Of a stretch of 64,000 nucleotides of DNA, positions 1-64,000 are shown one piece after another; position 1 is the stretch's first letter, and the number at the start of each line of letters is the position of its first letter. The DNA comes from a virus: positions 124,001 through 188,000 of the IMG/VR virus record IMGVR_UViG_3300024308_000018, one strand, 5' to 3'. The translations under genes and the position numbers were made by a program. Below the pieces are notes generated by a model. It made no database searches. It worked only from the letters and a program-made list of their open reading frames with translations, and was not told the origin of the DNA.

Positions 1-31
1 TAGTGCCCCGTTTCATTGGAGAGCGCTACAC

Positions 32-406
32 ATGATAAGCCTCAACACTTTTATTGCCGCGCTGATGTTGGATGACAGCGAGTCTCGCCCCATCGTTATC
101 CACGAACGCGCATTCTACCGCCTGTCCCAGTACAGCAAGCGGGACTATCCGCCCGAAGAGCTGGCCGAGAAGCTGACCGCTGAGCTGGGCGGCCAATACT
201 GCGTCGTGTACGCGGCGAACGCCATGGGCCCCTCTGAAGATTACCGGTCGTCCGACTTCCTCGTCTTCAGCCCCAACGTTGATCTCAAAGCGTTGGCCGA
301 ATGCCTCGCTACCCTGTGCGACGAACCTTTCTCGTCCTGCGGCAGCGGCGAGTGTCCGGAATATGTAAACGAGTGGATAACGGCCCACACCAAAGGAGAT
401 GCTTGA
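32..406 (+). CDS. Hypothetical protein, 124 aa
   Basis: I do not recognise a family. The protein is slightly acidic, with hydrophobic segments such as YCVVYAANAMG and FLVFSPNV alternating with charged helices, so it looks soluble and globular. Two cysteines lie near the end (CGSGEC). The ATG at 32 follows GGAGAG at about 18-23 with good spacing. The TGA stop overlaps the next ATG at 406 (ATGA), so the two genes are probably translationally coupled. Bases 1-31 hold only this ribosome site and a possible stop codon of an upstream gene. Confidence 0.75.
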   Translation: MISLNTFIAALMLDDSESRPIVIHERAFYRLSQYSKRDYPPEELAEKLTAELGGQYCVVYAANAMGPSEDYRSSDFLVFSPNVDLKALAECLATLCDEPFSSCGSGECPEYVNEWITAHTKGDA

Positions 407-1662
407 TGCACTGCACGCTATTTGAACCACTTGACCGTGGAGCGATAGGCAGCCACCGCTGGCTGCGACGCCATGAGATCGGACGTATCGGCCAGCCGAA
501 CTATCGGATGTTCGAATACCTCCCACGGATCAGCGTTGGTCAAGCGCGCCGCATTGTCGACAACGTTAGACGTGCCCCCGCGTCTGGCCCATTACGTGAC
601 CAGCTGGCTGAACTGATTCGCCAAGGTCTGGGTGTCCCGCAAGATCTGGATCGTCTGGCTGAGCTGCGCGATCTCGACATTGCACGCGACCCTGAAAAGT
701 TGCAGGCACTCAACGCGTACCTTGACGGTCTCGACGCGTCAATCACAACGATGGAACGTTACATGAGCCCGTGGCCCTTCCTCCCCAGCGCTGACTGGGT
801 GGCAGCGACCATTGGGCACGAAGCATGGCCGTTCTTCCGGCGCGAAAAGCCGAAGGGTCAAAGCGTCAGCGTTCCGGACTACGCGGCGTATGGCATTCTG
901 ATCTACATGCAGGACGGCGTTGAGTCGAAGACGTACACGCTGTGCGACTCGTATGTGCTGAAGCGTAAAAACGGTGTGGTGGCAATCCCCACGTTGTTCG
1001 CGCACCAGCAGTCACCCAACGAGCTACCTGCGGGTGCCGACCGTGCCAAGACCAAGCGAACGTACACGATGCGCTCGCGTATTCGCGGCACCATCGACGT
1101 GACGGGTGTGATGAAGAGCGACCGGAAATATTTTGCACTGTTCGGCCTGTTCTACTTCCACGACCGTCCGGATCAGGCGCAGCTGTTGAACAAGGCATTC
1201 AAGGTGGACGTATATAAGAACCTTGAGTCCGATGTGTTCGGACAGCCTGAGCGTGTCCAGAAACTGAAAGCAGCGTTGGATGAACTGCGCCCGCGTCACA
1301 CGTTGGCCGCTGATTTCGTCGCACGTAACCGTGCCCGTGTCAGCAGCGGTAACCCGTCCGAAAAGTTGCTTGCATCGTTCGCACGTGCCGAAGCAGTGAT
1401 TGAAGAGTTCGACCGAGCCAGTCGGCGTTACCATGACGCCGCTGAGTCTGCGCCACGCAACTCGCCGATCCGTGACCTATCGTTCTACGCGCTTGACGTG
1501 ATGTTGCCTTCAACGTTCAAGCCGGAAGAGATTGAATGGAGACCTATCTTGACGGACAAGTACGCACGCGTCGCTGATAGGCTCTACGGCAACGACAAAA
1601 CTGTAAACAAGTCGCGTACCGTACAATTTTCCCTAACGCCGAAAGGCTCCCGAATCTGGTAA
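406..1662 (+). CDS. Hypothetical protein, 418 aa
   Basis: No family recognised. The ATG at 406 is chosen over an in-frame upstream start at 301 because AAAGGAGAT lies just before it and it overlaps the previous stop (ATGA). The protein is helical and basic, with a central beta-rich part around residues 140-270 (AYGILIYMQDG, KYFALFGLFYF) and a helical C-terminal half. No catalytic motif or membrane segment is visible. The last 60 bases of the gene contain CTGTAAACAA at 1601, a match to the promoter-like motif found before neighbouring genes, and may serve the next gene. Confidence 0.75.
   Translation: MHCTLFEPLDRGAIGSHRWLRRHEIGRIGQPNYRMFEYLPRISVGQARRIVDNVRRAPASGPLRDQLAELIRQGLGVPQDLDRLAELRDLDIARDPEKLQALNAYLDGLDASITTMERYMSPWPFLPSADWVAATIGHEAWPFFRREKPKGQSVSVPDYAAYGILIYMQDGVESKTYTLCDSYVLKRKNGVVAIPTLFAHQQSPNELPAGADRAKTKRTYTMRSRIRGTIDVTGVMKSDRKYFALFGLFYFHDRPDQAQLLNKAFKVDVYKNLESDVFGQPERVQKLKAALDELRPRHTLAADFVARNRARVSSGNPSEKLLASFARAEAVIEEFDRASRRYHDAAESAPRNSPIRDLSFYALDVMLPSTFKPEEIEWRPILTDKYARVADRLYGNDKTVNKSRTVQFSLTPKGSRIW
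1601..1617 (+). promoter_or_regulatory. CTGTAAAC motif, partial match, upstream of the 855-aa gene
   Basis: The sequence CTGTAAACAAGTCGCGT, preceded by AAAA, lies inside the end of the upstream gene and 73 bases before the ATG at 1674. Only the CTGTAAAC half matches the consensus built from the copies at 4244, 4973 and 5586. A chance match in coding DNA is possible. Confidence 0.3.
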
Positions 1663-1673
1663 GGAGATATACC

Positions 1674-4241
1674 ATGTTGATGCTCATTATTGCTAACACT
1701 GAAGGACGCAACGGCGTTGTGGGTGTTCGTCCCATTCAGTTCAACAACGCACGTCAGGCACTCGAAGCTGTAAAGGGTCAGCTCAAGATGCACGTTGCCA
1801 CCATCCATGCCGAAACCCTCAACATTGACGACACCATCCCGTTGGTTGTCGGCTTTGTTGGTCGGGGCAACGCCGCTGAGTCTGTCCTCGCTAATGTGAT
1901 GACGGCTCAAGGGGACAACACTGCCGCGTTCCTCGAACGCTGTGGCGTTATCGGCGCGTATCACGTCCCTGAGACCGACGACGCTGAAATTCTGGCTGGC
2001 TACACCGACGCGGTATTCAACAACCTCGCCACTTACCTGCCGACCGAAGAAGGCGCACCCGGTTCCCGCGAGCCGCTGGCCGTTGACGGTCTGGAATTTC
2101 TGGCGGGCGCACCGCTTAACGTTGTCGTCCATGCTGACGGCGCGCAGCTGGGCCGCCCGTCTCCCCTGCAACAAATCGGCGGCAACTCTTACGCCGAGCA
2201 GGAAGTTGAAACTGAAATCGAAACCCCCGTTGTGGCAGAAGCCCAACCTGTAATCCAATCCAAAATCGAAACCGAGGAAACTGTCATGACCGCAACCCAA
2301 ATGACCAAAGCTGACCTGATGCGTGCCGCTCGCCAGTTGCACGGCGATCTGTCTGTCGCCGTCCCCAACTTCCAGCCCATCGAGATCGCGTTCGGCGACG
2401 CTTCCCGCCTGCGCCGCTTCTGCGGTCTGAAGCTGACCAACATGGATCAGGCTACTCTGGACGAGTTGCAATCCCGCGCCGAAGAAGTTTGCCAGTGCCT
2501 GAAAGAGCTGGCCGCGCTGACTGCCACTCAAGATGACGAGCTGGAAGTCACCGCGCACGTAAGCGCTGGTTCCGACGATGACGACTTCGCTCCGGTTCCG
2601 GATCAGCAACTGGCTGATGATGACGACGAAGAGTTCGACGAAGTTGATACCGAAGTTGAGACCGACATCGAACCCACCGCTGATCTGGTTGCCGATGACG
2701 AGCTGCCTGTCGAAGCCGACACCTCTGCCGACGATCTCGACCTGAACGACATGACCGTGCTGGCCGAGAAGCTGCCCGCCGTGTTCCTGCTGACTCAAGG
2801 TCGTCTGGATGAAGTGGAAGGCGCGATGTCCGCCGTTTCCGAGTTCGCGGTGAACCTCATTACTGAGCAGGGCGGCGACTTCAACGACTTCAACGAATCC
2901 GACGTTGCTGAAGCCGTCGAGTCCGGGGAGCTGGTCAACGTCGTCACTCTGCTGGACGAATCCGACTGGCTGAACGCTGCCTCCTTCGACCTGCTGTACG
3001 AGCTGGACGGCGCACTGACTGATGCGGCGGCCGCTTCCGGTATCGACGTGCAGGGTGAAGTCGACCAGTCCGGTATCGATCTGGATACCGACGACGAAGA
3101 GATGTTGACTGACAACGACAACGACACCGACAACGACTGGGAAGAAGATGACGAAGAAGAAGACGAAGACGCTGAGCCCGAAGCTGATCTGCAAATGCTG
3201 CAAGTCACCATCGTTCCGCGTCTGGTTCTGAACCTCGTCGCCGACTACAACGGTCACGTCTACACCAAGGAGCAACGTCACGCTCTGATGGCGATGCCGA
3301 CCGAAAGCGGTCGTGTCCTGAACCTCGCTTACGGTATCTCCGGCAACGACAGCAACAACGGATCCCAAGGTGCTTACGTCCGTGCCATCGGCCGTACTGC
3401 CAAGGCGCTGGGCCAACTGGCGAACGCAACCGTGCTGCTGCCGTCCAGCTACGCTGACGTGACCGCCGACAAGCTGGCTGCTGCCGTCACTGCCGCCGCC
3501 ACTGGCACCGACATCAACGAGCTGCTGTCCAACGTGCTGGCCGACCTGCAAGGTATCGAGGTCGACGAAGAAGGCAACGTGATGATCGGCTTTGCCGACG
3601 ACGAAGGCGACGAGACCGAGCCGAAGATTGCACTGTCTGACCTGTGCGACTTCGACGTCAAGTACAGCATGATGCGTGAGCACGACTTCGGGCCTGCCAC
3701 CATCGAAGTTACTGCGCTGCTCAACATGCGTATGCCGATCCTTGGGTTCGCCAAGTACCCCGAGAAGATCGCCGCACGTCTGGCCTCGCTGGCTGACAAG
3801 CAGTTCGACCGTCACGGCGTTGACGTGTATCCGGCAATCACCTTCAACGCTGTTGATCGTATCTTCAACCGCACTGAAGAGTTCAGCGACCGCAACATCG
3901 CGTGCCTGCCGGAAGTGATCAGCGCGCTGATCGCACAAGTCAACGTTGAAGAGAGCCCGTGGGCTGGTGCAGTTGTCGCTACCCATCGCGCCGTGGTCGA
4001 AACTGGCGTGTACGGTATCGGCCTGCTGGTTGACGACTCCGAAGTCGAGCAGTACGTCCCGCTGCACGAAGTTGTCGACATCGACGCTTACGCCAGTGTG
4101 GGCAACGATGCCTGTGCCGTCCTGTGCACTCCCATCGGCGAATCCCTGTTCGGCATGGGCGGTGATACCACCATCATGCTGACCCGTGCCAAGGACGACT
4201 CCGAAGAAGAGGACGAGACCGAGCTGGACGACGCCGAGTAA
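1674..4241 (+). CDS. Large acidic protein of unknown function, 855 aa
   Basis: No family recognised. Codons are strongly biased (CTG for Leu, GCC/GCT for Ala), which suggests high expression. A folded N-terminal part (residues 1-175) is followed by a low-complexity acidic linker, with further Asp/Glu-rich tracts near residues 300-350 and 475-505, and a better-conserved-looking C-terminal domain (about 510-830). A very acidic tail ends the protein. The start has AAGGAGATATACC before ATG, close to the phage T7 gene 10 ribosome site. An in-frame ATG at 2286 preceded by GAGGAA, where the text changes to a helical segment (MTATQMTKAD), could give a second shorter product. A structural or DNA-mimic role is only a guess. 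Confidence 0.8.
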   Translation: MLMLIIANTEGRNGVVGVRPIQFNNARQALEAVKGQLKMHVATIHAETLNIDDTIPLVVGFVGRGNAAESVLANVMTAQGDNTAAFLERCGVIGAYHVPETDDAEILAGYTDAVFNNLATYLPTEEGAPGSREPLAVDGLEFLAGAPLNVVVHADGAQLGRPSPLQQIGGNSYAEQEVETEIETPVVAEAQPVIQSKIETEETVMTATQMTKADLMRAARQLHGDLSVAVPNFQPIEIAFGDASRLRRFCGLKLTNMDQATLDELQSRAEEVCQCLKELAALTATQDDELEVTAHVSAGSDDDDFAPVPDQQLADDDDEEFDEVDTEVETDIEPTADLVADDELPVEADTSADDLDLNDMTVLAEKLPAVFLLTQGRLDEVEGAMSAVSEFAVNLITEQGGDFNDFNESDVAEAVESGELVNVVTLLDESDWLNAASFDLLYELDGALTDAAAASGIDVQGEVDQSGIDLDTDDEEMLTDNDNDTDNDWEEDDEEEDEDAEPEADLQMLQVTIVPRLVLNLVADYNGHVYTKEQRHALMAMPTESGRVLNLAYGISGNDSNNGSQGAYVRAIGRTAKALGQLANATVLLPSSYADVTADKLAAAVTAAATGTDINELLSNVLADLQGIEVDEEGNVMIGFADDEGDETEPKIALSDLCDFDVKYSMMREHDFGPATIEVTALLNMRMPILGFAKYPEKIAARLASLADKQFDRHGVDVYPAITFNAVDRIFNRTEEFSDRNIACLPEVISALIAQVNVEESPWAGAVVATHRAVVETGVYGIGLLVDDSEVEQYVPLHEVVDIDAYASVGNDACAVLCTPIGESLFGMGGDTTIMLTRAKDDSEEEDETELDDAE

Positions 4242-4243
4242 TT

Positions 4244-4260
4244 CTGTAAACGATAATTGT
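4244..4260 (+). promoter_or_regulatory. CTGTAAAY motif copy (putative phage promoter or regulatory site)
   Basis: CTGTAAACGATAATTGT lies in the gap after the 855-aa gene, 58 bases before the ATG at 4302. It matches the copies at 4973 and 5586 at 14 or more of 17 positions and is flanked upstream by AATT. A GC-rich hairpin begins two bases downstream. No clear -35 box is present, so a phage-specific factor is a reasonable inference. Confidence 0.55.
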
Positions 4261-4261
4261 A

Positions 4262-4287
4262 GGGGCCGCAGTTTGGCCCCTTCTACT
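4262..4287 (+). terminator. Hairpin with pyrimidine tail, terminator-like
   Basis: GGGGCC (4262-4267) pairs with GGCCCC (4275-4280) around a 7-base loop, followed by TTCTACT. It sits directly after the motif at 4244. It could end the acidic-protein transcript, or form the 5' end of the next transcript if the motif is a promoter. Confidence 0.55.
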
Positions 4288-4301
4288 CCGAGGACAAATC
4301 A

Positions 4302-4856
4302 ATGCAACGTATTTCCCAAGTTGGTGCCATGATGGCAAACTTCGGCGAGCTGCTGACTACTATGTCGCACGCTGTTGAAGACGAAATAAACACCGCGATT
4401 CGCGACGAACAGGCGAGCGCCGCTGAACAGCTGAAGCGCACGGTTGACGACGCCAACGCCAAGATCACGAACCTCAATGCGACGAACGAGTCGCTGTCTA
4501 CGCAACTGCTGCGCAGCAACCAGCAACTCAAGGTTGCAGCCGACAAGCTGGCCGAGCTGGAAACCGAAGTCCTGCCGCTGGCTGCCATCGACGCCGACGA
4601 CGTGTTCGACAAGCTGGAAGAGCTGGACTTGGTTGTCGGCAAGCCTAACGGCGCTGGCGTGAAAGAGTCGCGCGAGCTTATCCAGAAAGTGTGCCGTGAC
4701 CTTGAACCGTTGCGTGCACGTTGCTCCCAAGAAACCCCGGCCCCGAAGCCTGCACCGAAACTTGCAGACGTTGCTGAAGCCGTGGGGAAAGCAAGCGGCG
4801 CTGCGGTCGCTAATGTAGAGGGCAACGCCGAGCCCGAGATGCCCGTCAAAGCGTAA
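4302..4856 (+). CDS. Coiled-coil protein, 184 aa
   Basis: No family recognised. Residues about 20-95 form a long heptad-rich helix (AEQLKRTVDDANAKITNL, then LSTQLLRSNQQLKVAADKLAEL), so the protein probably oligomerises. The tail from about 140 is rich in Ala, Pro and Glu (PAPKPAPK) and likely disordered. GAGGA at 4290-4294 precedes the ATG by 7 bases. Its stop overlaps a short membrane-peptide gene (TAATG). Confidence 0.8.
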   Translation: MQRISQVGAMMANFGELLTTMSHAVEDEINTAIRDEQASAAEQLKRTVDDANAKITNLNATNESLSTQLLRSNQQLKVAADKLAELETEVLPLAAIDADDVFDKLEELDLVVGKPNGAGVKESRELIQKVCRDLEPLRARCSQETPAPKPAPKLADVAEAVGKASGAAVANVEGNAEPEMPVKA

Positions 4857-4963
4857 TGGGCAATCAGCAAGTTTTATCATCATCGTTCGCAAAAGGTTTC
4901 GCGCTGAGCATTCTAATTCTTACGGCGCTGACTTCTGCACTGTCACTGGCTGCCCTAGCCTGA
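4856..4963 (+). CDS. Small hydrophobic peptide, 35 aa
   Basis: The frame begins at an ATG that overlaps the TAA of the previous gene (TAATG), a pattern of translational coupling. After a polar start with one Lys (MGNQQVLSSSFAK) the rest is a continuous hydrophobic helix (about residues 15-35) ending at Ala, so it could be a single-pass membrane peptide or resemble a signal anchor. No homologue comes to mind. It lies before the motif at 4973. The call rests only on coupling and the membrane pattern. Confidence 0.45.
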   Translation: MGNQQVLSSSFAKGFALSILILTALTSALSLAALA

Positions 4964-4972
4964 CACCGAATT

Positions 4973-4989
4973 CTGTAAATAGTAATTGT
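4973..4989 (+). promoter_or_regulatory. CTGTAAAY motif copy
   Basis: CTGTAAATAGTAATTGT, preceded by AATT, lies 50 bases before the ATG at 5023. It matches the copies at 4244 and 5586 almost throughout. No hairpin follows here, which argues that the motif does not only belong to terminators. Confidence 0.55.
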
Positions 4990-5022
4990 TAGTCCAACTC
5001 ACAACCCCGAAAGGAATATCGT

Positions 5023-5562
5023 ATGGCTATCGCCCCTAAGAAGAAGCAAGTTCGTTCTGACCTGATCCCTACCCGTACCAGCCGCCTGCACAACAAGAGC
5101 AGCGTTGCCGTCGGTGCTGCGGTCGCCAAGTTGTTTACCGTGCTGGTCACCTGCCGCAAGCCCGAGCAGTTTGCCGCCGTGCTGCTGAGCGACGATGACA
5201 ACAGCATCATGGTGCGCCGCAAGAAAGGCTACGGCTCTTCCAAGGTTCTGGAAGTGATGATCAGCAAGAGCGACGTTCTGGAAATCACAGGCGCTGGCGT
5301 CGGCCACGAAGCGATCATCCGCGCTGTCGGCCAAGTGCCCGAGCTGAAGCTGCCGCACCAGAAGGTCAAGAACGTTGCAGGCTGGTTGATCTGTACCGAC
5401 GCCGAGACTGGCGAGCAGACCCGCATCAACACCCGCGCCCAAGGCGTTGAAGTTTCTGTCGTCGGTGAAGACGTCAAAGAAGGCTCCGGTAAAGCCGCCC
5501 CGAAGACTGCCAAGAAAACTGGCAACGTCTCCAAGCTGCCGTCCCGCAAGCGCGAAGTGTAA
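5023..5562 (+). CDS. Basic hypothetical protein, 179 aa
   Basis: No family recognised. The N-terminus is lysine-rich (MAIAPKKKQVRSD) and the last 40 residues are Lys/Ala-rich, with a compact predicted domain between. The positive charge suggests nucleic-acid or acidic-partner binding, which is inference. Codon bias is strong, as in the neighbours. AAGGA at 5011-5015 precedes the ATG at 5023. It lies between two highly acidic proteins, and could pair with them. Confidence 0.8.
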   Translation: MAIAPKKKQVRSDLIPTRTSRLHNKSSVAVGAAVAKLFTVLVTCRKPEQFAAVLLSDDDNSIMVRRKKGYGSSKVLEVMISKSDVLEITGAGVGHEAIIRAVGQVPELKLPHQKVKNVAGWLICTDAETGEQTRINTRAQGVEVSVVGEDVKEGSGKAAPKTAKKTGNVSKLPSRKREV

Positions 5563-5585
5563 GGCTACACTCCGTCCGCAAAAAT

Positions 5586-5626
5586 CTGTAAACAATAATT
5601 GTTGGGAGCGCTGAGCACGGTGCTCC
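5586..5626 (+). promoter_or_regulatory. CTGTAAAY motif copy followed by inverted repeat
   Basis: CTGTAAACAATAATTGT (5586-5602) is the cleanest copy of the motif. Two bases later an inverted repeat begins, with GGAGC (5605-5609) facing GCTCC (5622-5626) and an inner GAGCA/TGCTC alternative. No T-run follows, so the repeat may be an operator or an mRNA leader structure rather than a terminator. Confidence 0.55.
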
Positions 5627-5635
5627 AGAATAAAA

Positions 5636-5652
5636 CTGTAAACAACACAAGT
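5636..5652 (+). promoter_or_regulatory. Second CTGTAAAY motif copy in the same gap
   Basis: CTGTAAACAACACAAGT lies 50 bases after the first copy and 55 bases before the ATG at 5691. The first nine bases match the consensus exactly and the right half is degenerate. Two copies in one gap suggest tandem promoters or a binding array. Confidence 0.45.
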
Positions 5653-5690
5653 AGGCAACACCGCCTCGTATCTATAAGGGAATTTCAGTC

Positions 5691-6488
5691 ATGGCTAAAG
5701 CTAAAACCGCAACCACCAAAACCTCCGCTAAGTCCAACAAAGCCGCTGCTGCTCCGGTGAACGCCGCAACTACTCTGCTGCATACCCTGTGCCAGTCTCT
5801 GGCTGCTGCCATTAGCGAAGACCCGAAGATCGCCAAGTTGGCTGATTCCTACGGTCTGGGTTTGGTCGGTGAGGTAGCCGACAACGAGGAAGAGGAAGAA
5901 CTCGAAGAAGAAGACGAAGAGTTCGAAGAAGAGGACGAGGAAGAAGAAGCTCCGAAGTCCAAGAAAGCCGCTTCCAAGAAAGCTCCCGCCAAAGGCGGCA
6001 AGAAAAAGAAAGCGCTGACCGCTGACGACATCATCGAAATTCTGGACGGCGACGACGCCGACGCTGCCGAGGCCGCATTCAACGATCTGGAAGACGAAGA
6101 CATGATCCGCGAGATCGCCGTCACCCTGAAGCTGGTCAAGGCCAAGGCCGCTGCCAAGACCGACGCCGACACCCTGACCGAGATGATCGGTGAGCACTTC
6201 GGCATCGGTGAAGAGGAAGAGGACGAAGAAGAAGAAGGCATCGACCCGGACGAGATGTCCGAAGCCGAACTGCTCGAATTCGTTATCGAGCACAAGCTGG
6301 CCACCAAGGTCAAAGCCAAGAAGATGGACGAGGACGAACTTCGCGCCCTCGTTGAAGAATTCCTCGAAGAAGAAGAAGAGGAAGACGAAGACGAGGAAGA
6401 GGAAGAGGAAGACGAAGAAGAGTTCGACGACGAAGAAGAGGAAGAAGAAGACGAAGACGAATTCGACGACGAGTTCGACGAAGAATAA
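5691..6488 (+). CDS. Extremely acidic protein, 265 aa
   Basis: No enzyme family recognised. A Lys/Ala-rich N-terminus (residues 1-25) and a short helical region are followed by an acidic run (about 65-87), a basic patch (about 88-106, rich in Lys and Ala), a helical middle, and a C-terminal third that is nearly all Glu/Asp. This layout recalls acidic histone chaperones such as nucleoplasmin-like tails, by composition only. The next gene encodes a histone-H1-like basic protein. Codons are strongly biased towards high expression. AAGGG at 5676-5680 precedes the ATG. Two CTGTAAAY motifs lie upstream. Confidence 0.8.
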   Translation: MAKAKTATTKTSAKSNKAAAAPVNAATTLLHTLCQSLAAAISEDPKIAKLADSYGLGLVGEVADNEEEEELEEEDEEFEEEDEEEEAPKSKKAASKKAPAKGGKKKKALTADDIIEILDGDDADAAEAAFNDLEDEDMIREIAVTLKLVKAKAAAKTDADTLTEMIGEHFGIGEEEEDEEEEGIDPDEMSEAELLEFVIEHKLATKVKAKKMDEDELRALVEEFLEEEEEEDEDEEEEEEDEEEFDDEEEEEEDEDEFDDEFDEE

Positions 6489-6517
6489 TCTTCCTCCGGT
6501 CTGAAAAGTTTTCCAAT

Positions 6518-6555
6518 CCGAAAACAGTAATTGATGGGGCGGCAAGTTCCGCCCC
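6518..6555 (+). promoter_or_regulatory. Variant of the CTGTAAAY motif followed by a hairpin
   Basis: CCGAAAACAGTAATTGA (6518-6534) matches the motif consensus at about 14 of 17 positions. The hairpin GGGGCGG (6536-6542)/CCGCCCC (6549-6555) begins two bases later, the same layout as at 4244-4280. It precedes the H1-like gene by about 60-80 bases. Confidence 0.45.
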
Positions 6556-6596
6556 AACTTAACCCCCCCAAGCATTTAATTCTCAAGGAGCCTATC

Positions 6597-7115
6597 ATGG
6601 CTAAGACTACCGTTGTTGAAACCGCCCAGCTGTCCGCCCTTCAGAAAACTCTGAAGTCCCTGAAGTCCCAGCACGCCAAGGCCCAGAAGCAGCACGACAG
6701 CTCTGTCGCTGCCCAGACCAAAGCTCAGGAAATTTCCTCCCAGTCGCTGGCTGCGCAGGAACAAAGCATCGCTGAACTGGAAGCCCAGCTGCTGGCCGCC
6801 AAGTCCGGCGAAGCTGCTCCGGCACCTGCTGCCAAGAAAGCTCCGGCCAAAGCCGCAGCCGCCAAGCCTGCCGCTGGCAAGAAAGCTCCGGCCAAAGCCG
6901 AGAAGCCTGCCGCTGGCAAGAAAGCTCCGGCCAAAGCTCCGGCCAAAGCCGAGAAGCCTGCTACCAAGAAAGCCCCGGCCAAACCCGCCAAAGCTGAAAA
7001 GCCTGCTGCCAAGCCTGCTGGCAAGAAAGCTCCGGCCAAAGCTGCAAAAGCCGCTCCGGCCAAGAAAGGTAAAGGCAAGGGCAAAGGCGACGACCTCGAA
7101 TTCGATCTGGGTTAA
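6597..7115 (+). CDS. Histone H1-like Lys/Ala/Pro-repeat protein, 172 aa
   Basis: The ATG at 6597 is preferred over an upstream in-frame ATG at 6531 because AAGGAG (6585-6590) precedes it and the upstream start lies in the hairpin. Residues 1-70 form a coiled-coil-like helix (LQKTLKSLKSQHAKAQKQ). From about 75 to 160 the protein is built of KKAPAK, KPAA and AEKPA repeats, like the C-terminal tails of histone H1 and bacterial AlgP/H1-like proteins. Such tails bind and compact DNA. The extreme C-terminus is acidic (GDDLEFDLG) and resembles short partner-binding tails. A role in condensing phage or host DNA is inferred from composition. Its acidic neighbour at 5691 may act as its chaperone. Confidence 0.8.
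   Translation: MAKTTVVETAQLSALQKTLKSLKSQHAKAQKQHDSSVAAQTKAQEISSQSLAAQEQSIAELEAQLLAAKSGEAAPAPAAKKAPAKAAAAKPAAGKKAPAKAEKPAAGKKAPAKAPAKAEKPATKKAPAKPAKAEKPAAKPAGKKAPAKAAKAAPAKKGKGKGKGDDLEFDLG
6820..7065 (+). repeat. Imperfect coding repeats (AAKKAPAK type)
   Basis: GGCAAGAAAGCTCCGGCCAA and close variants recur in tandem inside the H1-like gene, encoding KKAPAK/KPAAG units. The DNA identity of the units suggests growth by slippage or unequal exchange. Confidence 0.75.
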
Positions 7116-7157
7116 TCACCGCCGCGCAATGCCAGAGGAATAAACATCCTCGGATCA

Positions 7158-7184
7158 GGGGAGCAACGTTGCTCCCCTTTTTCT
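7158..7184 (+). terminator. Rho-independent terminator
   Basis: The perfect 20-base inverted repeat GGGGAGCAACGTTGCTCCCC (7158-7177) is followed by TTTTTCT. It closes the highly expressed block. Confidence 0.85.
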
Positions 7185-7216
7185 ATTCTCTGCCTCACAA
7201 AACGGACTTCGCGAAC

Positions 7217-7747
7217 ATGGCCCTGCACCTTGAACTTCTTCATTCCACGTTGGATGCCGCAATCAACGCCCGGCGCACTCTCGAAACTCTCGATGTATCT
7301 TCTGCAATAAGCGGCGTCGCCAAATCCAACTGCGCACTCGCCAAGAATATCGACAAGCATATCACCGATGGGTCTGCCCATTCTCTGCTTGGTGCTCTCT
7401 TTCTCGTAAGCGATGCGGAAGCCGTAGAAGTGGCGGCTGGTCAGCTCCGCATTAGCGATCTGCCGCAACGCCATGCAGACGTTGCAGTCCATGCGGTGCA
7501 TACCGCCAAGATGCGTAACACATACACTCGCGCTGAAGGTATACGCTGGCTCGCTGAAACCCTGTGCGACATCCCCAGCGTCGACATGTTGCAAGCGTTC
7601 AACAAGGATCAGCTGATCGCACTGCGTGACCTGATCGGGTTTGCCTCAGTCTCTGGTATCGCAGACGATCCGAAAGCCAGCGTGTCCAGCGTGGCTGATT
7701 CCCTCAAGGCGCTGCGCTACCAAGAAGGCGAGCACGACCACGACTGA
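7217..7747 (+). CDS. Hypothetical protein, 176 aa
   Basis: No family recognised. A TTG at 7169 is in frame but lies inside the preceding terminator stem, so the ATG at 7217 is preferred, although no strong ribosome site precedes it. The protein is mainly alpha-helical (ALHLELLHSTLDAAINAR) with a His/Asp-rich end (GEHDHD). No membrane segment or catalytic motif is visible. Confidence 0.65.
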   Translation: MALHLELLHSTLDAAINARRTLETLDVSSAISGVAKSNCALAKNIDKHITDGSAHSLLGALFLVSDAEAVEVAAGQLRISDLPQRHADVAVHAVHTAKMRNTYTRAEGIRWLAETLCDIPSVDMLQAFNKDQLIALRDLIGFASVSGIADDPKASVSSVADSLKALRYQEGEHDHD

Positions 7748-7770
7748 CGAAAACCGGACTAGGTTTCTAG

Positions 7771-7794
7771 CACGTCAGTTGGTATAATAAGTGC
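7771..7794 (+). promoter_or_regulatory. Host sigma70-type promoter with extended -10
   Basis: TGGTATAAT (the -10 TATAAT is at 7783-7788) gives a perfect -10 with the TGn extension. No good TTGACA is seen 17 bases upstream, as is usual for extended -10 promoters. It lies 33 bases before the gene at 7821 and would drive the topoisomerase operon early from host RNA polymerase. Confidence 0.6.
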
Positions 7795-7820
7795 ATGGGG
7801 ACAATCACGGGTAACTGACA

Positions 7821-8195
7821 ATGAAAGCTGAGATCACGAATGTCTACACGGACTTTGACGCGCTGATGCAACAAGTCAACGCATCGCTGTTCCGACTCTA
7901 CGCTGTGCGATCCACGGACGGCTTGAATACGCCGCTCGGGTTCGTTGTTGTGTACGCCGACCTTAATCAGGCAACTGGCTTCTCGCTGCGCGTGACAATG
8001 TGTCGCGCTATCGGGCAAACCATCGAGCTTGTTTCACAGGCTCCGCTCCCGCTGCTGTCACTGTACGTCGACATCAAGCGGCAGGTTGAGGAATGGGATG
8101 GCACGCTCGCCACCTATCCACTCGCCCCTATTGCAGAAGATGACGCCAGCGACTATTACGGCGAACTCGAAACACCAGAGGATGAACTGACATGA
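7821..8195 (+). CDS. Hypothetical protein, 124 aa
   Basis: No family recognised. The protein looks like a small alpha/beta domain (LGFVVVYADLNQATGFSLRVTM) with an acidic C-terminal tail from about residue 100. It is the first gene after the extended -10 promoter and overlaps the topoisomerase B subunit by 4 bases (ATGA), so it is co-translated with it. A role linked to topoisomerase is possible from context only. Confidence 0.75.
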   Translation: MKAEITNVYTDFDALMQQVNASLFRLYAVRSTDGLNTPLGFVVVYADLNQATGFSLRVTMCRAIGQTIELVSQAPLPLLSLYVDIKRQVEEWDGTLATYPLAPIAEDDASDYYGELETPEDELT

Positions 8196-10228
8196 GCAAA
8201 GCGCCAGTAAAGACGCGCGTCGCCAAAGCCGTGAGCAAGGCCAGTACGCAAGAGGCCAAAGACTTTCAGATCAAGGAAGGCGTCGCGGGCATTCAGGCTA
8301 AGCCGACAATGTACCTTGGCGAACTCGGCCCGCAGATGGCTTACCGCTGCGTCAAGGAAGAAGTGGACAACGCGTTAGATGAAGCGTTGGCCGGACGTAA
8401 CAAGTGGATCGAAGTCTACTACGATTACGACGAGTCGATCACAATCGTGGCGGACAAGGCTGGTGGTATCCCAGTCGAAATGAAAACGCGTGAGAACGGT
8501 GACAAGATTTCGATCCTCACCGCTGCATTCACTATCACGCACGCGGGCGGCAAGTTCGAAGACAGCGCCTACAAAGTTTCGACAGGTACACACGGCGTCG
8601 GTGTCACTGCGGTGAACGCCGTCAGTGAATGGCTGGAAGTGTGGAGTAAGCGCAAGGGCAAAATCTATCACCAGCGCTTTGAGCTGGGCCGACCCGTGAA
8701 ACCGGATCCGGTAGTGGTCGCCAGTCTCCCGAAAAACGTTGCTGCGTTGCTGACGTCGAAGGACTACGGCACTGTGGTAATGAACAAGTTGAATCAGTCC
8801 ATCGTCAGCGAAGACGCGTCGAAGGGCAAGCTGCCGAAAAACTTCCGGCCCGCCAATCCCGAGTACAAGCAACTCGGCAACTGGCTGAAGTCGATCTCGG
8901 ATCTGAACCCCGGCCTGAACATCGTGCTCACTGCGAAGAAGGGCGCGAAGTCGAAGACCGTCAGCTTCCTGAACAAGCTGAGTCACGCGGAATTCCTCAA
9001 GCAACACGTCGCCGACATTCTGGGCGAAGAGGAAGACGCGAAGTTCAAGCCGTTCATCTTGCAGACCGACTACGTGACGGCGCTTCTGCAATGGACAACG
9101 CTGCCCAACGTGCAACTGCGTTCCTCTGCGAACAACTCGCCGACCGCGAACGGTGGTACTCACGTCCGTGGTTTGATCGACGCGCTGGTCGAGGCCGTCA
9201 AGCCTTACGAAAACAGCAAGCACTTAGACAAGAAGAAACGCAAGTACGCGTCTGAGGATCTGCTGTTCGGTCTGGTCGGCTTCTTCGACTGGCGGATGCA
9301 CGGCGCTGCATTCGACTCGCAAGTCAAAGACAAGCTGGTATCCAAAGTCCAGAACGAAGTCAAAGACGCGGTACTGCCTGAGCTGGTCAAACACTTCGCT
9401 GCCAACAAAGCGCTGCCCAAGTTCATCTTGGATCGTGCGGTGCAGGTAGAGACCGGACGTCTCGCAATGTCCAAGTCGTTGTCTGCGATGGCCGACGCCA
9501 AGCGCGCAACCAAGGGCGGGGCACTGCCGCAATGTCTGGATGCAGCAAGCACCAAGGACAACACCCTGCGCGAACTCTTCTTGGTGGAAGGGGACTCGGC
9601 GGGCGGTACTGCGAAGAACGCGCGCAACCCGGTCACGCAAGAAGTGTTCAAGGCGAGCGGTAAACCAGCCAACGCGCTGAACGCTCCGCTGGACAAAGTG
9701 ATCGGTAACCCCGTGGTCGGCAACTTCCTGATCTCGCTCGGCGTTGACTTCAAAGCATTCGATGCCCAAGTGAAAGCACGTGTGCCGAACCCGACATTCC
9801 CAGTGGACAAGCTGCGCGTCCAGCGCATCTACTTCCTCGCGGACGCGGACGTCGACGGCTATCACATCAACAGTCTGTTCCTCGCGATCATCTGGAAGCT
9901 GCTGCCTGACCTGCTCTATCAGGGCCGCGTCTATGTTGTGGACGCTCCGCTGTATAACGTCATGCACAAGAAGAAGCATTACGGTGGTGCCACCAAACAA
10001 GAACTGTTGCAGAACGCGCCATCTACTGTGAAGCCGTCTGACGTTACGCGCGCCAAAGGTTGGGGTGAAGTGTCGCCCGAGATCATGGAAGCCATCGCGT
10101 TCGACCCGTCTATCCGTCGCGTTATTCGCATTCAGCCGTTCGCCAAGCAGGAAAGTTTGGCGTGGTACAATCGAGTGCTCGGGGACGACGCCAGCGCACG
10201 CCGCCAACTGCTCGGCCTGTCCAGCTAA
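8192..10228 (+). CDS. DNA topoisomerase II, ATPase/Toprim subunit (GyrB/ParE-like)
   Basis: This is the ATP-binding subunit of a phage type II topoisomerase. The GHKL ATPase signatures are present: EEVDNALDEA (general base Glu56, Mg-binding Asn60), DKAGGIP (Asp88), and TGTHGVGVTAVNA (131-143). The transducer domain follows, then the Toprim domain with EGDSAGG (about 464-470) and the metal-binding DADVDG (about 550-555). At 678 aa it is shorter than E. coli GyrB (804 aa). It overlaps the upstream gene by 4 bases and lies 9 bases before the A subunit gene. The pair corresponds to phage T4 gp39/gp60 plus gp52, needed for replication. Confidence 0.95.
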   Translation: MSKAPVKTRVAKAVSKASTQEAKDFQIKEGVAGIQAKPTMYLGELGPQMAYRCVKEEVDNALDEALAGRNKWIEVYYDYDESITIVADKAGGIPVEMKTRENGDKISILTAAFTITHAGGKFEDSAYKVSTGTHGVGVTAVNAVSEWLEVWSKRKGKIYHQRFELGRPVKPDPVVVASLPKNVAALLTSKDYGTVVMNKLNQSIVSEDASKGKLPKNFRPANPEYKQLGNWLKSISDLNPGLNIVLTAKKGAKSKTVSFLNKLSHAEFLKQHVADILGEEEDAKFKPFILQTDYVTALLQWTTLPNVQLRSSANNSPTANGGTHVRGLIDALVEAVKPYENSKHLDKKKRKYASEDLLFGLVGFFDWRMHGAAFDSQVKDKLVSKVQNEVKDAVLPELVKHFAANKALPKFILDRAVQVETGRLAMSKSLSAMADAKRATKGGALPQCLDAASTKDNTLRELFLVEGDSAGGTAKNARNPVTQEVFKASGKPANALNAPLDKVIGNPVVGNFLISLGVDFKAFDAQVKARVPNPTFPVDKLRVQRIYFLADADVDGYHINSLFLAIIWKLLPDLLYQGRVYVVDAPLYNVMHKKKHYGGATKQELLQNAPSTVKPSDVTRAKGWGEVSPEIMEAIAFDPSIRRVIRIQPFAKQESLAWYNRVLGDDASARRQLLGLSS

Positions 10229-10237
10229 GGAACATGT

Positions 10238-11911
10238 ATGACAACTAAGAGAGTGGTGCGCCGACCCAAGGCCACCAAAGCTGCGAAGTCGACAGCGACC
10301 GAGATAGAATCCGGCACGCTGGTGAAAAAGCGCAAGCCTCTGCGAGCCAAGGCCACGGCAGCAACAGGCGAGCGCGAGGTCGGCACCGAAGCCCAGCTGA
10401 AGATGTCGCTGACTCCGACCGTCGACACGTACATCGAAGACAAGGAACTGCATGAATACACCGACCGCGCACTGTTCGAGTACGGTTCGTATGTCGTGCA
10501 AGACCGTGCGGTTCCCGAACTGCGCGATGGCCTGAAGCCGTCACACCGCGCGATGTTGTGGTCGGCCGTTGAACTTGGCCTGAGCCCCAGCGGTAGCTTT
10601 GCGAAGTCAGCCAAGGTTGTCGGCCATGCAATCGGTTCGTATCACCCGCACGGTGACGTCGCGTGTTATGATGCGGGTGTGTCTATCGCAAACTTCAACC
10701 CGCCTCTGCTGTGGGGCTCCGGTAACTTCGGCTCCCCAGTTGACGCACCCGCCGCGATGCGTTATTCGGAAATGAAGTTGTCACGCTTCAGCCAACTGTT
10801 CATGGCTGACAGCGGATACCTCAAGGCCGTGCCGTATCACCAGAACTTTTCTGAGGATAAGAAGTGGCCCGTCTACATGCCTGCGCTGCTGCCTATGCTG
10901 CTGCTCGCTGGCAACCCGACGATTCCGGCCTACGGTGTACGCTCCGGTAACCCCAGCTTTGAACTTGCTGGCGTTGCCCAGCTGACAATCGCGGCGTTGC
11001 GTGGTCGCAAGATCACAGCCAACGACATGATCAAGCGGCTGGTGGTGCAGCACCCCTACGGCGCTGTATGTGTTGCCGACGACGAGCAATTCGAGACCCT
11101 TATCTCGACCGGACGCGGCTCACTGCCGTTCCATCCGCAGATGATGGCCGACTACAAGCGCAAGCTGATCGTGTTGCAGAGCTACAGCCCACAAGTGTTG
11201 TCGAATGCCGTGTCCGTCGAGAAGACGATTCGTGCAATCGCCGACATGAAGGGCGTGTCGCAAGTGATGTCGTCCGGCGGCAAGAAGAACCCCGACGCGG
11301 GCACCTATGGTTGCGCCATCGCAATCACTGTTGGCCGTGGCGTTGGGGAAGACGAGTTCTACACTCTGGTGCAAGCTATCCGCAAGCGCCTGACCAAGAA
11401 CGAGTCGTACCAGCTCGGCGTCACGATACGCAAGCTGGGGGAGAAGTCGAAGTTCAGCCACTGCGACTTCCCTGCGTTCATCAACAACTGGGCCAAGTAT
11501 CGGATCTCGTTGGAGGTGGACTACCTGAACTACTTCAAGCAGCAAGCGCTCGACGCGCTCCACGTTGTGAACGGTAAACTTGTGGTTGTCGCAACCAAGG
11601 ATTCCCTTGACCGCGCTATTCACATCATCCGCACCGCGAAGGATCCGAAAGCCGCGCTGATGAAAGAGTTCAAGTTGGATGAAGTCCAAGTCGAAGCCAT
11701 CCTGAGCATGCAGCTCCGGTCGCTTGCAAAGTTGGTGCTCGACGAGCTGAAGAATATCAAAGCCAAGCTGGTCGCGGAGATCAAGGACTACGACCGTCGC
11801 CTGAAAGAACCCGGCCAGTCAGCCGCCGTGGACTTGAAGGAGCGACTGAAGAAGTACCTTGCCAAGCCAGACATGACTGTAAGCGGATTGCCTGTCTACA
11901 CGAAGGAATAA
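10238..11911 (+). CDS. DNA topoisomerase II, cleavage subunit (GyrA/ParC-like)
   Basis: This is the DNA-cleaving partner of the subunit encoded just upstream. Characteristic text includes YVVQDRAVPELRDGLKPSHRAMLW (split over residues 85-108), GSYHPHGD (133-140) and AAMRYSE with the expected catalytic Tyr176 next to Arg175. A basic tail of about 50 residues precedes the core. The protein ends after the coiled-coil region at 557 aa and lacks the C-terminal beta-pinwheel of GyrA (about 875 aa), so by family knowledge it should relax or decatenate rather than supercoil. AAGGA precedes the ATG. Confidence 0.95.
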   Translation: MTTKRVVRRPKATKAAKSTATEIESGTLVKKRKPLRAKATAATGEREVGTEAQLKMSLTPTVDTYIEDKELHEYTDRALFEYGSYVVQDRAVPELRDGLKPSHRAMLWSAVELGLSPSGSFAKSAKVVGHAIGSYHPHGDVACYDAGVSIANFNPPLLWGSGNFGSPVDAPAAMRYSEMKLSRFSQLFMADSGYLKAVPYHQNFSEDKKWPVYMPALLPMLLLAGNPTIPAYGVRSGNPSFELAGVAQLTIAALRGRKITANDMIKRLVVQHPYGAVCVADDEQFETLISTGRGSLPFHPQMMADYKRKLIVLQSYSPQVLSNAVSVEKTIRAIADMKGVSQVMSSGGKKNPDAGTYGCAIAITVGRGVGEDEFYTLVQAIRKRLTKNESYQLGVTIRKLGEKSKFSHCDFPAFINNWAKYRISLEVDYLNYFKQQALDALHVVNGKLVVVATKDSLDRAIHIIRTAKDPKAALMKEFKLDEVQVEAILSMQLRSLAKLVLDELKNIKAKLVAEIKDYDRRLKEPGQSAAVDLKERLKKYLAKPDMTVSGLPVYTKE

Positions 11912-11914
11912 AAT

Positions 11915-11931
11915 CTGTAAACAGTAGTTTG
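11915..11931 (+). promoter_or_regulatory. CTGTAAAY motif copy after the topoisomerase operon
   Basis: CTGTAAACAGTAGTTTG, preceded by AAAT, lies right after the topoisomerase A stop codon. It again abuts a hairpin. The next gene starts 115 bases downstream of the motif. Confidence 0.5.
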
Positions 11932-11962
11932 AGAGGGTGGAGTTATTCACCCTCTCCCTTCT
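11931..11962 (+). terminator. Terminator-like hairpin
   Basis: GAGAGGGTG (11931-11939) pairs with CACCCTCTC (11948-11956) around an 8-base loop, followed by CCTTCTCG. The remaining gap to 12045 holds a weaker imperfect GGGATAC/GTATTCCC pair and the ribosome site AAAGGAAAG. Confidence 0.6.
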
Positions 11963-12045
11963 CGTCTCGGGATACTAATTTCGTATTCCCCTGACGCCGC
12001 CCACTTGGGCACTACGTGTAACCACGTCCATAAAGGAAAGACCCG

Positions 12046-13470
12046 ATGTCTCTATCGCTGATGCAGAAGAACCTGACTCATGCTCACCAAGTCCTGAGCA
12101 ACGGTCTGGTGTCTCTGCGCACCTCGAACAAACCCAGCCAGATCGCCCTGACAATCAACGGGGCCACTGCTGCGGCCACCGCTGATTTGCGGGCAGCGCC
12201 GAAGCAGTCTGTTGCAGTGATTACCGACCTTGCGGACGCGCGTGCTGTGCTCGACACAGTGAACAAGCGCCTGACCAGCCTCGCCAAAGTTGTGGCTGCT
12301 CGCAAGATTGCATTCGCTGACTATCGCAAAGAATGCAACTCACTCTCCGCCATGTTGGAAGGTGTCGAGTTGCAGCTGACCAACGCGCGCAACCTCATTG
12401 TCAAAGCTGAGACCGTGCGTGATGGAACAGCACCCGCCGAATCGATCACAACACCTGCATTCCTTGCTGCCCTGATCTCGACCGACTCCAAGGTTGAAAT
12501 CAAAGAGCTGACCAAGCGCTGGTTCGCTGGCCTGCCCCGCTCTGAGGCCGACCAGTATGCCCGCCGTCGCGGCCCGCTCGTTGACCAGCTGCTGTCCTAC
12601 ACGGATTCCGCCACGGCTCGCCTCGTACTGGAAACCGTCAGCGGCGCTCTGCTCAACACCGCCGACGACGCGGCCAAGCGCCAAGACACTGAAAGCGTCG
12701 TGCGTGCCACCCAAGCCGTGGAACTCACCCGCAAGCTCGAACGCGAATATGGCCCGAAGCTGAGTGCCCTGAACATCCGCCCCAACGGCATCAAGATGAT
12801 CAGCCTGCCCCTGCGCGTGACGTTCGCCCATCGCAGCATTCGCCCAGACACGCTGGCGAAGAACGGCATGAAGGCCCAGCCCTTCTCCTACGAGAAATTC
12901 AACAACGGGACTTTCATCGTCGAAGACCAATCGCTGATCGTAATGCGCCGCTCTGACGCAGAAGCATTCCATCGCGAATCCCAAAATGAGGCGCGGCGTT
13001 CGAACAGCGACCTCAAGATGCTCAAGAACCTCAAAGCCAGCTTGAAGAAAGTTGACACCGAGATTGCTGAGTTGACTGCCGCCAGTACGCAGCAGAAGAG
13101 CCAACGCGCACGCGTTGCAATCGCTGACCAACTGGCTGACCTGCGCGCTCGTTCCGACGAGTTGCAGAAGTCCATTACTACGGTGCAAGAAGGTGCGGAG
13201 GCAGCCAAGAAGCTGATCTCCAACAAGCACAAGCAAGCAAAGAAATCCTCTGACGAGATGGTGCGCGCGTATGCGGATCACATTCTCGACCTAGCCAACT
13301 CGAAGCTCTCCGTGGAATACGCGAAAGTTTCGGGCAAGCTGCTGCACAAGGTCAAGAACGTCGACTACGTGTATATGTGGGTCGCACCCAAGCACTACGT
13401 CCGAGCACTGCACGCGCTCTCCGGTGGTAACGGGGATCTTGTGACCAGCTGGACGCTCGCTTGGGCGTAA
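12046..13470 (+). CDS. Coiled-coil hypothetical protein, 474 aa
   Basis: No family recognised. Helical segments dominate. A coiled-coil region at about 300-420 (LKMLKNLKASLKKVDTEIAEL) is flanked by a beta-containing part at about 240-300. The C-terminus is aromatic (VDYVYMWVAPKHYVRAL). The protein is moderately basic. It follows the motif-hairpin unit at 11915 and stands between topoisomerase and replication genes, so a DNA-associated or structural role is possible. AAAGGAAAG precedes the ATG. Confidence 0.75.
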   Translation: MSLSLMQKNLTHAHQVLSNGLVSLRTSNKPSQIALTINGATAAATADLRAAPKQSVAVITDLADARAVLDTVNKRLTSLAKVVAARKIAFADYRKECNSLSAMLEGVELQLTNARNLIVKAETVRDGTAPAESITTPAFLAALISTDSKVEIKELTKRWFAGLPRSEADQYARRRGPLVDQLLSYTDSATARLVLETVSGALLNTADDAAKRQDTESVVRATQAVELTRKLEREYGPKLSALNIRPNGIKMISLPLRVTFAHRSIRPDTLAKNGMKAQPFSYEKFNNGTFIVEDQSLIVMRRSDAEAFHRESQNEARRSNSDLKMLKNLKASLKKVDTEIAELTAASTQQKSQRARVAIADQLADLRARSDELQKSITTVQEGAEAAKKLISNKHKQAKKSSDEMVRAYADHILDLANSKLSVEYAKVSGKLLHKVKNVDYVYMWVAPKHYVRALHALSGGNGDLVTSWTLAWA

Positions 13471-13474
13471 CCAC

Positions 13475-13999
13475 GTGTCTGATCTGAAGGCAGCCGCCAT
13501 TACGAATGGTGCTCATACGCAGTGCTATATCTGTGAGCATTACTTCGCATCGATCCACTGGCACCACACTGTGCCGAGATCGTTGGGCGGCCACGCCGAA
13601 CTTCAGATACCGCTCTGTGGCTCATGCCACACAGCACTGCACGCAAAGGCTAGTGCAGTGTTCGCTATCGTTAGAGGAACGGGCAAGAAGAAGGTAGTCG
13701 GGAGTTACTGGGCCAGAGTATCGGACGAACAAAGAGCCGAGCGATGGTTACGGGTATTAGTTGGCGCTATGCTATTCCCTCCAGTCGAGCGCGAGGATAA
13801 AACGACCGTGCTACCTGCCTTGACCGTAGACCCATATCGTCGATACGTGCTTGAAGTGATCAAGCAGGATGCGAATCTGAAAAGCATATCACAGGCTTTG
13901 CTTTTCTGTATCGACTATACCGCATCGAGTAAAGGACTTAACAATAATGAAAAAGAAAACAAAACAAGGAAATCAGGGAATAACCGTAAGCTGTGGTGA
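13475..13999 (+). CDS. HNH endonuclease, 174 aa
   Basis: An HNH nuclease core is visible: CYIC (Cys17, Cys20), WHHTVPRSLGGH (His30-His31, Pro34, His40) and CGSCHTALH (Cys48, Cys51, His52, His56). These form the zinc-stabilised beta-beta-alpha-metal fold. The reaction is DNA cleavage. Free-standing phage HNH proteins are often homing enzymes. The GTG start has no clear ribosome site, and its 3' end overlaps the next gene by 53 bases in another frame. Codon use is less biased than in its neighbours, consistent with later acquisition. Confidence 0.8.
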   Translation: MSDLKAAAITNGAHTQCYICEHYFASIHWHHTVPRSLGGHAELQIPLCGSCHTALHAKASAVFAIVRGTGKKKVVGSYWARVSDEQRAERWLRVLVGAMLFPPVEREDKTTVLPALTVDPYRRYVLEVIKQDANLKSISQALLFCIDYTASSKGLNNNEKENKTRKSGNNRKLW

Positions 14000-14834
14000 C
14001 TGCGAGGGATTATCGCGGCGCGCACTGCACCCGGTTGGCGACGACGGGAAGGCTGCCAAGGTCTGCTCCCAAACGGGAACGTTGCCGGAAACCAAGCCCT
14101 GTGCTCGGTTCCGCCCTGACGTGTTTTCTTTGGATACGGACGCGCGTGTTGCTTTGCGTCAGCTGTCCAATCTCATAAAGAAGTTCGATCCACGTGACCT
14201 ACGTATTGTGGCAGCAACCCTGATGAACGAGCACAAGACTCGCAATCACGGGCTGCGCTTTGGACAGCGGATGTTCGTTCGCTATCGCTCCTACGTTGGC
14301 CGTGACTACACCAGCAACTTCATGGCTTGCACCGTGATGGATGCTGGTGATGGCGTAGTGCGCCTGATGTCCAGTGATGGGCAGACGGCACTGACCTTCG
14401 ACCTGCCAGCGTCCGGCACGTTCGATGGCCCTGTGCTGTACGATGCTCCGTCTTTCAGACCTCTACTGAAGAAGATGAAACGGGATAAGAAATTCTTCGA
14501 CCCTCAGAACGAGACCAGTCGTCGCCTTGCTCCTGAAGAGCCAGTGACGTACAAGGTACGCAAGGAAGAACTGGGGGCAGTCATTCTCGATATTGAAGAC
14601 GCGTTGCGATCCAAACCGAAGCGCAAACGTGGAGCACAGGGCGACCGCAATCTGGTTGACCTGCGTGACATGGTAGACAAGTTGGAGCGAGGTGAATTCC
14701 TCGGCCGCGTTGGTGACGAGTTCACTGACGACGATGTTCAAGTGCTTGGCGATTCCGCTTACCGTAAAGGCAAGAAAAAGAAACGCCCCGTCCGCCGCTC
14801 TAGCGGTGAACTCGAACTGTCCTCCCTTGTCTAA
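13947..14834 (+). CDS. Zinc-binding hypothetical protein with helicase-like C-terminal tail, 295 aa
   Basis: No family recognised. Four cysteines (Cys16, Cys19, Cys40, Cys52) in the N-terminal 55 residues suggest one zinc site. A beta-rich middle domain (about 85-150) is followed by a basic linker. The last residues GELELSSLV nearly repeat the end of the helicase encoded at 16320 (GELELSSVV), each after a basic disordered stretch. Both proteins may therefore dock to the same partner. AAAGGA at 13931-13936 precedes the ATG. Confidence 0.7.
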   Translation: MKKKTKQGNQGITVSCGDCEGLSRRALHPVGDDGKAAKVCSQTGTLPETKPCARFRPDVFSLDTDARVALRQLSNLIKKFDPRDLRIVAATLMNEHKTRNHGLRFGQRMFVRYRSYVGRDYTSNFMACTVMDAGDGVVRLMSSDGQTALTFDLPASGTFDGPVLYDAPSFRPLLKKMKRDKKFFDPQNETSRRLAPEEPVTYKVRKEELGAVILDIEDALRSKPKRKRGAQGDRNLVDLRDMVDKLERGEFLGRVGDEFTDDDVQVLGDSAYRKGKKKKRPVRRSSGELELSSLV

Positions 14835-14857
14835 CTTCAATCTTGAGAGCCTACACA

Positions 14858-15973
14858 ATGCGTAACGACCTGCACACTTTGATCGCCGCCAACGAACTCG
14901 ACGTCAACTCTCCGATTTTCGAAGAGGTGATTCTCTACCTACTGCGAGCCTACGGCAACCCGATCAAGGTGTACCATCAACGTTTTGCGAAAGCCTGCTC
15001 GTTCCATAGTGAACTGACTCCGGCGCGTTTCCGTACTGAACTGCACGACACTGAATACGTTGGTGTCGCGCTGAAATTCTTTGCCGGGTACGCGGCCCTC
15101 AAGTACGGCAAGGTGACTAACCGCCACCTTGTCGCGACTGCCCCCAAGTACGGCGTCAGCAAGTGCGACGCCAAGCGCGTGATTGCGATGTTCGGCCAGC
15201 GTCAGTACCTCAATGCGGTTCGCTCCCGCTTGACTGCTGAAGGCTTCACAGCCGAAAGCCTCGACCTCAATGCGTACCGTGATGCACTGCAACTCGGACA
15301 CACTGTTATCGTTGGCCTCACCGACTCCATCGCCAAGCACGTGAACCGCAACCTGCGCTGGGTGGCGAAAGCCCACAACTGCCGGACTGCGGATCTGAAC
15401 ACTGAGATCACGGCGCAAGTGATCTCTGTCTACTACGGCATGCTGCCGACACACAAGAGTGACGACCACGTGCAGAACTATCTGTGCAGCGCCCTGCATA
15501 GCCGCATCAAGAACCTCGCCAACTACCACTCCGCTGAGAAGCGCAAGCGGCAGGTGAAGGTGACTGAGAACGGCGAAGTGCGGTACAGCCTGATTGAGGC
15601 GAGCGAATCGCACCTCAACAAGTTCAGCTCTGGCAGTGACTCCGCTGTGTCTATCGAAGAGATGGGAGGATGCGACGATTCGCTTGAGCTTCACAATTTC
15701 GAATTCACACGCTCGGTCGATTCGCTGTTCAAGATCGCGAAGTGCAAACCCAAACGCTTTGCCCTCTACAGCGTATTGCTCGGTCGGAATGTTCCGGCCT
15801 TCGCAGAGTTCCTGCGACAAAAACGACTGCTCCGCTCTGAAACCAAAACAGTGCGCGAGTGGTTGATTGATAAGCCTGTGGCATATCTGGCTGATGTCCT
15901 CGGTAAATGGCTCGGGGTCTCCCCCGCCCACGTCCAGAAGGGCATGACTGAAATGGCGATGATTCTCCTATGA
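14858..15973 (+). CDS. Possible RNA polymerase sigma-factor-like protein, 371 aa
   Basis: The ATG at 14858 has GAGAG seven bases upstream and is preferred to an in-frame TTG at 14843. The middle (about residues 155-230) reads like sigma70 region 2: a helix with DLNTEITAQVISVYYGMLP, then QNYLCSALHSRIKNLANY and a basic end (AEKRKRQ). The last 30 residues (LGKWLGVSPAHVQKGMTEM) resemble the helix-turn-helix of sigma region 4. Sequence likeness is weak and judged by eye. If correct, it could direct host polymerase to phage promoters, perhaps the CTGTAAAY motif. Alternatives are a helix-turn-helix replication protein or an unrelated helical protein. Confidence 0.4.
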   Translation: MRNDLHTLIAANELDVNSPIFEEVILYLLRAYGNPIKVYHQRFAKACSFHSELTPARFRTELHDTEYVGVALKFFAGYAALKYGKVTNRHLVATAPKYGVSKCDAKRVIAMFGQRQYLNAVRSRLTAEGFTAESLDLNAYRDALQLGHTVIVGLTDSIAKHVNRNLRWVAKAHNCRTADLNTEITAQVISVYYGMLPTHKSDDHVQNYLCSALHSRIKNLANYHSAEKRKRQVKVTENGEVRYSLIEASESHLNKFSSGSDSAVSIEEMGGCDDSLELHNFEFTRSVDSLFKIAKCKPKRFALYSVLLGRNVPAFAEFLRQKRLLRSETKTVREWLIDKPVAYLADVLGKWLGVSPAHVQKGMTEMAMILL

Positions 15974-16311
15974 TGAATGAAGCAATTATTTTCTCGTTCT
16001 TTCGTAACGCTCAGACGCCTGACTATCGGCGTCTCGTAATCGCAACTGCGATTGCCGAACTGTCCACCTTGCAAGACCCTGTTAGCATGGGCAAGTTGTT
16101 GAACCGTCTTCAGAAGCAACATGCGTTTACGCCTGACGCCTGTGAGGACGCCATTGCCGCATTACGATCCGTAGCTGGGTTCAATGCGCTGACCGTGTGG
16201 AACGCGAGCAAAACCCAACTGATGCGCCTGAAGGCCAGCCCCAAGCTCGATGCTTGGATGCAAGCCAACAGCGTGATCGTTGATGGGGTACGTCAAACGC
16301 TCGCAGCTTAG
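15970..16311 (+). CDS. Hypothetical protein, 113 aa
   Basis: No family recognised. It overlaps the previous gene by 4 bases (ATGA). The protein is all-helical and small, with repeated Ala/Leu helices (LVIATAIAEL, CEDAIAALRSVAG). Its position between a possible sigma factor and the replicative helicase would suit a helicase loader or accessory factor, but no motif supports that. Confidence 0.7.
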   Translation: MMNEAIIFSFFRNAQTPDYRRLVIATAIAELSTLQDPVSMGKLLNRLQKQHAFTPDACEDAIAALRSVAGFNALTVWNASKTQLMRLKASPKLDAWMQANSVIVDGVRQTLAA

Positions 16312-16319
16312 GTGGATCG

Positions 16320-17801
16320 ATGGAGCTACACTCACTAAACCTTGAGCTGCGCGCGCTGCGCAGCTTAACCGATGTCAAAGTCGACAAGCACTACCGCTTG
16401 TCTCTGCTCGGGCGACTCAATGCCAAACACTTCGGTGTGGATCCGACACGCAATGCCTTTGTGCGTTTGCAGCGTCTGGCCCGAGAAGACGGCGAGCTGC
16501 CTGACTGGGAAGCACTGTGTGAAGACCCCAGACTGAACGAAGAGGCGCGCGAGTTACTGCGTGACGAGGACGGCGTTAAGCCCGTACTGAAGAAGCACTA
16601 CGACAAGTTCGCTAGGGCTATGGGCAAGTACAGCAAACGTCGCGCACTGCTCGCCATCTCTCGGATGATCAACGATGGGCTGAAGGAAAAGGAGAGTGAA
16701 GATTTTGACGAGGAAGATCTACACGCCCGCATAATCGAAGGCATGCAGAACATCGGTCGCGACGCAATCGCCGAAGCCAAGATCTACGGCTTTGGTGCTG
16801 GGCAACGCGGCTCTGGCCTGAAGCTGGCGAAGCAGGTGCTAGATGCTCCGAAAGAAAAGCTGTACCTGACGGGACTGACGGAATACGATCAGCGCAACTT
16901 CGGCCTGCCTACTACAGGCGTCGTGCTGCTGGCGGCCACAACCTCTGGCGGTAAGTCTGCCGTGTCCATGAACATCGGGCACGACATGGCTATGCTCAAC
17001 GGGATTGCCGTCAGCCGGATCACGTTGGAGATGACGGCAGAGCAAGAGACCAAGCGCTATATGTCGGCAATGTCCGGCGTCGAGTTCAACAAGATCAAGA
17101 ACGCGACCCTGACCCGTGCCGAGAAGCGCCGTATCTACAACGCCATGGAGAAGATTGACCGCGACTTGGAGAAAGCTGGCGGTGCGTTCAAGTACACCTC
17201 GCCCCCTCGCGGGATGACTATGGACGACGTGCTGTATATGACGGCAGCCAACAACGACCAAGTTACCATCATCGACTACATCGGCCTGCTCGAAGACATC
17301 GACACCAACAACCAAGCCGCAACCCTCAGTGAGGCTGTGCGTAAAGCCAAGATTCACGCCACTCAAAACCAGCGCCTCTACATCATCCTTGTTCAGCTCG
17401 ATAGTGAGAGCGGTAAAGTCCGTTACTCACGTGGTATGAACGAGCATGCGGACGTGCTGATTACGTGGAGCTACGTGGATGCGGAAGTGCGCGCCACCCA
17501 CGAACTGCCAATGGAAGTTGAGAAAGCGCGTGACGGCGAACTGTTTGGGTTCCTCGTTGCCGAAGACTTTGCGACCATGAGTGCGGGTGCCCGTGCAGCC
17601 AAGGCCCAAGCCAGTCGGGGCGACACGAACCGCGACGACATGCGGCGAGAGCGACCTGAAGCCAAAGACGACGATGCGCCTACCCCCAAGAAGAAAAAGC
17701 GCCCCGCCGGATCTGGTGACCGTGAACGCTTCAGCCGGAAACCCAAAGACAAGCCGAAGGCCCGTGGCTTTGGTGAATTGGAGTTGAGTTCAGTTGTTTA
17801 A
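16320..17801 (+). CDS. DnaB-like replicative DNA helicase, 493 aa
   Basis: This is a RecA-fold hexameric helicase that unwinds the replication fork with ATP. The Walker A motif AATTSGGKS lies at about residues 205-213, the Walker B stretch VTIIDYIGLLED at about 315-327, and the sensor region ILVQLDSESGK (about 360) follows in DnaB-family order. The N-terminal 190 residues are helical. The C-terminal 80 residues are charged and disordered and end in GELELSSVV, shared with the protein encoded at 13947. Length fits DnaB/T4 gp41 (about 470 aa). The start lies 8 bases after the previous stop, with a GGTGG-like site. Confidence 0.88.
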   Translation: MELHSLNLELRALRSLTDVKVDKHYRLSLLGRLNAKHFGVDPTRNAFVRLQRLAREDGELPDWEALCEDPRLNEEARELLRDEDGVKPVLKKHYDKFARAMGKYSKRRALLAISRMINDGLKEKESEDFDEEDLHARIIEGMQNIGRDAIAEAKIYGFGAGQRGSGLKLAKQVLDAPKEKLYLTGLTEYDQRNFGLPTTGVVLLAATTSGGKSAVSMNIGHDMAMLNGIAVSRITLEMTAEQETKRYMSAMSGVEFNKIKNATLTRAEKRRIYNAMEKIDRDLEKAGGAFKYTSPPRGMTMDDVLYMTAANNDQVTIIDYIGLLEDIDTNNQAATLSEAVRKAKIHATQNQRLYIILVQLDSESGKVRYSRGMNEHADVLITWSYVDAEVRATHELPMEVEKARDGELFGFLVAEDFATMSAGARAAKAQASRGDTNRDDMRRERPEAKDDDAPTPKKKKRPAGSGDRERFSRKPKDKPKARGFGELELSSVV

Positions 17802-18495
17802 GAAACGCATTGCAGAGTCGTGGCCTTCGGGTCACGACTTTCACGTTGACAGGGAATACATGCTCGACTTCTGGCCGCTCGATATTGACGTGGAAGAAGC
17901 CAGTGACCCGCCGCCCGTCAAACATGACCCAGCTCCATATGCTCCACGCAAACCCAACAACGAGATCGACCTGTCGGAAGATGTCGAGTGGTTGGAGCGA
18001 GAGGCCGGATCCACGATCATGGTGACGCGCGAAACCGAGGACGTGCCCGAGAACTTTATCTCCTACACCGAGGTAGAGGAAGAGGAAGCACGCAAGCGGA
18101 TGGACGGGCTCACCTCAGAATTTAGAACCTTGCTCATGGAGCACGGCGGCCACAGCGTGTTAGCTGCTGACCGCGCCGCTTCAGAGTTCGAGGCAATCCT
18201 ACTTGACGTGTTTGGTATAGAGGCAACTGTAGACCGCAACGTCGAAGAAATGTCGTCCCTTGTGCTCGACATGGAGACCCTTGGACTCTTGCTATCCAAA
18301 ACAAAATTCATACCTAGCTCCGTAAAGAGAGCGACAATGCTACGCGCTATCGAGGACGGCTTCGAAACACTGAAGCAGAAGCGCGTATCGAAACAACGAA
18401 AGTTAGTGGCTTCCCTTATGAAAGCGAACGCGAACCTAGTAGCAGGCGCTGAGAACCCGGCCTCGCGAATGGCAGTGATCGGCAAACACACGTAA
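17794..18495 (+). CDS. Acidic hypothetical protein upstream of terminase, 233 aa (TerS candidate by position)
   Basis: No family recognised. It starts with TTG at 17794, overlapping the helicase end by 8 bases, with GGAG at 17781-17784 as ribosome site. The next in-frame ATG is at 17860. The first 110 residues are acidic and Pro-rich. The rest is helical, with a basic C-terminal helix pair (LKQKRVSKQRKLVASLMKAN). It occupies the place where a small terminase subunit is usually encoded, directly before the large subunit, and the helical composition would allow it. No DNA-binding motif was seen. Confidence 0.65.
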   Translation: MFKKRIAESWPSGHDFHVDREYMLDFWPLDIDVEEASDPPPVKHDPAPYAPRKPNNEIDLSEDVEWLEREAGSTIMVTRETEDVPENFISYTEVEEEEARKRMDGLTSEFRTLLMEHGGHSVLAADRAASEFEAILLDVFGIEATVDRNVEEMSSLVLDMETLGLLLSKTKFIPSSVKRATMLRAIEDGFETLKQKRVSKQRKLVASLMKANANLVAGAENPASRMAVIGKHT

Positions 18496-18504
18496 GGGCA
18501 ATTC

Positions 18505-21500
18505 ATGACACGATCCAAGAAGCCGGATCTGACCGCGCGCCGCCGTTTGGTAGCGCGCCGTTCAGCCGCGACAGATTTCCTGATAGGTCTGGGTGGCGCT
18601 GACGCCGCCACAGACGATGCTGATATGGGCGTAGACATTGGTGATGCGCAAGGCGTCCCCAGTGAGATCGGCACTGCAAAGTCCATCGACATTCGCCAGA
18701 TTATCAAGCAAGCTCAGAAGACTCGTGTCCCCCGCGACTTGAAGTTCGACGACTCTTCTATGCCCGACGCTGCCAACTTCTACCGCTGGTGCACGGGCTC
18801 CGAATTCCTCAACGCCGAGCCATACCTTGAGCAGGTGCTGATCGGTGTACGTCTCTTTGGTGAATACTGCCCCATTTGCAGTGACACCGAGTGGATGAAG
18901 ATTGAAAACCATGAGCCGCAGGAAGGCTTGGCCGGAATGTTGGCTAAGGTGGTGCTGCTCGAACATGGCGTGTGCCCCAAGTGTAAGGGTCGCCGCTCTG
19001 AGTTCTTCCGCACCAACAAGCTCAAGTTCTACAACGAACTCGGGGTGAACGCCGGACAACGTTGTGTGACTGGTGACCAGCTGCTGTCTACTGGTGTCGG
19101 CCTGCGCCGCGTGCGTGACCTGCTGCCAGATGCAGAGTATGGCGAGAACGAAGTTGAAGGTCTGACCGCTGCCCTGACCGAGGGCCCTCTCAAGGTCAAC
19201 AAGATCGTGCGCATTGAAGCAGGTGAACGTCTGGTGTGTGCAACACTAGCCAACGGCACCGAGATCAAAGGCACCGCTACTCACGGCATCGAAGGCTGGG
19301 CCAAGAGCTACCGCCCGCTGCAAGACGCCGCCAAGTCTCCCGTGGTTATCGCCACCAATCACCACATCGGTGAGCCATTCCCAATTCGCGAGTACGCCGA
19401 AGGCATGGTGCGCCAAGGGGCCCTCCCCGAGAACTACAGCGCCAAGGCCATCCGCAACTACGCGATGATGCAGACAATGGCCCACGCCGTTATGGGTACG
19501 CTGCTCGTCCACAACAACGTTCCCTATGTCGAGGGCGGGCCAACACTTGACACCGTGTTCAAGTCGCTGACCGCTGGCTGCTACCGTGACAACAAGATGG
19601 TGCAGCTGCCCGACTACCTGTTGTCGAACGCTGCTCCCCTACTGCACACATTCTTCCGCACCCTCTTCCCTGACGACGAGATCGGCTTGTCCGTGATGGT
19701 CGACTCAGAGGAACTGGCGCGAGAGATTCAGGCCCTTGCCATTGCGTGCGGTTGGCCCTGCATGCGTGACGGTCACAGCCTTTGGCTCGACCAGTTGGCC
19801 TACAACGACTTCAGCGAGCTGCGCGAAACCGTGCTGCGCGTAGAACCCACTTTTTCAGCCGAGCGCTGGGATCGTGGGTCTCTTGCGTCTGCACTCGAAA
19901 ACATTGAGATCGACAGCCCCTTGTACTACCTCAAGCGGCTGGTCGACGGCGATTACGCGGTGTTCAATGCTGCGGTGGCCGACATCGAGCCCGAGGACAC
20001 TTGGACGTTCGAAGTCCCGAGCGGCCAGCGCTACATGATCGACAACATCGTGTGCGAAAACAGCGGCAAGTCCGTGGTGGTAGCAATGCTGTCCACGTAC
20101 ATGACGCACCGCGTGCTCAAGATGCAGAAGCCGACGCGCGTCTACGGTATCGGCGACAACCAGATCCTGCAAGGCACGTTCGTGGCCCTGACTCAGGCTC
20201 AGGCAAAGGACACGTTGTGGGAGCCGTACTTCGGCTACATCGTGGCGAGCCCTTGGTTCCAACGTTACCATGCGTTGATCAAGCGCTACGAATCCCTGTA
20301 CGGTGTCGAGGTGATGAAGATTCGGGACACGTTCGTTCTGTATCGCCATCGCAACCTCATTGTGTTCCCAGCGGGCCCCGACAAGCGTACCCTTCGTGGT
20401 CGAACTCGTATCTTCTACGCGATAGATGAAATCGGTTGGTTCGACAACGATGCGTCCAAGAACAAGATCAAGACAGGCGCTGCCGAAGTCTCGATTGCGT
20501 TGGAACGTTCGTGCCTGACTGTGCGGTCGGCGGAGGGACGGCTGGTCGCCAGTGGCAATGACATGTGCTACACGGCATATGGCTTCAACGTCAGTAGCCC
20601 GTCAGACTTCCGCGACAAGATCTGTGAGATTGTCCGGCAGGCTGAGACCAGTAACAAGATATTGGGTATTCATGCCCCGACGTGGAAGATGAACCCGAAC
20701 GTTACGCGGGAGATGCTGGAAGAAGAATTCCGCAAGAACCCGATAGCGGCGGCCCGAGATTATGGCGCGCAGCCGCCAGTGTCAGCGAACCCATTCATCT
20801 CGCCCGGTACGGTGGACGAGTGTATGCGTGACGTTGGCCGTAACGAGGTGGTCTACAACCAAGCTACCGACCGACGCAGTAATGGGATCTCGGTTGAGCG
20901 GACGGCCTACGGCAAGATCACCAAGATCAAGCAAGTCGACCGCCCCAGTGTGCTGGCGATGGATGCTGGGGAAACCAATAACAGTTTCGCGCTGTCCTGT
21001 ATGTCGCTGGTAAATGGTATCCCCAGCGTTGACCTGCTCGTTGAGATCATGCCGAGCCCCGGCGAACCGCTCAACTACACGTTGATCTTTGACCACATCA
21101 TTGTACCGATGATCAAGGCACGCAACGTTAAGGTGCTGCTCGCCGACCGTTGGAACTCCACGAAACTCCTGCAAGATGCGCTGGCCCTTGGGCTCGTACA
21201 GATTGCCAAGAAGTATTCGCTGAAGTACAACGACATGTGGGACGTCAAGAACCAGATGCAAGGCGGCACGTTCTCTTATCCACGTTCGCAGTTTGTGAAA
21301 TCCGTAATCGAGCTGCTGCACGATCAGGACTTGACCAACTACCCGGCATGCTTCGCCAACAAACCTGTCGAGCACTTCATGTACCAGTGCGTCACGATCC
21401 AAGATAGCCGCAATCAGGTTCTCAAGGGCGTGGGGCTCACCGATGACTTGTGGCGAGCAACAGCGTTGGCGGCCTACGGACTCAACAGTCCGGACTACGC

Positions 21501-21663
21501 ACCGTTTCTTGTAAATAGCCCTAACAGGCACATCGACCGGAACCCACAACGTCTCGGCGTTATTGGCAGTGCCAAAGCCGTCGGTACGGGCAGCGGTGCT
21601 CAGGCGCGCAGCGGAACGATTGGTAATTTCACAGCGGTACTCAGTTCAAGGAGAGCAAAATGA
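18505..21663 (+). CDS. terL: Large terminase subunit precursor with intein, 1052 aa
   Basis: TerL packages DNA into the prohead, using an ATPase motor and a nuclease. The precursor carries a 333-residue intein (187-519). Removing it joins AGQR (183-186) to SGKS (520-523), restoring the Walker A motif AGQRSGKS and leaving a 719-residue enzyme. Walker B is IFYAIDE with Asp641-Glu642. The RNase H-fold nuclease acids are Asp820 (LAMDAG), Asp881 (LLADR) and Asp980/981 (GLTDD), in precursor numbering. A zinc-ribbon-like insert precedes Walker A (Cys122/125 in CPIC, Cys157/160 in CPKC). The ATG follows AAGGG. The gene overlaps the next by 4 bases. Confidence 0.93.
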   Translation: MTRSKKPDLTARRRLVARRSAATDFLIGLGGADAATDDADMGVDIGDAQGVPSEIGTAKSIDIRQIIKQAQKTRVPRDLKFDDSSMPDAANFYRWCTGSEFLNAEPYLEQVLIGVRLFGEYCPICSDTEWMKIENHEPQEGLAGMLAKVVLLEHGVCPKCKGRRSEFFRTNKLKFYNELGVNAGQRCVTGDQLLSTGVGLRRVRDLLPDAEYGENEVEGLTAALTEGPLKVNKIVRIEAGERLVCATLANGTEIKGTATHGIEGWAKSYRPLQDAAKSPVVIATNHHIGEPFPIREYAEGMVRQGALPENYSAKAIRNYAMMQTMAHAVMGTLLVHNNVPYVEGGPTLDTVFKSLTAGCYRDNKMVQLPDYLLSNAAPLLHTFFRTLFPDDEIGLSVMVDSEELAREIQALAIACGWPCMRDGHSLWLDQLAYNDFSELRETVLRVEPTFSAERWDRGSLASALENIEIDSPLYYLKRLVDGDYAVFNAAVADIEPEDTWTFEVPSGQRYMIDNIVCENSGKSVVVAMLSTYMTHRVLKMQKPTRVYGIGDNQILQGTFVALTQAQAKDTLWEPYFGYIVASPWFQRYHALIKRYESLYGVEVMKIRDTFVLYRHRNLIVFPAGPDKRTLRGRTRIFYAIDEIGWFDNDASKNKIKTGAAEVSIALERSCLTVRSAEGRLVASGNDMCYTAYGFNVSSPSDFRDKICEIVRQAETSNKILGIHAPTWKMNPNVTREMLEEEFRKNPIAAARDYGAQPPVSANPFISPGTVDECMRDVGRNEVVYNQATDRRSNGISVERTAYGKITKIKQVDRPSVLAMDAGETNNSFALSCMSLVNGIPSVDLLVEIMPSPGEPLNYTLIFDHIIVPMIKARNVKVLLADRWNSTKLLQDALALGLVQIAKKYSLKYNDMWDVKNQMQGGTFSYPRSQFVKSVIELLHDQDLTNYPACFANKPVEHFMYQCVTIQDSRNQVLKGVGLTDDLWRATALAAYGLNSPDYAPFLVNSPNRHIDRNPQRLGVIGSAKAVGTGSGAQARSGTIGNFTAVLSSRRAK
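19063..20061 (+). other. Intein in the terminase Walker A motif, with decayed LAGLIDADG-like region
   Basis: The insert begins with Cys1 (CVTGDQLL) and ends with Asn333 before Ser+1 (IVCEN then SGKS). Block B reads GTATHG, with Thr71 and His74 of the intein. Block F resembles TWTFEVPSGQRYMIDNIV. The penultimate residue is Glu rather than the usual His. The centre contains SEELAREIQALAIACGW and FFRTLFPDDE, which look like parts of a LAGLIDADG homing endonuclease with lost acidic motifs. Splicing joins R186 to S520 of the precursor. Length is between mini-inteins and full endonuclease inteins. Confidence 0.88.
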
Positions 21664-21908
21664 CGAACAAGTTCAACAACCCAGCTGCAAATGTGCTGGC
21701 GGCGCGACAGGCGAAAGCCCAAGGGGTCGACATCGATCCGCGCACTACCGACAGCAACATGTTGTCGCAGTCGGCGCTCCACGTGGAGAGTGTGACCAAC
21801 TGCCCGAAGTGCGGTAATGCAACTACCTCCGCATCGTTGGCTGGCGGAATCCCCGCCCGCTTCTGCCCTGACTGTTCGGTGACAATGCCTGTCCCGATGG
21901 GGGAGTAA
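21660..21908 (+). CDS. Small zinc-ribbon protein, 82 aa
   Basis: Two Cys pairs, CPKC (about residues 48-51) and CPDC (about 69-72), form a typical zinc ribbon in the C-terminal half. The N-terminal half is polar and helical. AAGGAG precedes the ATG, which overlaps the terminase stop (ATGA). The portal gene follows after 3 bases. It is therefore co-expressed with the packaging genes. The terminase also carries CPIC/CPKC pairs. The exact role is unknown. Confidence 0.7.
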   Translation: MTNKFNNPAANVLAARQAKAQGVDIDPRTTDSNMLSQSALHVESVTNCPKCGNATTSASLAGGIPARFCPDCSVTMPVPMGE

Positions 21909-21911
21909 GGC

Positions 21912-23822
21912 ATGGGAATCTCATTCAAGGCACAGAGCGATTTCAGAAATCGCGGCCCTGCGCCTGAATCGGGTGGTAAGCGGCAAGTTGGTGTGGCGTC
22001 TAGCGATGCCGCACTCAACAAGCTGGTGAAGACGATGCGCAACCGTGCGCGGCATGAGCAGTACAGTGAGCGCGTTGCGTCCACTTCTGCCGCTGGTGCT
22101 GGCTCCGGTAGCGCAATCGGCAATACCCAATTCGGCGCAGTGGCACTGGACATCGACGTTGATCCGTTGCTCGAAGGCATGGCCTACGACACGGATGACA
22201 AGTTCCTCTTCAACATCTACCGCGACATCTACAACTTCGATCCCATCGGCGGGTCGTTCGTAGACATGTTCAGCACGCTGCCTTATTCGGACTACACGTT
22301 CGGCGGGGCCAAGGATGCGTTGCTCGAACCGTACTACGAAACAAACGAGCGCCTGAAGATCGGAAGCATGCTTCCGGCAATCACTACCGACCGGATGGTG
22401 ACTGGTGCTCACGTGTCGTCGATGCTGTATAACAAGCAGCAGAAGAAATTCCTCGACCTCATGTGCCACCGTTACGATCACATCGACGTGTATCCCCTGC
22501 CGTTCAACAACCAAGACCCGATCTTGGAGTGGAACGTGCCGGAAGAAACGCGCACCGTGATGCAGCGCGACAACGATCGGATCAAACGCCTGCGCGAGTA
22601 CATCGGCAGTGATCTGTGCGCCAAAATCGACGGCGGCGAGAAGATTGAACTCGACCCGCTCGGCACAATCTGGCTGCCCCGTCGCCCGTACAGTACAGGC
22701 GCAGGCCAATCTGTGTACCGTCGCATCCTGCCCGTGTGGCTGATCGAGAAGAACCTGTACCGTGGCACGCTGATAGAAAGTGGTCGCCGCCAACGTGGTA
22801 TCCTTCACGCTCAACTCGGCGACGGGATGGAGTGGGAGCCCAGCGTTGAGGAACTGCAATACGTGACCGACTTGCTGTTGGCTGCGGATGCGGATCCCAT
22901 TGGTGCGGTAATCGCAACTCGCATGGGCGTGCAGGTGAACGAGTTCCGTCAAGGCGGCGACTTCTGGAAGATCACCGACATCTGGGACACCACCACGCAG
23001 TACAAACTGCGTGCGCTTGGTGCCAGTGAAGCCTTGCTGTCGGGCGACGCTACGTTTGCCAACGGCGAAACCGGAATGATGGCGTTTATGGAGAGCCTTG
23101 CGGCTTCCCGTAATGACCTGACCCGCCGCCTGTTCTACGAGAAGATCTTCCCGCTGGTTGCCGTTATCAACGGGCTGGCCGTGAACCGTAGTGGCAACGT
23201 GGTCAAGAAGTCTGGCATGATGAAGGGAGATGCGATGGACATCATGGAGCGCATGCAAGACGGCTCCAAGTTGTTTATCCCGACCGTGCATTGGACGAAG
23301 AAGCTGCGTCCGGAAAGCGATCAAGGTCAGATGGAAGCGCTGCGTGCGCTGACCGAAATGGGCGTACCTGTTCCGATCCGTGCTATTGCGGCGGCTGGCG
23401 GATACAGTCTGGATCAAATGGTTGGTGACCAAGATGAAAACTTGGCTATGCAGCGTAAGATCTACGACTACCAAAAGCGCAACGCCGAGCTGAAGAAGAA
23501 GTACGGGCCGAAAGAGGAAGGCGAAGAGGGCGGCGGTTCGTTCTCAAGCGCCGATCCGTTCGGTGGTGTACTCGGCGGCCAGCGGCGTCTCTCACTGAAA
23601 GACCGCGACTTCGGCCACCTCAGTGAGATGCACGAATACGGGAAGACGGGCAAGAAGAAATACCTGTTTGACCAACGTGCCGCCAACGACCGAGCCAACA
23701 ACGCGATCTACAAATCTGTAAAGACCATAGACAAGCAGGGAGCTAACCCTCTGCTGTCTAATGCTGCTGTTTCCCGCAAGGCAAGTCCGCGTGAGCAGCG
23801 TGCAATGCTCCGTCTGTATTGA
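21912..23822 (+). CDS. Portal protein, 636 aa
   Basis: The portal dodecamer forms the DNA entry and exit channel at one capsid vertex. The call rests on position after terminase, on length, and on portal-like text such as NFDPIGGSFVDMFSTLPYSDYTFGG near residues 105-130 and the core from about 180 to 500, where helical segments such as LRALGASEALLSGDATFANGE (about 370-390) match the common portal pattern for LGVSEALLxG. The C-terminal 100 residues are charged and likely disordered. The pattern CTGTAAAG occurs near the 3' end at 23716. No frameshift is seen. Confidence 0.85.
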   Translation: MGISFKAQSDFRNRGPAPESGGKRQVGVASSDAALNKLVKTMRNRARHEQYSERVASTSAAGAGSGSAIGNTQFGAVALDIDVDPLLEGMAYDTDDKFLFNIYRDIYNFDPIGGSFVDMFSTLPYSDYTFGGAKDALLEPYYETNERLKIGSMLPAITTDRMVTGAHVSSMLYNKQQKKFLDLMCHRYDHIDVYPLPFNNQDPILEWNVPEETRTVMQRDNDRIKRLREYIGSDLCAKIDGGEKIELDPLGTIWLPRRPYSTGAGQSVYRRILPVWLIEKNLYRGTLIESGRRQRGILHAQLGDGMEWEPSVEELQYVTDLLLAADADPIGAVIATRMGVQVNEFRQGGDFWKITDIWDTTTQYKLRALGASEALLSGDATFANGETGMMAFMESLAASRNDLTRRLFYEKIFPLVAVINGLAVNRSGNVVKKSGMMKGDAMDIMERMQDGSKLFIPTVHWTKKLRPESDQGQMEALRALTEMGVPVPIRAIAAAGGYSLDQMVGDQDENLAMQRKIYDYQKRNAELKKKYGPKEEGEEGGGSFSSADPFGGVLGGQRRLSLKDRDFGHLSEMHEYGKTGKKKYLFDQRAANDRANNAIYKSVKTIDKQGANPLLSNAAVSRKASPREQRAMLRLY

Positions 23823-23830
23823 GGGTCGTC

Positions 23831-24457
23831 ATGTTCAAATCATGGTTTAAGAAAGGGGAGCATGACTCCCCACCTTCTCCAACTCTCTCGCTGCTTGCCG
23901 TACTCGCTGACGGGCCGGAAACTCCGGATCCCGAGTGGGAGCAGCTGCGGGGGAGATTCGTGGAAGCGTGCAACTACATCTATCAGGATCGTGGCACTGT
24001 CCATAGCACCTACCACAGCGCGCAACGTAGCATTCACGAATTCGTGGAACGCTACCTGCCGCACTGGTCACTGTCCAGCGACAAGCCTGAACTCGAAACC
24101 GCGTTCGTCTGGGCCATCGCTAAGGTAGTGTCGAGCAATGCGGTTGTGGCTTCCGTGGCGGGAATGCTGATTGACAAGTTCATTGCCAACGGTGCAGTTG
24201 TTGCCGCCCTGCGCACCAAGCTCAACCCTACGGGACTGCGCAAGGTGCTGAACCTTGGGGCATCAAAGTTTAGCGAGATGGAAGCCGCAATCTGCAAGCG
24301 TCAGGGTTTCGACTCTGCCGACGCGTTCGAGTTCCTGAATTTGCAGTTCATGCAACTGCGCCAAGTGAGCTATCTCAGCTGGCACAGCAGCGCCCCCAAG
24401 GAGCTGGCCGACAAGTTCCCCAACGTTGTTGCGTATCGCACTCTGAGAGGTAAGTGA
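23831..24457 (+). CDS. Hypothetical protein, 208 aa
   Basis: No family recognised. The ATG at 23831 is preferred to an in-frame TTG at 23819 because GAGGG at 23821-23825 precedes it. The protein has a Pro-rich N-terminus and helical body (AFVWAIAKVVSSNAVVASVAG is helical and hydrophobic but polar-flanked). It follows the portal gene by 8 bases and overlaps the next gene (TGATG). A head or neck role is possible from position only. Confidence 0.7.
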   Translation: MFKSWFKKGEHDSPPSPTLSLLAVLADGPETPDPEWEQLRGRFVEACNYIYQDRGTVHSTYHSAQRSIHEFVERYLPHWSLSSDKPELETAFVWAIAKVVSSNAVVASVAGMLIDKFIANGAVVAALRTKLNPTGLRKVLNLGASKFSEMEAAICKRQGFDSADAFEFLNLQFMQLRQVSYLSWHSSAPKELADKFPNVVAYRTLRGK

Positions 24458-24822
24458 TGATCTCTCTGACGCGCGGCGCACTGGCCGAGTTCTATCAGCA
24501 GGCAGGAAACCACAACGTCTCTTTCGAGGTCGAGGTTCCTGACTCGCACGTGTTCGTCGGTATCCGCCATCCCATGTACGGGCAGTCTGGCGCTGTGCAA
24601 GGCACGCCGTTCATCGCCCTCATTAACCTGATGGCTCCGGATCCCGCCTCCAAGGTTCTCACCAAGATTGCAGACCTGCATTCAGGTGAAGAAGCTGCCG
24701 CGTTTCTCAAAGTCGTATCGGTCGTCGTGACCTCGCGAGAAGCCCGCAGCGCTCAAGAGTGGGCCGAATACCTTCAGGCCCAAATCGGTAGTAACGTCAA
24801 GGTATCTAACTATGCTGGATAA
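24457..24822 (+). CDS. Hypothetical protein, 121 aa
   Basis: No family recognised. The ATG at 24457 overlaps the previous TGA, and GAGAGG (24445-24450) is its ribosome site. The protein looks like a small alpha/beta domain (NVSFEVEVPDSHVFVGIRH; FLKVVSVVVTS). It overlaps the next gene by 11 bases. Confidence 0.7.
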   Translation: MISLTRGALAEFYQQAGNHNVSFEVEVPDSHVFVGIRHPMYGQSGAVQGTPFIALINLMAPDPASKVLTKIADLHSGEEAAAFLKVVSVVVTSREARSAQEWAEYLQAQIGSNVKVSNYAG

Positions 24823-25138
24823 GGTCGAAACACAAGAGCTTGTCAATCTGCTGGTCACTACAAAGAACATGGCAGATACACACGTAGTCAAGGCACTGGT
24901 CTCCGATGTTCCCCTCAATATCGGAATCGCAATCTCCGAACTCAAGCAAGTGTTTGGTGACAAGGACATCCTCGTCATTACGGACGAGCTGGCCTACGCC
25001 GCCAACGACATCGCTTCTGCTGGGCCGGGGTACAGTGTCGACGGCCCCTCTCGTTTCTACTGCCAACTGCTGATGACCGACAAGGCAGCACTGGCAAAAG
25101 CAATCAACGCAATTATGGTAATGGAGAAATCTGTATGA
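24812..25138 (+). CDS. Hypothetical protein, 108 aa
   Basis: No family recognised. The protein is small, alpha/beta and near neutral, with the segments HVVKALVSDVPLNIGIAI and DILVITDELAYAAND. It overlaps both neighbours (11 bases upstream, 4 bases downstream), so the four genes from 23831 to 25503 form one translational unit. Confidence 0.7.
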   Translation: MLDKVETQELVNLLVTTKNMADTHVVKALVSDVPLNIGIAISELKQVFGDKDILVITDELAYAANDIASAGPGYSVDGPSRFYCQLLMTDKAALAKAINAIMVMEKSV

Positions 25139-25503
25139 TCAAGTCGTCCCTACTCGAAGGTGGTCTGCGTCTGTACGAAGGCAAAGGTACTGGCCTGCAC
25201 TTCGTGTTCACTCCGCTGGGTGAAAACGTGCTCGGCGCCTGCGAGAAGCTGCAAACTTACGCGGCTGGTGAAGAGCAGATGGAGCACGCTGTCGGCATGA
25301 TACTCGGTGACGGCACCGCAGAACTCGGCATCGACTACCCGCAGTGTACCGAAGTCGTCAGCAACTGGGTGGAAGAACTCGGTCTCGAATTCGACGCGGC
25401 CCCGATGGACGTAATCGAGATCAAGGTCGGCAAGGAAGCCGTTGTCGTTATCACGGTCGGGGTCAGTGACCCGTCCGAGACGGCGGACTCTGAGTGGAAC
25501 TAA
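25135..25503 (+). CDS. Hypothetical protein, 122 aa
   Basis: No family recognised. It starts with ATGA overlap and GGAG upstream. The protein is acidic, with beta segments (GLHFVFTPLGENVL, EAVVVITVGVS). Codon bias is stronger than in its three predecessors. A strong terminator follows 14 bases after its stop and closes the packaging/portal transcript. Confidence 0.72.
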   Translation: MIKSSLLEGGLRLYEGKGTGLHFVFTPLGENVLGACEKLQTYAAGEEQMEHAVGMILGDGTAELGIDYPQCTEVVSNWVEELGLEFDAAPMDVIEIKVGKEAVVVITVGVSDPSETADSEWN

Positions 25504-25516
25504 TCCGACCGGATTT

Positions 25517-25541
25517 AAGGGGGCCTTCGGGCCCTCTTTTC
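25517..25541 (+). terminator. Rho-independent terminator
   Basis: A GC stem closed by a TTCG loop (25526-25529), with GGGCC facing GGCCC and a T-rich tail TCTTTTCG. Confidence 0.88.
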
Positions 25542-25604
25542 GTTTCCAGACACGTCACTTGCTGTCTGAACCTGCTCGCGTCTAACTCCGCCGTGTACTG
25601 CGCA

Positions 25605-25718
25605 ATGTACGTAATCAACAACATTGCACGCGAAGAGCGGGAGACGCTGTACGCACAGTTGCCGCCTGAATCTGTAAATAGTCTACGTCGGGCAGTAAAG
25701 CAAATCGAGGGCGTATGA
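25605..25718 (+). CDS. Possible small protein, 37 aa
   Basis: After the terminator a frame with ATG at 25605 (or GTG at 25593) runs to a TGA that overlaps the next ATG (ATGA at 25715). It would encode a helical polar peptide (INNIAREERETLYAQL). No good ribosome site precedes it. The overlap with a real downstream gene is the main support. The rest of the 25504-25714 gap holds the terminator and the motif at 25672. Confidence 0.35.
   Translation: MYVINNIAREERETLYAQLPPESVNSLRRAVKQIEGV
25672..25688 (+). promoter_or_regulatory. CTGTAAAY motif copy, right half degenerate
   Basis: CTGTAAATAGTCTACGT, preceded by GAAT, shares CTGTAAATAGT with the copy at 4973. It lies 43 bases before the ATG at 25715 and downstream of a terminator, where a new promoter would be expected. 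Confidence 0.42.
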
Positions 25719-26155
25719 AATTCTTGACCTGTAAGTTGTCGAAGCACCGTGGTGTTTACGACATGGTGTTCTGCGACGCGGGTTCGGAGAAAGATTGCTT
25801 GCGGTTGCTTGCACCCGACGGCGTGATTGTGATCTTCGATCACGTACCGGATGGGGCGTGGGTCTATAAGTCGAATCTCTATCTCCGGCTCTATAAGCTC
25901 ATGAACCCAATGTTCGATGTTCCGACCTCAGTGGTGTCAATGCTTAGCCCAAAGATGCTGCCGAAGTTTGATCATCCATTAGTCTACGATGGACAGTCGT
26001 GCCTCTACCAGTTGCACTGGATGCACGAATTCGAATGCCTGCGCACTCTCGTAGTCGGGTCGCGGGTGAATATGATGGCCGACGCGTTGCGCGCACAGGA
26101 AGGCGCAGCATGGTACGGCGATTATTCTGTCCACTTCATACGGGATGCTTCATGA
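25715..26155 (+). CDS. Hypothetical protein, 146 aa
   Basis: No family recognised with confidence. The segment LLAPDGVIVIFDHVPDGAW (about residues 30-48) is a beta strand followed by Asp-His, and the rest is mixed alpha/beta with several Met and aromatic residues. It overlaps the exonuclease gene by 4 bases (ATGA), so a role connected with nucleic-acid metabolism is possible. Confidence 0.7.
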   Translation: MKFLTCKLSKHRGVYDMVFCDAGSEKDCLRLLAPDGVIVIFDHVPDGAWVYKSNLYLRLYKLMNPMFDVPTSVVSMLSPKMLPKFDHPLVYDGQSCLYQLHWMHEFECLRTLVVGSRVNMMADALRAQEGAAWYGDYSVHFIRDAS

Positions 26156-27120
26156 AAAATGTAGTCTACCACATCCACGCCATTGACCTGAGCAACTGGC
26201 TGCACCGCGCTTACCACGTAGTGCGTCCGGAAGACATGATGGTCAACGGTAAACCAACTGGGGCCGTGAAGGTTTTCATCAACATGGTGGAATCCCTGCT
26301 CGGCAAAATCCGCGATACGAAAAAGAAGGGAGAGAAGCACCACCTCGTATTCGCCGTCGACTGCTCACGCGTTAAGAGCTGGCGCTACCTGATGGTCAAG
26401 CCGTGGGCTGAAGAGCGTGCCCGTGACCTCGGGGTGCCGCCGACGGAGCTTTACTACAAGGGCAAGCGCACCACGGATCAGGAGAAGCGTGATGCTCTCC
26501 GCTTCCAAACCAAACTGCTGTTGGAGATGCTTGAGACGTCCGGCTTTCCGTGCATCGGTGATAGCGACGCGGAAGCTGACGACATACTCGGCACCATTGC
26601 CCGCAACTTCAGCAAGAGACCTAACGTTGTCGTGCACCTCCACACACGCGACAAGGATGCGGCCCAGCTGCTGATATTCCCCAACACCGAAATCGTACAC
26701 CCTGCAATCGGTCAGTCCCCTGAGCGCATACTCCGCAGCTCGCAAGATTGCATTGACGTGTACGGTGTTCCGCCCGAGCGTATCGTTGATTACCTCGCCA
26801 TGTGTGGCGATGCTGTCGACAACGTTCCCGGCATTCCCGGCGTTGGTGATAAGACCGCAATCAAACTGCTTTCCAAGTACGGCTCGTTCTCGCAGGTTGT
26901 CGAGAATCCGGAAGCTGTGAAATCGGTGAAGGCATTGCGTGAAGGCAACCTGCCAATGAGCCCAGACATGCTGGTCGATCTGATCAAGCTGGACTGTCGC
27001 ATCAAGTCGGTGCCGAAGAAAGCAAGCGCGTTCGCACGTGCGAAACTCACGGAAGAGCGGATCGCAGCAATGACTAAGCTGCGCCGTAAATACAAATTCA
27101 ACTCACTGTTCGGGGCATAA
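26152..27120 (+). CDS. 5'-3' exonuclease / flap endonuclease, 322 aa
   Basis: This belongs to the PIN/FEN family (Pol I N-terminal domain, T5 and T4 RNase H type) that removes primers and degrades 5' ends. Visible motifs are AIDLSNWLHRAYH (first metal Asp), YKGKRTT (arch), DSDAEADDILGTIA (acidic cluster), HTRDKDAAQLL and GDAVDNVPGIPGVGDKTAIKLL, the helix-two-turn-helix region with Asp ligands. The ATG at 26152 overlaps the previous stop, and is preferred to a start at 25999 in the other gene's territory. Length is usual for the family. Confidence 0.92.
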   Translation: MKNVVYHIHAIDLSNWLHRAYHVVRPEDMMVNGKPTGAVKVFINMVESLLGKIRDTKKKGEKHHLVFAVDCSRVKSWRYLMVKPWAEERARDLGVPPTELYYKGKRTTDQEKRDALRFQTKLLLEMLETSGFPCIGDSDAEADDILGTIARNFSKRPNVVVHLHTRDKDAAQLLIFPNTEIVHPAIGQSPERILRSSQDCIDVYGVPPERIVDYLAMCGDAVDNVPGIPGVGDKTAIKLLSKYGSFSQVVENPEAVKSVKALREGNLPMSPDMLVDLIKLDCRIKSVPKKASAFARAKLTEERIAAMTKLRRKYKFNSLFGA

Positions 27121-27124
27121 TATC

Positions 27125-27988
27125 ATGGTAGACATGAACAAACTTCAAGAGCTGGTAACCAACGGCGTGGGCAGCAAGGTCGCAGTCAAGGCACCCAAGT
27201 TGCCGCGCGAAGTCACTGCCGCTACCTCTGCCGTCAAGCGCGGTATGGGCGAAATCCAGAAGGTGGCTGACAACGTGTTCATCTGCGTTGGTGGGATTGC
27301 GGGCACCGCAGTTCGCGCTGGCCTGATCGACGTTGCTGGTGTCGAGTGCATGCCACGCGTTAAGTGGGGCACTACTCCGAGTTCCAAGTTCATCGGACAG
27401 GACTTCCCCAGCGCCAAGGACAGCTACCTGAAGCTGACGGCACTGATGAAGAAGCACGCCGAAGACCAGAAGCAAGACTACGTGTCGATGGTGACTGGTA
27501 TGTCGTTGCTCGCTCCCTTGAAGGTTGGGGCTGACCGGACTGATGCGCCGATGGTCGCCTACATGTTTGCCGACTATGGCCCGCACGGGGATAGCCGTGA
27601 CTTCAGTACCTCGAAGGGTAATCCGGTTCCGCGTCCGCGCTTCCACCGCAACGTGTTCGACTCATGCTTCCGTGCCCTCGCCAATCAGGTGAAGACCCAG
27701 CCGAAGTACCAGCAGCTGGGCCGCCCTGCTCGCGTCGGGATCCCGCGCCTCTATGGTGCAATCGGTGGTGTGCAGTTCATGCAGCTGGTTGAACTCGTTA
27801 CCTCTGCCGCCGAAGCGTATCCTGAGATCGAGTTCTACCTGTTCGCCTCCAAGAAGCCGGACGACGCGCTGATCTGCCCGACTGACATTCACCGCCAGCC
27901 GAAGAAGCGCCGCACTGGTGGCAAGCCCAACAACCGCCGTGCGCGCCCTGTTGCCCGTGGTGCGGTCGGGGTGTCCGATGGTAAATAA
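27125..27988 (+). CDS. Possible macro-domain (ADP-ribose-binding) protein, 287 aa
   Basis: The C-terminal half resembles phage macro domains: MVAYMFADYGPHGDSRDFS recalls the IANMFGQ-type segment, followed by a basic/helical stretch and VGIPRLYGAIGGVQFMQLV (about 200-220), which matches the IPRIGxGLGG phosphate-binding loop, then EIEFYLFA. Macro domains bind or hydrolyse ADP-ribose derivatives. N-terminal residues 40-100 could hold the divergent first half (NVFICVGGIAGTAVRAG). The last 35 residues are basic (PKKRRTGGKPNNRRAR). The family call is by eye and uncertain. The ATG lies 4 bases after the exonuclease stop. Confidence 0.4.
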   Translation: MVDMNKLQELVTNGVGSKVAVKAPKLPREVTAATSAVKRGMGEIQKVADNVFICVGGIAGTAVRAGLIDVAGVECMPRVKWGTTPSSKFIGQDFPSAKDSYLKLTALMKKHAEDQKQDYVSMVTGMSLLAPLKVGADRTDAPMVAYMFADYGPHGDSRDFSTSKGNPVPRPRFHRNVFDSCFRALANQVKTQPKYQQLGRPARVGIPRLYGAIGGVQFMQLVELVTSAAEAYPEIEFYLFASKKPDDALICPTDIHRQPKKRRTGGKPNNRRARPVARGAVGVSDGK

Positions 27989-28568
27989 CCCGTTCGTCGG
28001 GGGCCGCTGCTCATTGCAGTCCGTCCTCGATTTCTGCTCCGCTCACCAAGTCGGTGAAATCAAACGACTCTGTGCAGAGGTAGCCGCCGCATCGTCAACC
28101 CGAACCCTGACACGCAACGTCAGACTGGCTATCGCAATCCTGAGCAGGATGAAGGCCGCTAATTTACCAGTGCCCTCCACTTACTGCCTCACGCGCCGCC
28201 CCAAGGATGGCTACGTGCTACACGCGTTCACTTTCTACACGAAGGGAAGCACGTCGTACACGGCACTGGCTGATAAGACAGGCATCATCATTGTGCGCGA
28301 CTTCCACAGTACACACCCGATGGTAATGCGCTGCCTACACAACCAGAAGCAGCACATGCTGGTGAGCGATCAAATTCCCGACGCCGACGAGCTGAAGGAA
28401 CTTGACGAGAGCATTGTGCCTTGGTTCAACCAGTTCATGTTCGCGTTGCGTACACATATCAGAAGCGAAGTGCCGAAGATTGTGTACTCCATCGCAGGAG
28501 ATGTAAGAGGGGATGGCTATGCGAAACGAAGTAGTGAAGAGATACACAGTCACTGCGGCCCAGTGTAA
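27978..28568 (+). CDS. Hypothetical protein, 196 aa
   Basis: No family recognised. The ATG at 27978 overlaps the previous gene by 11 bases. A GGGG run at 27968-27971 may be its ribosome site. The middle is beta-rich (GYVLHAFTFYTKGSTSYTALADK) and the end helical. No motif for catalysis is visible. Confidence 0.65.
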   Translation: MVNNPFVGGRCSLQSVLDFCSAHQVGEIKRLCAEVAAASSTRTLTRNVRLAIAILSRMKAANLPVPSTYCLTRRPKDGYVLHAFTFYTKGSTSYTALADKTGIIIVRDFHSTHPMVMRCLHNQKQHMLVSDQIPDADELKELDESIVPWFNQFMFALRTHIRSEVPKIVYSIAGDVRGDGYAKRSSEEIHSHCGPV

Positions 28569-28830
28569 TAACGTGCCCGTCGCGTTGGGTGAGTTTGAAT
28601 ACGAAGAAGGATCTACGTTGAGCATTCCGGTAGCTGCTATCGACTGGACTAAGACCAGTCAGGTGTTGCAGGTGGAAACAACCGACGGCCCCCTCACGTT
28701 CACTCTCACGTGTGCCCCAATACCTAAAGCCCTGCGCGATGTCGTCAGCACGGTGCGGGTAGCGGTGCTGAAGACCGATGCTGCGTGCCCGTCTCTGTTC
28801 AGGAGTTCAGGGAATGCTGAAGACCAATGA
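28519..28830 (+). CDS. Hypothetical protein, 103 aa
   Basis: No family recognised. The ATG at 28519 lies at good distance from GAGGGG (28506-28511), better than the ATG at 28513. The gene overlaps the previous one by 50 bases. The protein is beta-rich (TLSIPVAAIDWTKTSQVLQV), like a small beta-barrel. It overlaps the next gene by 17 bases. Confidence 0.6.
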   Translation: MRNEVVKRYTVTAAQCNNVPVALGEFEYEEGSTLSIPVAAIDWTKTSQVLQVETTDGPLTFTLTCAPIPKALRDVVSTVRVAVLKTDAACPSLFRSSGNAEDQ

Positions 28831-29488
28831 AGTAGAAACCAAGCTAAAGAAATGGTGCCAGTACGTTCATCAAACAATCCGGCCTATGCCTGAGAACTTG
28901 ATTGACCGTTGCCTGTCGCTGACTTACTCGCACATCACGAGCTCGCCCGATAGACCGCTCAACGTGTTCGACGGCTTCAGCCTTAACGAAGTCGGGGAGA
29001 CAATGTTTGGTCGCGCCATGACGCTGCGTGCACGCTTCGGACTTGCTAACTACAATGCAGTGGAAATCGGGATGCTACTCGACGTTCACTTCCTTATCGT
29101 GCTTGCTTTTGTCGAGCGCTACGGGATGGACTGGGGCATCAAGATGGACGTCAAGCTGCTGAAGAGAATGCGGGATAAACACACTCTCTTCCATTACGTG
29201 CACGACGAAATGTGGCATACTCCGGAGACCTTTCACCACGTGTATGCTACTCCGGTGAAGCAAGTTGTGAAGTGCCTGCAAGACGGGAAAGTTCCCGACT
29301 GCCACCGGACGTCAGACGTTGCACGGATGAAGTATTTCAAGCAGCAGGCTGAAGAGCTTGGTGTTGTTCGTGACGGCTTCGGCCCCGCAAGCAATTATCT
29401 ACGCATGCCCCTGTATCGAGAACTGCACATCACGCGCACCGATCCTCGCAAGCGACCCACTCCGGTTGCACGCAAGGAGACCGCGTGA
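28814..29488 (+). CDS. Hypothetical protein, 224 aa
   Basis: No family recognised. The ATG at 28814 has AGGAG at 28801-28805 and is preferred to the in-frame ATG at 28778. The protein is mainly alpha-helical, with many Leu, Met and His, and a Pro/Arg-rich tail. It ends the operon before a strong terminator and the baseplate genes. Confidence 0.7.
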   Translation: MLKTNEVETKLKKWCQYVHQTIRPMPENLIDRCLSLTYSHITSSPDRPLNVFDGFSLNEVGETMFGRAMTLRARFGLANYNAVEIGMLLDVHFLIVLAFVERYGMDWGIKMDVKLLKRMRDKHTLFHYVHDEMWHTPETFHHVYATPVKQVVKCLQDGKVPDCHRTSDVARMKYFKQQAEELGVVRDGFGPASNYLRMPLYRELHITRTDPRKRPTPVARKETA

Positions 29489-29497
29489 ACGCGATAA

Positions 29498-29545
29498 TTT
29501 GTGTCTAGGCACAAACCATAGGGGCCCCAGTGGCCCCTCTTTTCG
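29498..29545 (+). terminator. Terminator with a preceding small palindrome
   Basis: GGGGCC (29521-29526)/GGCCCC (29532-29537), followed by TCTTTTCG, forms the terminator. A separate palindrome TTTGTG (29498-29503)/CACAAA (29510-29515) precedes it. Confidence 0.85.
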
Positions 29546-29560
29546 TTTTGGAGCAAAATC

Positions 29561-29851
29561 ATGGGCAAACCAGTCATTCGCTTAGGCGTCGATAAGTCCA
29601 AGGGCCACGGCTGCTTCCCGCCGACGCAACCTGTCTCCGCATCATCCAACGTTAAGGCCAACGGCATTCGCGTTGTCAGAATGGGCGACAAGTATTCACC
29701 GCATCGTTGCAAGAAAGTCGTGCACGGTTCACGCATCGCGCAATCCCCGTCTACAGTCAAAGTGAATGGTCGGCCCGTACACAGATCAGGTGACCAGATC
29801 AGCTGTGGGGATTCAGCGGGCAAGGGATCCAAGAACGTGAGGGCAGGATAA
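29561..29851 (+). CDS. PAAR-repeat spike-tip protein, 96 aa
   Basis: PAAR proteins cap the membrane-piercing spike of contractile tails and type VI secretion systems (T4 gp5.4). The pattern GHGCFPPT (from about residue 14), repeated NG turns, GDKYSPH with Cys, and the C-terminal GRPVHRSGDQISCG match the family, including the His and Cys residues that hold a metal ion at the tip. Length of about 96 aa is usual. GGAG precedes the ATG. It overlaps the gp25-like gene and starts the baseplate operon after a terminator. Confidence 0.88.
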   Translation: MGKPVIRLGVDKSKGHGCFPPTQPVSASSNVKANGIRVVRMGDKYSPHRCKKVVHGSRIAQSPSTVKVNGRPVHRSGDQISCGDSAGKGSKNVRAG

Positions 29852-30288
29852 TGGCAGCTCTATCAGACGTCAGCTTGGACTACGGGCAGCAGGCAGCGGA
29901 CACCGTTACCGATGTTGACTCCGCAGTCCAGAAGCTGATTGTTGTTCTCAGTGTGCCGCGCGGTGCACGCAAGCGCTACGAAGACTTCGGCAGTACCACC
30001 TACACCCAATTGTTCGAGCCGTTCGATGACATCACCGCAGGCTGGATTGGCGTGGGCATCCAAGAAGCCATCGAGAATCCAGCCAACGAGATACGCGACC
30101 TGTTCACCGACTTGCGTATCTCAGTCACGCGCGGCCCGCAGACCTACTTCTGCGCGTTAGACTTCCGCGTCATTCTCCCGAGCGGCGAGAAGAGCGCGAT
30201 GATCAACTACAAATTCCAACTTCAACCGCAGGGCAATGCCCTCAGTCTTCCGCGTCGCGTGGCCGGATTAAGGAGCAACAATGGCTAA
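29851..30288 (+). CDS. gp25-like baseplate wedge protein, 145 aa
   Basis: The protein matches the gp25/lysozyme-like baseplate family (T4 gp25, VI TssE) by its order: an N-terminal stretch with VDSAVQKLIVVLSVPRG, then GARKRYEDFGSTTYTQLFEP, helix IGVGIQEAIENPANEIRDL, and a final beta pair (YFCALDFRVILPSGE). In T4 it binds sheath at the wedge and starts sheath assembly. The neighbours, PAAR before and the gp6/J-like gene after, are in the usual order. Overlaps are 1 and 8 bases. Confidence 0.85.
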   Translation: MAALSDVSLDYGQQAADTVTDVDSAVQKLIVVLSVPRGARKRYEDFGSTTYTQLFEPFDDITAGWIGVGIQEAIENPANEIRDLFTDLRISVTRGPQTYFCALDFRVILPSGEKSAMINYKFQLQPQGNALSLPRRVAGLRSNNG

Positions 30289-31735
30289 CCTAACGCAGCT
30301 GACAACCCACCGTCAGATCGTCGATTACATCTTGGCGAAGGCCAGCGAAAGCACCCAGTGGAGCGACAAGCAAGCGGCTTCCATGCTGGTGCTGTTAGCG
30401 GACGTGCTCGGTGACATCGGCGAAGCCAACTCCGCAGCAATCAACATTGCAGCGCGGGAAGCATTCATCCAGTTGTCGCGCCGCCAGTCCAGCACCTACG
30501 CTGGTGCTCGCTTCCTCGGCATTCCCATCAAGCGCAAGTCGCCCGCTGTTACCACGGCGCGTTTCACCAACGGTACGTCTGACGCAATCAGTTACGACCG
30601 TGGAACGCCGCTGACGGTCGGCGGGCGTAGTGCGTTCCTCACCCAAACTCTCAGCCTGCAAGCGGGCCAAACTGGCGACGCCACTGTTGAGATCGGTGAA
30701 GTCCGTGTCGAGAGCTTCACGCTGACCGAACGTTACGAGCTGCTGACCGTGCCGTTGTCCGCCACCAACTTCACCATCTCGTCTTACGAAGTGTGGACGG
30801 AAGACGCACAGGGTGCTGTCTATCCCTACACCGTGATCGACCGCGCATTGACTCGCGCTGAAGTCGGTGACCGCGTGGTGACTGACGTGACCAACGAAGA
30901 TGGATCGGTAACCCTGCTGTTCGGTGGCCGATACTTCGGCTACGCTCCGGACAAAGACCACAAGCTGTTCGTGCGCTACCACGTAAGCGGCGGCCTCAGT
31001 GACAACAATGACAGCGTTGGGCTGCTGACTGAAGTCGTGGAGAACACCAACGTCGCGGGCCGCACTCTTGAGCCTCTGCTCGGTGCCGACGATGAATTGC
31101 CGTTCGAGTTCTACAAGCAGTTCGGCCCCATCCTGCATCTTAGCGAAGGTCGCCTGTCTCGCCCGGACGAATGGCGCGCTGCAATCTTGGCATTCCCCGG
31201 TGTGGCGGACTGCGCAATTCTGAGCCAGCGTGACGTTGCACCCAGCGACCCGACTTGGCAGCTGATGCTGCGGGTCTGCGTGCTGGCGGAATCAGGCTCA
31301 ACGTTCGGTGGCGTGAACCCCAACCCGACCTCCGCTGCGTGGGAGCGACTGCTGGCAATGCTCGCCAAGTACAAGCCGTTCCACACTGTGCAGACGTGGA
31401 ACCCAACGCGCATTCTGGTGCCAGTAGTCGTCGAGGTCGCGGTGCACGAATGGTACACTGGTGACCTGCGCGACGTTGAACTCCGCTCTATGCGCAAGAT
31501 CAACGAGCTGTTCAAACCGCGTGCCGGAATCTTGGGCCGCATGCTGGCAATCGACGACCTGAGCGACTGCTGCCGTATCGAGGGCAAGCAGCGTCTGGAT
31601 TACGTGGATTACGTGCGCGTGTTGTCCCCCGAAGAAGACCTGACACCGGGATCGAAACTCGAATACATCGGACTGCGTAGCGTGCGCGTGACCGTAGTCT
31701 ACAGCAAACGAGGTGACTCTAATGCTTTCATCTGA
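30281..31735 (+). CDS. gp6/J-like baseplate wedge protein, 484 aa
   Basis: This is the baseplate wedge component related to P2 gpJ and T4 gp6, which forms the ring around the hub. The N-terminal part carries the family pattern LADVLGDIGEANSAAINIAAREAFI with FLGIPIKRKSPA (about residues 40-90), followed by a beta-rich domain (about 90-250) and a C-terminal alpha/beta domain (about 280-440). AAGGAG precedes the ATG. It overlaps the next gene by 14 bases. Confidence 0.85.
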   Translation: MANLTQLTTHRQIVDYILAKASESTQWSDKQAASMLVLLADVLGDIGEANSAAINIAAREAFIQLSRRQSSTYAGARFLGIPIKRKSPAVTTARFTNGTSDAISYDRGTPLTVGGRSAFLTQTLSLQAGQTGDATVEIGEVRVESFTLTERYELLTVPLSATNFTISSYEVWTEDAQGAVYPYTVIDRALTRAEVGDRVVTDVTNEDGSVTLLFGGRYFGYAPDKDHKLFVRYHVSGGLSDNNDSVGLLTEVVENTNVAGRTLEPLLGADDELPFEFYKQFGPILHLSEGRLSRPDEWRAAILAFPGVADCAILSQRDVAPSDPTWQLMLRVCVLAESGSTFGGVNPNPTSAAWERLLAMLAKYKPFHTVQTWNPTRILVPVVVEVAVHEWYTGDLRDVELRSMRKINELFKPRAGILGRMLAIDDLSDCCRIEGKQRLDYVDYVRVLSPEEDLTPGSKLEYIGLRSVRVTVVYSKRGDSNAFI

Positions 31736-34700
31736 TCTGCCGTCGTTGGATGTCCTTGAGGAAAACCCGGCGTGGGTGGAACTCATTGACATACTGCGAT
31801 CCACTAACGACACGTTGATCCTTCCGCAGATTGAAGCCCTGATGGCGGTGCGCAAAGTTGCCGACTCCGACGAGTACGCGGTGGCCGAAGCCAGCCTCCG
31901 GATGATTGGCATCAACATCAGCAGCGGGATCATGCGTAAGCAGGCCCTGCGTCTCGCTGCCGCGTTCGATACAGTCAACCAATATCGCCAAGTCATGGAC
32001 ACCGCGAACTGGGATAAGTTCGCAGCGTTCTTGATCGATGATCTGTTCAACGTCACTCGTCTCTGGACTTCAGACTACCGCAGCTTCTACGCTGCGCCGC
32101 AAGGCCGGACGATTGGCGAAGGCGGCAAGTGGTATCCGACCACCCACATGGAGCTGGAAGTCGGGGCCTCTGCTGAGAATGCCGGATTCGAACTCACCAT
32201 TAGCCACAGCATGGTTCCAGAGATCATCGAGCTATTGGTTTCCGGCAACTGGATGAACGAAGACGACGCGCGCGAGTGGGCCACCAACCACGTCGGCCTG
32301 CAACTGAACAACGAGACGCTGCACAAGTCCTACGTGCGGGCCTACCTGTTCGGCAAGCGCATCACCGAATTCTTCTACCAGTGGGCACCCATCGAAGACG
32401 TGCTCGAATCCATCATCATTACCACACAAGCCAGCGCCAAGCTCATGTTCGGTGCCCGCTTGATTCACGAACCGTTCCGCTACAACAGCGCAGGCGGCAA
32501 GGCCATCGACTTGGGAGCCAGTGGCTTTGAGTACGGTGGCCCCGTGATTCGTGCTGGTGCCCGCTTCACCTTCAGCTACGTGACTCGCTACCAAGACGGC
32601 ACGACTTCCGTCCATCAGGCTTATTGCGTGTCACCAGAGATCGAGTCCGCCGACATCGGCTGGTGCATGTTCAAGGTGCCTGAGTTCAAGAAAGCGATCC
32701 GCGTCGAACTCCGCTACCGCGATCAGTCGAAGTTCGTGGAGCTGCAACTGGAGTCCAACATCAACGTTGTGGATCCCGTGACGCTTTCGATTCGTGCGCA
32801 GAACCCATCCTACGGCGGACGTCGTGTTCCCTTCACGGCTTATGCCCAATACGCGGGAACCTCAACCGTGGACATCACGGAGGAAAGCGGCTTCCTCAAA
32901 TGGGAAACCGACTTCGGTGTGTTCGAGGGCGCGACCTTGGTGCTGCCTAATGTGCTGGCCGACGGCGTTGCCAACGTTCGCTGCACTTACATCGGTGTAG
33001 ACCGTGAGCTGGTCGCCACATTCCAGCTGAAGGTACTGCGCAACGTGGCAGAGCGCTACGCGGTGGAACTCGAATTCATCACGCCGCTGAGTGTGCCGCA
33101 GGGCCAGAACTTCACGGTGCTGACTCGTGCCAAGTTCAACGACGACACGGTGGAAGAGGTGCAGGCCGTCTTGTATTCCAGCACCAACAAGCTGGACATA
33201 CAGGACAACACTGTCGTGACTTCCGTGCAGAGTACCGACTACATCGCAACCCTGATCGCCGAGTACCAGACGCCGGGCGGCCCACGCCTGACCAAGCGCA
33301 ACACGGTACGCGTCATTGCTCGCCGTTGGGGAGTCGTGGCTACTAGAATCCGGGTGCCTGATCGCATCGTAGAGCGCGCAACCTTCATTCCGGAAGCTCA
33401 ACTCTACATCGTGGATCTCGATGCGCCGCCCGCCGAGATAGAAGCGGGCAATCCCCTGTACGTTCGCGGCTGGCGTGCTGCCCACAACTGCCGTTGGTAC
33501 GGGGTAACAGGCGCTGACTACGGTGCACTGAATCCCCATCCGGTAACCGGAGAGTTCACGGCACCTGTTGTTGCCGCCGACACCAAGTGCGGCATTGGGT
33601 TCACCGCGCAGTACAACACGGCGACCGTCTCTGGCTTCAAGTCAGTGGTTGTCTACGACGAGCTGTTGCAGTTGCAGACGCTTGATGTGCTGATGAACAC
33701 GTTCATCGCCAGCCAGACCCAGAACTCGCTGCGCTCCATCGGGGAATGGAACTCTGGTGCCCAGACCGAACTCAACGCTCAGTACGAAGTAACGTTCATT
33801 CCTAGCGAGTCGAGCATTGCGCAAGTGAAGGCCGACATCATTGCGGAAATCGAACGTCGCTTGGCTGCCGGAGAGGACGCGTCGGATCTGAATCCCAACA
33901 ACCCAGATTACTCGCAGTACGTGGAACTCGGTTTCCGTGACAGCACAGTCGAAGGCTACGACTCGGTGAAGGACGTGAAGTTCTTGCGCCAGCTGCTGGT
34001 GTTCCGTGGTACGCTGCATGGCCGCGCCCTGCTCACCGCCAAGTACGAGCACAATGGCAAGGTGCTGGTGAACGAGACAACGATTTCGCTGTCGCCGCTC
34101 CGCAACCGCGTGGTTGCCCTGCACATGGAGGCCCCGCAGGTTGTCGGCGAGCGCAGCCGGACTTTCGTGCGTGCGAAAGTCCAGTACGACACCGGAGACC
34201 GTGCTTACATCGGCGCAATCTGGGAGGCCGACTGGTATGAGGATGACCAGTACACCGACCTCATTACGTTCAGCGCTAGGGATTGGCCGGGTCTGGAGCT
34301 GGTCACCGTGTTGGAGAACCGCGAGCCCAAAGACTTCGACGACTTCCTGACCATGCAGGCTTCCCGTCTCCCAGTGTTTGCCGACGTGCGCTCAATGGAA
34401 GACCTCAAGTTGCTTGTGGCGGCTGGTGCTATCATGCAGATCGACACGGTAACGGAGCTGAAGCTGGCGCGCCTGACCGCTCGTTACTTCAACGTGAAGA
34501 CCCACCTCGACATCACGGTAACCCCGGCGGTGCCGACGCCGATCAACACGATTACCAACTCCTACATCATCGGCCCCACCGAAGTGAACGCCGACCAGCT
34601 CTACGCGTCTTACGCTCTGGTGAACACCTACGCGATGACAGGCGACTTGGTGCTGTTGGATGGTTCGGAGATTGACGGGCAGCCGTATGAGTTTGAGATG

Positions 34701-36242
34701 GAGGTGTCGAGTGACTGGGTAATCATCAGCAACGAAGAACTTCAGCCTGACGGATCGTATCTGCCTGCTGCGTCAGCGTTGGTATCCATCGACGGGGACG
34801 GCTACATGCGCCCAATGCGTAACGTTGATGGACGCGTGCTGGTGCGTGCGGTGTTCAATGACAACTTCAACAAGTTCAGCCGTGACCTGATGGTGTTCAT
34901 CCGTCGCGCCAACACATACCTGAAGAGTCTCGACATCCTCGGGCAATCCGAAGTAAGCGATTCTCCTTCCGGTAACCCGACCGTCGAGTACGTCGATGGC
35001 TTGTGGTACGTGCCGTATAACCTGCGCCTCGTTACCGCAGACGACGCCGAAGGCATTCTGATTCCGGCAACCGATGCTCTGTGGTCGCTGGTCGGCCCCG
35101 TCAGTATGTCAGGTGTATCGCTCGGTGAAAGCAACGGCCACCTGTATGTGACGAAGCAACTGAGTGACGCGCAGATCACGATCAGCGCCAAGCTGTCGTA
35201 TCCGAAACCTGACGGCACGATGGAGACAATCGTGGGAATGATGACGATCATGGTGCGGGCGTCGCGCAGTATTATCAGCGCGTACATCGACTTCACCGAT
35301 TCCAACATCGCCCCCGATACCGACATCCAGATGGTCATGCACTGGGAGCGGCGCAATCAGGACAAGGGCAGCTCGCTCAGTCCAGTGATCGGCGTTGGCT
35401 ACCAGTGGGCGCTGCGCACTCCCATCGGTGAAGGCATCACGTTGTCTAGCGATGGTATCCTGCGATTCCGGCCGAGCAACGTTGCACAGGATGCAGTCGT
35501 GGAATGTACGCTCACCGAAGATCGCACCAAGATCGTGGAAGCTATTCGCGTGACATGTCCCGGTGTCGGCTACCCAACGAGCGTTGTAATCGAGGGCTTT
35601 AAGCGCGTGCGCGACGACAGCTCGATCCAGTTGAAGGGCATTGTGAAGCGTGCTGCTCGTCCCGAGACTGACGAGACTGCGAACTGCTTCTGGACGTTGC
35701 GTAACGCCAACGGCGACGAGGTGAACTACGCGGGAATCACAATCAATCCACGTAGCGGCATGCTGACCTCAACACAGCTTGCACAGGACGCCAAGGTCTA
35801 CGTGCACTGCTTGTTCCTTGAAGGCAAAATCCGACTGGAAGCAACGCACGTTGTCGACGTTATCAGCAGCATTCCGTATTACGGGGAAGCAGCGTTCGGC
35901 GTCAACACGTTGGTGGAAGTGCTGGCGCTTGGTCGCCGACTCAACGCGCAGGGTGGCGGGAGCTTCATCATCGACGCGCGCGCCGATCAGTACGGCTACT
36001 TCTGTTGCCGTGAGGATGCGGGAGCCGCCGAGTTGATTCCCACAGCGTTGCCGAATGGTGTACTCAACACTGGTTACGAAGGTTGGGATGGTGCAAGCTG
36101 GACACTCAGTGACTTCAGCGGCCGTGGCCCCATCTACATCGAGATCGTGTACGAGAACATCACCGAACGTCTCGCTCTGTACCGCACAAATAAACGTGCT
36201 GCGATGCTCGCAAAGTTCACCGTCAAGTATCTCAAACCCTAA
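31722..36242 (+). CDS. Giant baseplate/tail protein with Ig-like domains, 1506 aa
   Basis: The ATG at 31722 has GAGGTG upstream and is preferred to GTG at 31713. Residues 1-250 form a helical N-terminal domain, and its place after the gp6-like gene matches wedge proteins such as T4 gp7. From about residue 340 the chain is a string of beta-sandwich segments, each with the pattern of bacterial Ig-like (BIG2) folds, for example the stretches around 345-440 and 445-550, 670-800 and 960-1110. Such domains often bind surface sugars or act as spacers. The protein was not matched to one named family. The Ig reading is by pattern. Confidence 0.75.
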   Translation: MLSSDLPSLDVLEENPAWVELIDILRSTNDTLILPQIEALMAVRKVADSDEYAVAEASLRMIGINISSGIMRKQALRLAAAFDTVNQYRQVMDTANWDKFAAFLIDDLFNVTRLWTSDYRSFYAAPQGRTIGEGGKWYPTTHMELEVGASAENAGFELTISHSMVPEIIELLVSGNWMNEDDAREWATNHVGLQLNNETLHKSYVRAYLFGKRITEFFYQWAPIEDVLESIIITTQASAKLMFGARLIHEPFRYNSAGGKAIDLGASGFEYGGPVIRAGARFTFSYVTRYQDGTTSVHQAYCVSPEIESADIGWCMFKVPEFKKAIRVELRYRDQSKFVELQLESNINVVDPVTLSIRAQNPSYGGRRVPFTAYAQYAGTSTVDITEESGFLKWETDFGVFEGATLVLPNVLADGVANVRCTYIGVDRELVATFQLKVLRNVAERYAVELEFITPLSVPQGQNFTVLTRAKFNDDTVEEVQAVLYSSTNKLDIQDNTVVTSVQSTDYIATLIAEYQTPGGPRLTKRNTVRVIARRWGVVATRIRVPDRIVERATFIPEAQLYIVDLDAPPAEIEAGNPLYVRGWRAAHNCRWYGVTGADYGALNPHPVTGEFTAPVVAADTKCGIGFTAQYNTATVSGFKSVVVYDELLQLQTLDVLMNTFIASQTQNSLRSIGEWNSGAQTELNAQYEVTFIPSESSIAQVKADIIAEIERRLAAGEDASDLNPNNPDYSQYVELGFRDSTVEGYDSVKDVKFLRQLLVFRGTLHGRALLTAKYEHNGKVLVNETTISLSPLRNRVVALHMEAPQVVGERSRTFVRAKVQYDTGDRAYIGAIWEADWYEDDQYTDLITFSARDWPGLELVTVLENREPKDFDDFLTMQASRLPVFADVRSMEDLKLLVAAGAIMQIDTVTELKLARLTARYFNVKTHLDITVTPAVPTPINTITNSYIIGPTEVNADQLYASYALVNTYAMTGDLVLLDGSEIDGQPYEFEMEVSSDWVIISNEELQPDGSYLPAASALVSIDGDGYMRPMRNVDGRVLVRAVFNDNFNKFSRDLMVFIRRANTYLKSLDILGQSEVSDSPSGNPTVEYVDGLWYVPYNLRLVTADDAEGILIPATDALWSLVGPVSMSGVSLGESNGHLYVTKQLSDAQITISAKLSYPKPDGTMETIVGMMTIMVRASRSIISAYIDFTDSNIAPDTDIQMVMHWERRNQDKGSSLSPVIGVGYQWALRTPIGEGITLSSDGILRFRPSNVAQDAVVECTLTEDRTKIVEAIRVTCPGVGYPTSVVIEGFKRVRDDSSIQLKGIVKRAARPETDETANCFWTLRNANGDEVNYAGITINPRSGMLTSTQLAQDAKVYVHCLFLEGKIRLEATHVVDVISSIPYYGEAAFGVNTLVEVLALGRRLNAQGGGSFIIDARADQYGYFCCREDAGAAELIPTALPNGVLNTGYEGWDGASWTLSDFSGRGPIYIEIVYENITERLALYRTNKRAAMLAKFTVKYLKP

Positions 36243-36249
36243 TTTAGGG
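36237..36249 (+). promoter_or_regulatory. 13-base palindrome in the baseplate gap
   Basis: CCCTAATTTAGGG spans the stop codon of the giant gene, 22 bases before the ATG at 36271. A similar half-site TAATTTAGGGT recurs at 60545-60565. It could be an operator, a promoter part or chance. Confidence 0.3.
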
Positions 36250-36270
36250 TAGATACCCGAGGAAACATCC

Positions 36271-38613
36271 ATGTATGTAGAAACTCTACGATTGACCCCG
36301 CAAGGGATGCAGGCTTTCACGTCTGCTAAAGATGGTGGGCTGTACTTGCGGCCCACCCGCTGTTCCTTTGGCGACTACAAGGGAAGTGAGCCGACCGCAG
36401 TGCCCGAGACCCTGATCGGTAACAAGGTTGCGGAAGTGACGGGCATTCGTTTCCTTGAAGTGCTCGGAGGCAATCTTGTGCGCTTCACGTTCGACATTCC
36501 GACCAACGTTCCCGACCAAGGCGAAGCCCTTATCGGTGAAGTGCTGGTCAGTCTGGAAGACGGCATTCCGTTCGCTCACGTTGTGCTCGCCGAGCCCATC
36601 CACAAGTTCAGGGGGAACGCACACCGTGTAAGCCTCCTGCTCTACATGGTAGGTGAGCACGACATTGGCCGCGTGTTCAACGTCAGCATGGGGGAGCACG
36701 TTACGCTTCCTCAAGTCACGTCAGTCAACTGGCTGCCGCCGATTGAAAGTGGCATGACTGCGGCCTCCGTGATCGTCGCCGACCTGTTCACTACTGCTGA
36801 CGGTGGCAAGGTTCCCGGCATGGCATTCCGCGCTGGCATCGGCGGTAACGCGTGGTCGTTCGCTGGTCATGATCGCGTGTGGAGTGATCCGGCAGGCACG
36901 CGCTTCATCTCCCCCACGCAAATCAACGCTGAAGGAATCGAGGGCCTGAAGGTCACCGACAGCATTATCGTCAGCGTGGTCAGTGGTGGCGGCGCTGGCT
37001 ATTGCCGCTCAGCTGAATTCGACGGCAAGCTCTTGCAGCTTAATACCGATGTCCCCGAAATCCCGCTGTTCACGGCAACGTCGGTGATCGCAGTGTGGGT
37101 CGCTGGAACTGCGCACAGCTCTGGCGGTGGGATTCCGTTGCCTGACAACACCGACGACGTGCCGCCCGACTGGGTGCTCACGCCCGGCGAACCCGGCAAG
37201 CCTCCGGTGTGGTCGCCGCCCCCGAGCGCTGGCTCTAATCCGGCGCAGGGTGTGGTGCTGTACTCGCCGCCTTCCAAGTTGGTGAGCAAATCGCTGGTGA
37301 CTACCGCGACACCTAGTTCGATGGTGTACGAAATGCTGGAAGCCGTGGAGACCAGTGCCGACGTCATGCTGGTCGTTGGGGGCGCAACGCAGCCGCGTAC
37401 CGCATTCGACGTCAGCGAAGGTGATCAGCTGATTCTCAGTGAAGCGCCCGACACCAACATGGATCTCAACGCGCGGGCTTTCGTGCGTGAACCTACCACG
37501 GGCCATGAGCTGGAAATCACCGTGCTGACTGTGACAGGCGATGGTGGTTCCCCGGAGATTGATCTTGGTGCAGGCATCACCGACGTTGAGCAAGTCATTG
37601 CTGTCGTGAGTCGCTTGCAGAACCCTGTGACGGCCTACACGATTACTGACGGCAAGCTGCGCTTCACTGAAAACATTCCGGCAGGTGTTCAGGCCGATCT
37701 CTACTGCATGCGCCACAATGCCCGCATCGGGGCCAGCACCAAGATCATTCCCCACCAATTCCAGATCGACTTGGAGACCTCAAGTTTCCAACTCACGGTT
37801 GCGCCCGTGGCGAAGTCCCACGTTATCGTGATCGACACTGGTACGGTGGTGATGCAATCGGAGTTCCAGCTGATCGGTGACCACATCGTGATGAATACTC
37901 CGCTGCCTGCGCACAGCAATCGCTTCATCGAGATTTTGGTGTTCCAGAATCAGGTGAACAGCGGCAGCCCTGACCGCAGCCTCGAAGGCGTATTCACTCA
38001 CGCGTACTTGACTCCTAGCGGGATTCAGATTGAACGTCACGGTCGTCCGCCTCTCAAAGTCCCGTGCCCGCGTCCTATCTTCACTGGGCGCGACGGTATT
38101 GAAGTTGACGACACGCAATACCCGCTCGTCCGTTTGAGCTACGCGCCTGACCAAGATCCTGCGGCCAAGAAGCGCACGCAGATCATTGCAGGCCAACGCA
38201 GCGCTAAGGACTCCGAAGAGATTGTCTTCACGCAGAAGATTCAAATCCCCGAAGACGTGTCGATGATGATCAACGCTGAGTTCAGTGCAAGTCTCGGGCC
38301 GGGTTTCTCCAGCGAACTTCACCGCGAAGCCATTGAGTGCGTCGTTGCCATCGTGGAGATTGGAGATAAGACCCCAGAGTATGGCTCCAATGCACGCGGT
38401 ACTGGGCGCGCTGGTTTCTCTGCGCACGGTGCGTCAGACGATCAGGCCGTGGTCTACGCCGACCGTCACCTGACGTACTCTGCTGACATCGTTGCGAGCA
38501 ACTATAAGGCACGTGCCGTTGAAGTCGTTGCCAAGATGCGCGTTACTGGCGCCAAGGTTTCGGCATACGGCAGCAACCTCAACGTGCAAGTGAACATCAT
38601 GATGGCGAGGTAA
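36271..38613 (+). CDS. Baseplate-attached tail fibre/adhesin protein, 780 aa
   Basis: No exact family recognised. The N-terminal about 130 residues (LRLTPQGMQAFTSAKDGG, LYLRPTRCSFGDYKG) resemble tail-collar or fibre attachment domains. A Gly/Pro-rich hinge lies at about residues 285-330 (SSGGGIPLPDNTDDVPP), and the C-terminal half is beta-rich with an end domain (KVSAYGSNLNVQVNIMMAR). It follows the giant wedge protein and precedes collagen-like fibre genes. GAGGA precedes the ATG. Confidence 0.65.
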   Translation: MYVETLRLTPQGMQAFTSAKDGGLYLRPTRCSFGDYKGSEPTAVPETLIGNKVAEVTGIRFLEVLGGNLVRFTFDIPTNVPDQGEALIGEVLVSLEDGIPFAHVVLAEPIHKFRGNAHRVSLLLYMVGEHDIGRVFNVSMGEHVTLPQVTSVNWLPPIESGMTAASVIVADLFTTADGGKVPGMAFRAGIGGNAWSFAGHDRVWSDPAGTRFISPTQINAEGIEGLKVTDSIIVSVVSGGGAGYCRSAEFDGKLLQLNTDVPEIPLFTATSVIAVWVAGTAHSSGGGIPLPDNTDDVPPDWVLTPGEPGKPPVWSPPPSAGSNPAQGVVLYSPPSKLVSKSLVTTATPSSMVYEMLEAVETSADVMLVVGGATQPRTAFDVSEGDQLILSEAPDTNMDLNARAFVREPTTGHELEITVLTVTGDGGSPEIDLGAGITDVEQVIAVVSRLQNPVTAYTITDGKLRFTENIPAGVQADLYCMRHNARIGASTKIIPHQFQIDLETSSFQLTVAPVAKSHVIVIDTGTVVMQSEFQLIGDHIVMNTPLPAHSNRFIEILVFQNQVNSGSPDRSLEGVFTHAYLTPSGIQIERHGRPPLKVPCPRPIFTGRDGIEVDDTQYPLVRLSYAPDQDPAAKKRTQIIAGQRSAKDSEEIVFTQKIQIPEDVSMMINAEFSASLGPGFSSELHREAIECVVAIVEIGDKTPEYGSNARGTGRAGFSAHGASDDQAVVYADRHLTYSADIVASNYKARAVEVVAKMRVTGAKVSAYGSNLNVQVNIMMAR

Positions 38614-38615
38614 CC

Positions 38616-39560
38616 ATGCCAAGCACTGATCAGGTAATAGCGATTGGTGGCACAGATGGCGACAAAGTTGTTGTTGGGCCCGACGGAGTATTGGAGACAA
38701 CGCCTGCTCCGTCGGCGTCTGACCTAGTTGTGGTGCACGCAGTGTATGACAACGAAGCGGGAATCCTGACATTGGTTCGCAAAAACGGCGACACCGAAGA
38801 GATCTCAGGATTCCCAACAGCTGCGCAAGTACAGCCTGCCAAGCGTGGCCGCAAAGGTCGACGAGGTTTGGCTGGGCGTGATGGTCGCGATGGTGCTACC
38901 GGAAACACGGGCCCCGATGGGTGCGACGGCATCAAAGGCGCAGTGGGGGCCGATGGCGATACGGGGGAGGACGGTGAAGATGGGCCGGACGGCGCACAAG
39001 GTCTGATGGGGCGTCGCGGTATTTCCGGAATCGAGGGGTACGAGGGCGAAGAAGGGGAAGATGGTGACGAAGGCGTGGTAGGCCCACCGGGCCCGTCGTG
39101 CATTGTTGGCAAACGCGGGCCAGCGGGCCCTGCGCCGCGAGGCACTGTCGTCTATGGGCCGAACTTGCCAACGGATCCCGCCGTGTTTCTCTGGCTGCTG
39201 CCTCTCGACGGTTTCGATCGGCCGGAAGTTCCGAAGTGGAGCGACGTCACTGTGGTCGTCAAAGATCGCTCGGTGCAGGCGCAACGTTTCCAGCAGACCA
39301 ACATGTTCTCCGCGCTATTCGACGTGGAAGCAACCGCAGTGGGTGGAAGTGGCGTGTACGAGTTCACGTGGATTGTGCCGGAAGTGCAGGGCGTCAAGTT
39401 CAAGCCTTCTGGTTTACGTCTCACGGTCGACTACTCACGCCGTGCACCGAACTCAAGTTACCCCGGAGAAATCTTTACCGTGAAACTTGTGGTGCGTGAC
39501 GTTGCCCGACCCGGCAAGCCATCATTCTTCGACACTGCCGAAGTAAGGATAAAGGTGTAA
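38616..39560 (+). CDS. Collagen-like tail fibre protein, 314 aa
   Basis: Residues about 75-180 consist of Gly-X-Y triplets (GLAGRDGRDGATGNTGPDG and more), which in phage fibres form a trimeric stalk. The N-terminal 70 residues (beta-rich, VVVGPDGVLE) are an attachment or capping domain and the C-terminal 130 residues a beta-sandwich (YEFTWIVPEVQGVKF). GAGG precedes the ATG two bases after the previous stop. Three further collagen-like genes occur at 39562, 40199 and 47618, sharing a similar N-terminal layout. Confidence 0.8.
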   Translation: MPSTDQVIAIGGTDGDKVVVGPDGVLETTPAPSASDLVVVHAVYDNEAGILTLVRKNGDTEEISGFPTAAQVQPAKRGRKGRRGLAGRDGRDGATGNTGPDGCDGIKGAVGADGDTGEDGEDGPDGAQGLMGRRGISGIEGYEGEEGEDGDEGVVGPPGPSCIVGKRGPAGPAPRGTVVYGPNLPTDPAVFLWLLPLDGFDRPEVPKWSDVTVVVKDRSVQAQRFQQTNMFSALFDVEATAVGGSGVYEFTWIVPEVQGVKFKPSGLRLTVDYSRRAPNSSYPGEIFTVKLVVRDVARPGKPSFFDTAEVRIKV

Positions 39561-39561
39561 C

Positions 39562-40188
39562 ATGCTATCTCGTTTGAACATGAGCATGATCACTGCACCC
39601 GCAGCCGCCGCAGGTAAGCAGGTGAAGGTGGAGGATCAGCGCCTCTCAACAGGTGATGTGCAATCAACTCAGCCCCAGAACATTAAGTCCGGCCGATTCG
39701 ATCCGATCCTCGGCGTCCTCACGCTTGAGTATTACGACGGCACGATAACTACGGTCACGGGTTTCCCCAGCGAGAACAACTTGCCGCAAGGTCTACAGGG
39801 CGAACCCGGCGATCCGGGCCGTGACGGACGTGATGGGCGTGACGGTGCGCAGGGGCCCGATGGGCAAGCAGGGTGCGAGGGCCCCGAGGGTGAACGTGGT
39901 GCAACAGGTGCACCGGGCAAAGATGGGCGACCCGGAAGACCCGGCCCCGTTGGCATGCCCGGCCCTGACGGCAATCCGGGGCCGCGTGGACGTGAAGGCC
40001 CACGTGGTAAGCGTGGCCCAACGGGCCCTACTGGGCCGACTGGTGTTACGGGCCCTACTGGGCCGACTGGTAACCCCGGCCCTCCCGGTGTCGTGAACAT
40101 CGTGGTGTCTGCAACCGACCCCGGCAACGTTGCGGCAGGAACAATTTGGGTTAACCCCAACGTGGATCAACCGCCCGTGTGGATTTAA
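39562..40188 (+). CDS. Collagen-like tail fibre protein, 208 aa
   Basis: An N-terminal beta domain with the pattern GVLTLEYYDGTITTVTGFPS (about residues 50-70) is followed by Gly-X-Y triplets to about residue 175 and a short C-terminal tail (VVSATDPGNVAAGTIWVNP). The same N-terminal pattern (GxLTxxYxDGxxxxVxGF) occurs in the proteins at 38616, 40199 and 47618, so these four genes are paralogous. A DNA-level duplication of 24 bases lies in its stalk. Confidence 0.8.
   Translation: MLSRLNMSMITAPAAAAGKQVKVEDQRLSTGDVQSTQPQNIKSGRFDPILGVLTLEYYDGTITTVTGFPSENNLPQGLQGEPGDPGRDGRDGRDGAQGPDGQAGCEGPEGERGATGAPGKDGRPGRPGPVGMPGPDGNPGPRGREGPRGKRGPTGPTGPTGVTGPTGPTGNPGPPGVVNIVVSATDPGNVAAGTIWVNPNVDQPPVWI
40021..40071 (+). 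repeat. Direct repeat of 24 bases in the collagen stalk
   Basis: The 24-base unit at 40021-40044 recurs without change at 40048-40071, separated by GTT. It encodes GPTGPTG triplets. Exact identity suggests a recent duplication. Confidence 0.85.
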
Positions 40189-40198
40189 GGAGTACGTG

Positions 40199-40702
40199 AT
40201 GCAAAAGGTTAACGTCGAACAAATCGGCACTAACGCAGAAGGCTCGCTGGCGGCCGTCGATGGTGGCGTGGTGGTAACGCCAGCAGCAGAAGGCGCAGTA
40301 ACGGAACCCAGCGGAAAGTTTGATGCCGTGTCAGGCCAACTCACGATCAGTCTCCCCAACATGGGGACTTTTGTCATTTCGGGCCTTCCAAAAACCAGCG
40401 ACATGGGCTCAGGCCCCGCAGGTGCTGACGGCTCTCGCGGTCGTGACGGTATTGCTGGTTTGAACCCGCGCGATGGTCAACGCGGCCCCGATGGCTGCAT
40501 CGGTGCTGACGGGCAAGAAGGCATGCCGGGTAAGGATGGCCCGCGCGGACGTGAAGGTGATCCGGGCGGCCCCGGCCCAGAAGGCAAGCAAGGTGAACCC
40601 GGCCAAGACGGTCGCTTTGCTGTCTACATGCAGAGCACCGATCCCGGCCCCGTTGGTGCTGGGTCTGTCTGGATTCGCCCGCGAGCTAAAGCAACGCGTT
40701 AA
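40199..40702 (+). CDS. Collagen-like tail fibre protein, 167 aa
   Basis: The ATG at 40199 follows AAGGAG (40187-40192) with good spacing, so an in-frame start at 40130 inside the previous gene is rejected. It has the same three-part plan: N-terminal beta domain (QLTISLPNMGTFVISGLP), Gly-X-Y stalk (about 70-140), and a short end (VYMQSTDPGPVGAGSVWIRP) similar to that of the gene at 39562. Confidence 0.8.
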   Translation: MQKVNVEQIGTNAEGSLAAVDGGVVVTPAAEGAVTEPSGKFDAVSGQLTISLPNMGTFVISGLPKTSDMGSGPAGADGSRGRDGIAGLNPRDGQRGPDGCIGADGQEGMPGKDGPRGREGDPGGPGPEGKQGEPGQDGRFAVYMQSTDPGPVGAGSVWIRPRAKATR

Positions 40703-40711
40703 GGAGATACG

Positions 40712-43324
40712 ATGGGTGACTCACTCGTAAGATCCCGTATGCGTATCCGCAACATCCTGAACAATGGCTGGGATGATCTTGCGGACTGCGAAGTGTTTGT
40801 TCGTGACCCCGATAACTTGGACTGGATACGCCTCGTCCCCGGCGACTTCAGTATCAGGAATCAGACGAACAGCGGATGGATCGACATTGACAACGAAGCA
40901 GAGCCGGACATCGACGACCCGTGCGCACGCATGACGATGCCGGGTTCGTGCAACGGTGGAATCGAAGATAAGGAAATGGGATCCGGTGACGGCTTTGGTT
41001 CGGGCGGCGCAGTGTGGGAGCAAGTTGCGGGTTATCCTGCTGGCTACGACATGCCTGACGCGGGCCTCGCTGGTTTCGGCGTGGAGCCCGTCGACATGTG
41101 GCCGACTGGATTTGCGTTGCGTCGCACTGGTGCCGAAATGGTGGAGAGCTATGACAACGCTCCGGTGGCTGCCCACAACGGTGACGCTTCCTACGCGAAC
41201 CCAGCGCCCGCATGGACTTCCGTGTTCGGGCGCGGTGCGGCAATCACTGAGTTCTGCTACATGCTAGGGCAGACGCCCGGCTACGTGGATCTCACGTGGG
41301 TGTGCTGGGAACAGTTCGGGATGTCGGTCGACGTCTACTATCTGGGAATACGTCGTGGCACTAGCTGCGGTAAGAAAACCGGACGCGGACGCCTGCGCTT
41401 CTACTACGACCCAGCAGAAGGTAACGGCGAAGAGCGGATCATGGTTCGCGTGCGATGCAATGAAGCCGGACGTTGGGCGCTGCATTGCCGAGCACCAAGC
41501 GAGTTGCTTGCCTCAGAAGTCAACAACCTGCGGCCCGACTACTACAAGCCGTATGCGATCACCAGCATGCCGGACGTGTTGTCGCCGCACTATCTGGGCA
41601 CTCCGATTTTCCCCGCGCCCTGTCACGCTGCGGTGTACGTGAAGCCCGAGCGTCTGTCGATGCGCGGCCACTTCGAATACTACCACCACGTTGGGGAACT
41701 CGCGGGCTGGATGTATCTGGACTTCAAGTCGTGGAACAACAAGGATTTCGTTGAGGTGTACCACTATGGTCGCCGTATTGCCACGACACTGGATCCAGAA
41801 AGCGGACGCGGTTACCTGAAGTTCTACTTCGACCCGACGCAGAACCAGTGTCAGGATATTGTGGTGCGTGTTGTTAGTGAAGATTTCGCAGAGGTGCAGC
41901 CAGATGGCAGCAAGCCAGATGCGACTTCCGTTTACTACGGCCTGTGGTGTCCGGAAACGCGCGGTGCCCGAGAGTTCCGCCACCCCTGCGGTGCTTACGA
42001 GGTAACGAGCGCGGGCCACCCGACCACTGAAGACAACTTCGACTTGCAGAACAAGTTCAAGGACGACGTGTGCGGCATCCTGATCAACTGCCAAGCTGGC
42101 AACCAGAAAGCGAAGTTCGAAGTGTTCGACGTCAACGACAACCTGTTGGATACTCAGATCGTGGAAGCCGGACAGACGGGCAACCTCGAATACTGGGCAC
42201 CGATAGGCGACAGAGACGTTCGTTATCCTCGCGTTCACGTTACGTCTGGCATCGGCTGTAGCTGGCGCTACTTCGTGCACTGCGCCATCCAGAAACCTGA
42301 CGTCGAAGTTCCGTCAACTATCATCCCGTTCACTTGCGTTGAGACCCCGAAGGCCGATGACCTGCCGGGCGGGAACGGCGCGTGGCGTCTGGTGGTCGAT
42401 AACGTGTGGGCCGACTGGATCAGCTATCCGTGGCGCGAAGACTGCGAATACTACATCGTGGGAACGAACCATGACGACATCATGGTGCGCAACATTGTTC
42501 CGTATGCACCGATTGCGATGTCGATTGGAACAACGGAAGAGATGTTCTACGATGGTGGTGACAACGCTCCGCGTGTTCGTATGGGCCGTGGCAATCGCGC
42601 AGACCCTAACACTGGGTTCATCGCGTGGATGGGGATTCGGCAGGTGTACGAGCGGGAAATCATTATTTCCCCGGACACTGAGGGAACGGAGTTCGATAAC
42701 AGCTGGCGCATTGTAGCGAATGGCAGTGGCGCAATCCTCGGCAGCGTTGCGTGGGAACATGGCTATGAATATTTCATATTCTCGTCCGATGACCACGGAG
42801 CCCAAGAGATTTCGCAGACGCACTTCTTCATGCCGCAGCCAGATCGTTTCCCCAAGTGGCCGACAGATGATGCGCGCTGGTGTATCACAACGTCTAACTC
42901 CAACGACTTCAGTTTTTGGAAGGACAAGACGATGCGTGCTTCTCGCGCGTGGGACACCAACTACAAGACCATGATGGTAATCCGCCGTCCGATCTTCGAA
43001 TCGCAAGGCGACCTCGATTATTTGGGCTGGCGCGAAGACCTCTACGACCCGTGGGCAGAAGGTCACGCTGGACGTGCGTTCCCTTGGGTGGCCGGACGCG
43101 AATATGCGCTCTGGAACATTGCGAAGGACTACCGCACTGATCAGCACTCGATCTGTTCGCACAACCACATCGTCGGTCTGGGCAAAAACGGTATTGCGTC
43201 GTTCGGTTACGGCAACACCAAACTCAAGTACCCAGTAGGGAACGGGATTGAATGTTGGTACGATGACTGGTCGTGCTTCTACCTGATGTCGCGTCCGTTC
43301 GTAGTGGAAGGGCTCGATGTTTAA
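40712..43324 (+). CDS. Tail fibre/adhesin protein with repeated beta modules, 870 aa
   Basis: No named family recognised. Two modules near residues 185-260 and 325-400 share a pattern: a Trp/Tyr-rich strand (YVDLTWVCWEQFG; WMYLDFKSWNN), VDVYYLGIR or VEVYHYGRR, then RGRLRFYYDPAEG or RGYLKFYFDPTQ and a VRV strand with acidic residues. Later parts repeat WRLVVDNVWADWI and WRIVANGSGAI. The protein thus looks like a chain of lectin-like sandwiches. AAGGAGATACG precedes the ATG. A terminator follows the stop. Confidence 0.65.
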   Translation: MGDSLVRSRMRIRNILNNGWDDLADCEVFVRDPDNLDWIRLVPGDFSIRNQTNSGWIDIDNEAEPDIDDPCARMTMPGSCNGGIEDKEMGSGDGFGSGGAVWEQVAGYPAGYDMPDAGLAGFGVEPVDMWPTGFALRRTGAEMVESYDNAPVAAHNGDASYANPAPAWTSVFGRGAAITEFCYMLGQTPGYVDLTWVCWEQFGMSVDVYYLGIRRGTSCGKKTGRGRLRFYYDPAEGNGEERIMVRVRCNEAGRWALHCRAPSELLASEVNNLRPDYYKPYAITSMPDVLSPHYLGTPIFPAPCHAAVYVKPERLSMRGHFEYYHHVGELAGWMYLDFKSWNNKDFVEVYHYGRRIATTLDPESGRGYLKFYFDPTQNQCQDIVVRVVSEDFAEVQPDGSKPDATSVYYGLWCPETRGAREFRHPCGAYEVTSAGHPTTEDNFDLQNKFKDDVCGILINCQAGNQKAKFEVFDVNDNLLDTQIVEAGQTGNLEYWAPIGDRDVRYPRVHVTSGIGCSWRYFVHCAIQKPDVEVPSTIIPFTCVETPKADDLPGGNGAWRLVVDNVWADWISYPWREDCEYYIVGTNHDDIMVRNIVPYAPIAMSIGTTEEMFYDGGDNAPRVRMGRGNRADPNTGFIAWMGIRQVYEREIIISPDTEGTEFDNSWRIVANGSGAILGSVAWEHGYEYFIFSSDDHGAQEISQTHFFMPQPDRFPKWPTDDARWCITTSNSNDFSFWKDKTMRASRAWDTNYKTMMVIRRPIFESQGDLDYLGWREDLYDPWAEGHAGRAFPWVAGREYALWNIAKDYRTDQHSICSHNHIVGLGKNGIASFGYGNTKLKYPVGNGIECWYDDWSCFYLMSRPFVVEGLDV

Positions 43325-43326
43325 CG

Positions 43327-43348
43327 AGGGGGCTTCGGCCCCTTCTTT
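43327..43348 (+). terminator. Rho-independent terminator
   Basis: A GC stem closed by TTCG (43334-43337), with GGGGC facing GCCCC, followed by TTCTTT, lies just after the 870-aa gene. Confidence 0.85.
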
Positions 43349-43359
43349 GGAGAATTTGG

Positions 43360-46300
43360 ATGTCAAACCTCTGCACGTTTACCAGACCACTTGCGTGCGC
43401 TTGGTCTGGGAACCATAACCCGTTAGCGGGCAAGGCATCGTTGATGGCGGACACACAACCAGCCACCAACATGTGGACAGCGTTCGCGATCCGTAACGAG
43501 CAGACTGCTGGCTACTGCTTCGGCTACGGATCAGCATTCATGAATGGATACTTCGATTCCAAAGACCGTCCGGTAGGCAACGGAATTTTTGGCGACTTCA
43601 GCAAACCCGAGTACCTGACACAAGGTGCTATGGTGCAGCTGAAGATTGCACTATCGTTGGCGGCACGCGTCGAGCGCGGATCCATGACGCTTGTCCTTAA
43701 CGACTCGCCTGATTGGGCGAACCATCTCACCAACATGGACGGCAACGCCAAATCCTACGGGCAGCTCATGAAGTATTTGAGCGCCACGGAGCCGATGGCA
43801 ATGCTGACCATGAACGAACTTCAAAACGGCGCACTCAACTACGACGGCACCGTTGCATTCTTCGAGAAGTTCAAGCGCATCATCATTCTGCTTAGCGGTT
43901 CCCCAAACTGGCTAGTAGGTGACGCGCTGTGTAAAAACCTGTCCGACGCAATCGGACGCGGAGCCCCAGTCGTCTGCGTGCACGCCGATGGGTACAGTTG
44001 GAATTCCAATCACACGTTCAACCGCATTTTTGGTGTGGTTGGAATGCAAGTGGCAGGTGCCAACTACACCCACCTTTACGCGGAAGCCATCACTGACTAC
44101 AAGAACATCTATGGCGATGACTTGTCATGGAAGTCGATCACGTCACTGTACGGCGGGCGTCGCATGTTCATCTCTGGGGCTGCGGCGTACAGCCACTCGC
44201 GCTCCATGCCTACGGCGGGGCTCGACGGCTTCCCCGGCACGTGGGCTCAAGGTGTTTGTGTTGACGTGCCGTTTACCGACAGCATCTACATTCCGAACAT
44301 CGTGGTGTTCCGGCCGAACTGTTGTTACAACGAAGGCGACGTGTACTCCATGGAGTTCGACGTTCCGGCCACCGTGGTAAAGCCCACCGACTTCAAGACG
44401 GATCTGGCGAACGGGATTCTACACTTCGACTGGTGGCACGAACTTCAGACCGCCGAGCACGCACCGGAAGTCCTTCACGTTCGGGCACGCGGGTGGCATG
44501 TGGGCGGTGGCATGACGTACACCACTAATGCCATCCGTTACCGTGGAAGCAAGTGGGATGCACAGCGCAGCTACAACGTCATGGTGTTCAGCCGTGCGAC
44601 TGGCGATGTGCTGGACTACCGCTCATTCGACGTGTACGGCAACGCGGCGAAAGCCGCAGAGTGTGCGGCTTTCCTCAATGCGCAGGACGCCAGCCGCATC
44701 GTGTTGGTGGTGACCAGCGACGAGCCGACCCGTAACTTGACTGCCGAGTTGCAGAGTGCGCTGATTCGCATTGGTGCGGGGGCCGCAACGCTACGCAAAA
44801 TGAAAGTGCGTAGTGCCTACATGCTGCTCGGTATTCCCGGCGTGCCCGTGGGGATCGAGCGGTACAAGGGGGCCATGGATGAAGACCCGAACGCCGTAGT
44901 GGATGCAGCGTTTGACTTCCGCCCCGACGGTGCCCGCCCCATCGAGCCGCGCATGTCGGACACCACAGGCAAAGTGATTGTCGCAACGTTGCAGGGTATT
45001 GCGGAGCGTGCGTTGTTCCAAGCCAACTGGGATTCGTACCAAAACCAGAAGGCCATCGGCAATCCGGCGGTCGCAGCATTCAACGCCCGCTGGGTGAAGA
45101 ACGCGCTGAACTGGATTCGACGCGGAACCACGATGGAAGTTCTGTTCGTGCCGACCAAGATGGCGACCACTGGCGACTGGAATCCGATGAACACGGATCC
45201 CAACGGCTGCTCGTCCATCATGGACTACATCAGGGCTGCTGGATTCAACGTGTCGGTGCTCGACCACACCAAGATCAGCAAACCCGTCGCCAGTGCCTAC
45301 GGCAAGTACGACGTCGTGGTGTTCTGGGCAGCAGGTGGTGGCTCCGATGATCCGGCGCGCATGCAGATTCTGATGCCTGTGCTGCAAACCGTGGTCAAGG
45401 GCGGCGCTGGGCTGTTCGCGATTTCTGATACCGCGCACCCGACGATGAATGCGCTGGCTGACATGTACTCGGTGCAAACGAACTTCGTTGCGGGCATCCA
45501 ACCGGATTCCTTCAACGTGGAGCGTGCGCGTGCCCAACATGGTGACCACGTGATATTCGAGGGCCTGCAAGGCTCGTTCGCCAATGACAGCGCAGCTGGC
45601 GGTTTCCTCACCCAGACCCGTTTGCTTTGGCCGTACTGTGTGGACGGTGAGGCGTTGGAAGTTGTGCAGCTAAAGGAGAACGGACGTATCGCGCGTTTCC
45701 GCTACACCAAGATCCTCGACGGCATGGATAACCGCAAAGTCTTTACCCTCGACGCATGGACGAAGCTCACTGACCTGCGCTTTAAGAAGATCGACATGAG
45801 TGACACCGACAAGTGGCCGCTCACAATCGAGATGCCGTGCGCATTGGTCGATGACGTTCCGCAGTACCGCATCGACGACGTGGAAGTCGAGGAAGGTAAC
45901 AGCGGCCACACTCAAGCAGTGTTCACCGTGTCACTTGCGTGGCCCCTGCGCGGGCGTCCCGCTATCATCAGCTGGAAAGTTGTTGATGGTACAGCAACCA
46001 CGGCGATCAGCAGCAACGCGGAGAAGATGCCGAAGTCGCTTCTGATTGACGAGCATGGGAACTGGCACTCGGTTTACATTGAGTATGATCTGGTGCGCAT
46101 TGCTGCTGATGGCGCGTTCCCCAAGTTCTACAACGGGACAATGCTGTCTGGTTCGTGGCAGCGCCGCTACTTCAAGAACATACTGGACTGGATGCAACGG
46201 GGTCGCGCGAAACGCCGTGTGCTGTTCCTTGGCGACCAAGCGGACGTCAACGTGAACTACGCGACGCTAGGCGCTAAGGGTGTCGACTTCGGTGACGCAG

Positions 46301-47382
46301 TGCCAGCCACTATCCGCGAAGCAGGGTACACAGTGGACTCCATGGTGTGGCAGAACTTCTACGGCGGCAAGCCCTCCGTTGATAACTTCCTTGTCTATGA
46401 CTCCATCGTGTTTATCAGCTCTACGACTGGAGCCAGCACTGCGATTCCGCCGCAGTTCTCCAAGAACATGGAGGCCGCTGTCCGCAAGGGCATGGGGCTG
46501 TTCGCAATTACTGACCACGATGTGTTCACGAAATCGTTCACCAGCATCATGAACCGTTTCGGTGTCCGCATCTACAATGACCCGACTGAAGCAAGCATGG
46601 TGTACCTCGACCAGTGCCGAGCAGCGCTTGAAAACAAAGCGCTGCTCGAAGGCATTACGATTCCGGTATTCCAAGCGCCCGGTTCGATCTCGGCGTTCAT
46701 TGTCGACCCAGCTGTTATGGCACCGCCTGATCTCGACCCGCCGTTCAGTGGGGAGTTGATCTTCTCTCAGAACGAGATTCAGAAGCAGATTGCCATCAAC
46801 GTAATAGGCGAGCTGTTGCCTGAAGATGACGAGTTCTTCTACGTCGACTTGTTCAATCAGAGTCGCGGGGACATCATTAAGGGCCGTGGCGTTGGCACCA
46901 TCATCAACGACGATGGCGATCTGTTCAACACCAGACAGCTCGACAAGATTGTTTCGTGGAGTGGTTACATTGCGGGTGGGGATTGGCCCACTGTACCAGA
47001 CGTCAGCCTGTTCCTGATTCCTGTTCCCGCGAAGTACGGGCACACCGAAGAGGGCGGCACCGTCTGGATTTCTACAGACAGGGTGGACGTTGTTCAAGCT
47101 GACCGCAGTGGGTGGAACGCTACGTACAAGTTTACCGTGGGACGTCAGACGGCGTGCACCATTCGCATTGTCGACGATGACTCAAGCAACACCAAGATCT
47201 ACAACTCCGCAGGCGGTCTTGTGTTCGAGTGGGGCTCGGGTGGTGGTGGGTCGTCCATGCAGCAACCGTTGTTGCTCCAAGCAGATGAATACACCGTTGT
47301 CTGCTGGGTACACAACGATGCGAACGGCAATGACTATTGGAGCAACCCCGGCTACTTGGGCGTCTCAATAAGGAGAGCATGA
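43360..47382 (+). CDS. Large tail fibre protein with GATase-like modules and split Calx-beta domain, 1340 aa
   Basis: The ATG at 43360 follows GGAGAATT and the terminator, so the upstream in-frame start is rejected. Three Rossmann-like modules recur: FKRIIILLSGSPNW with LCKNLSDAIGRGAPVVCVHADG; YDVVVFWAAGGG with VVKGGAGLFAISD; and YDSIVFISSTTG with MEAAVRKGMGLFAITDHD. The third is preceded by VLFLGDQADVN and a REAGYTVD strand. They resemble class I glutamine-amidotransferase/ThuA-like folds. A Calx-beta domain begins at VEVEEGNSGHTQAVFTV, is interrupted by the third module, and resumes at LLPEDDEFFYVDL, ending IINDDG. Enzyme activity is not evident. Confidence 0.65.
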   Translation: MSNLCTFTRPLACAWSGNHNPLAGKASLMADTQPATNMWTAFAIRNEQTAGYCFGYGSAFMNGYFDSKDRPVGNGIFGDFSKPEYLTQGAMVQLKIALSLAARVERGSMTLVLNDSPDWANHLTNMDGNAKSYGQLMKYLSATEPMAMLTMNELQNGALNYDGTVAFFEKFKRIIILLSGSPNWLVGDALCKNLSDAIGRGAPVVCVHADGYSWNSNHTFNRIFGVVGMQVAGANYTHLYAEAITDYKNIYGDDLSWKSITSLYGGRRMFISGAAAYSHSRSMPTAGLDGFPGTWAQGVCVDVPFTDSIYIPNIVVFRPNCCYNEGDVYSMEFDVPATVVKPTDFKTDLANGILHFDWWHELQTAEHAPEVLHVRARGWHVGGGMTYTTNAIRYRGSKWDAQRSYNVMVFSRATGDVLDYRSFDVYGNAAKAAECAAFLNAQDASRIVLVVTSDEPTRNLTAELQSALIRIGAGAATLRKMKVRSAYMLLGIPGVPVGIERYKGAMDEDPNAVVDAAFDFRPDGARPIEPRMSDTTGKVIVATLQGIAERALFQANWDSYQNQKAIGNPAVAAFNARWVKNALNWIRRGTTMEVLFVPTKMATTGDWNPMNTDPNGCSSIMDYIRAAGFNVSVLDHTKISKPVASAYGKYDVVVFWAAGGGSDDPARMQILMPVLQTVVKGGAGLFAISDTAHPTMNALADMYSVQTNFVAGIQPDSFNVERARAQHGDHVIFEGLQGSFANDSAAGGFLTQTRLLWPYCVDGEALEVVQLKENGRIARFRYTKILDGMDNRKVFTLDAWTKLTDLRFKKIDMSDTDKWPLTIEMPCALVDDVPQYRIDDVEVEEGNSGHTQAVFTVSLAWPLRGRPAIISWKVVDGTATTAISSNAEKMPKSLLIDEHGNWHSVYIEYDLVRIAADGAFPKFYNGTMLSGSWQRRYFKNILDWMQRGRAKRRVLFLGDQADVNVNYATLGAKGVDFGDAVPATIREAGYTVDSMVWQNFYGGKPSVDNFLVYDSIVFISSTTGASTAIPPQFSKNMEAAVRKGMGLFAITDHDVFTKSFTSIMNRFGVRIYNDPTEASMVYLDQCRAALENKALLEGITIPVFQAPGSISAFIVDPAVMAPPDLDPPFSGELIFSQNEIQKQIAINVIGELLPEDDEFFYVDLFNQSRGDIIKGRGVGTIINDDGDLFNTRQLDKIVSWSGYIAGGDWPTVPDVSLFLIPVPAKYGHTEEGGTVWISTDRVDVVQADRSGWNATYKFTVGRQTACTIRIVDDDSSNTKIYNSAGGLVFEWGSGGGGSSMQQPLLLQADEYTVVCWVHNDANGNDYWSNPGYLGVSIRRA

Positions 47383-47606
47383 TGGCAGCGTATGGAGTTT
47401 TAGCAATCCGCGACCCTGCGACAGGCAACTGGTACGATAATTTACGTGAACGTGGTTATCGTGTGCGATATTTGGATCCCGCGCTGGGATCCTTTCGCTG
47501 GGTTCTCATGACCGTGAACAACACGCGAATCAGAAATCCCGAGCATAACCCAGCTGTGCACCAACCAAACGATCCGGTGTATCCGAAATGGACAACTCCG
47601 GTCTAA
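47382..47606 (+). CDS. Small hypothetical protein, 74 aa
   Basis: No family recognised. AGGAG at 47371-47375 fits the ATG at 47382 (or 47379). It is basic, with aromatic residues (LRERGYRVRYLDPALGSFRWV) and a Pro-rich end. It lies between a large fibre gene and a collagen-like fibre gene, and could be a fibre cap or assembly factor. Confidence 0.6.
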   Translation: MAAYGVLAIRDPATGNWYDNLRERGYRVRYLDPALGSFRWVLMTVNNTRIRNPEHNPAVHQPNDPVYPKWTTPV

Positions 47607-47617
47607 GGAAATAGACG

Positions 47618-48442
47618 ATGGTAATGCAGAAGATTAACACCTCCATGATCGACGCTTCCGCTGCGGAAGAAGGCTCGCGCCTTGAAGTCGCTGGCGGTGG
47701 CACTGCGGACTTCGTACCTCCCGGTGCTAGTGACCCGTTATTTGAAGGCGATGCCGCTTACAACTATGACCCTGAAACCGGAACGTTGACTGTCTCGTAC
47801 CCAGACGGACGCCAGCAATCGGTGAAAGGATTCGTGCGGACGAGTGACCTTCAACAAGCAATGCGTGGTGCGCCGGGGCTTCCGGGTGCGCCGGGCACGC
47901 CGGGGAAAGACGGACGCGCAGGGCGAGACGGAGAGCAGGGCTGTCAGGGGCGAAAGGGTGACCGTGGGCGGATGGGCCCAACTGGTGGGACGGGCCCTCG
48001 CGGCTCGACTGGTAACACTGGCCCCACTGGTGATACTGGCCCCACTGGCCCCGATGGCCCTCCCGGCAAGGACGCGGTGAAAGCAGATTATACCGTCGTG
48101 CAGTACGTGGATCCCGATACCGAGATCCCATACGAGCAAGCATACTCCGGCTACGATCATGATGTGATGACTGGTCGCATTACGAACGGCGGGCGAGTGA
48201 TTGCGCGTGCACTGCGCGATACTATAAACGTGACGTTCCAAAAGCCGTTTCAGAACCACGTACTGTCCGTGACCATTACGTTCATGGACATGACTACGAA
48301 TCAAGCCAAGACGTTCAAGTTGTATAACCACGCGCGCAAAGATGGCACGTTTGAAAACAGCATGCTTGGTGGGTTCGTGATCAAGTGCTCGGGGGTGAAC
48401 ACGGCGGACTGGGATTTCTTCTACACCGCAATAGGGGATTAA
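47618..48442 (+). CDS. Collagen-like tail fibre protein, 274 aa
   Basis: The N-terminal domain contains GTLTVSYPDGRQQSVKGF (about residues 45-65), homologous to those of the earlier collagen-like genes. Gly-X-Y triplets extend to about residue 150. The C-terminal 120 residues are a beta-rich receptor-binding-like domain (NVTFQKPFQNHVLSVTITFMD). AAGGAAATAGACG precedes the ATG. Confidence 0.8.
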   Translation: MVMQKINTSMIDASAAEEGSRLEVAGGGTADFVPPGASDPLFEGDAAYNYDPETGTLTVSYPDGRQQSVKGFVRTSDLQQAMRGAPGLPGAPGTPGKDGRAGRDGEQGCQGRKGDRGRMGPTGGTGPRGSTGNTGPTGDTGPTGPDGPPGKDAVKADYTVVQYVDPDTEIPYEQAYSGYDHDVMTGRITNGGRVIARALRDTINVTFQKPFQNHVLSVTITFMDMTTNQAKTFKLYNHARKDGTFENSMLGGFVIKCSGVNTADWDFFYTAIGD

Positions 48443-48443
48443 A

Positions 48444-49223
48444 ATGTCGAGCGTTCAGGGATTTGCCGCTTCCTTGTATAACCTCGCACTAGAGAGTGGG
48501 CTGCAAAACGGCCCACTTGTCTATCAGGTTCGTGCAGGGACGGATAAGTACGTCGTGGTTTCCAATGTGGAGCCCACGGAGTTGGTACTGCCGCTGAATA
48601 TCCTTTGGGTGCATCTGGAAAACGGTACGCCTACGCTGCTGCGTCGCGTATCGAAAGAAGCTGGCTCCGGCACGCTTCACACATGGGCACCCGAAACCAA
48701 CTACGATGCAATCTTCACCACGGAAAATGTTTGGGCACCCGAAGACCAAGTTGTGCGCTCCGCTAATTTAGTGGAAGGTGGGCAGCTAACTGGCCCATTG
48801 TATCCTGTGGCGAAAGACGTCTACGAAGAAACTGAAGTGCCTCCGGTTAGCTGGGTGCGGAAGTTCGTAAACGGCGTTCGCAACTCTCTGATGTCCATGT
48901 ACCAGAACATGAACAACCGAGTGCTGTACGATGACCAGCGGATTCGTGCTCTTACGTTGCGGACGGAAGAGACGGTTGCGCGGGTACAAACGCTGGAAGG
49001 CAGCGCCTCCAACAACCAACATCTGCACTCGCAAGAGATGGAATCAGGCGTCTGGGTTGTCGACCACGGATTTGGCCCCGACATGATCGTGACCATTTTT
49101 GTGACTGACAGTAATGGGGATAATATATGGCCCGACAGAGTGCAAAGAGAGGGCGATACGCACGTAGTGTATTTCTCGCTTGCGCTATCTGGCTATGCGT
49201 TGGCAATTGGAATGAAGCCGTAG
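48444..49223 (+). CDS. Tail fibre protein with C-terminal HGF/HGL module, 259 aa
   Basis: Residues 1-110 are a beta-rich head-binding part; 130-180 form a helix (VRNSLMSMYQNMNNRVL). The C-terminal 55 residues (WVVDHGFGPDMIVTIFV) belong to a module repeated in the proteins at 51530, 53293 (twice) and 53911. GGGG precedes the ATG. The 3' end overlaps the signal-peptide gene at 49127 by 97 bases in another frame. Confidence 0.75.
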   Translation: MSSVQGFAASLYNLALESGLQNGPLVYQVRAGTDKYVVVSNVEPTELVLPLNILWVHLENGTPTLLRRVSKEAGSGTLHTWAPETNYDAIFTTENVWAPEDQVVRSANLVEGGQLTGPLYPVAKDVYEETEVPPVSWVRKFVNGVRNSLMSMYQNMNNRVLYDDQRIRALTLRTEETVARVQTLEGSASNNQHLHSQEMESGVWVVDHGFGPDMIVTIFVTDSNGDNIWPDRVQREGDTHVVYFSLALSGYALAIGMKP

Positions 49224-50026
49224 CTGGCCCGCGCACCATTCTCGTAATCCGCAGTGAGTCGGTTTCACCTTACAGCGGCACGCAGTATGGTGCGCAATTG
49301 CTTGGCAGCGGCTACACTCACGTGATTACCCTGTACCTGCCGAGTGCAGCGAACGGCAACACGTGGATCAGTGACCAATATGAAGCGCGTATTCTGGAAG
49401 CGGTAAAAAGGTGGCAACCAGAATTGGTAGTGTCTGCCGAAATCGACTTGGACAATTTCCCGACCTTGCGCACTGCCCTCGGCCCCAAACTTCGCACCGT
49501 GAAGCCTTTGGGGGTATTGGACGTAGCGCGTTCGTCGTTCGAGCGACTGCATAAGTTCCTCGTTACTACGGGGATCAGCGACCGCAAGTTCTATCTCCTG
49601 TACCGACCGGAGTATGGGCCGCTGTATGATGACGTCGCTCGCGAATCAGGGTTCAAGTCACTGGAGCCCATCGCGGTCTCCACGCTCGGCGAACTGAAGT
49701 CCGCGCTCGCCAGTATTCCACGCGACGACAACGTTGCAATCATCAATGCTTTGACGCACGTAGAGGACATAGAGTTCAACTACGCGCTGCTCGGCCCGAA
49801 GGTAGCGAGTATCATTCGTCGCACGGGCTTGCTCGACCTGAGTGTGATTGACAGTGCCCCCGGTGCTGTGAGCGTGCGACATAGTGCCGCACAGATCAAC
49901 TTTGAGGCGAGTACCATCACAGCAGGTAACGTTGTTCTGTGTGTGGATCCAAAGCGTCTGCGCGCCCTTGGTCTCAAAGAGGTCTACGTTGTAGGGTTCG
50001 CTGACATAGATTCCATCACTCAATAA
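49127..50026 (+). CDS. Periplasmic substrate-binding-like protein with signal peptide, 299 aa
   Basis: An N-terminal signal peptide is visible: basic start (MARQSAKRGRYAR), hydrophobic core (SVFLACAIWLCVG) and a cleavage-like AVAG near residue 33. The mature part has two alpha/beta lobes, with strands ILVIRSE, ELVVSAEI, FYLLYRPEYG and VAIINALTH in the order of ABC-transporter substrate-binding proteins of the ABC_sub_bind type. No ABC partner is near. It begins inside the preceding fibre gene, with GGGGAT upstream. A virion or superinfection role in the host periplasm is inference. Confidence 0.55.
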   Translation: MARQSAKRGRYARSVFLACAIWLCVGNWNEAVAGPRTILVIRSESVSPYSGTQYGAQLLGSGYTHVITLYLPSAANGNTWISDQYEARILEAVKRWQPELVVSAEIDLDNFPTLRTALGPKLRTVKPLGVLDVARSSFERLHKFLVTTGISDRKFYLLYRPEYGPLYDDVARESGFKSLEPIAVSTLGELKSALASIPRDDNVAIINALTHVEDIEFNYALLGPKVASIIRRTGLLDLSVIDSAPGAVSVRHSAAQINFEASTITAGNVVLCVDPKRLRALGLKEVYVVGFADIDSITQ

Positions 50027-50040
50027 TTTGAAGGCACACA

Positions 50041-50331
50041 ATGGACGATAAAATCGTGGCCCTCGTCAGACGCGCATTGATTGTTGCCGCAATAGTCCTG
50101 CTCGGTTCTGTCGTGTGGACGGGTTCTCGTAGCCGTGAGCCCTCACCATCTTCAGCTGACGAGCAGGTGTTTTGCGCGTCGGCCATCTGTTTCTACGATT
50201 CGGTTAGAGGCAAGGAATGCCTCGACTTCCAACCTACAGTCAGCAAGCTCATTCCAGTACCGGACGTTCGCGGCGATAGCGTTCGGCTGGTAATCGAAGC
50301 GACTGGGAAAGAATGCAAGGAACGAAGATGA
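50041..50331 (+). CDS. Small membrane-anchored protein, 96 aa
   Basis: No family recognised. A hydrophobic helix (about residues 10-28, ALIVAAIVLLGSVVW) follows a short charged start, and the rest carries four Cys (FCASAICF, GKECL, GKECK), which suits a periplasmic disulfide domain. It overlaps the next gene (ATGA) and follows the signal-peptide protein by 14 bases. Confidence 0.65.
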   Translation: MDDKIVALVRRALIVAAIVLLGSVVWTGSRSREPSPSSADEQVFCASAICFYDSVRGKECLDFQPTVSKLIPVPDVRGDSVRLVIEATGKECKERR

Positions 50332-50777
50332 TGGACTTCATTCAAACCCTGCTTAACGGAAACTTCGCTACCGTAATCTCGGTCTTGATCTCAGCCGCGC
50401 TTATCGCGTTTACGTGGTACATTGCGTTGCCTGCGATCACGGAAAGAAACCAACTGCGAGAGCAGCTGAAGGAAAACCACTCACCTGAGCGCGTGGAAAA
50501 TCTGGTTGAGCGCATGTCCGAGGAACTAGCTTCGGTCACGCAGCAAATGACGGAGTTGAGTCGAGTTCTTGCAGAGATGCAAACTCACGCTACCGTTACC
50601 TCGCGTGCTGAAGGAACGGCACAGGCCGAGTTGTATACGCTGCTGGATGAAATACGCCAGCAGATGCACAACCTTGCCACCCGCTTCGTCAGCTTAACCA
50701 ACACCGTTAACGCAATGGGTGGACAACGCCAAGTGCCGCGTTCACCTGACGGCCTTAACGTTCGAGGACTCAGATAG
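50328..50777 (+). CDS. Membrane protein with coiled coil, 149 aa
   Basis: The ATG at 50328 overlaps the previous stop (ATGA). Residues about 15-38 form one membrane helix (VISVLISAALIAFTWYIAL). A coiled coil follows (about 42-110, LREQLKENHSPERVENLVERM, with further heptads). The layout resembles inner-membrane spanin or holin-associated proteins but no family was recognised. Confidence 0.65.
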   Translation: MMDFIQTLLNGNFATVISVLISAALIAFTWYIALPAITERNQLREQLKENHSPERVENLVERMSEELASVTQQMTELSRVLAEMQTHATVTSRAEGTAQAELYTLLDEIRQQMHNLATRFVSLTNTVNAMGGQRQVPRSPDGLNVRGLR

Positions 50778-51517
50778 TGAGTAAATATCTCCGAAACAAC
50801 ATAGGCTTTCGCCGCAGCAGTGCAGCGCAGTATGCTGGATTCTATAGCGCTAAGTCCTATATGCTCGGGGAGATTCTTGATGGGCCCAAATCCAACATCT
50901 TCTCCCCAACGGCCCGCGAGATACTGCTTCAGTATTTCTCGGCAATGGAGCTTCTTCTCCGTGACATCGAAGTTGCTTTCATCGCGTGTAGCGATGGGGT
51001 GGTCTCTGATGTCGCGGTCTCGAAGTGTAAGGTGTCGGCTCGGGAATTCAGTTCGAGCCTGCACCAAATCATTAAAGATAACCCGCAAGACTTCGACCCA
51101 GTGTTTGCTGAGCCGTGGGCTGCGGTGGTCGCTGAATCTGCTACGCCGTTGCTGGATGCCGCGCGTGACCTTCTCGAAGGTGACATCGAATCCGCGTTCT
51201 GCATGGCAGTTGGCTTCTGCACGTCGTACCTCAATCACATCATGTTCATCTTGCATGAGCTGGTGTGCTTGCTAAATGGCGCGGCACCAATCCTGTACCT
51301 GAGTGACATTGACATTCGGATTCAGGCCCGAAAATCTTACAGCTTGTCCCGCGCCCGCTTGAACGTGTACCGCACATTCAACCTGCTGAAGGATGACGCT
51401 GAGATCAAAGTTCTATGCGAGTTCGATGACGCAAAGGTGCGTGACGACGAGCGTAGTTTGGTGGCGTACAGAGCACTCCTTGATTCTGTATCCACCTACT
51501 CACTGAAACTGTCTTAA
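50777..51517 (+). CDS. Hypothetical helical protein, 246 aa
   Basis: No family recognised. It starts with GTG at 50777, overlapping the previous stop by one base. The chain is helical and amphipathic (AMELLLRDIEVAFIACSD; SYLNHIMFILHELVCLLNG), with several Cys, and could be soluble or membrane-associated. It ends the cassette (49127-51517) inserted among fibre genes. Confidence 0.65.
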   Translation: MSKYLRNNIGFRRSSAAQYAGFYSAKSYMLGEILDGPKSNIFSPTAREILLQYFSAMELLLRDIEVAFIACSDGVVSDVAVSKCKVSAREFSSSLHQIIKDNPQDFDPVFAEPWAAVVAESATPLLDAARDLLEGDIESAFCMAVGFCTSYLNHIMFILHELVCLLNGAAPILYLSDIDIRIQARKSYSLSRARLNVYRTFNLLKDDAEIKVLCEFDDAKVRDDERSLVAYRALLDSVSTYSLKLS

Positions 51518-51529
51518 CGGAGAGACAAC

Positions 51530-53224
51530 ATGAACGTAGCTGGTAATCTGAAACTGCTGGGCCAAGGCCAAATCAAGAACTTCCTGCCTGAAGTTCTGGC
51601 CGTCGACCCGTCCGGTGTCGAGCTGTTTGAAGGTCGCGGCTGGTGGAACTCTACCTCCAAGTCTCTGAAGTTCTACAACGGCACCGAAGTGATCACTCTG
51701 GCCGTCGGTGGCGACCTGAGCGACTACATCCGCGCCGACGGCACCGTTGCCATGACTGGCGATCTGCTGCTGTCCAGCACTGACCAATCCGGTTCCGACG
51801 CCAAGGCCGCCATCTCCAAAGGCTACGCCGAGACCCTGCTGCAAGCCAAGCAAAACACCGTAACTGGTGCTGCCTCCACCATCGTTGCTGCCGACCTGAC
51901 CGCCAACAAAGCGGTGATCTCCGATGCACAAGGTAAAGTCGTGGCCGCTGCGGCGACCGCTGCTGAAATCGAACATCTGGCTGGCGTCACTGCTCCGATC
52001 CAAACTCAGATCGACGGCAAGCAAGCTGCGCTGGGCTTCACCCCGCTGAACAAGGCTGGTGACAACCTCGACGGCGACATCAACGCCAACGGTCACAAGA
52101 TCTCTGGTCTGGGTGCTCCGGCTGCTCCGACTGATGCCGCTCGTCAGATCGACATCGACAACGCGCTGTCCGGCCTGAACTGGCAAGAAGACGTGAAGGG
52201 TGTGCAGGCTGATGCCACTCTGGATCCGGGTACTCCGGTGAAAGGTGATCGCTACATCATCACCGACTCCGCTGCTCTGCACGCTGGCTTCGGCACCATC
52301 GCTGGTGTTGGTAACGGCGACATCGTTGAGCACGACGGCACCGAGTTCGTTGTTGTGTTCGACGTGAGTGCTGAAGGCGAGAAAGCCAACGGTACTCTGG
52401 TGTGGGACAACGGCACCACTACCTACAAACGCTTCCTGTCCGGCGCATGGGGTTCCTTCGGCGGCCTGAGCGACATCAACGCTGGTACTGGTCTGGAGCA
52501 GATCGGCAACACCATCAACGTCAAGATGGGTGCTGGTATCGTTGAGCTGCCGGAAGATGGCGTCGGTATCGACCTGCGCGCTGAATCCGGTCTGGCTCTG
52601 CTGGATGCTGGTGGTGCTGAATCCACCGCAGCCGATGCCAAGCTGACCGTCAAGCTGGACGGCAACTCCCTGACCAAGGGCGCCAACGGTCTGAAGATCG
52701 CTGCCGCTGGTGTTGGCGCCGCTGAACTGGCTGCCGCTGCTCTGGGTAACGGTCTGGTTGGTGGTGAAGGTTCCGTCGTTACCGTGAAAGCCAAGGCCGC
52801 TGGTGGCGTTGTTGTTGACGCCGAGGGCGTGTCCGTGGACAACGCGGTGCTGGAACTGACCTTCCTGAAAGAGACTGGCGACACTGCCGCCGACCTGAAG
52901 GTTACCGCTGTCCCCGCTGCCGACACCGACGTCGTGCGCCTGCTGGAACTGAACGCCGCCAAGGCCGAAGCTACCGCTGCCGCCGAGACCGTGAACACTC
53001 GCCTGACCAACAGCGAGTACGTTTACAACGGTCTGGCCAACGTGCAAGCTACCCACACCATCACCCACGGCCTCAACAACGCGTACCCGCAAGTTGAAGT
53101 CATGGACGCCGACGGCGCTACCGTAATGGTAGACTCCATCGTGCGTGTAGACGCCAACACCGTAAGCGTAAGCGTTCTGCCTGCTTCCGGTATCCGTGTC
53201 GTAGTTCGCGGCAACAAGAACTGA
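51530..53224 (+). CDS. Highly expressed fibre protein with HGL module, 564 aa
   Basis: Ala/Gly/Val/Thr-rich beta structure with repeats typical of trimeric phage fibres (LNWQEDVKGV, DGTEFVVVFD). The N-terminus (MNVAGNLKLLGQGQIKNF) resembles that of the protein at 53293. The end (HTITHGLNNAYPQVEVMD) is a copy of the recurring C-terminal module. Codon bias is extreme, like that of the 1674-7115 block, so it is probably abundant in the virion, for example a decoration or whisker fibre. GGAG precedes the ATG and a terminator follows. Confidence 0.78.
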   Translation: MNVAGNLKLLGQGQIKNFLPEVLAVDPSGVELFEGRGWWNSTSKSLKFYNGTEVITLAVGGDLSDYIRADGTVAMTGDLLLSSTDQSGSDAKAAISKGYAETLLQAKQNTVTGAASTIVAADLTANKAVISDAQGKVVAAAATAAEIEHLAGVTAPIQTQIDGKQAALGFTPLNKAGDNLDGDINANGHKISGLGAPAAPTDAARQIDIDNALSGLNWQEDVKGVQADATLDPGTPVKGDRYIITDSAALHAGFGTIAGVGNGDIVEHDGTEFVVVFDVSAEGEKANGTLVWDNGTTTYKRFLSGAWGSFGGLSDINAGTGLEQIGNTINVKMGAGIVELPEDGVGIDLRAESGLALLDAGGAESTAADAKLTVKLDGNSLTKGANGLKIAAAGVGAAELAAAALGNGLVGGEGSVVTVKAKAAGGVVVDAEGVSVDNAVLELTFLKETGDTAADLKVTAVPAADTDVVRLLELNAAKAEATAAAETVNTRLTNSEYVYNGLANVQATHTITHGLNNAYPQVEVMDADGATVMVDSIVRVDANTVSVSVLPASGIRVVVRGNKN

Positions 53225-53241
53225 TAGTTGACACGTCATGG

Positions 53242-53268
53242 AGGGGAGCGCAATGCTCCCCTTTTTAG
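53242..53268 (+). terminator. Rho-independent terminator
   Basis: AGGGGAGC (53242-53249)/GCTCCCCT (53255-53262) with a 5-base loop, followed by TTTT and AGTTTTC. Confidence 0.9.
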
Positions 53269-53292
53269 TTTTCATTCTGCGGAGAAACGCAC

Positions 53293-53901
53293 ATGAAATG
53301 TCTAGGTAACGTTAACATGCTGGGGAACAAGATCCAGAGCATGTCCCTCGAAAACAAGAATGAGTATCCGGCCACCCCGACTATCGGATCTCTGGAACTC
53401 ATTCAGAAGCGCCTGATGCTGTGCATCGACGTTGGCACGGACGCACAAAATCCGCTGCCGATGTGGGTTCCGCAGTCCAGCGAAGTGCAGATGTTCCGCT
53501 TCAACCAGCCGACCAACTCCACCACGTGGCTGGTAGAACATGGCCTGAACAACTCCACTCCTGTGTTCCAGATTTACGACGCGAACGGCCACATCTTCAC
53601 GCCGGACGAAGTTGTGATCGTGGATCCCGACACCATCTCCATCTCGCTGAACACTCCGATGATGGGCAGCGTTACCGTCCTGTCCGGCACCATGTATGGC
53701 TCGCCTGCGCTGTCCCCTGTAGTGACCCAGAAGTTCACCGCTGCCACCACGTGGACGCTGGCGCACAACTTGGGTCGCATTCCCACTGTTCGCATCTACG
53801 TGAACGGCGCAGAAGTGCAGGCTCCGGTAACTGTCGACGCGAACAACGTCAGCGTGGACTTCGGCACCAACTCAGTAGCTGGTACTCTGCTGCTGTTCTA
53901 A
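53293..53901 (+). CDS. Fibre protein with two HGL modules, 202 aa
   Basis: The N-terminus (MKCLGNVNMLGNKIQSM) is related to that of the 564-aa protein. Two copies of the module follow: TTWLVEHGLNNSTPVFQIYD (about 76-130) and TTWTLAHNLGRIPTVRIYV (about 150-202). The module is about 50 residues, with a Trp, HGL or HNL turn, Pro, and a VxIxxP-type strand. GGAG precedes the ATG, and the gene stands alone after a terminator. Confidence 0.75.
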   Translation: MKCLGNVNMLGNKIQSMSLENKNEYPATPTIGSLELIQKRLMLCIDVGTDAQNPLPMWVPQSSEVQMFRFNQPTNSTTWLVEHGLNNSTPVFQIYDANGHIFTPDEVVIVDPDTISISLNTPMMGSVTVLSGTMYGSPALSPVVTQKFTAATTWTLAHNLGRIPTVRIYVNGAEVQAPVTVDANNVSVDFGTNSVAGTLLLF

Positions 53902-53910
53902 GGAGGCGCT

Positions 53911-54141
53911 ATGTCTTTTTCAATTCCGCGTGAGAAGACCCACCACCAAACGGTTCCAGCCGCCGAGTGGGACATCTATCACGGTTTCGGTCGCGAGCCT
54001 GCGGTCGACGTATACATCCAGCTGACTGGATGGGCAACGCCGCGCAAAGCCCTGCCGGAAGAAGTGAAGATCGTGTCTGCTAACGAAGTGAAGATCACGT
54101 TCGCGGGAATCCCAACTGCTGGTACTGCGGTACTGCGCTAA
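53911..54141 (+). CDS. Single HGL/HGF module protein, 76 aa
   Basis: The whole protein is one copy of the recurring module (EWDIYHGFGREPAVDVYIQ), with a short N-terminal extension. AAGGAGG precedes the ATG 9 bases after the previous stop. It may be a detachable fibre tip. Confidence 0.72.
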   Translation: MSFSIPREKTHHQTVPAAEWDIYHGFGREPAVDVYIQLTGWATPRKALPEEVKIVSANEVKITFAGIPTAGTAVLR

Positions 54142-54148
54142 TCAAAGT

Positions 54149-54172
54149 GTGGGGGCACGTCCCCCACCTTCT
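54149..54172 (+). terminator. Hairpin terminator, moderate
   Basis: GTGGGGG (54149-54155)/CCCCCAC (54161-54167), followed by CTTCT. The T-run is short. Confidence 0.55.
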
Positions 54173-54186
54173 AAGGGACATGTACC

Positions 54187-54648
54187 ATGATGCTCAACGT
54201 AATAAATTTTGCTGCCCCGCTGTTCACGTACTCGGAAATCGCTACGGCGCACGCCGGACAGAACCCAGCGAACGGAATGTTCGACGGGTCGCTCGGCAAC
54301 GTGACGTCTTCAGGTTCCGCATACGGGGCGGTAACACTCAACGCCAAATACGCTGGCTGGAAAGTTGTAGGTTTGCGTTACATCCGCCAGAACCACAACA
54401 ACAGTGTGAAGGCCGACGCAGTTAAAGACGCGCGGATCGAGGTGTTGGGTGAGGATAACGTGTGGCGCGTTCACGCAACAGTGCGCTTCCCATACGGGGA
54501 ATACAACTCGCTTATCAAGTTGGAGAACAACCCAATTGCTCCGATTCCAGTAAACAGCAAGCGTCAGTTCCGAATTGGCTCCATCAATACGTGGGGCGGA
54601 AGCACTGCCACTCACTGGTGCGAGTTCCAATTGGTTGTCGGCTACTAA
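54187..54648 (+). CDS. Small adhesin-like protein, discoidin-like, 153 aa
   Basis: A beta-rich protein with VGLRYIRQNHNNSVKADAV and VLGEDNVWRVHATVRFP and an end HWCEFQLVVGY, a pattern that recalls discoidin/F5-8C-type sugar-binding sandwiches, by eye only. AAGGG precedes the ATG. It is one of a run of 150-265-residue genes, each with its own ribosome site, from 54187 to 60554. Confidence 0.6.
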   Translation: MMLNVINFAAPLFTYSEIATAHAGQNPANGMFDGSLGNVTSSGSAYGAVTLNAKYAGWKVVGLRYIRQNHNNSVKADAVKDARIEVLGEDNVWRVHATVRFPYGEYNSLIKLENNPIAPIPVNSKRQFRIGSINTWGGSTATHWCEFQLVVGY

Positions 54649-54657
54649 GGAGAGTCC

Positions 54658-55248
54658 ATGATCATCTATGACCCTGCTCATGCTGCTCCCCTAGATGTCA
54701 GCCACAAGCTGACGGCACCACCAACGCAGCGCGTAGTGACTAACTCTGCGATTCCCGAGTCTGGTTTTCAACTCAACTGGATCAACGCGGATGGTGCGCC
54801 CGGCGCAGAAGGTCAGCTGTTCAACGTGCTCGGTGTCGATAAGATCCAGAGCCTGAAGGGTAGGCCGAACCTGTCGCTGTTCTTTGCGCCGCTCAACTTC
54901 AGCCGCCTGATTCACCCCGGCGAAAAGAAAGCGCTTCGTGTTTGGTGCGGTGGCGCAGGCGATGCAAGCGATAACGCGTTCATCCTGCGCCGCTTCATCT
55001 CCGAGAGTAACCGACCGCAGCTCAAATACGGCGATGCCGTTGACGCGTGGGGCTGGCAGTGGATGTACTTCGACTATGCTGCCAACGGTTACCTGAGATG
55101 GTGGGCGCAATACGGCGGCGACAGCTATGCAGGTTACCCCGGCGGGCCAGTCACGTTCGATTGTGCGACACGTCGAGCCTACCAACAATTCCAACTGGAC
55201 TTGGGCCGCGATGGAACGGCACCACCCGCTGGTTGGGTCTGGGTGTAA
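54658..55248 (+). CDS. Small adhesin-like protein, DLG-PAGW family, 196 aa
   Basis: It ends FQLDLGRDGTAPPAGWVWV. This end is shared with the proteins at 58985 (EFDLGQLGTALPAGFDWY), 59509 (FDIGNRGGTLPANYEWW) and 59997 (IDAGQLGSPLLDGYEWL), so they form a family. The body is beta-rich with many aromatic residues. AAGGAG precedes the ATG. Confidence 0.7.
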   Translation: MIIYDPAHAAPLDVSHKLTAPPTQRVVTNSAIPESGFQLNWINADGAPGAEGQLFNVLGVDKIQSLKGRPNLSLFFAPLNFSRLIHPGEKKALRVWCGGAGDASDNAFILRRFISESNRPQLKYGDAVDAWGWQWMYFDYAANGYLRWWAQYGGDSYAGYPGGPVTFDCATRRAYQQFQLDLGRDGTAPPAGWVWV

Positions 55249-55257
55249 GGAGAGACA

Positions 55258-55983
55258 ATGCCTATTCTGAGTGGAACACCAATAGCGTGGAGCAAGGCGT
55301 TCGACGTTGAGCGCAGTGTGGATCTTTTCCTCGGCTGTGCAGCAACCAGCGTTGCCGAGATGCTGAAGATTTCCCACAAGTGCGTCGGCACCACGAAGGC
55401 ACCGGAGGATGCGACGACCCAACTGTGCTCCATCAAGTTTGGGAACATCAAGGCCATGCAGCAGATGCCCAATGGGTTCAGCGCAACGCAGAACACTGTG
55501 AGCGGCTACAACAACGGCGTCATTGACTCGATGCCTATTGCCATGCTGTTCAGTGGTGGGCTGATGCGAGGCCACAAGTCAATGACGTTGAATCTGACGT
55601 ACACTGGCGGTCTCGCACTCACTACCTTGACGCCGAACCTGATGCCGGATCCTGACTCGGGTACGTACCCGAGCGGTGCAACTTATAAGGTTGTTGCCGA
55701 TGGTGCTACCGTGGCTGAAGCCAGCTTCGTCCCGTCCGCCACTCCACTCAACATTGCGGTGAACAAGACGGTAACGAACTTGGCTATCACGATCAGTATC
55801 GAGGACGGTGGCTGCCTGATGTGTAACTGGCTGCCGAACTCTGCGGTGTTGCAGAATGCGCCGTTCCCCTCTTTCGGCGTACTGCTGGATCCATGGGGTG
55901 GCAACTCCATCACACTGCCCGGTCTCACCATTGCCTACGGGGTATCGATCACTACGCTGCTCGTTACGCCAAACTTCGTGTGA
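55258..55983 (+). CDS. Hypothetical fibre/adhesin protein, 241 aa
   Basis: No family recognised. Small residues and beta segments dominate (LNLTYTGGLALTTLTPNLM, SITLPGLTIAYGVSITTLLV), with four Cys. AAGGAGAG precedes the ATG. Position within the adhesin run suggests a tail-tip part. Confidence 0.62.
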   Translation: MPILSGTPIAWSKAFDVERSVDLFLGCAATSVAEMLKISHKCVGTTKAPEDATTQLCSIKFGNIKAMQQMPNGFSATQNTVSGYNNGVIDSMPIAMLFSGGLMRGHKSMTLNLTYTGGLALTTLTPNLMPDPDSGTYPSGATYKVVADGATVAEASFVPSATPLNIAVNKTVTNLAITISIEDGGCLMCNWLPNSAVLQNAPFPSFGVLLDPWGGNSITLPGLTIAYGVSITTLLVTPNFV

Positions 55984-55989
55984 GGACAT

Positions 55990-56634
55990 ATGATCGCAGA
56001 TTACATGTTCAATAAGTTCACGGTTCCCGCAGGCTACCGACTGTGTGTCGTGCTCTCTTCGGGGCCGATGTCGTCAGGTGCGCTAGGGAACTTGACGGGG
56101 AAGACGCTTGCAGACATACGTGCACTGGGATCCACACTGGCGACTGCCGTTCCCAATGCTGACGTCGGTGCGTTTGGCTTTCGCATCGAGCGTAGTCAGA
56201 CGTCGGCCTACGGACAGAAATATGTGCCAGCGTTTTCGGTTCCTAGCCAGTGCGTGTACTCGCCAGTCAAAAGCGGCACCGTCACTTACGTGATTCTCGT
56301 ACTGCTCGATGGCAGCACTGCGGCGGCCAAGGTCGTGCGTTGTTATCAATGCAGTGCCGGACTGACTGGCGCGGAAGCCAATCTGTCACGCGTTACCGTC
56401 AGTGCCGAGGACAAAGCGTTCACCGCCAAGCTGGAACTGACTGGGATCCCCGGCCAGCAGATTGGGGCCCAAGAGAAAACTCTGCGTGCTGCTGCCGTCC
56501 CGATCCCGATTATGCTTCCTCGGTCGAGCGAAGATACGCTGCGGGTCAATCCCCAATCGCTGTCTAACATAGCTACCAGCGAACAGGTGACTAAGACCGT
56601 TACCGCGAGCGCAATATCAGTAGGGAACTTGTGA
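55990..56634 (+). CDS. Hypothetical fibre/adhesin protein, 214 aa
   Basis: No family recognised. Beta-rich, with RLCVVLSSGPMSSG and YVILVLLDGSTAAAK strands and an Ala/Val-rich end (TKTVTASAISVGNL). GAGGA precedes the ATG, and the stop overlaps the next ATG (TGATG). Confidence 0.62.
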   Translation: MIADYMFNKFTVPAGYRLCVVLSSGPMSSGALGNLTGKTLADIRALGSTLATAVPNADVGAFGFRIERSQTSAYGQKYVPAFSVPSQCVYSPVKSGTVTYVILVLLDGSTAAAKVVRCYQCSAGLTGAEANLSRVTVSAEDKAFTAKLELTGIPGQQIGAQEKTLRAAAVPIPIMLPRSSEDTLRVNPQSLSNIATSEQVTKTVTASAISVGNL

Positions 56635-56834
56635 TGCTATTAAACATAATGGTATGGATGCCTACGGTTAGAGATACCAGCCGCATACTTAGGCCCTCCG
56701 CAAAAGCACTGCCAATACTTCTATCAACCAAGATAGAGAGATCCTTGCACGGTGCGCCATCTGCTATACAAGCAGTACGCATCTCGCAATCTACCAGCGG
56801 CCAGCTACGCCCGTCCGCATCCACTGTGAGGTAA
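56634..56834 (+). CDS. Small basic protein, 66 aa
   Basis: No family recognised. It overlaps the previous stop (TGATG) and ends 4 bases before the next ATG. It is rich in Arg, Ser and Ile, and uses codons such as ATA, AGA, AGG and CTA that are rare elsewhere in the window. It may be a remnant of a larger adhesin or an assembly factor. Confidence 0.45.
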   Translation: MLLNIMVWMPTVRDTSRILRPSAKALPILLSTKIERSLHGAPSAIQAVRISQSTSGQLRPSASTVR

Positions 56835-56838
56835 TGTT

Positions 56839-57633
56839 ATGGAGCTTATGAAAGAGACCAGCTTGATACAGTCACTTGTCAACCAAGTGTTTATGATCTT
56901 GTTCATGGGAGGTACTCCGCCATCGAATGCGGCGGAGTTGAACGCTGCTGTGCGTATGTCAGATTTCACCGATATGTGGAACAAGAGCCTTGGCTGCGCG
57001 TATGCTGGGGCGTCAAAGAACGCGCCCGCTGGCAGCAGTGCAGAGTACACAATGCTGCTTAGTCCAAGGGCAGGGTGCGGCCAGCTAAAGGGTGCGGCCA
57101 ATCGTCTTGACGGTCTGTCTTTTGTAGGCACTGGTTACGCGGTAACTCCGGACACCATAGCCCTCGAAACAGCGGCGGGCGTTCCGATTACAGACTCCGG
57201 ATGGCTTGGGCTATTCGCAGCGAACGTGCTATGTCGCGTTCCAAAGGGGGATGGCTTTGGCGCTGCCTCACTTAGCCCGCGCCAAATCACGGAATTTACA
57301 CCAGTCGGTTATTTGGTTGTAGGATTTAACACACCCAAGACCATAACCGGGATCCAGTGCGAGCGTAATCCAGTAGGGTCAGCTTCCGCCTATGCGGTGG
57401 ACTACTGGGACGGGTCTGGGTGGGTAGAGTGCGTGGCTACCAGAAGTTCCGCTCGGGGTTGGGTTGCCATTGCATCTCAGCCAGTCACTACCAAGATGCG
57501 AATCCGTGTTAGCGCTGGTGCTCTCCCAGCAGGATCCGAGATCACAGATAGTTTCGTATTCGGTGCGGTAGAAGCACCGGAAGTCCGTGCAGTCCCTGCG
57601 ATTACTTGGGCCCCTAGTGGTGCCTATATGTAG
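56839..57633 (+). CDS. Hypothetical adhesin-like protein, 264 aa
   Basis: No family recognised. The start (FMGGTPPSNAAELNAAVRMSDF) resembles that of the protein at 57861 (ILASGNRPTPTQLRSL), so the two may be related. A middle part is rich in Gly and Ala (WDGSGWVECVATRSSARGW). Codon use is unlike the neighbours. The reading frame ends at TAG while a second frame that starts at 57587 continues, which could reflect a frameshift or an added gene. Confidence 0.55.
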   Translation: MELMKETSLIQSLVNQVFMILFMGGTPPSNAAELNAAVRMSDFTDMWNKSLGCAYAGASKNAPAGSSAEYTMLLSPRAGCGQLKGAANRLDGLSFVGTGYAVTPDTIALETAAGVPITDSGWLGLFAANVLCRVPKGDGFGAASLSPRQITEFTPVGYLVVGFNTPKTITGIQCERNPVGSASAYAVDYWDGSGWVECVATRSSARGWVAIASQPVTTKMRIRVSAGALPAGSEITDSFVFGAVEAPEVRAVPAITWAPSGAYM

Positions 57634-57847
57634 TCGTCCGTCGGCGCCCGGTGCTGCCTCACCATATCTCGCACTTATAACCGAGGGAAGCATCAAGCGC
57701 GGAGGCAGCGTGCCGCTGTATGCGCTGACTGCGGCTGGCCCCGGAGGTAATGCCGAGCTGATTTTGACAAAGGCTTCTGGGCTTCAATCCAACGACACTC
57801 CGCAAATAACTGGTGTCTATATCCAGCCCGGCAACCTAATAGAGTAA
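57587..57847 (+). CDS. Small protein or frameshifted C-terminal part, 86 aa
   Basis: It would start with GTG at 57587, 47 bases inside the preceding gene, with only CGGAAG as ribosome site. The protein is beta-rich after residue 25 (SIKRGGSVPLYALTAAG), typical of an adhesin end domain. It could instead be the C-terminus of the 264-aa gene, separated by a frameshift near 57610-57633. It ends 13 bases before the next gene. Confidence 0.4.
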   Translation: MQSLRLLGPLVVPICSRPSAPGAASPYLALITEGSIKRGGSVPLYALTAAGPGGNAELILTKASGLQSNDTPQITGVYIQPGNLIE

Positions 57848-57860
57848 AAGGACACGAACC

Positions 57861-58358
57861 ATGATTGTATCAAGTGCAATGCTGCTGGCTGAGCTGGTAA
57901 GCAACCGAACTCAGAACCCTACATGGGCCATGATTCTGGCCTCTGGCAATCGCCCTACTCCGACTCAGCTCAGGAGTCTTATTTACGGAGGGTATGGATT
58001 TTACGTATCGGATGGGACTTTCAGCAATCTGGTAACTGCGGTTGGTGGCAAGCAAGTCATTCGCTTCGTCAGCCTTAACCCTGTAACTACTGAACTCACT
58101 CCGCAGAAACTGACCTTCAAACTGAGTGAGGTTGTCGCTAAGGGCTCCAGCCTGCAAAACGATCCTCCCACTTGGGGGATCCTGTATTTCGACATGCGCT
58201 CAACAGGTGCTGCCGACTTCCAAGGATGGCGCGCAGTCTACTTCACGGTCGGCGACGAGAACAGCAACGCTGACATGAAGATTCAGGGAGGCTTCATTCC
58301 GAAGGATAGTGAGTGGAAACCCAACGACATCACAATCAACTTCGCCGGACTGGCGTAA
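57861..58358 (+). CDS. Hypothetical adhesin-like protein, 165 aa
   Basis: No family recognised. The N-terminal pattern ILASGNRPTPTQLRSLIYGG resembles the start of the protein at 56839. The rest is beta-rich (GILYFDMRSTGAADFQGW). AGGA precedes the ATG. Confidence 0.6.
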   Translation: MIVSSAMLLAELVSNRTQNPTWAMILASGNRPTPTQLRSLIYGGYGFYVSDGTFSNLVTAVGGKQVIRFVSLNPVTTELTPQKLTFKLSEVVAKGSSLQNDPPTWGILYFDMRSTGAADFQGWRAVYFTVGDENSNADMKIQGGFIPKDSEWKPNDITINFAGLA

Positions 58359-58374
58359 CTAAGAGGACGTACAG

Positions 58375-58926
58375 ATGAAAGCATTCGGTATCACTCTGCC
58401 TGAAGGCAGCAAGATCGAAACTGCACCGCTCGACAACAGCAAGCGCGGCACCGCATTCCCCTCCAATCCCCAGCATCTCGACATCTTCGAGATCATCGCA
58501 GGCGGCGCTACCCCAGTAGGCATCTATGCCTACAACCAACGCACCACTCAGTGGGTGCTCAAGGAAACCGTGTCGTACCCCTACGACGTAGGCATGTCTA
58601 TCGCGGGCAAGCCCGAAGCTAACAAGACCGTGGCAATGGCCATCCTCGTTCGCCCCACGATCCTGCCGAAAGATTTTGTCGGCAGCAGAGCAGCGTGCGA
58701 CGTTCCGGCCACTGGTGCCGTGGCGTTCCCGATCAAGTTGAACGGCGTTCAGATCGGCTCAATCAACTTCGCGGCAGGCGCAGCGGTCGGCACCTTCAGC
58801 TACTCCCCGACCGCAAGCCTGCTGGTCGGTGCTGGTGACAAGTTGACTATCAGCTCTCCGGTAACTGCGGACGCAACTCTGTCCTACGTAGCGGCAACCC
58901 TGATGGGCAGCCAGCTTTCCGCGTAA
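58375..58926 (+). CDS. Tail fibre protein with phage tail C-terminal domain, 183 aa
   Basis: The C-terminal half reads like a common tail-fibre end domain: VAFPIKLNGVQIGSINFAAG, then a Phe-rich turn, VGAGDKLTISSPV and DATLSYVAATLMG. The N-terminal half is a beta-rich attachment part. Codon bias is strong compared with neighbours. AGAGGA precedes the ATG, and a terminator follows. Confidence 0.72.
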   Translation: MKAFGITLPEGSKIETAPLDNSKRGTAFPSNPQHLDIFEIIAGGATPVGIYAYNQRTTQWVLKETVSYPYDVGMSIAGKPEANKTVAMAILVRPTILPKDFVGSRAACDVPATGAVAFPIKLNGVQIGSINFAAGAAVGTFSYSPTASLLVGAGDKLTISSPVTADATLSYVAATLMGSQLSA

Positions 58927-58941
58927 AGGCATCATGTAGAT

Positions 58942-58963
58942 GGGGGCTTAGTGCCCCCTTTTT
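58942..58963 (+). terminator. Rho-independent terminator
   Basis: GGGGGC (58942-58947)/GCCCCC (58953-58958) with loop TTAGT, followed by TTTTTC. Confidence 0.9.
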
Positions 58964-58984
58964 CAGATCTGCTCTGGGGGATCT

Positions 58985-59482
58985 ATGCTTCTATCAGTTC
59001 AAAGTTACCAAGCGCCTCGCGTGCTGTCGACCATTGACGTCAATACAATTCAGGCAAACTTCAAGCTCGCTACTCCTGACCAGTATGCGCTGGATAAGGG
59101 TGGCACATTGCTGCGTAAAGTTGGCGGGGCGGCAGGCGATAGTCGTTCCTGTGAGGTGTTGGGTAAGCCGCGCCCCGGCAAGTTCTTCATGCGCGTCAAA
59201 TTCAACGGCCCTAGCTACTCAGTTATCACGATCTCCAATGGCCTCGTCAGTCCGAACAACCAAGTTGCTTGGACAACGGGCTCGCTTGCCGCCAACGTGT
59301 GGCATGCAATCCGTATTGAGCACGTATCGGGCGACACCTACAAGTTTACGGTGAACAGTACCGTTCTTTATCAAGGCACAGCGAAGAACTTGACGTTCTA
59401 TGGGCACAGCGCCGTTACGGAAATGGAATTCGACCTCGGCCAGTTGGGCACCGCTCTCCCCGCTGGGTTTGACTGGTATTGA
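58985..59482 (+). CDS. Small adhesin-like protein, DLG-PAGF family, 165 aa
   Basis: It shares with the protein at 59997 the segments GKPRPGKFFMRVKF, WHAIRIEHVSGDTYKFTVN and the end EFDLGQLGTALPAGFDWY. The alternating strands suit a jelly-roll or concanavalin-like sugar-binding fold, which is inference. GGGGGA precedes the ATG. Confidence 0.7.
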   Translation: MLLSVQSYQAPRVLSTIDVNTIQANFKLATPDQYALDKGGTLLRKVGGAAGDSRSCEVLGKPRPGKFFMRVKFNGPSYSVITISNGLVSPNNQVAWTTGSLAANVWHAIRIEHVSGDTYKFTVNSTVLYQGTAKNLTFYGHSAVTEMEFDLGQLGTALPAGFDWY

Positions 59483-59508
59483 TTCCACGTTCCGTCATAG
59501 GAGGATTT

Positions 59509-59994
59509 ATGTTTTTGAACGTCCCATCAATGGGGGCCACTCAAGCACCCATCGGCTATGCGGTCGACCGCTCTTGGATCGTGAAGGGCACTGGCGGTAA
59601 CCGCCCCGCTGCCGTGGAGGGTTACGACTTCACGCTCACCGAAAACGATACGAAGCTCGTTGCCAAGATCAACCAGTATCTGGGGTTCCGCGTGCTGCCA
59701 TCGCGGGTAGCCAAAGGCCGCAACCTTTACTTCCGCGTCTACTTCCCTTACAACATCCAGATTGCAGTATGGGGAGCAGGCAACGCGTTCTCACGTTGGT
59801 ACTCTCCCGGCTGGCACACGGTTCAGTGCGAGTACATGCTGAATGGCACTTGCCGTTACACCATTGATGGTGGCGTGGTCTACACTGGCGCTATCATCGG
59901 GGCCCCAGATTTCTACGGAGTTGGTGTCGGCACCATCCTGTTCGACATCGGTAACCGTGGAGGCACGCTGCCTGCAAACTATGAGTGGTGGTAA
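59509..59994 (+). CDS. Small adhesin-like protein, DIG-PANY family, 161 aa
   Basis: The ATG at 59509 has AGGAGG at 59500-59505 and is preferred to the start at 59479. The body (YFRVYFPYNIQIAVW, WHTVQCEYMLNGTCRYTIDG) aligns in order with the paralogues at 58985 and 59997, and it ends FDIGNRGGTLPANYEWW. Confidence 0.7.
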   Translation: MFLNVPSMGATQAPIGYAVDRSWIVKGTGGNRPAAVEGYDFTLTENDTKLVAKINQYLGFRVLPSRVAKGRNLYFRVYFPYNIQIAVWGAGNAFSRWYSPGWHTVQCEYMLNGTCRYTIDGGVVYTGAIIGAPDFYGVGVGTILFDIGNRGGTLPANYEWW

Positions 59995-59996
59995 TC

Positions 59997-60554
59997 ATGA
60001 TCTTAGTCCCCGCGCACGTCACACCAGTGAACATGATCCACGAAGTAGAGGCCCCTGAAATGCTGCTTACCGTTCAGAATGCTCGGATGCCGGATTACTC
60101 AGTGCTTGATCCAACTACCATAATGCGTAACTGGATCAACGAAGGGCCGACTGCAAAATCGCGCATCGGGGACTTCGGTAGATCGATCACCAACTTGGAG
60201 AAGACCACAACTCTCATGTGCTGCGCGGTAGGCAAGCCCCGCCTCGGCAAGTACATGATGCGTGTAAAGTTCACTGGGTCGGGAACGTACTACTGCGCGG
60301 TCGTTGCCCTTAGTTCGTACTCACTGGCGGGGCGCATTGCGTATACCGACTACCTAGCGTTGAACACGTGGCATACGGTCAAAGTGGAAATGGGTGCTGA
60401 CGGCTTGTGCAAAGTATACGTCAACAGTACGCTGACCTGCTCAAGCAAGCTAGTTAAGGATGTCGGGCTCTACGTGTTCAATAATATCGACAAGGTTGAG
60501 ATAGATGCTGGACAGTTAGGAAGTCCGTTGCTGGATGGGTATGAGTGGCTGTAA
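59997..60554 (+). CDS. Small adhesin-like protein, DAG-LDGY family, 185 aa
   Basis: The ATG at 59997 is preferred to GTG at 59985. Compared with the 165-aa paralogue it has about 25 extra N-terminal residues. It shares GKPRLGKYMMRVKF, WHTVKVEMGADGLCKVYVN and the end IDAGQLGSPLLDGYEWL. It is the last adhesin gene of the run. Confidence 0.7.
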   Translation: MILVPAHVTPVNMIHEVEAPEMLLTVQNARMPDYSVLDPTTIMRNWINEGPTAKSRIGDFGRSITNLEKTTTLMCCAVGKPRLGKYMMRVKFTGSGTYYCAVVALSSYSLAGRIAYTDYLALNTWHTVKVEMGADGLCKVYVNSTLTCSSKLVKDVGLYVFNNIDKVEIDAGQLGSPLLDGYEWL

Positions 60555-60597
60555 CCGCCCACGGTAATTTAGGGTGTCCACCAATAGGAGATAGGGA

Positions 60598-60849
60598 ATG
60601 CAAGTAGCGAAACGTCATCAAACTTCTGGGATGCGCGCGGTGTGTGCCCAGATCATGCAGAGCGTGTCGGAAGACCAGCAGCAATCTCCAAAGCAGCTGG
60701 CCTACGACAAGTTGTTCCGTGACAAGTGCGCGGAGAACAAGGTGAATCACCCGTTCGAACTCGGCGAACCTAACGCGATCAAAAAGTTCTTCTCTGAGCT
60801 TCAGATAGCGTGGGCTGAGTACAAAGACAAGCACGATATGGTTGACTAA
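60598..60849 (+). CDS. Hypothetical protein, 83 aa
   Basis: No family recognised. The protein is helical and charged (DKLFRDKCAENKVNHPFELG; AWAEYKDKHD). AGGAGA precedes the ATG. It lies between the adhesin run and the lysis-like membrane genes, after a TAATTTAGGGT half-site. Confidence 0.65.
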   Translation: MQVAKRHQTSGMRAVCAQIMQSVSEDQQQSPKQLAYDKLFRDKCAENKVNHPFELGEPNAIKKFFSELQIAWAEYKDKHDMVD

Positions 60850-60861
60850 GGCCCGTGCTCC

Positions 60862-60888
60862 CTGCCGTGACCAGTGCACGGCAGTTCT
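60862..60888 (+). terminator. Hairpin terminator
   Basis: CTGCCGTG (60862-60869) and CACGGCAG (60877-60884) form an 8-bp stem with a 7-base loop, followed by TTCTAA. Confidence 0.55.
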
Positions 60889-60906
60889 AACATCATTAGG
60901 AGACCT

Positions 60907-61230
60907 ATGAAATTCTCGGAACTTTTTGCATCGTTCACTGTGGAGCAAAGCATTTACATTCTCTACTGGATTGCTGGCATCGCAACGCATTGGGGAATGA
61001 AACTGCAACGCGAAGGTGTAACGGCCAAGCAATACTGGGCAAGCAAACCCCTCAACAGTATTGCCAGTATCCTCGTCAGCTTCGCGGTAGTGCTGAACTC
61101 GCTCTTGACGGGCGACAACGAATTCATGACTTACTTCGGCGCGGGTTTCGTAGCCGAGGCATTCATCAATCGTTACGTGGCTACCCAAGGAGGTGACCCA
61201 AATGTTGGAAAAGCTGAAAGCGTGCGGTAG
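60907..61230 (+). CDS. Small membrane protein, holin-like candidate, 107 aa
   Basis: The ATG at 60907 follows AGGAG and is preferred to the in-frame start at 60874. Two hydrophobic helices are visible (about residues 14-30, IYILYWIAGIATHWG; about 50-68, SIASILVSFAVVLNSLLT), with a third weaker one near 75-92. Size, segments and the neighbouring membrane genes suit a holin, but no family was recognised. Confidence 0.55.
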   Translation: MKFSELFASFTVEQSIYILYWIAGIATHWGMKLQREGVTAKQYWASKPLNSIASILVSFAVVLNSLLTGDNEFMTYFGAGFVAEAFINRYVATQGGDPNVGKAESVR

Positions 61231-61480
61231 CTGGCTGCTGGGGTTGCTCGCGCTGCTGGCTGCCGTCCTGTTCGGAGCGAACATGCTTCGTGGGAGAAAG
61301 CAGTCAGAAGCAGGCGACGCAAGCGCGCCCGCAGGCAAGGCCCCCATGGTGGAGGCGCAAGCCAAGGAGACGGACACGGTAAACATCAAGGTTGAGGAAA
61401 TCAACGAGGTGAAGCCGCCCGCCAAGACTCCCAAGGATAAAAACATGGAGGCCATGCTTGAAGACTATGACCGGCTTTAG
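61202..61480 (+). CDS. Single-pass membrane protein, 92 aa
   Basis: The ATG at 61202 has a near-perfect ribosome site (AAGGAGGTGA, ending at 61195). One membrane helix (about residues 12-31, SWLLGLLALLAAVLFGANM) is followed by a polar Lys/Glu/Ala/Pro tail. It overlaps both neighbours. A role as antiholin or inner-membrane lysis partner is inferred from context. Confidence 0.6.
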   Translation: MLEKLKACGSWLLGLLALLAAVLFGANMLRGRKQSEAGDASAPAGKAPMVEAQAKETDTVNIKVEEINEVKPPAKTPKDKNMEAMLEDYDRL

Positions 61481-61958
61481 TGCGCGCGTTATCCTGTTCT
61501 GCGTAGTGCTGCTTTGCGCGGTGGCACTCAGTGCATGTAGCACTGTTCCGCAGGCAGGCCCCGAGCCCCGCACCAGTATCGAGCAGATCCCCGACATGAA
61601 GCAGGTGCAGGTTCCAAAGTTGGAGCCAGCGGCAAAGCCGAGGTTGGTGGTGCGTGAGATTGAAGGTGTGAAGGTGCCAACTCTCGGTAACGAGGGCATG
61701 GCGCAGCTGATAGACCTATACAAGCACGATGGGTATGCGACGAGCACCGCGAACTCTGCGGTGGAAGTTGCGAACGCCGCAATTGCGGAACGTAACCGAC
61801 TGCTTGCATTGGCTAAGGCGGAAGAGGCGGAGGGGAATCGACTACGTGCTGAGTTACACGTCGAGAAGGAGGCGAGAAAGGACGAGCGAATGTGGGGCAA
61901 CGTTGAACTCAACGCGACGCGTGCCCTGTTGCTGCTGTCCATTCTGGCCGGAATGTAG
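61458..61958 (+). CDS. Lipoprotein, possible unimolecular spanin, 166 aa
   Basis: A lipoprotein signal is clear: basic start, hydrophobic core (VILFCVVLLCAVA) and lipobox LSAC. The middle has coiled-coil-like helix (EVANAAIAERNRLLALAKAEEAEGNRLRAEL). The last residues are hydrophobic (ALLLLSILAGM) and could anchor in the inner membrane. Outer-membrane lipid plus C-terminal inner-membrane anchor is the layout of u-spanins (T1 gp11), which fuse the two membranes at lysis. The TTG at 61458 fits GGAGG at 61447-61451; the ATG at 61467 is an alternative. The C-terminal segment is short for a membrane helix, so an o-spanin or other lipoprotein remains possible. Confidence 0.55.
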   Translation: MKTMTGFSARVILFCVVLLCAVALSACSTVPQAGPEPRTSIEQIPDMKQVQVPKLEPAAKPRLVVREIEGVKVPTLGNEGMAQLIDLYKHDGYATSTANSAVEVANAAIAERNRLLALAKAEEAEGNRLRAELHVEKEARKDERMWGNVELNATRALLLLSILAGM

Positions 61959-61960
61959 AA

Positions 61961-61997
61961 GAGGGGAGATCCAAGCTACTGGATCTCCCCTCTTTGC
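61961..61997. terminator. Long-stem terminator between convergent genes
   Basis: GAGGGGAGATCC (61961-61972) pairs perfectly with GGATCTCCCCTC (61981-61992) around 8 bases, followed by TTTGCATTT. It lies between convergent transcription units and probably works in both directions. Confidence 0.88.
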
Positions 61998-61999
61998 AT

Positions 62000-62575
62000 T
62001 TAATCGTAATACGCGATCATGCGGATGCCGTCTTCGGCGTAGGTGGCATGGTTCCACATATCGGTGTCCGGCACGTTGGCGGCAGCGGCGGCCGCAGAGA
62101 GCAGCAGACCGTACACACCATCTTGGCCTTCGCTTGCCATGGTCTCGACGTCGAACACGCGGGCACCGCTCTGCGCGTCTGACGCTACCTCGGTGAAATC
62201 CGCGTGGTCGCAGGCACTGATCACCTTGTCGCCGACCAGCACAACGAACGACGCCTCCTTCGGAACTCTAGTTCCCTGCACCAACAGCTCGTACTGCTCA
62301 ACGTAGAATGGCGACAGAGTTTTCACCGCGTCCGGTTTGCGGTCGAACATGAACTCGCCGTCGCCTGCAACTTCCAGATCCGGATACAGGTAGACTTGGG
62401 CGCTGGCCGCAAGTGACAGCTTCGTGGTGTCCAGCCCAGCGAACGGCGCGCTGTCCTCAGTCTCACCCGATACGCGGGCCCACGTGTTGATAGCACTCAA
62501 CACGCTTTGCGACGTGCTCAGGTAGGGCACTTCTTCGTGACGCATCACGTAGACTTTTGCAACTACAGATTCCAT
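62000..62575 (-). CDS. Hypothetical protein, 191 aa, paralogue of the next gene
   Basis: No family recognised. It aligns in order with the 190-aa protein encoded at 62586-63158: VYVMRHEEV / VYVVRDNTV at the start, VYLYPDLEV / VNLYPEQKV, DAVKTLSPFYVEQYEL / DAVQSPSPFSLELHEL, VPKEASFVVLVGD / VPTECSFAVFLGP, DGVYGLLLS / DGFVGLYRS and ANVPDTD / ANLPDTG. The two genes are thus a tandem duplication. AAGG precedes the ATG on the - strand. It is the last gene before the bidirectional terminator. Confidence 0.75.
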   Translation of the reverse strand: MESVVAKVYVMRHEEVPYLSTSQSVLSAINTWARVSGETEDSAPFAGLDTTKLSLAASAQVYLYPDLEVAGDGEFMFDRKPDAVKTLSPFYVEQYELLVQGTRVPKEASFVVLVGDKVISACDHADFTEVASDAQSGARVFDVETMASEGQDGVYGLLLSAAAAAANVPDTDMWNHATYAEDGIRMIAYYD

Positions 62576-62585
62576 GGCAGTTACC

Positions 62586-63158
62586 TTACAGTGGATCGCT
62601 CATGCGATTCAGGTTTACGATCATAGCGATGTTGTCTTCGGCACTAACGTGGACTTCCGCGCTATCGAATCCAGTATCCGGCAGGTTGGCCGCTGCATTG
62701 ATTACCGAACGATACAGGCCGACAAAGCCGTCACAGTCGTCAGCAATCTCTTCGACCTCGAAGAAGTCCCAGCCGCCCCACGTGTGCTCAATCGCGTAGT
62801 CGAGATCATGCTTGCCGTACTGCTCCATGGTCTGCGGCCCGAGGAACACAGCGAACGAGCATTCGGTCGGAACTACTTCGGCACTCACACTAAGTTCGTG
62901 CAGCTCCAAAGAGAATGGTGACGGCGACTGTACGGCGTCCGGCCCGCGCTCTTCGAACCAGAAGCCCTCGACTTTCTGCTCTGGATACAGGTTGACGGGC
63001 ACGGAGGTTCCGGAGTGCATGCTGACATAGCGCACGTCCTTGAAGTCGGTGCTCTTATCGGCCCACTCCTTGAACGCCTTGATTACCGCGTCCTGTGCTT
63101 CGCTGGTGCTGACAGTGTTGTCGCGCACGACATAGACTTGCATGTCTTTCATTTTCAT
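62586..63158 (-). CDS. Hypothetical protein, 190 aa, paralogue of the previous gene
   Basis: No family recognised. The protein is acidic and mixed alpha/beta, and pairs with the gene at 62000 as described there. It contains WGGWDFFEVEEIADD, which the paralogue lacks in that form. GAAGG precedes the ATG on the - strand. It lies 9 bases after the DHFR stop, so the three are one operon. Confidence 0.75.
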   Translation of the reverse strand: MKMKDMQVYVVRDNTVSTSEAQDAVIKAFKEWADKSTDFKDVRYVSMHSGTSVPVNLYPEQKVEGFWFEERGPDAVQSPSPFSLELHELSVSAEVVPTECSFAVFLGPQTMEQYGKHDLDYAIEHTWGGWDFFEVEEIADDCDGFVGLYRSVINAAANLPDTGFDSAEVHVSAEDNIAMIVNLNRMSDPL

Positions 63159-63167
63159 AGAGTGCCT

Positions 63168-63671
63168 TCAGTAGATTGAAGTTATGTACTCGGCTGCACC
63201 GCGCAGCGACGAGTGACGGGGACGCAACGTCAACACGGAATACGTCGGGTGGTCAACGCGGTTTTCAACATTCCAGCCGTGCACGCCGATAGGGAACTTG
63301 ACGTGGGGCTCAGGCACTTGCATTGGAATGATTGAGAGGTAAAGGACGTTGACGAACGGCATGGCCTGCTTATAGATTTCGGCCCCGCCGATCACAATCG
63401 GCTGATTGCGTGCAATAGACAACGCCTCTTCAATGCTACTGACGCAATCAACGCCACGGATCCGACGATTGGTCAGCACAATGTTGTGACGTCCGGGCAG
63501 AGGCTTCTTCGGCAGCGAATCCCACGTCCTGCGCCCCATAATGATCGAGCGATTAGCGGTAATTCCCGAGAACCACGCCAGATCTTCCGGAACGTGCCAC
63601 GGCAACGTGCCATCCATCAAACCTATCGCCAAGTTATTGGACACGGCGGCGATCATATCGAGCTTCTGCAT
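63168..63671 (-). CDS. Dihydrofolate reductase, 167 aa
   Basis: DHFR makes tetrahydrofolate with NADPH, needed by thymidylate synthase during phage DNA synthesis. The family motifs are in order: IAAVSNNLAIG (start strand), LPWHVPEDLAWF (with the active-site acid in the PEDL turn), MGRRTWDSLP, PGRHNIVLTNR and VIGGAEIYKQAMP (the Gly-Gly NADPH site). Length of about 160-170 aa is usual. The ATG directly follows the stop of the upstream 54-aa gene. Confidence 0.93.
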   Translation of the reverse strand: MQKLDMIAAVSNNLAIGLMDGTLPWHVPEDLAWFSGITANRSIIMGRRTWDSLPKKPLPGRHNIVLTNRRIRGVDCVSSIEEALSIARNQPIVIGGAEIYKQAMPFVNVLYLSIIPMQVPEPHVKFPIGVHGWNVENRVDHPTYSVLTLRPRHSSLRGAAEYITSIY

Positions 63672-63836
63672 CTAAATCACCCCGTTACCCATGAAGTCCA
63701 TGAGATCTTCGTAGTCGGAGATCGCAGCAGCCAGTTCCTCTATGCGTGCGTTGCTTTCGTCGTCCGTGTTGTCCAGTATGGCTTCGAGTTCAGCCAGCGC
63801 TGCTTGGTACGCGTCGTCGGTTTCAATCTTTTGCAT
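63672..63836 (-). CDS. Small HigA-N-terminus-like protein, 54 aa
   Basis: Reading the - strand gives MQKIETDDAYQAALAEL followed by an acidic helix and EELAAAISDYEDLMDF. This resembles the N-terminal helical segment of HigA-type antitoxins (EADYEAALAEI..., RLEELATLIEAYE), but no helix-turn-helix follows, so it is not a complete antitoxin. AAGGGAG precedes the ATG. Its stop is at 63672-63674, next to the DHFR start. It overlaps the upstream gene by 14 bases. It may be a small regulator or a truncated antitoxin-like protein. Confidence 0.6.
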   Translation of the reverse strand: MQKIETDDAYQAALAELEAILDNTDDESNARIEELAAAISDYEDLMDFMGNGVI

Positions 63837-64000
63837 CTATAACTCCCTTGATGGTATTGACGCGGTGAATCGCAAGACCCTCATTGCGGGCTTTCACCAT
63901 CGTGTCCCAGAAGTTACCGCGCAGCGGGCACGCAATGGTCACGATGTCGCCGTTATCAGCACAGAAGATTTCGGCATTCCGTAGGCAGTCACCGTGGTGG
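63823..64000 (-). CDS. Hypothetical protein, 3' part of a gene cut by the window end
   Basis: An open frame enters from beyond 64000 on the - strand and stops with TGA at 63823-63825. The visible 58 residues include HHGDCLRNAEIFCADNG and WDTMVKARNEGLAIHRV, with two or three Cys and a His pair. No family recognised. It overlaps the 54-aa gene by 14 bases, so it belongs to the DHFR operon. Confidence 0.6.
   Translation of the reverse strand, partial: HHGDCLRNAEIFCADNGDIVTIACPLRGNFWDTMVKARNEGLAIHRVNTIKGVIDAKD

Follow-up and report, generated by a model that had tools for sequence, protein, structure and literature searches.

The 64 kb of DNA analysed here (the window, G000:C1:124001-188000 of a virus record of 229,746 bases, i.e. 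229.7 kb) raises the question of whether a short sequence recurring ahead of several of its genes is a promoter specific to the phage and, if so, which protein reads it. The record is that of a jumbo phage of the RSL1/PaBG/Yoloswag-like kind, as its terminase, portal, topoisomerase II and DnaB genes place it. The TerL protein of the window stands at 46-52% to those of Yoloswag, Alexandra, the Dickeya phages JA29 and JA11 and Yersinia phage fHe-Yen9-02; fragmentary relatives are represented by G001 (94% by TerL) and G002 (57% by TerL). A domain search of the genome identified no Rpb1-type phage RNA polymerase domain.

The repeat itself is real. The 17-base pattern CTGTAAAY(N)RTAATTGT, as described in the initial annotation, occurs exactly three times in the window (at 4244, 4973 and 5586) and with three mismatches at each of 6518 and 11915; these 5 copies compare with 0.54 expected, and 0 of 100 shuffles reached 5. 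The CTGTAAA core is likewise present at each of the remaining positions originally listed, 5636, 25672, 1601 and 23716. The sites, all on the + strand, are given below with two further features of the window that are discussed later.

1601..1608, + strand: putative class-1 promoter element AAACTGTAAACAA, 20.5 bits with the relatives-only matrix; 73 bases upstream of ORF 1674-4241 and within the 3' end of ORF 406-1662
4244..4260, + strand: putative class-1 promoter element CTGTAAACGATAATTGT, exact match, 17.1 bits; 58 bases upstream of ORF 4302-4856
4973..4989, + strand: putative class-1 promoter element CTGTAAATAGTAATTGT, exact match, 21.7 bits; 50 bases upstream of ORF 5023-5562
5586..5602, + strand: putative class-1 promoter element CTGTAAACAATAATTGT, exact match, 23.4 bits, the top score in the part of the genome scanned; the upstream member of the pair ahead of ORF 5691-6488
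5636..5643, + strand: putative class-1 promoter element AAACTGTAAACAA, 20.7 bits; the downstream one of the two, 55 bases before ORF 5691-6488
6518..6534, + strand: putative weak class-1 element CCGAAAACAGTAATTGA, 3 mismatches, 11.2 bits; 79 bases before ORF 6597-7115
7780..7788, + strand: host-type extended -10 TGGTATAAT, read in the sequence; before ORF 7821-8195, a promoter of another type in the same region
11915..11922, + strand: putative class-1 promoter element AATCTGTAAACAGTAG, 21.1 bits; in the gap behind the topoisomerase II gene, 131 bases upstream of ORF 12046-13470
14858..15973, + strand: ORF called sigma-like in the initial annotation; phrog_19229, PaBG gp112 orthologue
23716..23723, + strand: putative class-1-like element AATCTGTAAAGA, 15.3 bits; 115 bases upstream of ORF 23831-24457 and within the portal gene, at its 3' end
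25672..25679, + strand: putative class-1 promoter element AATCTGTAAATAGT, 21.9 bits; 43 bases before ORF 25715-26155, and kept in the 94% relative G001 (L226:6437)

The motif was redefined from an alignment of 36 sites in Enterobacterial relatives with 26 in the genome studied and the two relatives closest to it. The consensus reads A A W C T G T A A A Y A, followed by little conservation; conservation thus covers the CTGTAAAY core, with AAWCTGTAAAYA as the conserved unit, whereas RTAATTGT, the second half, is not a general feature: TAATTGT is confined to a few strong copies near 4244-5586 and to the matching copies of relatives (CTGTAAATAGTAATTGA in three). Further downstream, a weak preference for T/C at +14 and G/A at +15 (positions from the C of CTG) forms a mild Y-1 R+1 signature. 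The distance to the following gene, first put at 40-75 bases, is 43-131 in the window and most often 43-79, and the copies at 1601 and 23716 fall not in gaps between genes but within upstream ORFs, at their 3' ends. The copy at 6518, rightly counted among the weaker ones, is the weakest of all (CCGAAAAC, 11 bits vs 15-23 for the rest). The reported absence of a -35 box was borne out by the information content per position, which revealed no -35-like or other second conserved block from -45 to +45. Sigma70-type promoters (TTGACA / TATAAT, spacing 16-18) numbered 0 in positions 1-13000 of the window, vs 3.0 in shuffles.

Enrichment extends over the genome, which was analysed as selected stretches and by pattern searches over the full record. 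The record contains 19 copies of CTGTAAACA and 0 of the reversed pattern, the copies being arranged by strand in blocks (minus over 1-70 kb, plus over 72-136 kb and minus over 190-210 kb). A count of all 9-mers, made without use of the motif first described, found it 15 times in 164 kb against 0.6 expected, near the top of the ranking and exceeded only by codon-repeat words. A weight matrix trained solely on JA29, Yoloswag, Alexandra and fHe-Yen9-02, and run on 164 kb of the genome at a threshold of at least 13 bits, located 26 sites vs 1.6 in shuffles. The comparison of gaps with coding DNA that had been proposed alongside the motif came out in its favour, as 18 of the 26 sites are intergenic in DNA that is 9% intergenic (p about 2e-13); 24 of the 26 share the strand of the neighbouring gene. 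The four training phages themselves carry 56 sense vs 4 antisense copies, and an unrelated control on the same host, Erwinia phage phiEa21-4, has no excess of the motif (3 seen vs 4.6 expected). Matches to the exact 17-mer across all viral contigs fell mostly on unrelated contigs and are given no weight as evidence here, apart from one (L117) on the contig of the relative G002.

Across the clade, equivalent genes are preceded by the motif. It is found in the gap behind the topoisomerase II gene in five phages, in which the proteins encoded there are only about 24-33% identical (copies in JA29 at L243:45749-45824, Yoloswag at L229:45549, Alexandra at L245:45469 and fHe-Yen9-02 at L247:39605). 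It precedes the dUTPase gene both here (L220:9128) and in fHe-Yen9-02 (L247:14316), and the primase gene both here (L218:12830) and in PaBG (L246:10853); orthologues of ORF 5023 at L227:7170, L229:37878, L245:38064 and L247:32710 each lie just behind a copy. Single-protein queries with ORF 5023 and with the sigma factor of this genome returned no relatives in viral contigs, whereas an alignment query did find relatives. A set of 23 loci from IMG/VR encoding this sigma factor, with identities down to about 32%, ties the motif most closely to one position. A gene for ssDNA-binding protein (SSB) lies downstream of the sigma gene in 23/23 loci, and the motif sits at the sigma stop codon, upstream of the SSB gene, in 21 of them vs 0.34 expected from shuffles; in the other two (L280; L288:4346) it lies slightly further on, still before the SSB gene. 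In the genome studied the overlap with the stop codon reads CTG-TAA-AC (L218:18099). Across these loci 57 copies are sense and 3 antisense, and in 9 of the 23 the sigma gene has a copy of its own 36-48 bases upstream. PaBG, a more distant phage, has a degenerate core (TGTAAA, GTGTAAAC, CTGTCAATAA) and lower enrichment, which counts against the interpretation that we favour below.

That interpretation requires a reader, and the ORF at 14858, initially named as a sigma-like candidate, is not supported in this role, as profile, fold and profile-profile tests gave no sigma signal. No Pfam sigma domain was found in the 14 members of its family; the protein had no fold match in the PDB below E=1; Foldseek with an AlphaFold model did not recover a sigma fold; and profile-profile comparison of the family with a sigma profile indicated no relation. 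The assignment of its PaBG orthologue gp112 is itself described as uncertain (PMC7412058).

One sigma factor is detectable in the genome, outside the window at 81.1 kb (G000:81067-82101). It matches phrog_17569, 'RNA polymerase sigma factor', over residues 5-345 of 345 (E=2.3e-94) and is orthologous to PaBG gp118 (33-35% identical); the sigma of JA29 is encoded at L248:2986-4020. Sigma70_r2, the region of core binding and -10 melting, was matched in 20 of 22 family members (best E=2.4e-6), and the only Sigma70_r2 match in the genome is this protein, at 19 bits, below the curated cut-off of 24 bits. All 50 matches listed by Foldseek for its predicted structure are sigma70-type chains or chains of RNA polymerase holoenzymes. 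Alignment of SYxKWWxLNAxTC to YATWWIRQAIT of RpoD shows retention of the aromatic WW in region 2.3 and of the threonine in region 2.4, and an invariant Asn in the phage family stands in place of the residue that we take to be Gln437 of sigma70. No model of region 4 was matched in any of the 22 members at E<=1, and a clear helix-turn-helix was not seen at the C-terminus of the predicted structure; because confidence in the model is moderate at that end, the protein may still have a region 4 that is short or highly diverged.

A phage-specific promoter without a -35 box, the core of the original proposal, is thus strongly supported by the tests of enrichment, strand, position and conservation, with the exception of its reader at 14858. 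We consider it probable that CTGTAAAY/AAWCTGTAAAYA constitutes a phage-specific class of promoters, used mainly for replication genes and recognised by host RNA polymerase carrying the phage sigma factor encoded at G000:81067-82101; the link between motif and sigma is drawn from their co-distribution and from logic. On this mechanism, host RNA polymerase would exchange its own sigma70 for the phage protein (phrog_17569; PaBG gp118 family), region 2 of which would melt and read the -10 element; because the phage sigma has no detectable region 4, no -35 box would be needed. TAAAYA would stand where the -10 hexamer is expected, with the preceding CTG as an extended-10-like feature, and transcription would begin about 6-7 bases further on, at the mild Y-1 R+1 signature. 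Genes behind the motif in this genome encode SSB, primase, clamp loader, dUTPase, dCMP deaminase and two acetyltransferases, and copies also precede several unknown ORFs around the topoisomerase cluster. Going by this set of replication and nucleotide genes, the class most likely represents middle promoters. The motif before the sigma gene in about a third of relatives would imply positive feedback.

Other readings would also account for part of these observations. Were the motif the binding site of a phage activator, akin to a MotA box, with host sigma70 holoenzyme initiating at a downstream -10, the same orientation and the same position upstream of genes would be expected, and T4 middle promoters are indeed of this activator-box type, with initiation by host sigma70. 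We regard such an operator as unlikely: no second conserved element lies within 45 bases on either side, positions 1-13000 of the window lack sigma70-type sites, and several copies lie just 35-46 bases upstream of the start codon, too close for a -10, a start site and a leader to fit in between. Slightly less probable still is that the motif is an extended -10 promoter of unmodified host sigma70, which can use extended -10 promoters that lack a -35. TGTAAA does offer T-12/A-11-like positions, and the promoter tables of pf16 and phiPMW, in which TTGACA boxes are followed by TGTAAA-type hexamers, favour this possibility (PMC5587285). Against it, the motif differs from TGnTATAAT in spacing and at -7, is not enriched in phiEa21-4, is shared across phages of Erwinia, Dickeya, Yersinia and (in degenerate form) Pseudomonas, and is positionally linked to the phage sigma gene, whilst an ordinary host-type extended -10 is present nearby at 7780.

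Strand bias and placement before genes would equally be expected of an element acting in RNA, i.e. a site of leader processing or translational control rather than a promoter, and it is for other reasons that we judge this very improbable. The motif often overlaps the stop codon of the preceding gene and lies 35-130 bases ahead of the start, at no set distance from the ribosome site. A recurrent 5'-leader hairpin behind the motif (at 4244, 5586, 6518, 11915 and others) was considered and rejected, being equally common in motif-free gaps (16 of 56 motif sites vs 27 of 99 control gaps).

Promoters read by a phage sigma factor on the host enzyme, as we favour here, have precedents. Late promoters of T4 (TATAAATA) consist of an 8-base, -10-like element alone, recognised by host polymerase with gp55, a sigma without region 4. 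TGTAAAYA resembles this element, although in T4 it serves late genes together with gp33 and the sliding clamp, whereas the genes concerned here are mainly those of replication and no co-activator was identified. The T4 element is also cited in PMC5587285. The combination of a missing -35 box with a sigma lacking region 4 fits the experimentally worked out case of phiEco32 gp36, which has no region 4 and reads the single element tAATGTAtA at middle/late promoters, with starts 6-8 bp downstream (PMC8948821). The system proposed here would resemble it in its region-4-less phage sigma, single promoter element, absent -35 and use of host core polymerase; unlike the present genome, phiEco32 is a podovirus with a sigma of another family and an element that is tAATGTAtA, not AAWCTGTAAAYA. 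Phage 7-11 gp47 similarly directs host polymerase to phage-specific promoters, but retains region 4 and uses the bipartite GTAAtg-(16)-aCTA (PMC8948821). Closer to the genome studied, PaBG gp118 has been described as an RpoD-like sigma, without a promoter or consensus being named (PMC7412058), and jumbo phages without their own RNA polymerase are reported to carry sigmas 'likely' acting on phage-specific promoters (PMC13282480, reviews). Our searches of the literature for the motif string returned nothing relevant, nor was a phage-sigma promoter named for this clade in the literature searched. The sigma family, phrog_17569, to which both gp118 and the sigma of this genome belong, is known, and the recognition element is newly proposed here, as a promoter class that is well supported and a function that we infer.

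A second motif, CGNTAATTTA, was seen 6 times in the genome vs 0.1 expected. In Yoloswag it precedes the tail-sheath gene (L242:37649), and a variant, CGTTAATTTT, precedes a head-region ATPase gene (L242:43240); CGNTAATTTA may mark a late promoter class. It is tempting, if rather doubtful, to envisage three stages in this clade of jumbo phages lacking an RNA polymerase of their own: host sigma70 would serve early genes, the region-4-less sigma acting at AAWCTGTAAAYA would serve middle genes and the sigma gene, and late structural genes would be served at CGNTAATTTA by another phage-specific factor, for which the orphan protein at 14858 is a conceivable candidate. An element found independently in phages of the four hosts named above, in degenerate form in Pseudomonas, would make it possible to read operons, timing classes and regulons from the sequences of dozens of deposited genomes, and opens the function of this sigma to direct tests in vitro, using the purified core enzyme of E. 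coli.

A second over-represented motif, CGNTAATTTA, occurs six times in 164 kb of this genome against an expectation of 0.1, and three times against an expectation of 0 in the relative with 94% TerL identity, and is considered a candidate late promoter. The sites, including those in the related phages Yoloswag and PaBG, are as follows.

Window 28157, 47435, 48761 and 60562: copies of CGNTAATTTA
Window 29492: further site, CGATAATTTG
Window 11974: further site, ACTAATTTC
L217:15451, minus strand: site
L221:12084, minus strand: site
L242:37649, minus strand: site before the Yoloswag tail-sheath gene
L242:43240, minus strand: CGTTAATTTT form before a Yoloswag head-region ATPase gene
L246:40712, plus strand: site in PaBG

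Among the window copies, those at 47435 and 48761 are positioned either inside predicted gene starts or well away from them.

Ahead of ORF 7821 stands a host-type extended -10 (TGGTATAAT, window 7780-7788), which puts two putative promoter types less than 3 kb apart. The product of window 14858-15973, a sigma candidate in the initial annotation, is a conserved orphan protein (phrog_19229) whose gene adjoins that for DnaB helicase throughout the clade; its predicted structure is all-helical (pLDDT 78), and no PDB match was found for the model.

Class-1 (CTGTAAAY-core) elements lie upstream of two phrog_3810-type acetyltransferase genes of this phage (L218:16124-17067 and L219:1842-2396), one of which is the immediate upstream neighbour of the sigma gene, and the motif stands 64 bases upstream of a Yoloswag acetyltransferase gene (L229:9122). 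At L218:18099 the class-1 motif itself furnishes the sigma stop codon (CTG-TAA-AC), so that the sigma gene end and the putative promoter of the SSB gene have bases in common; several relatives have a similar overlap.
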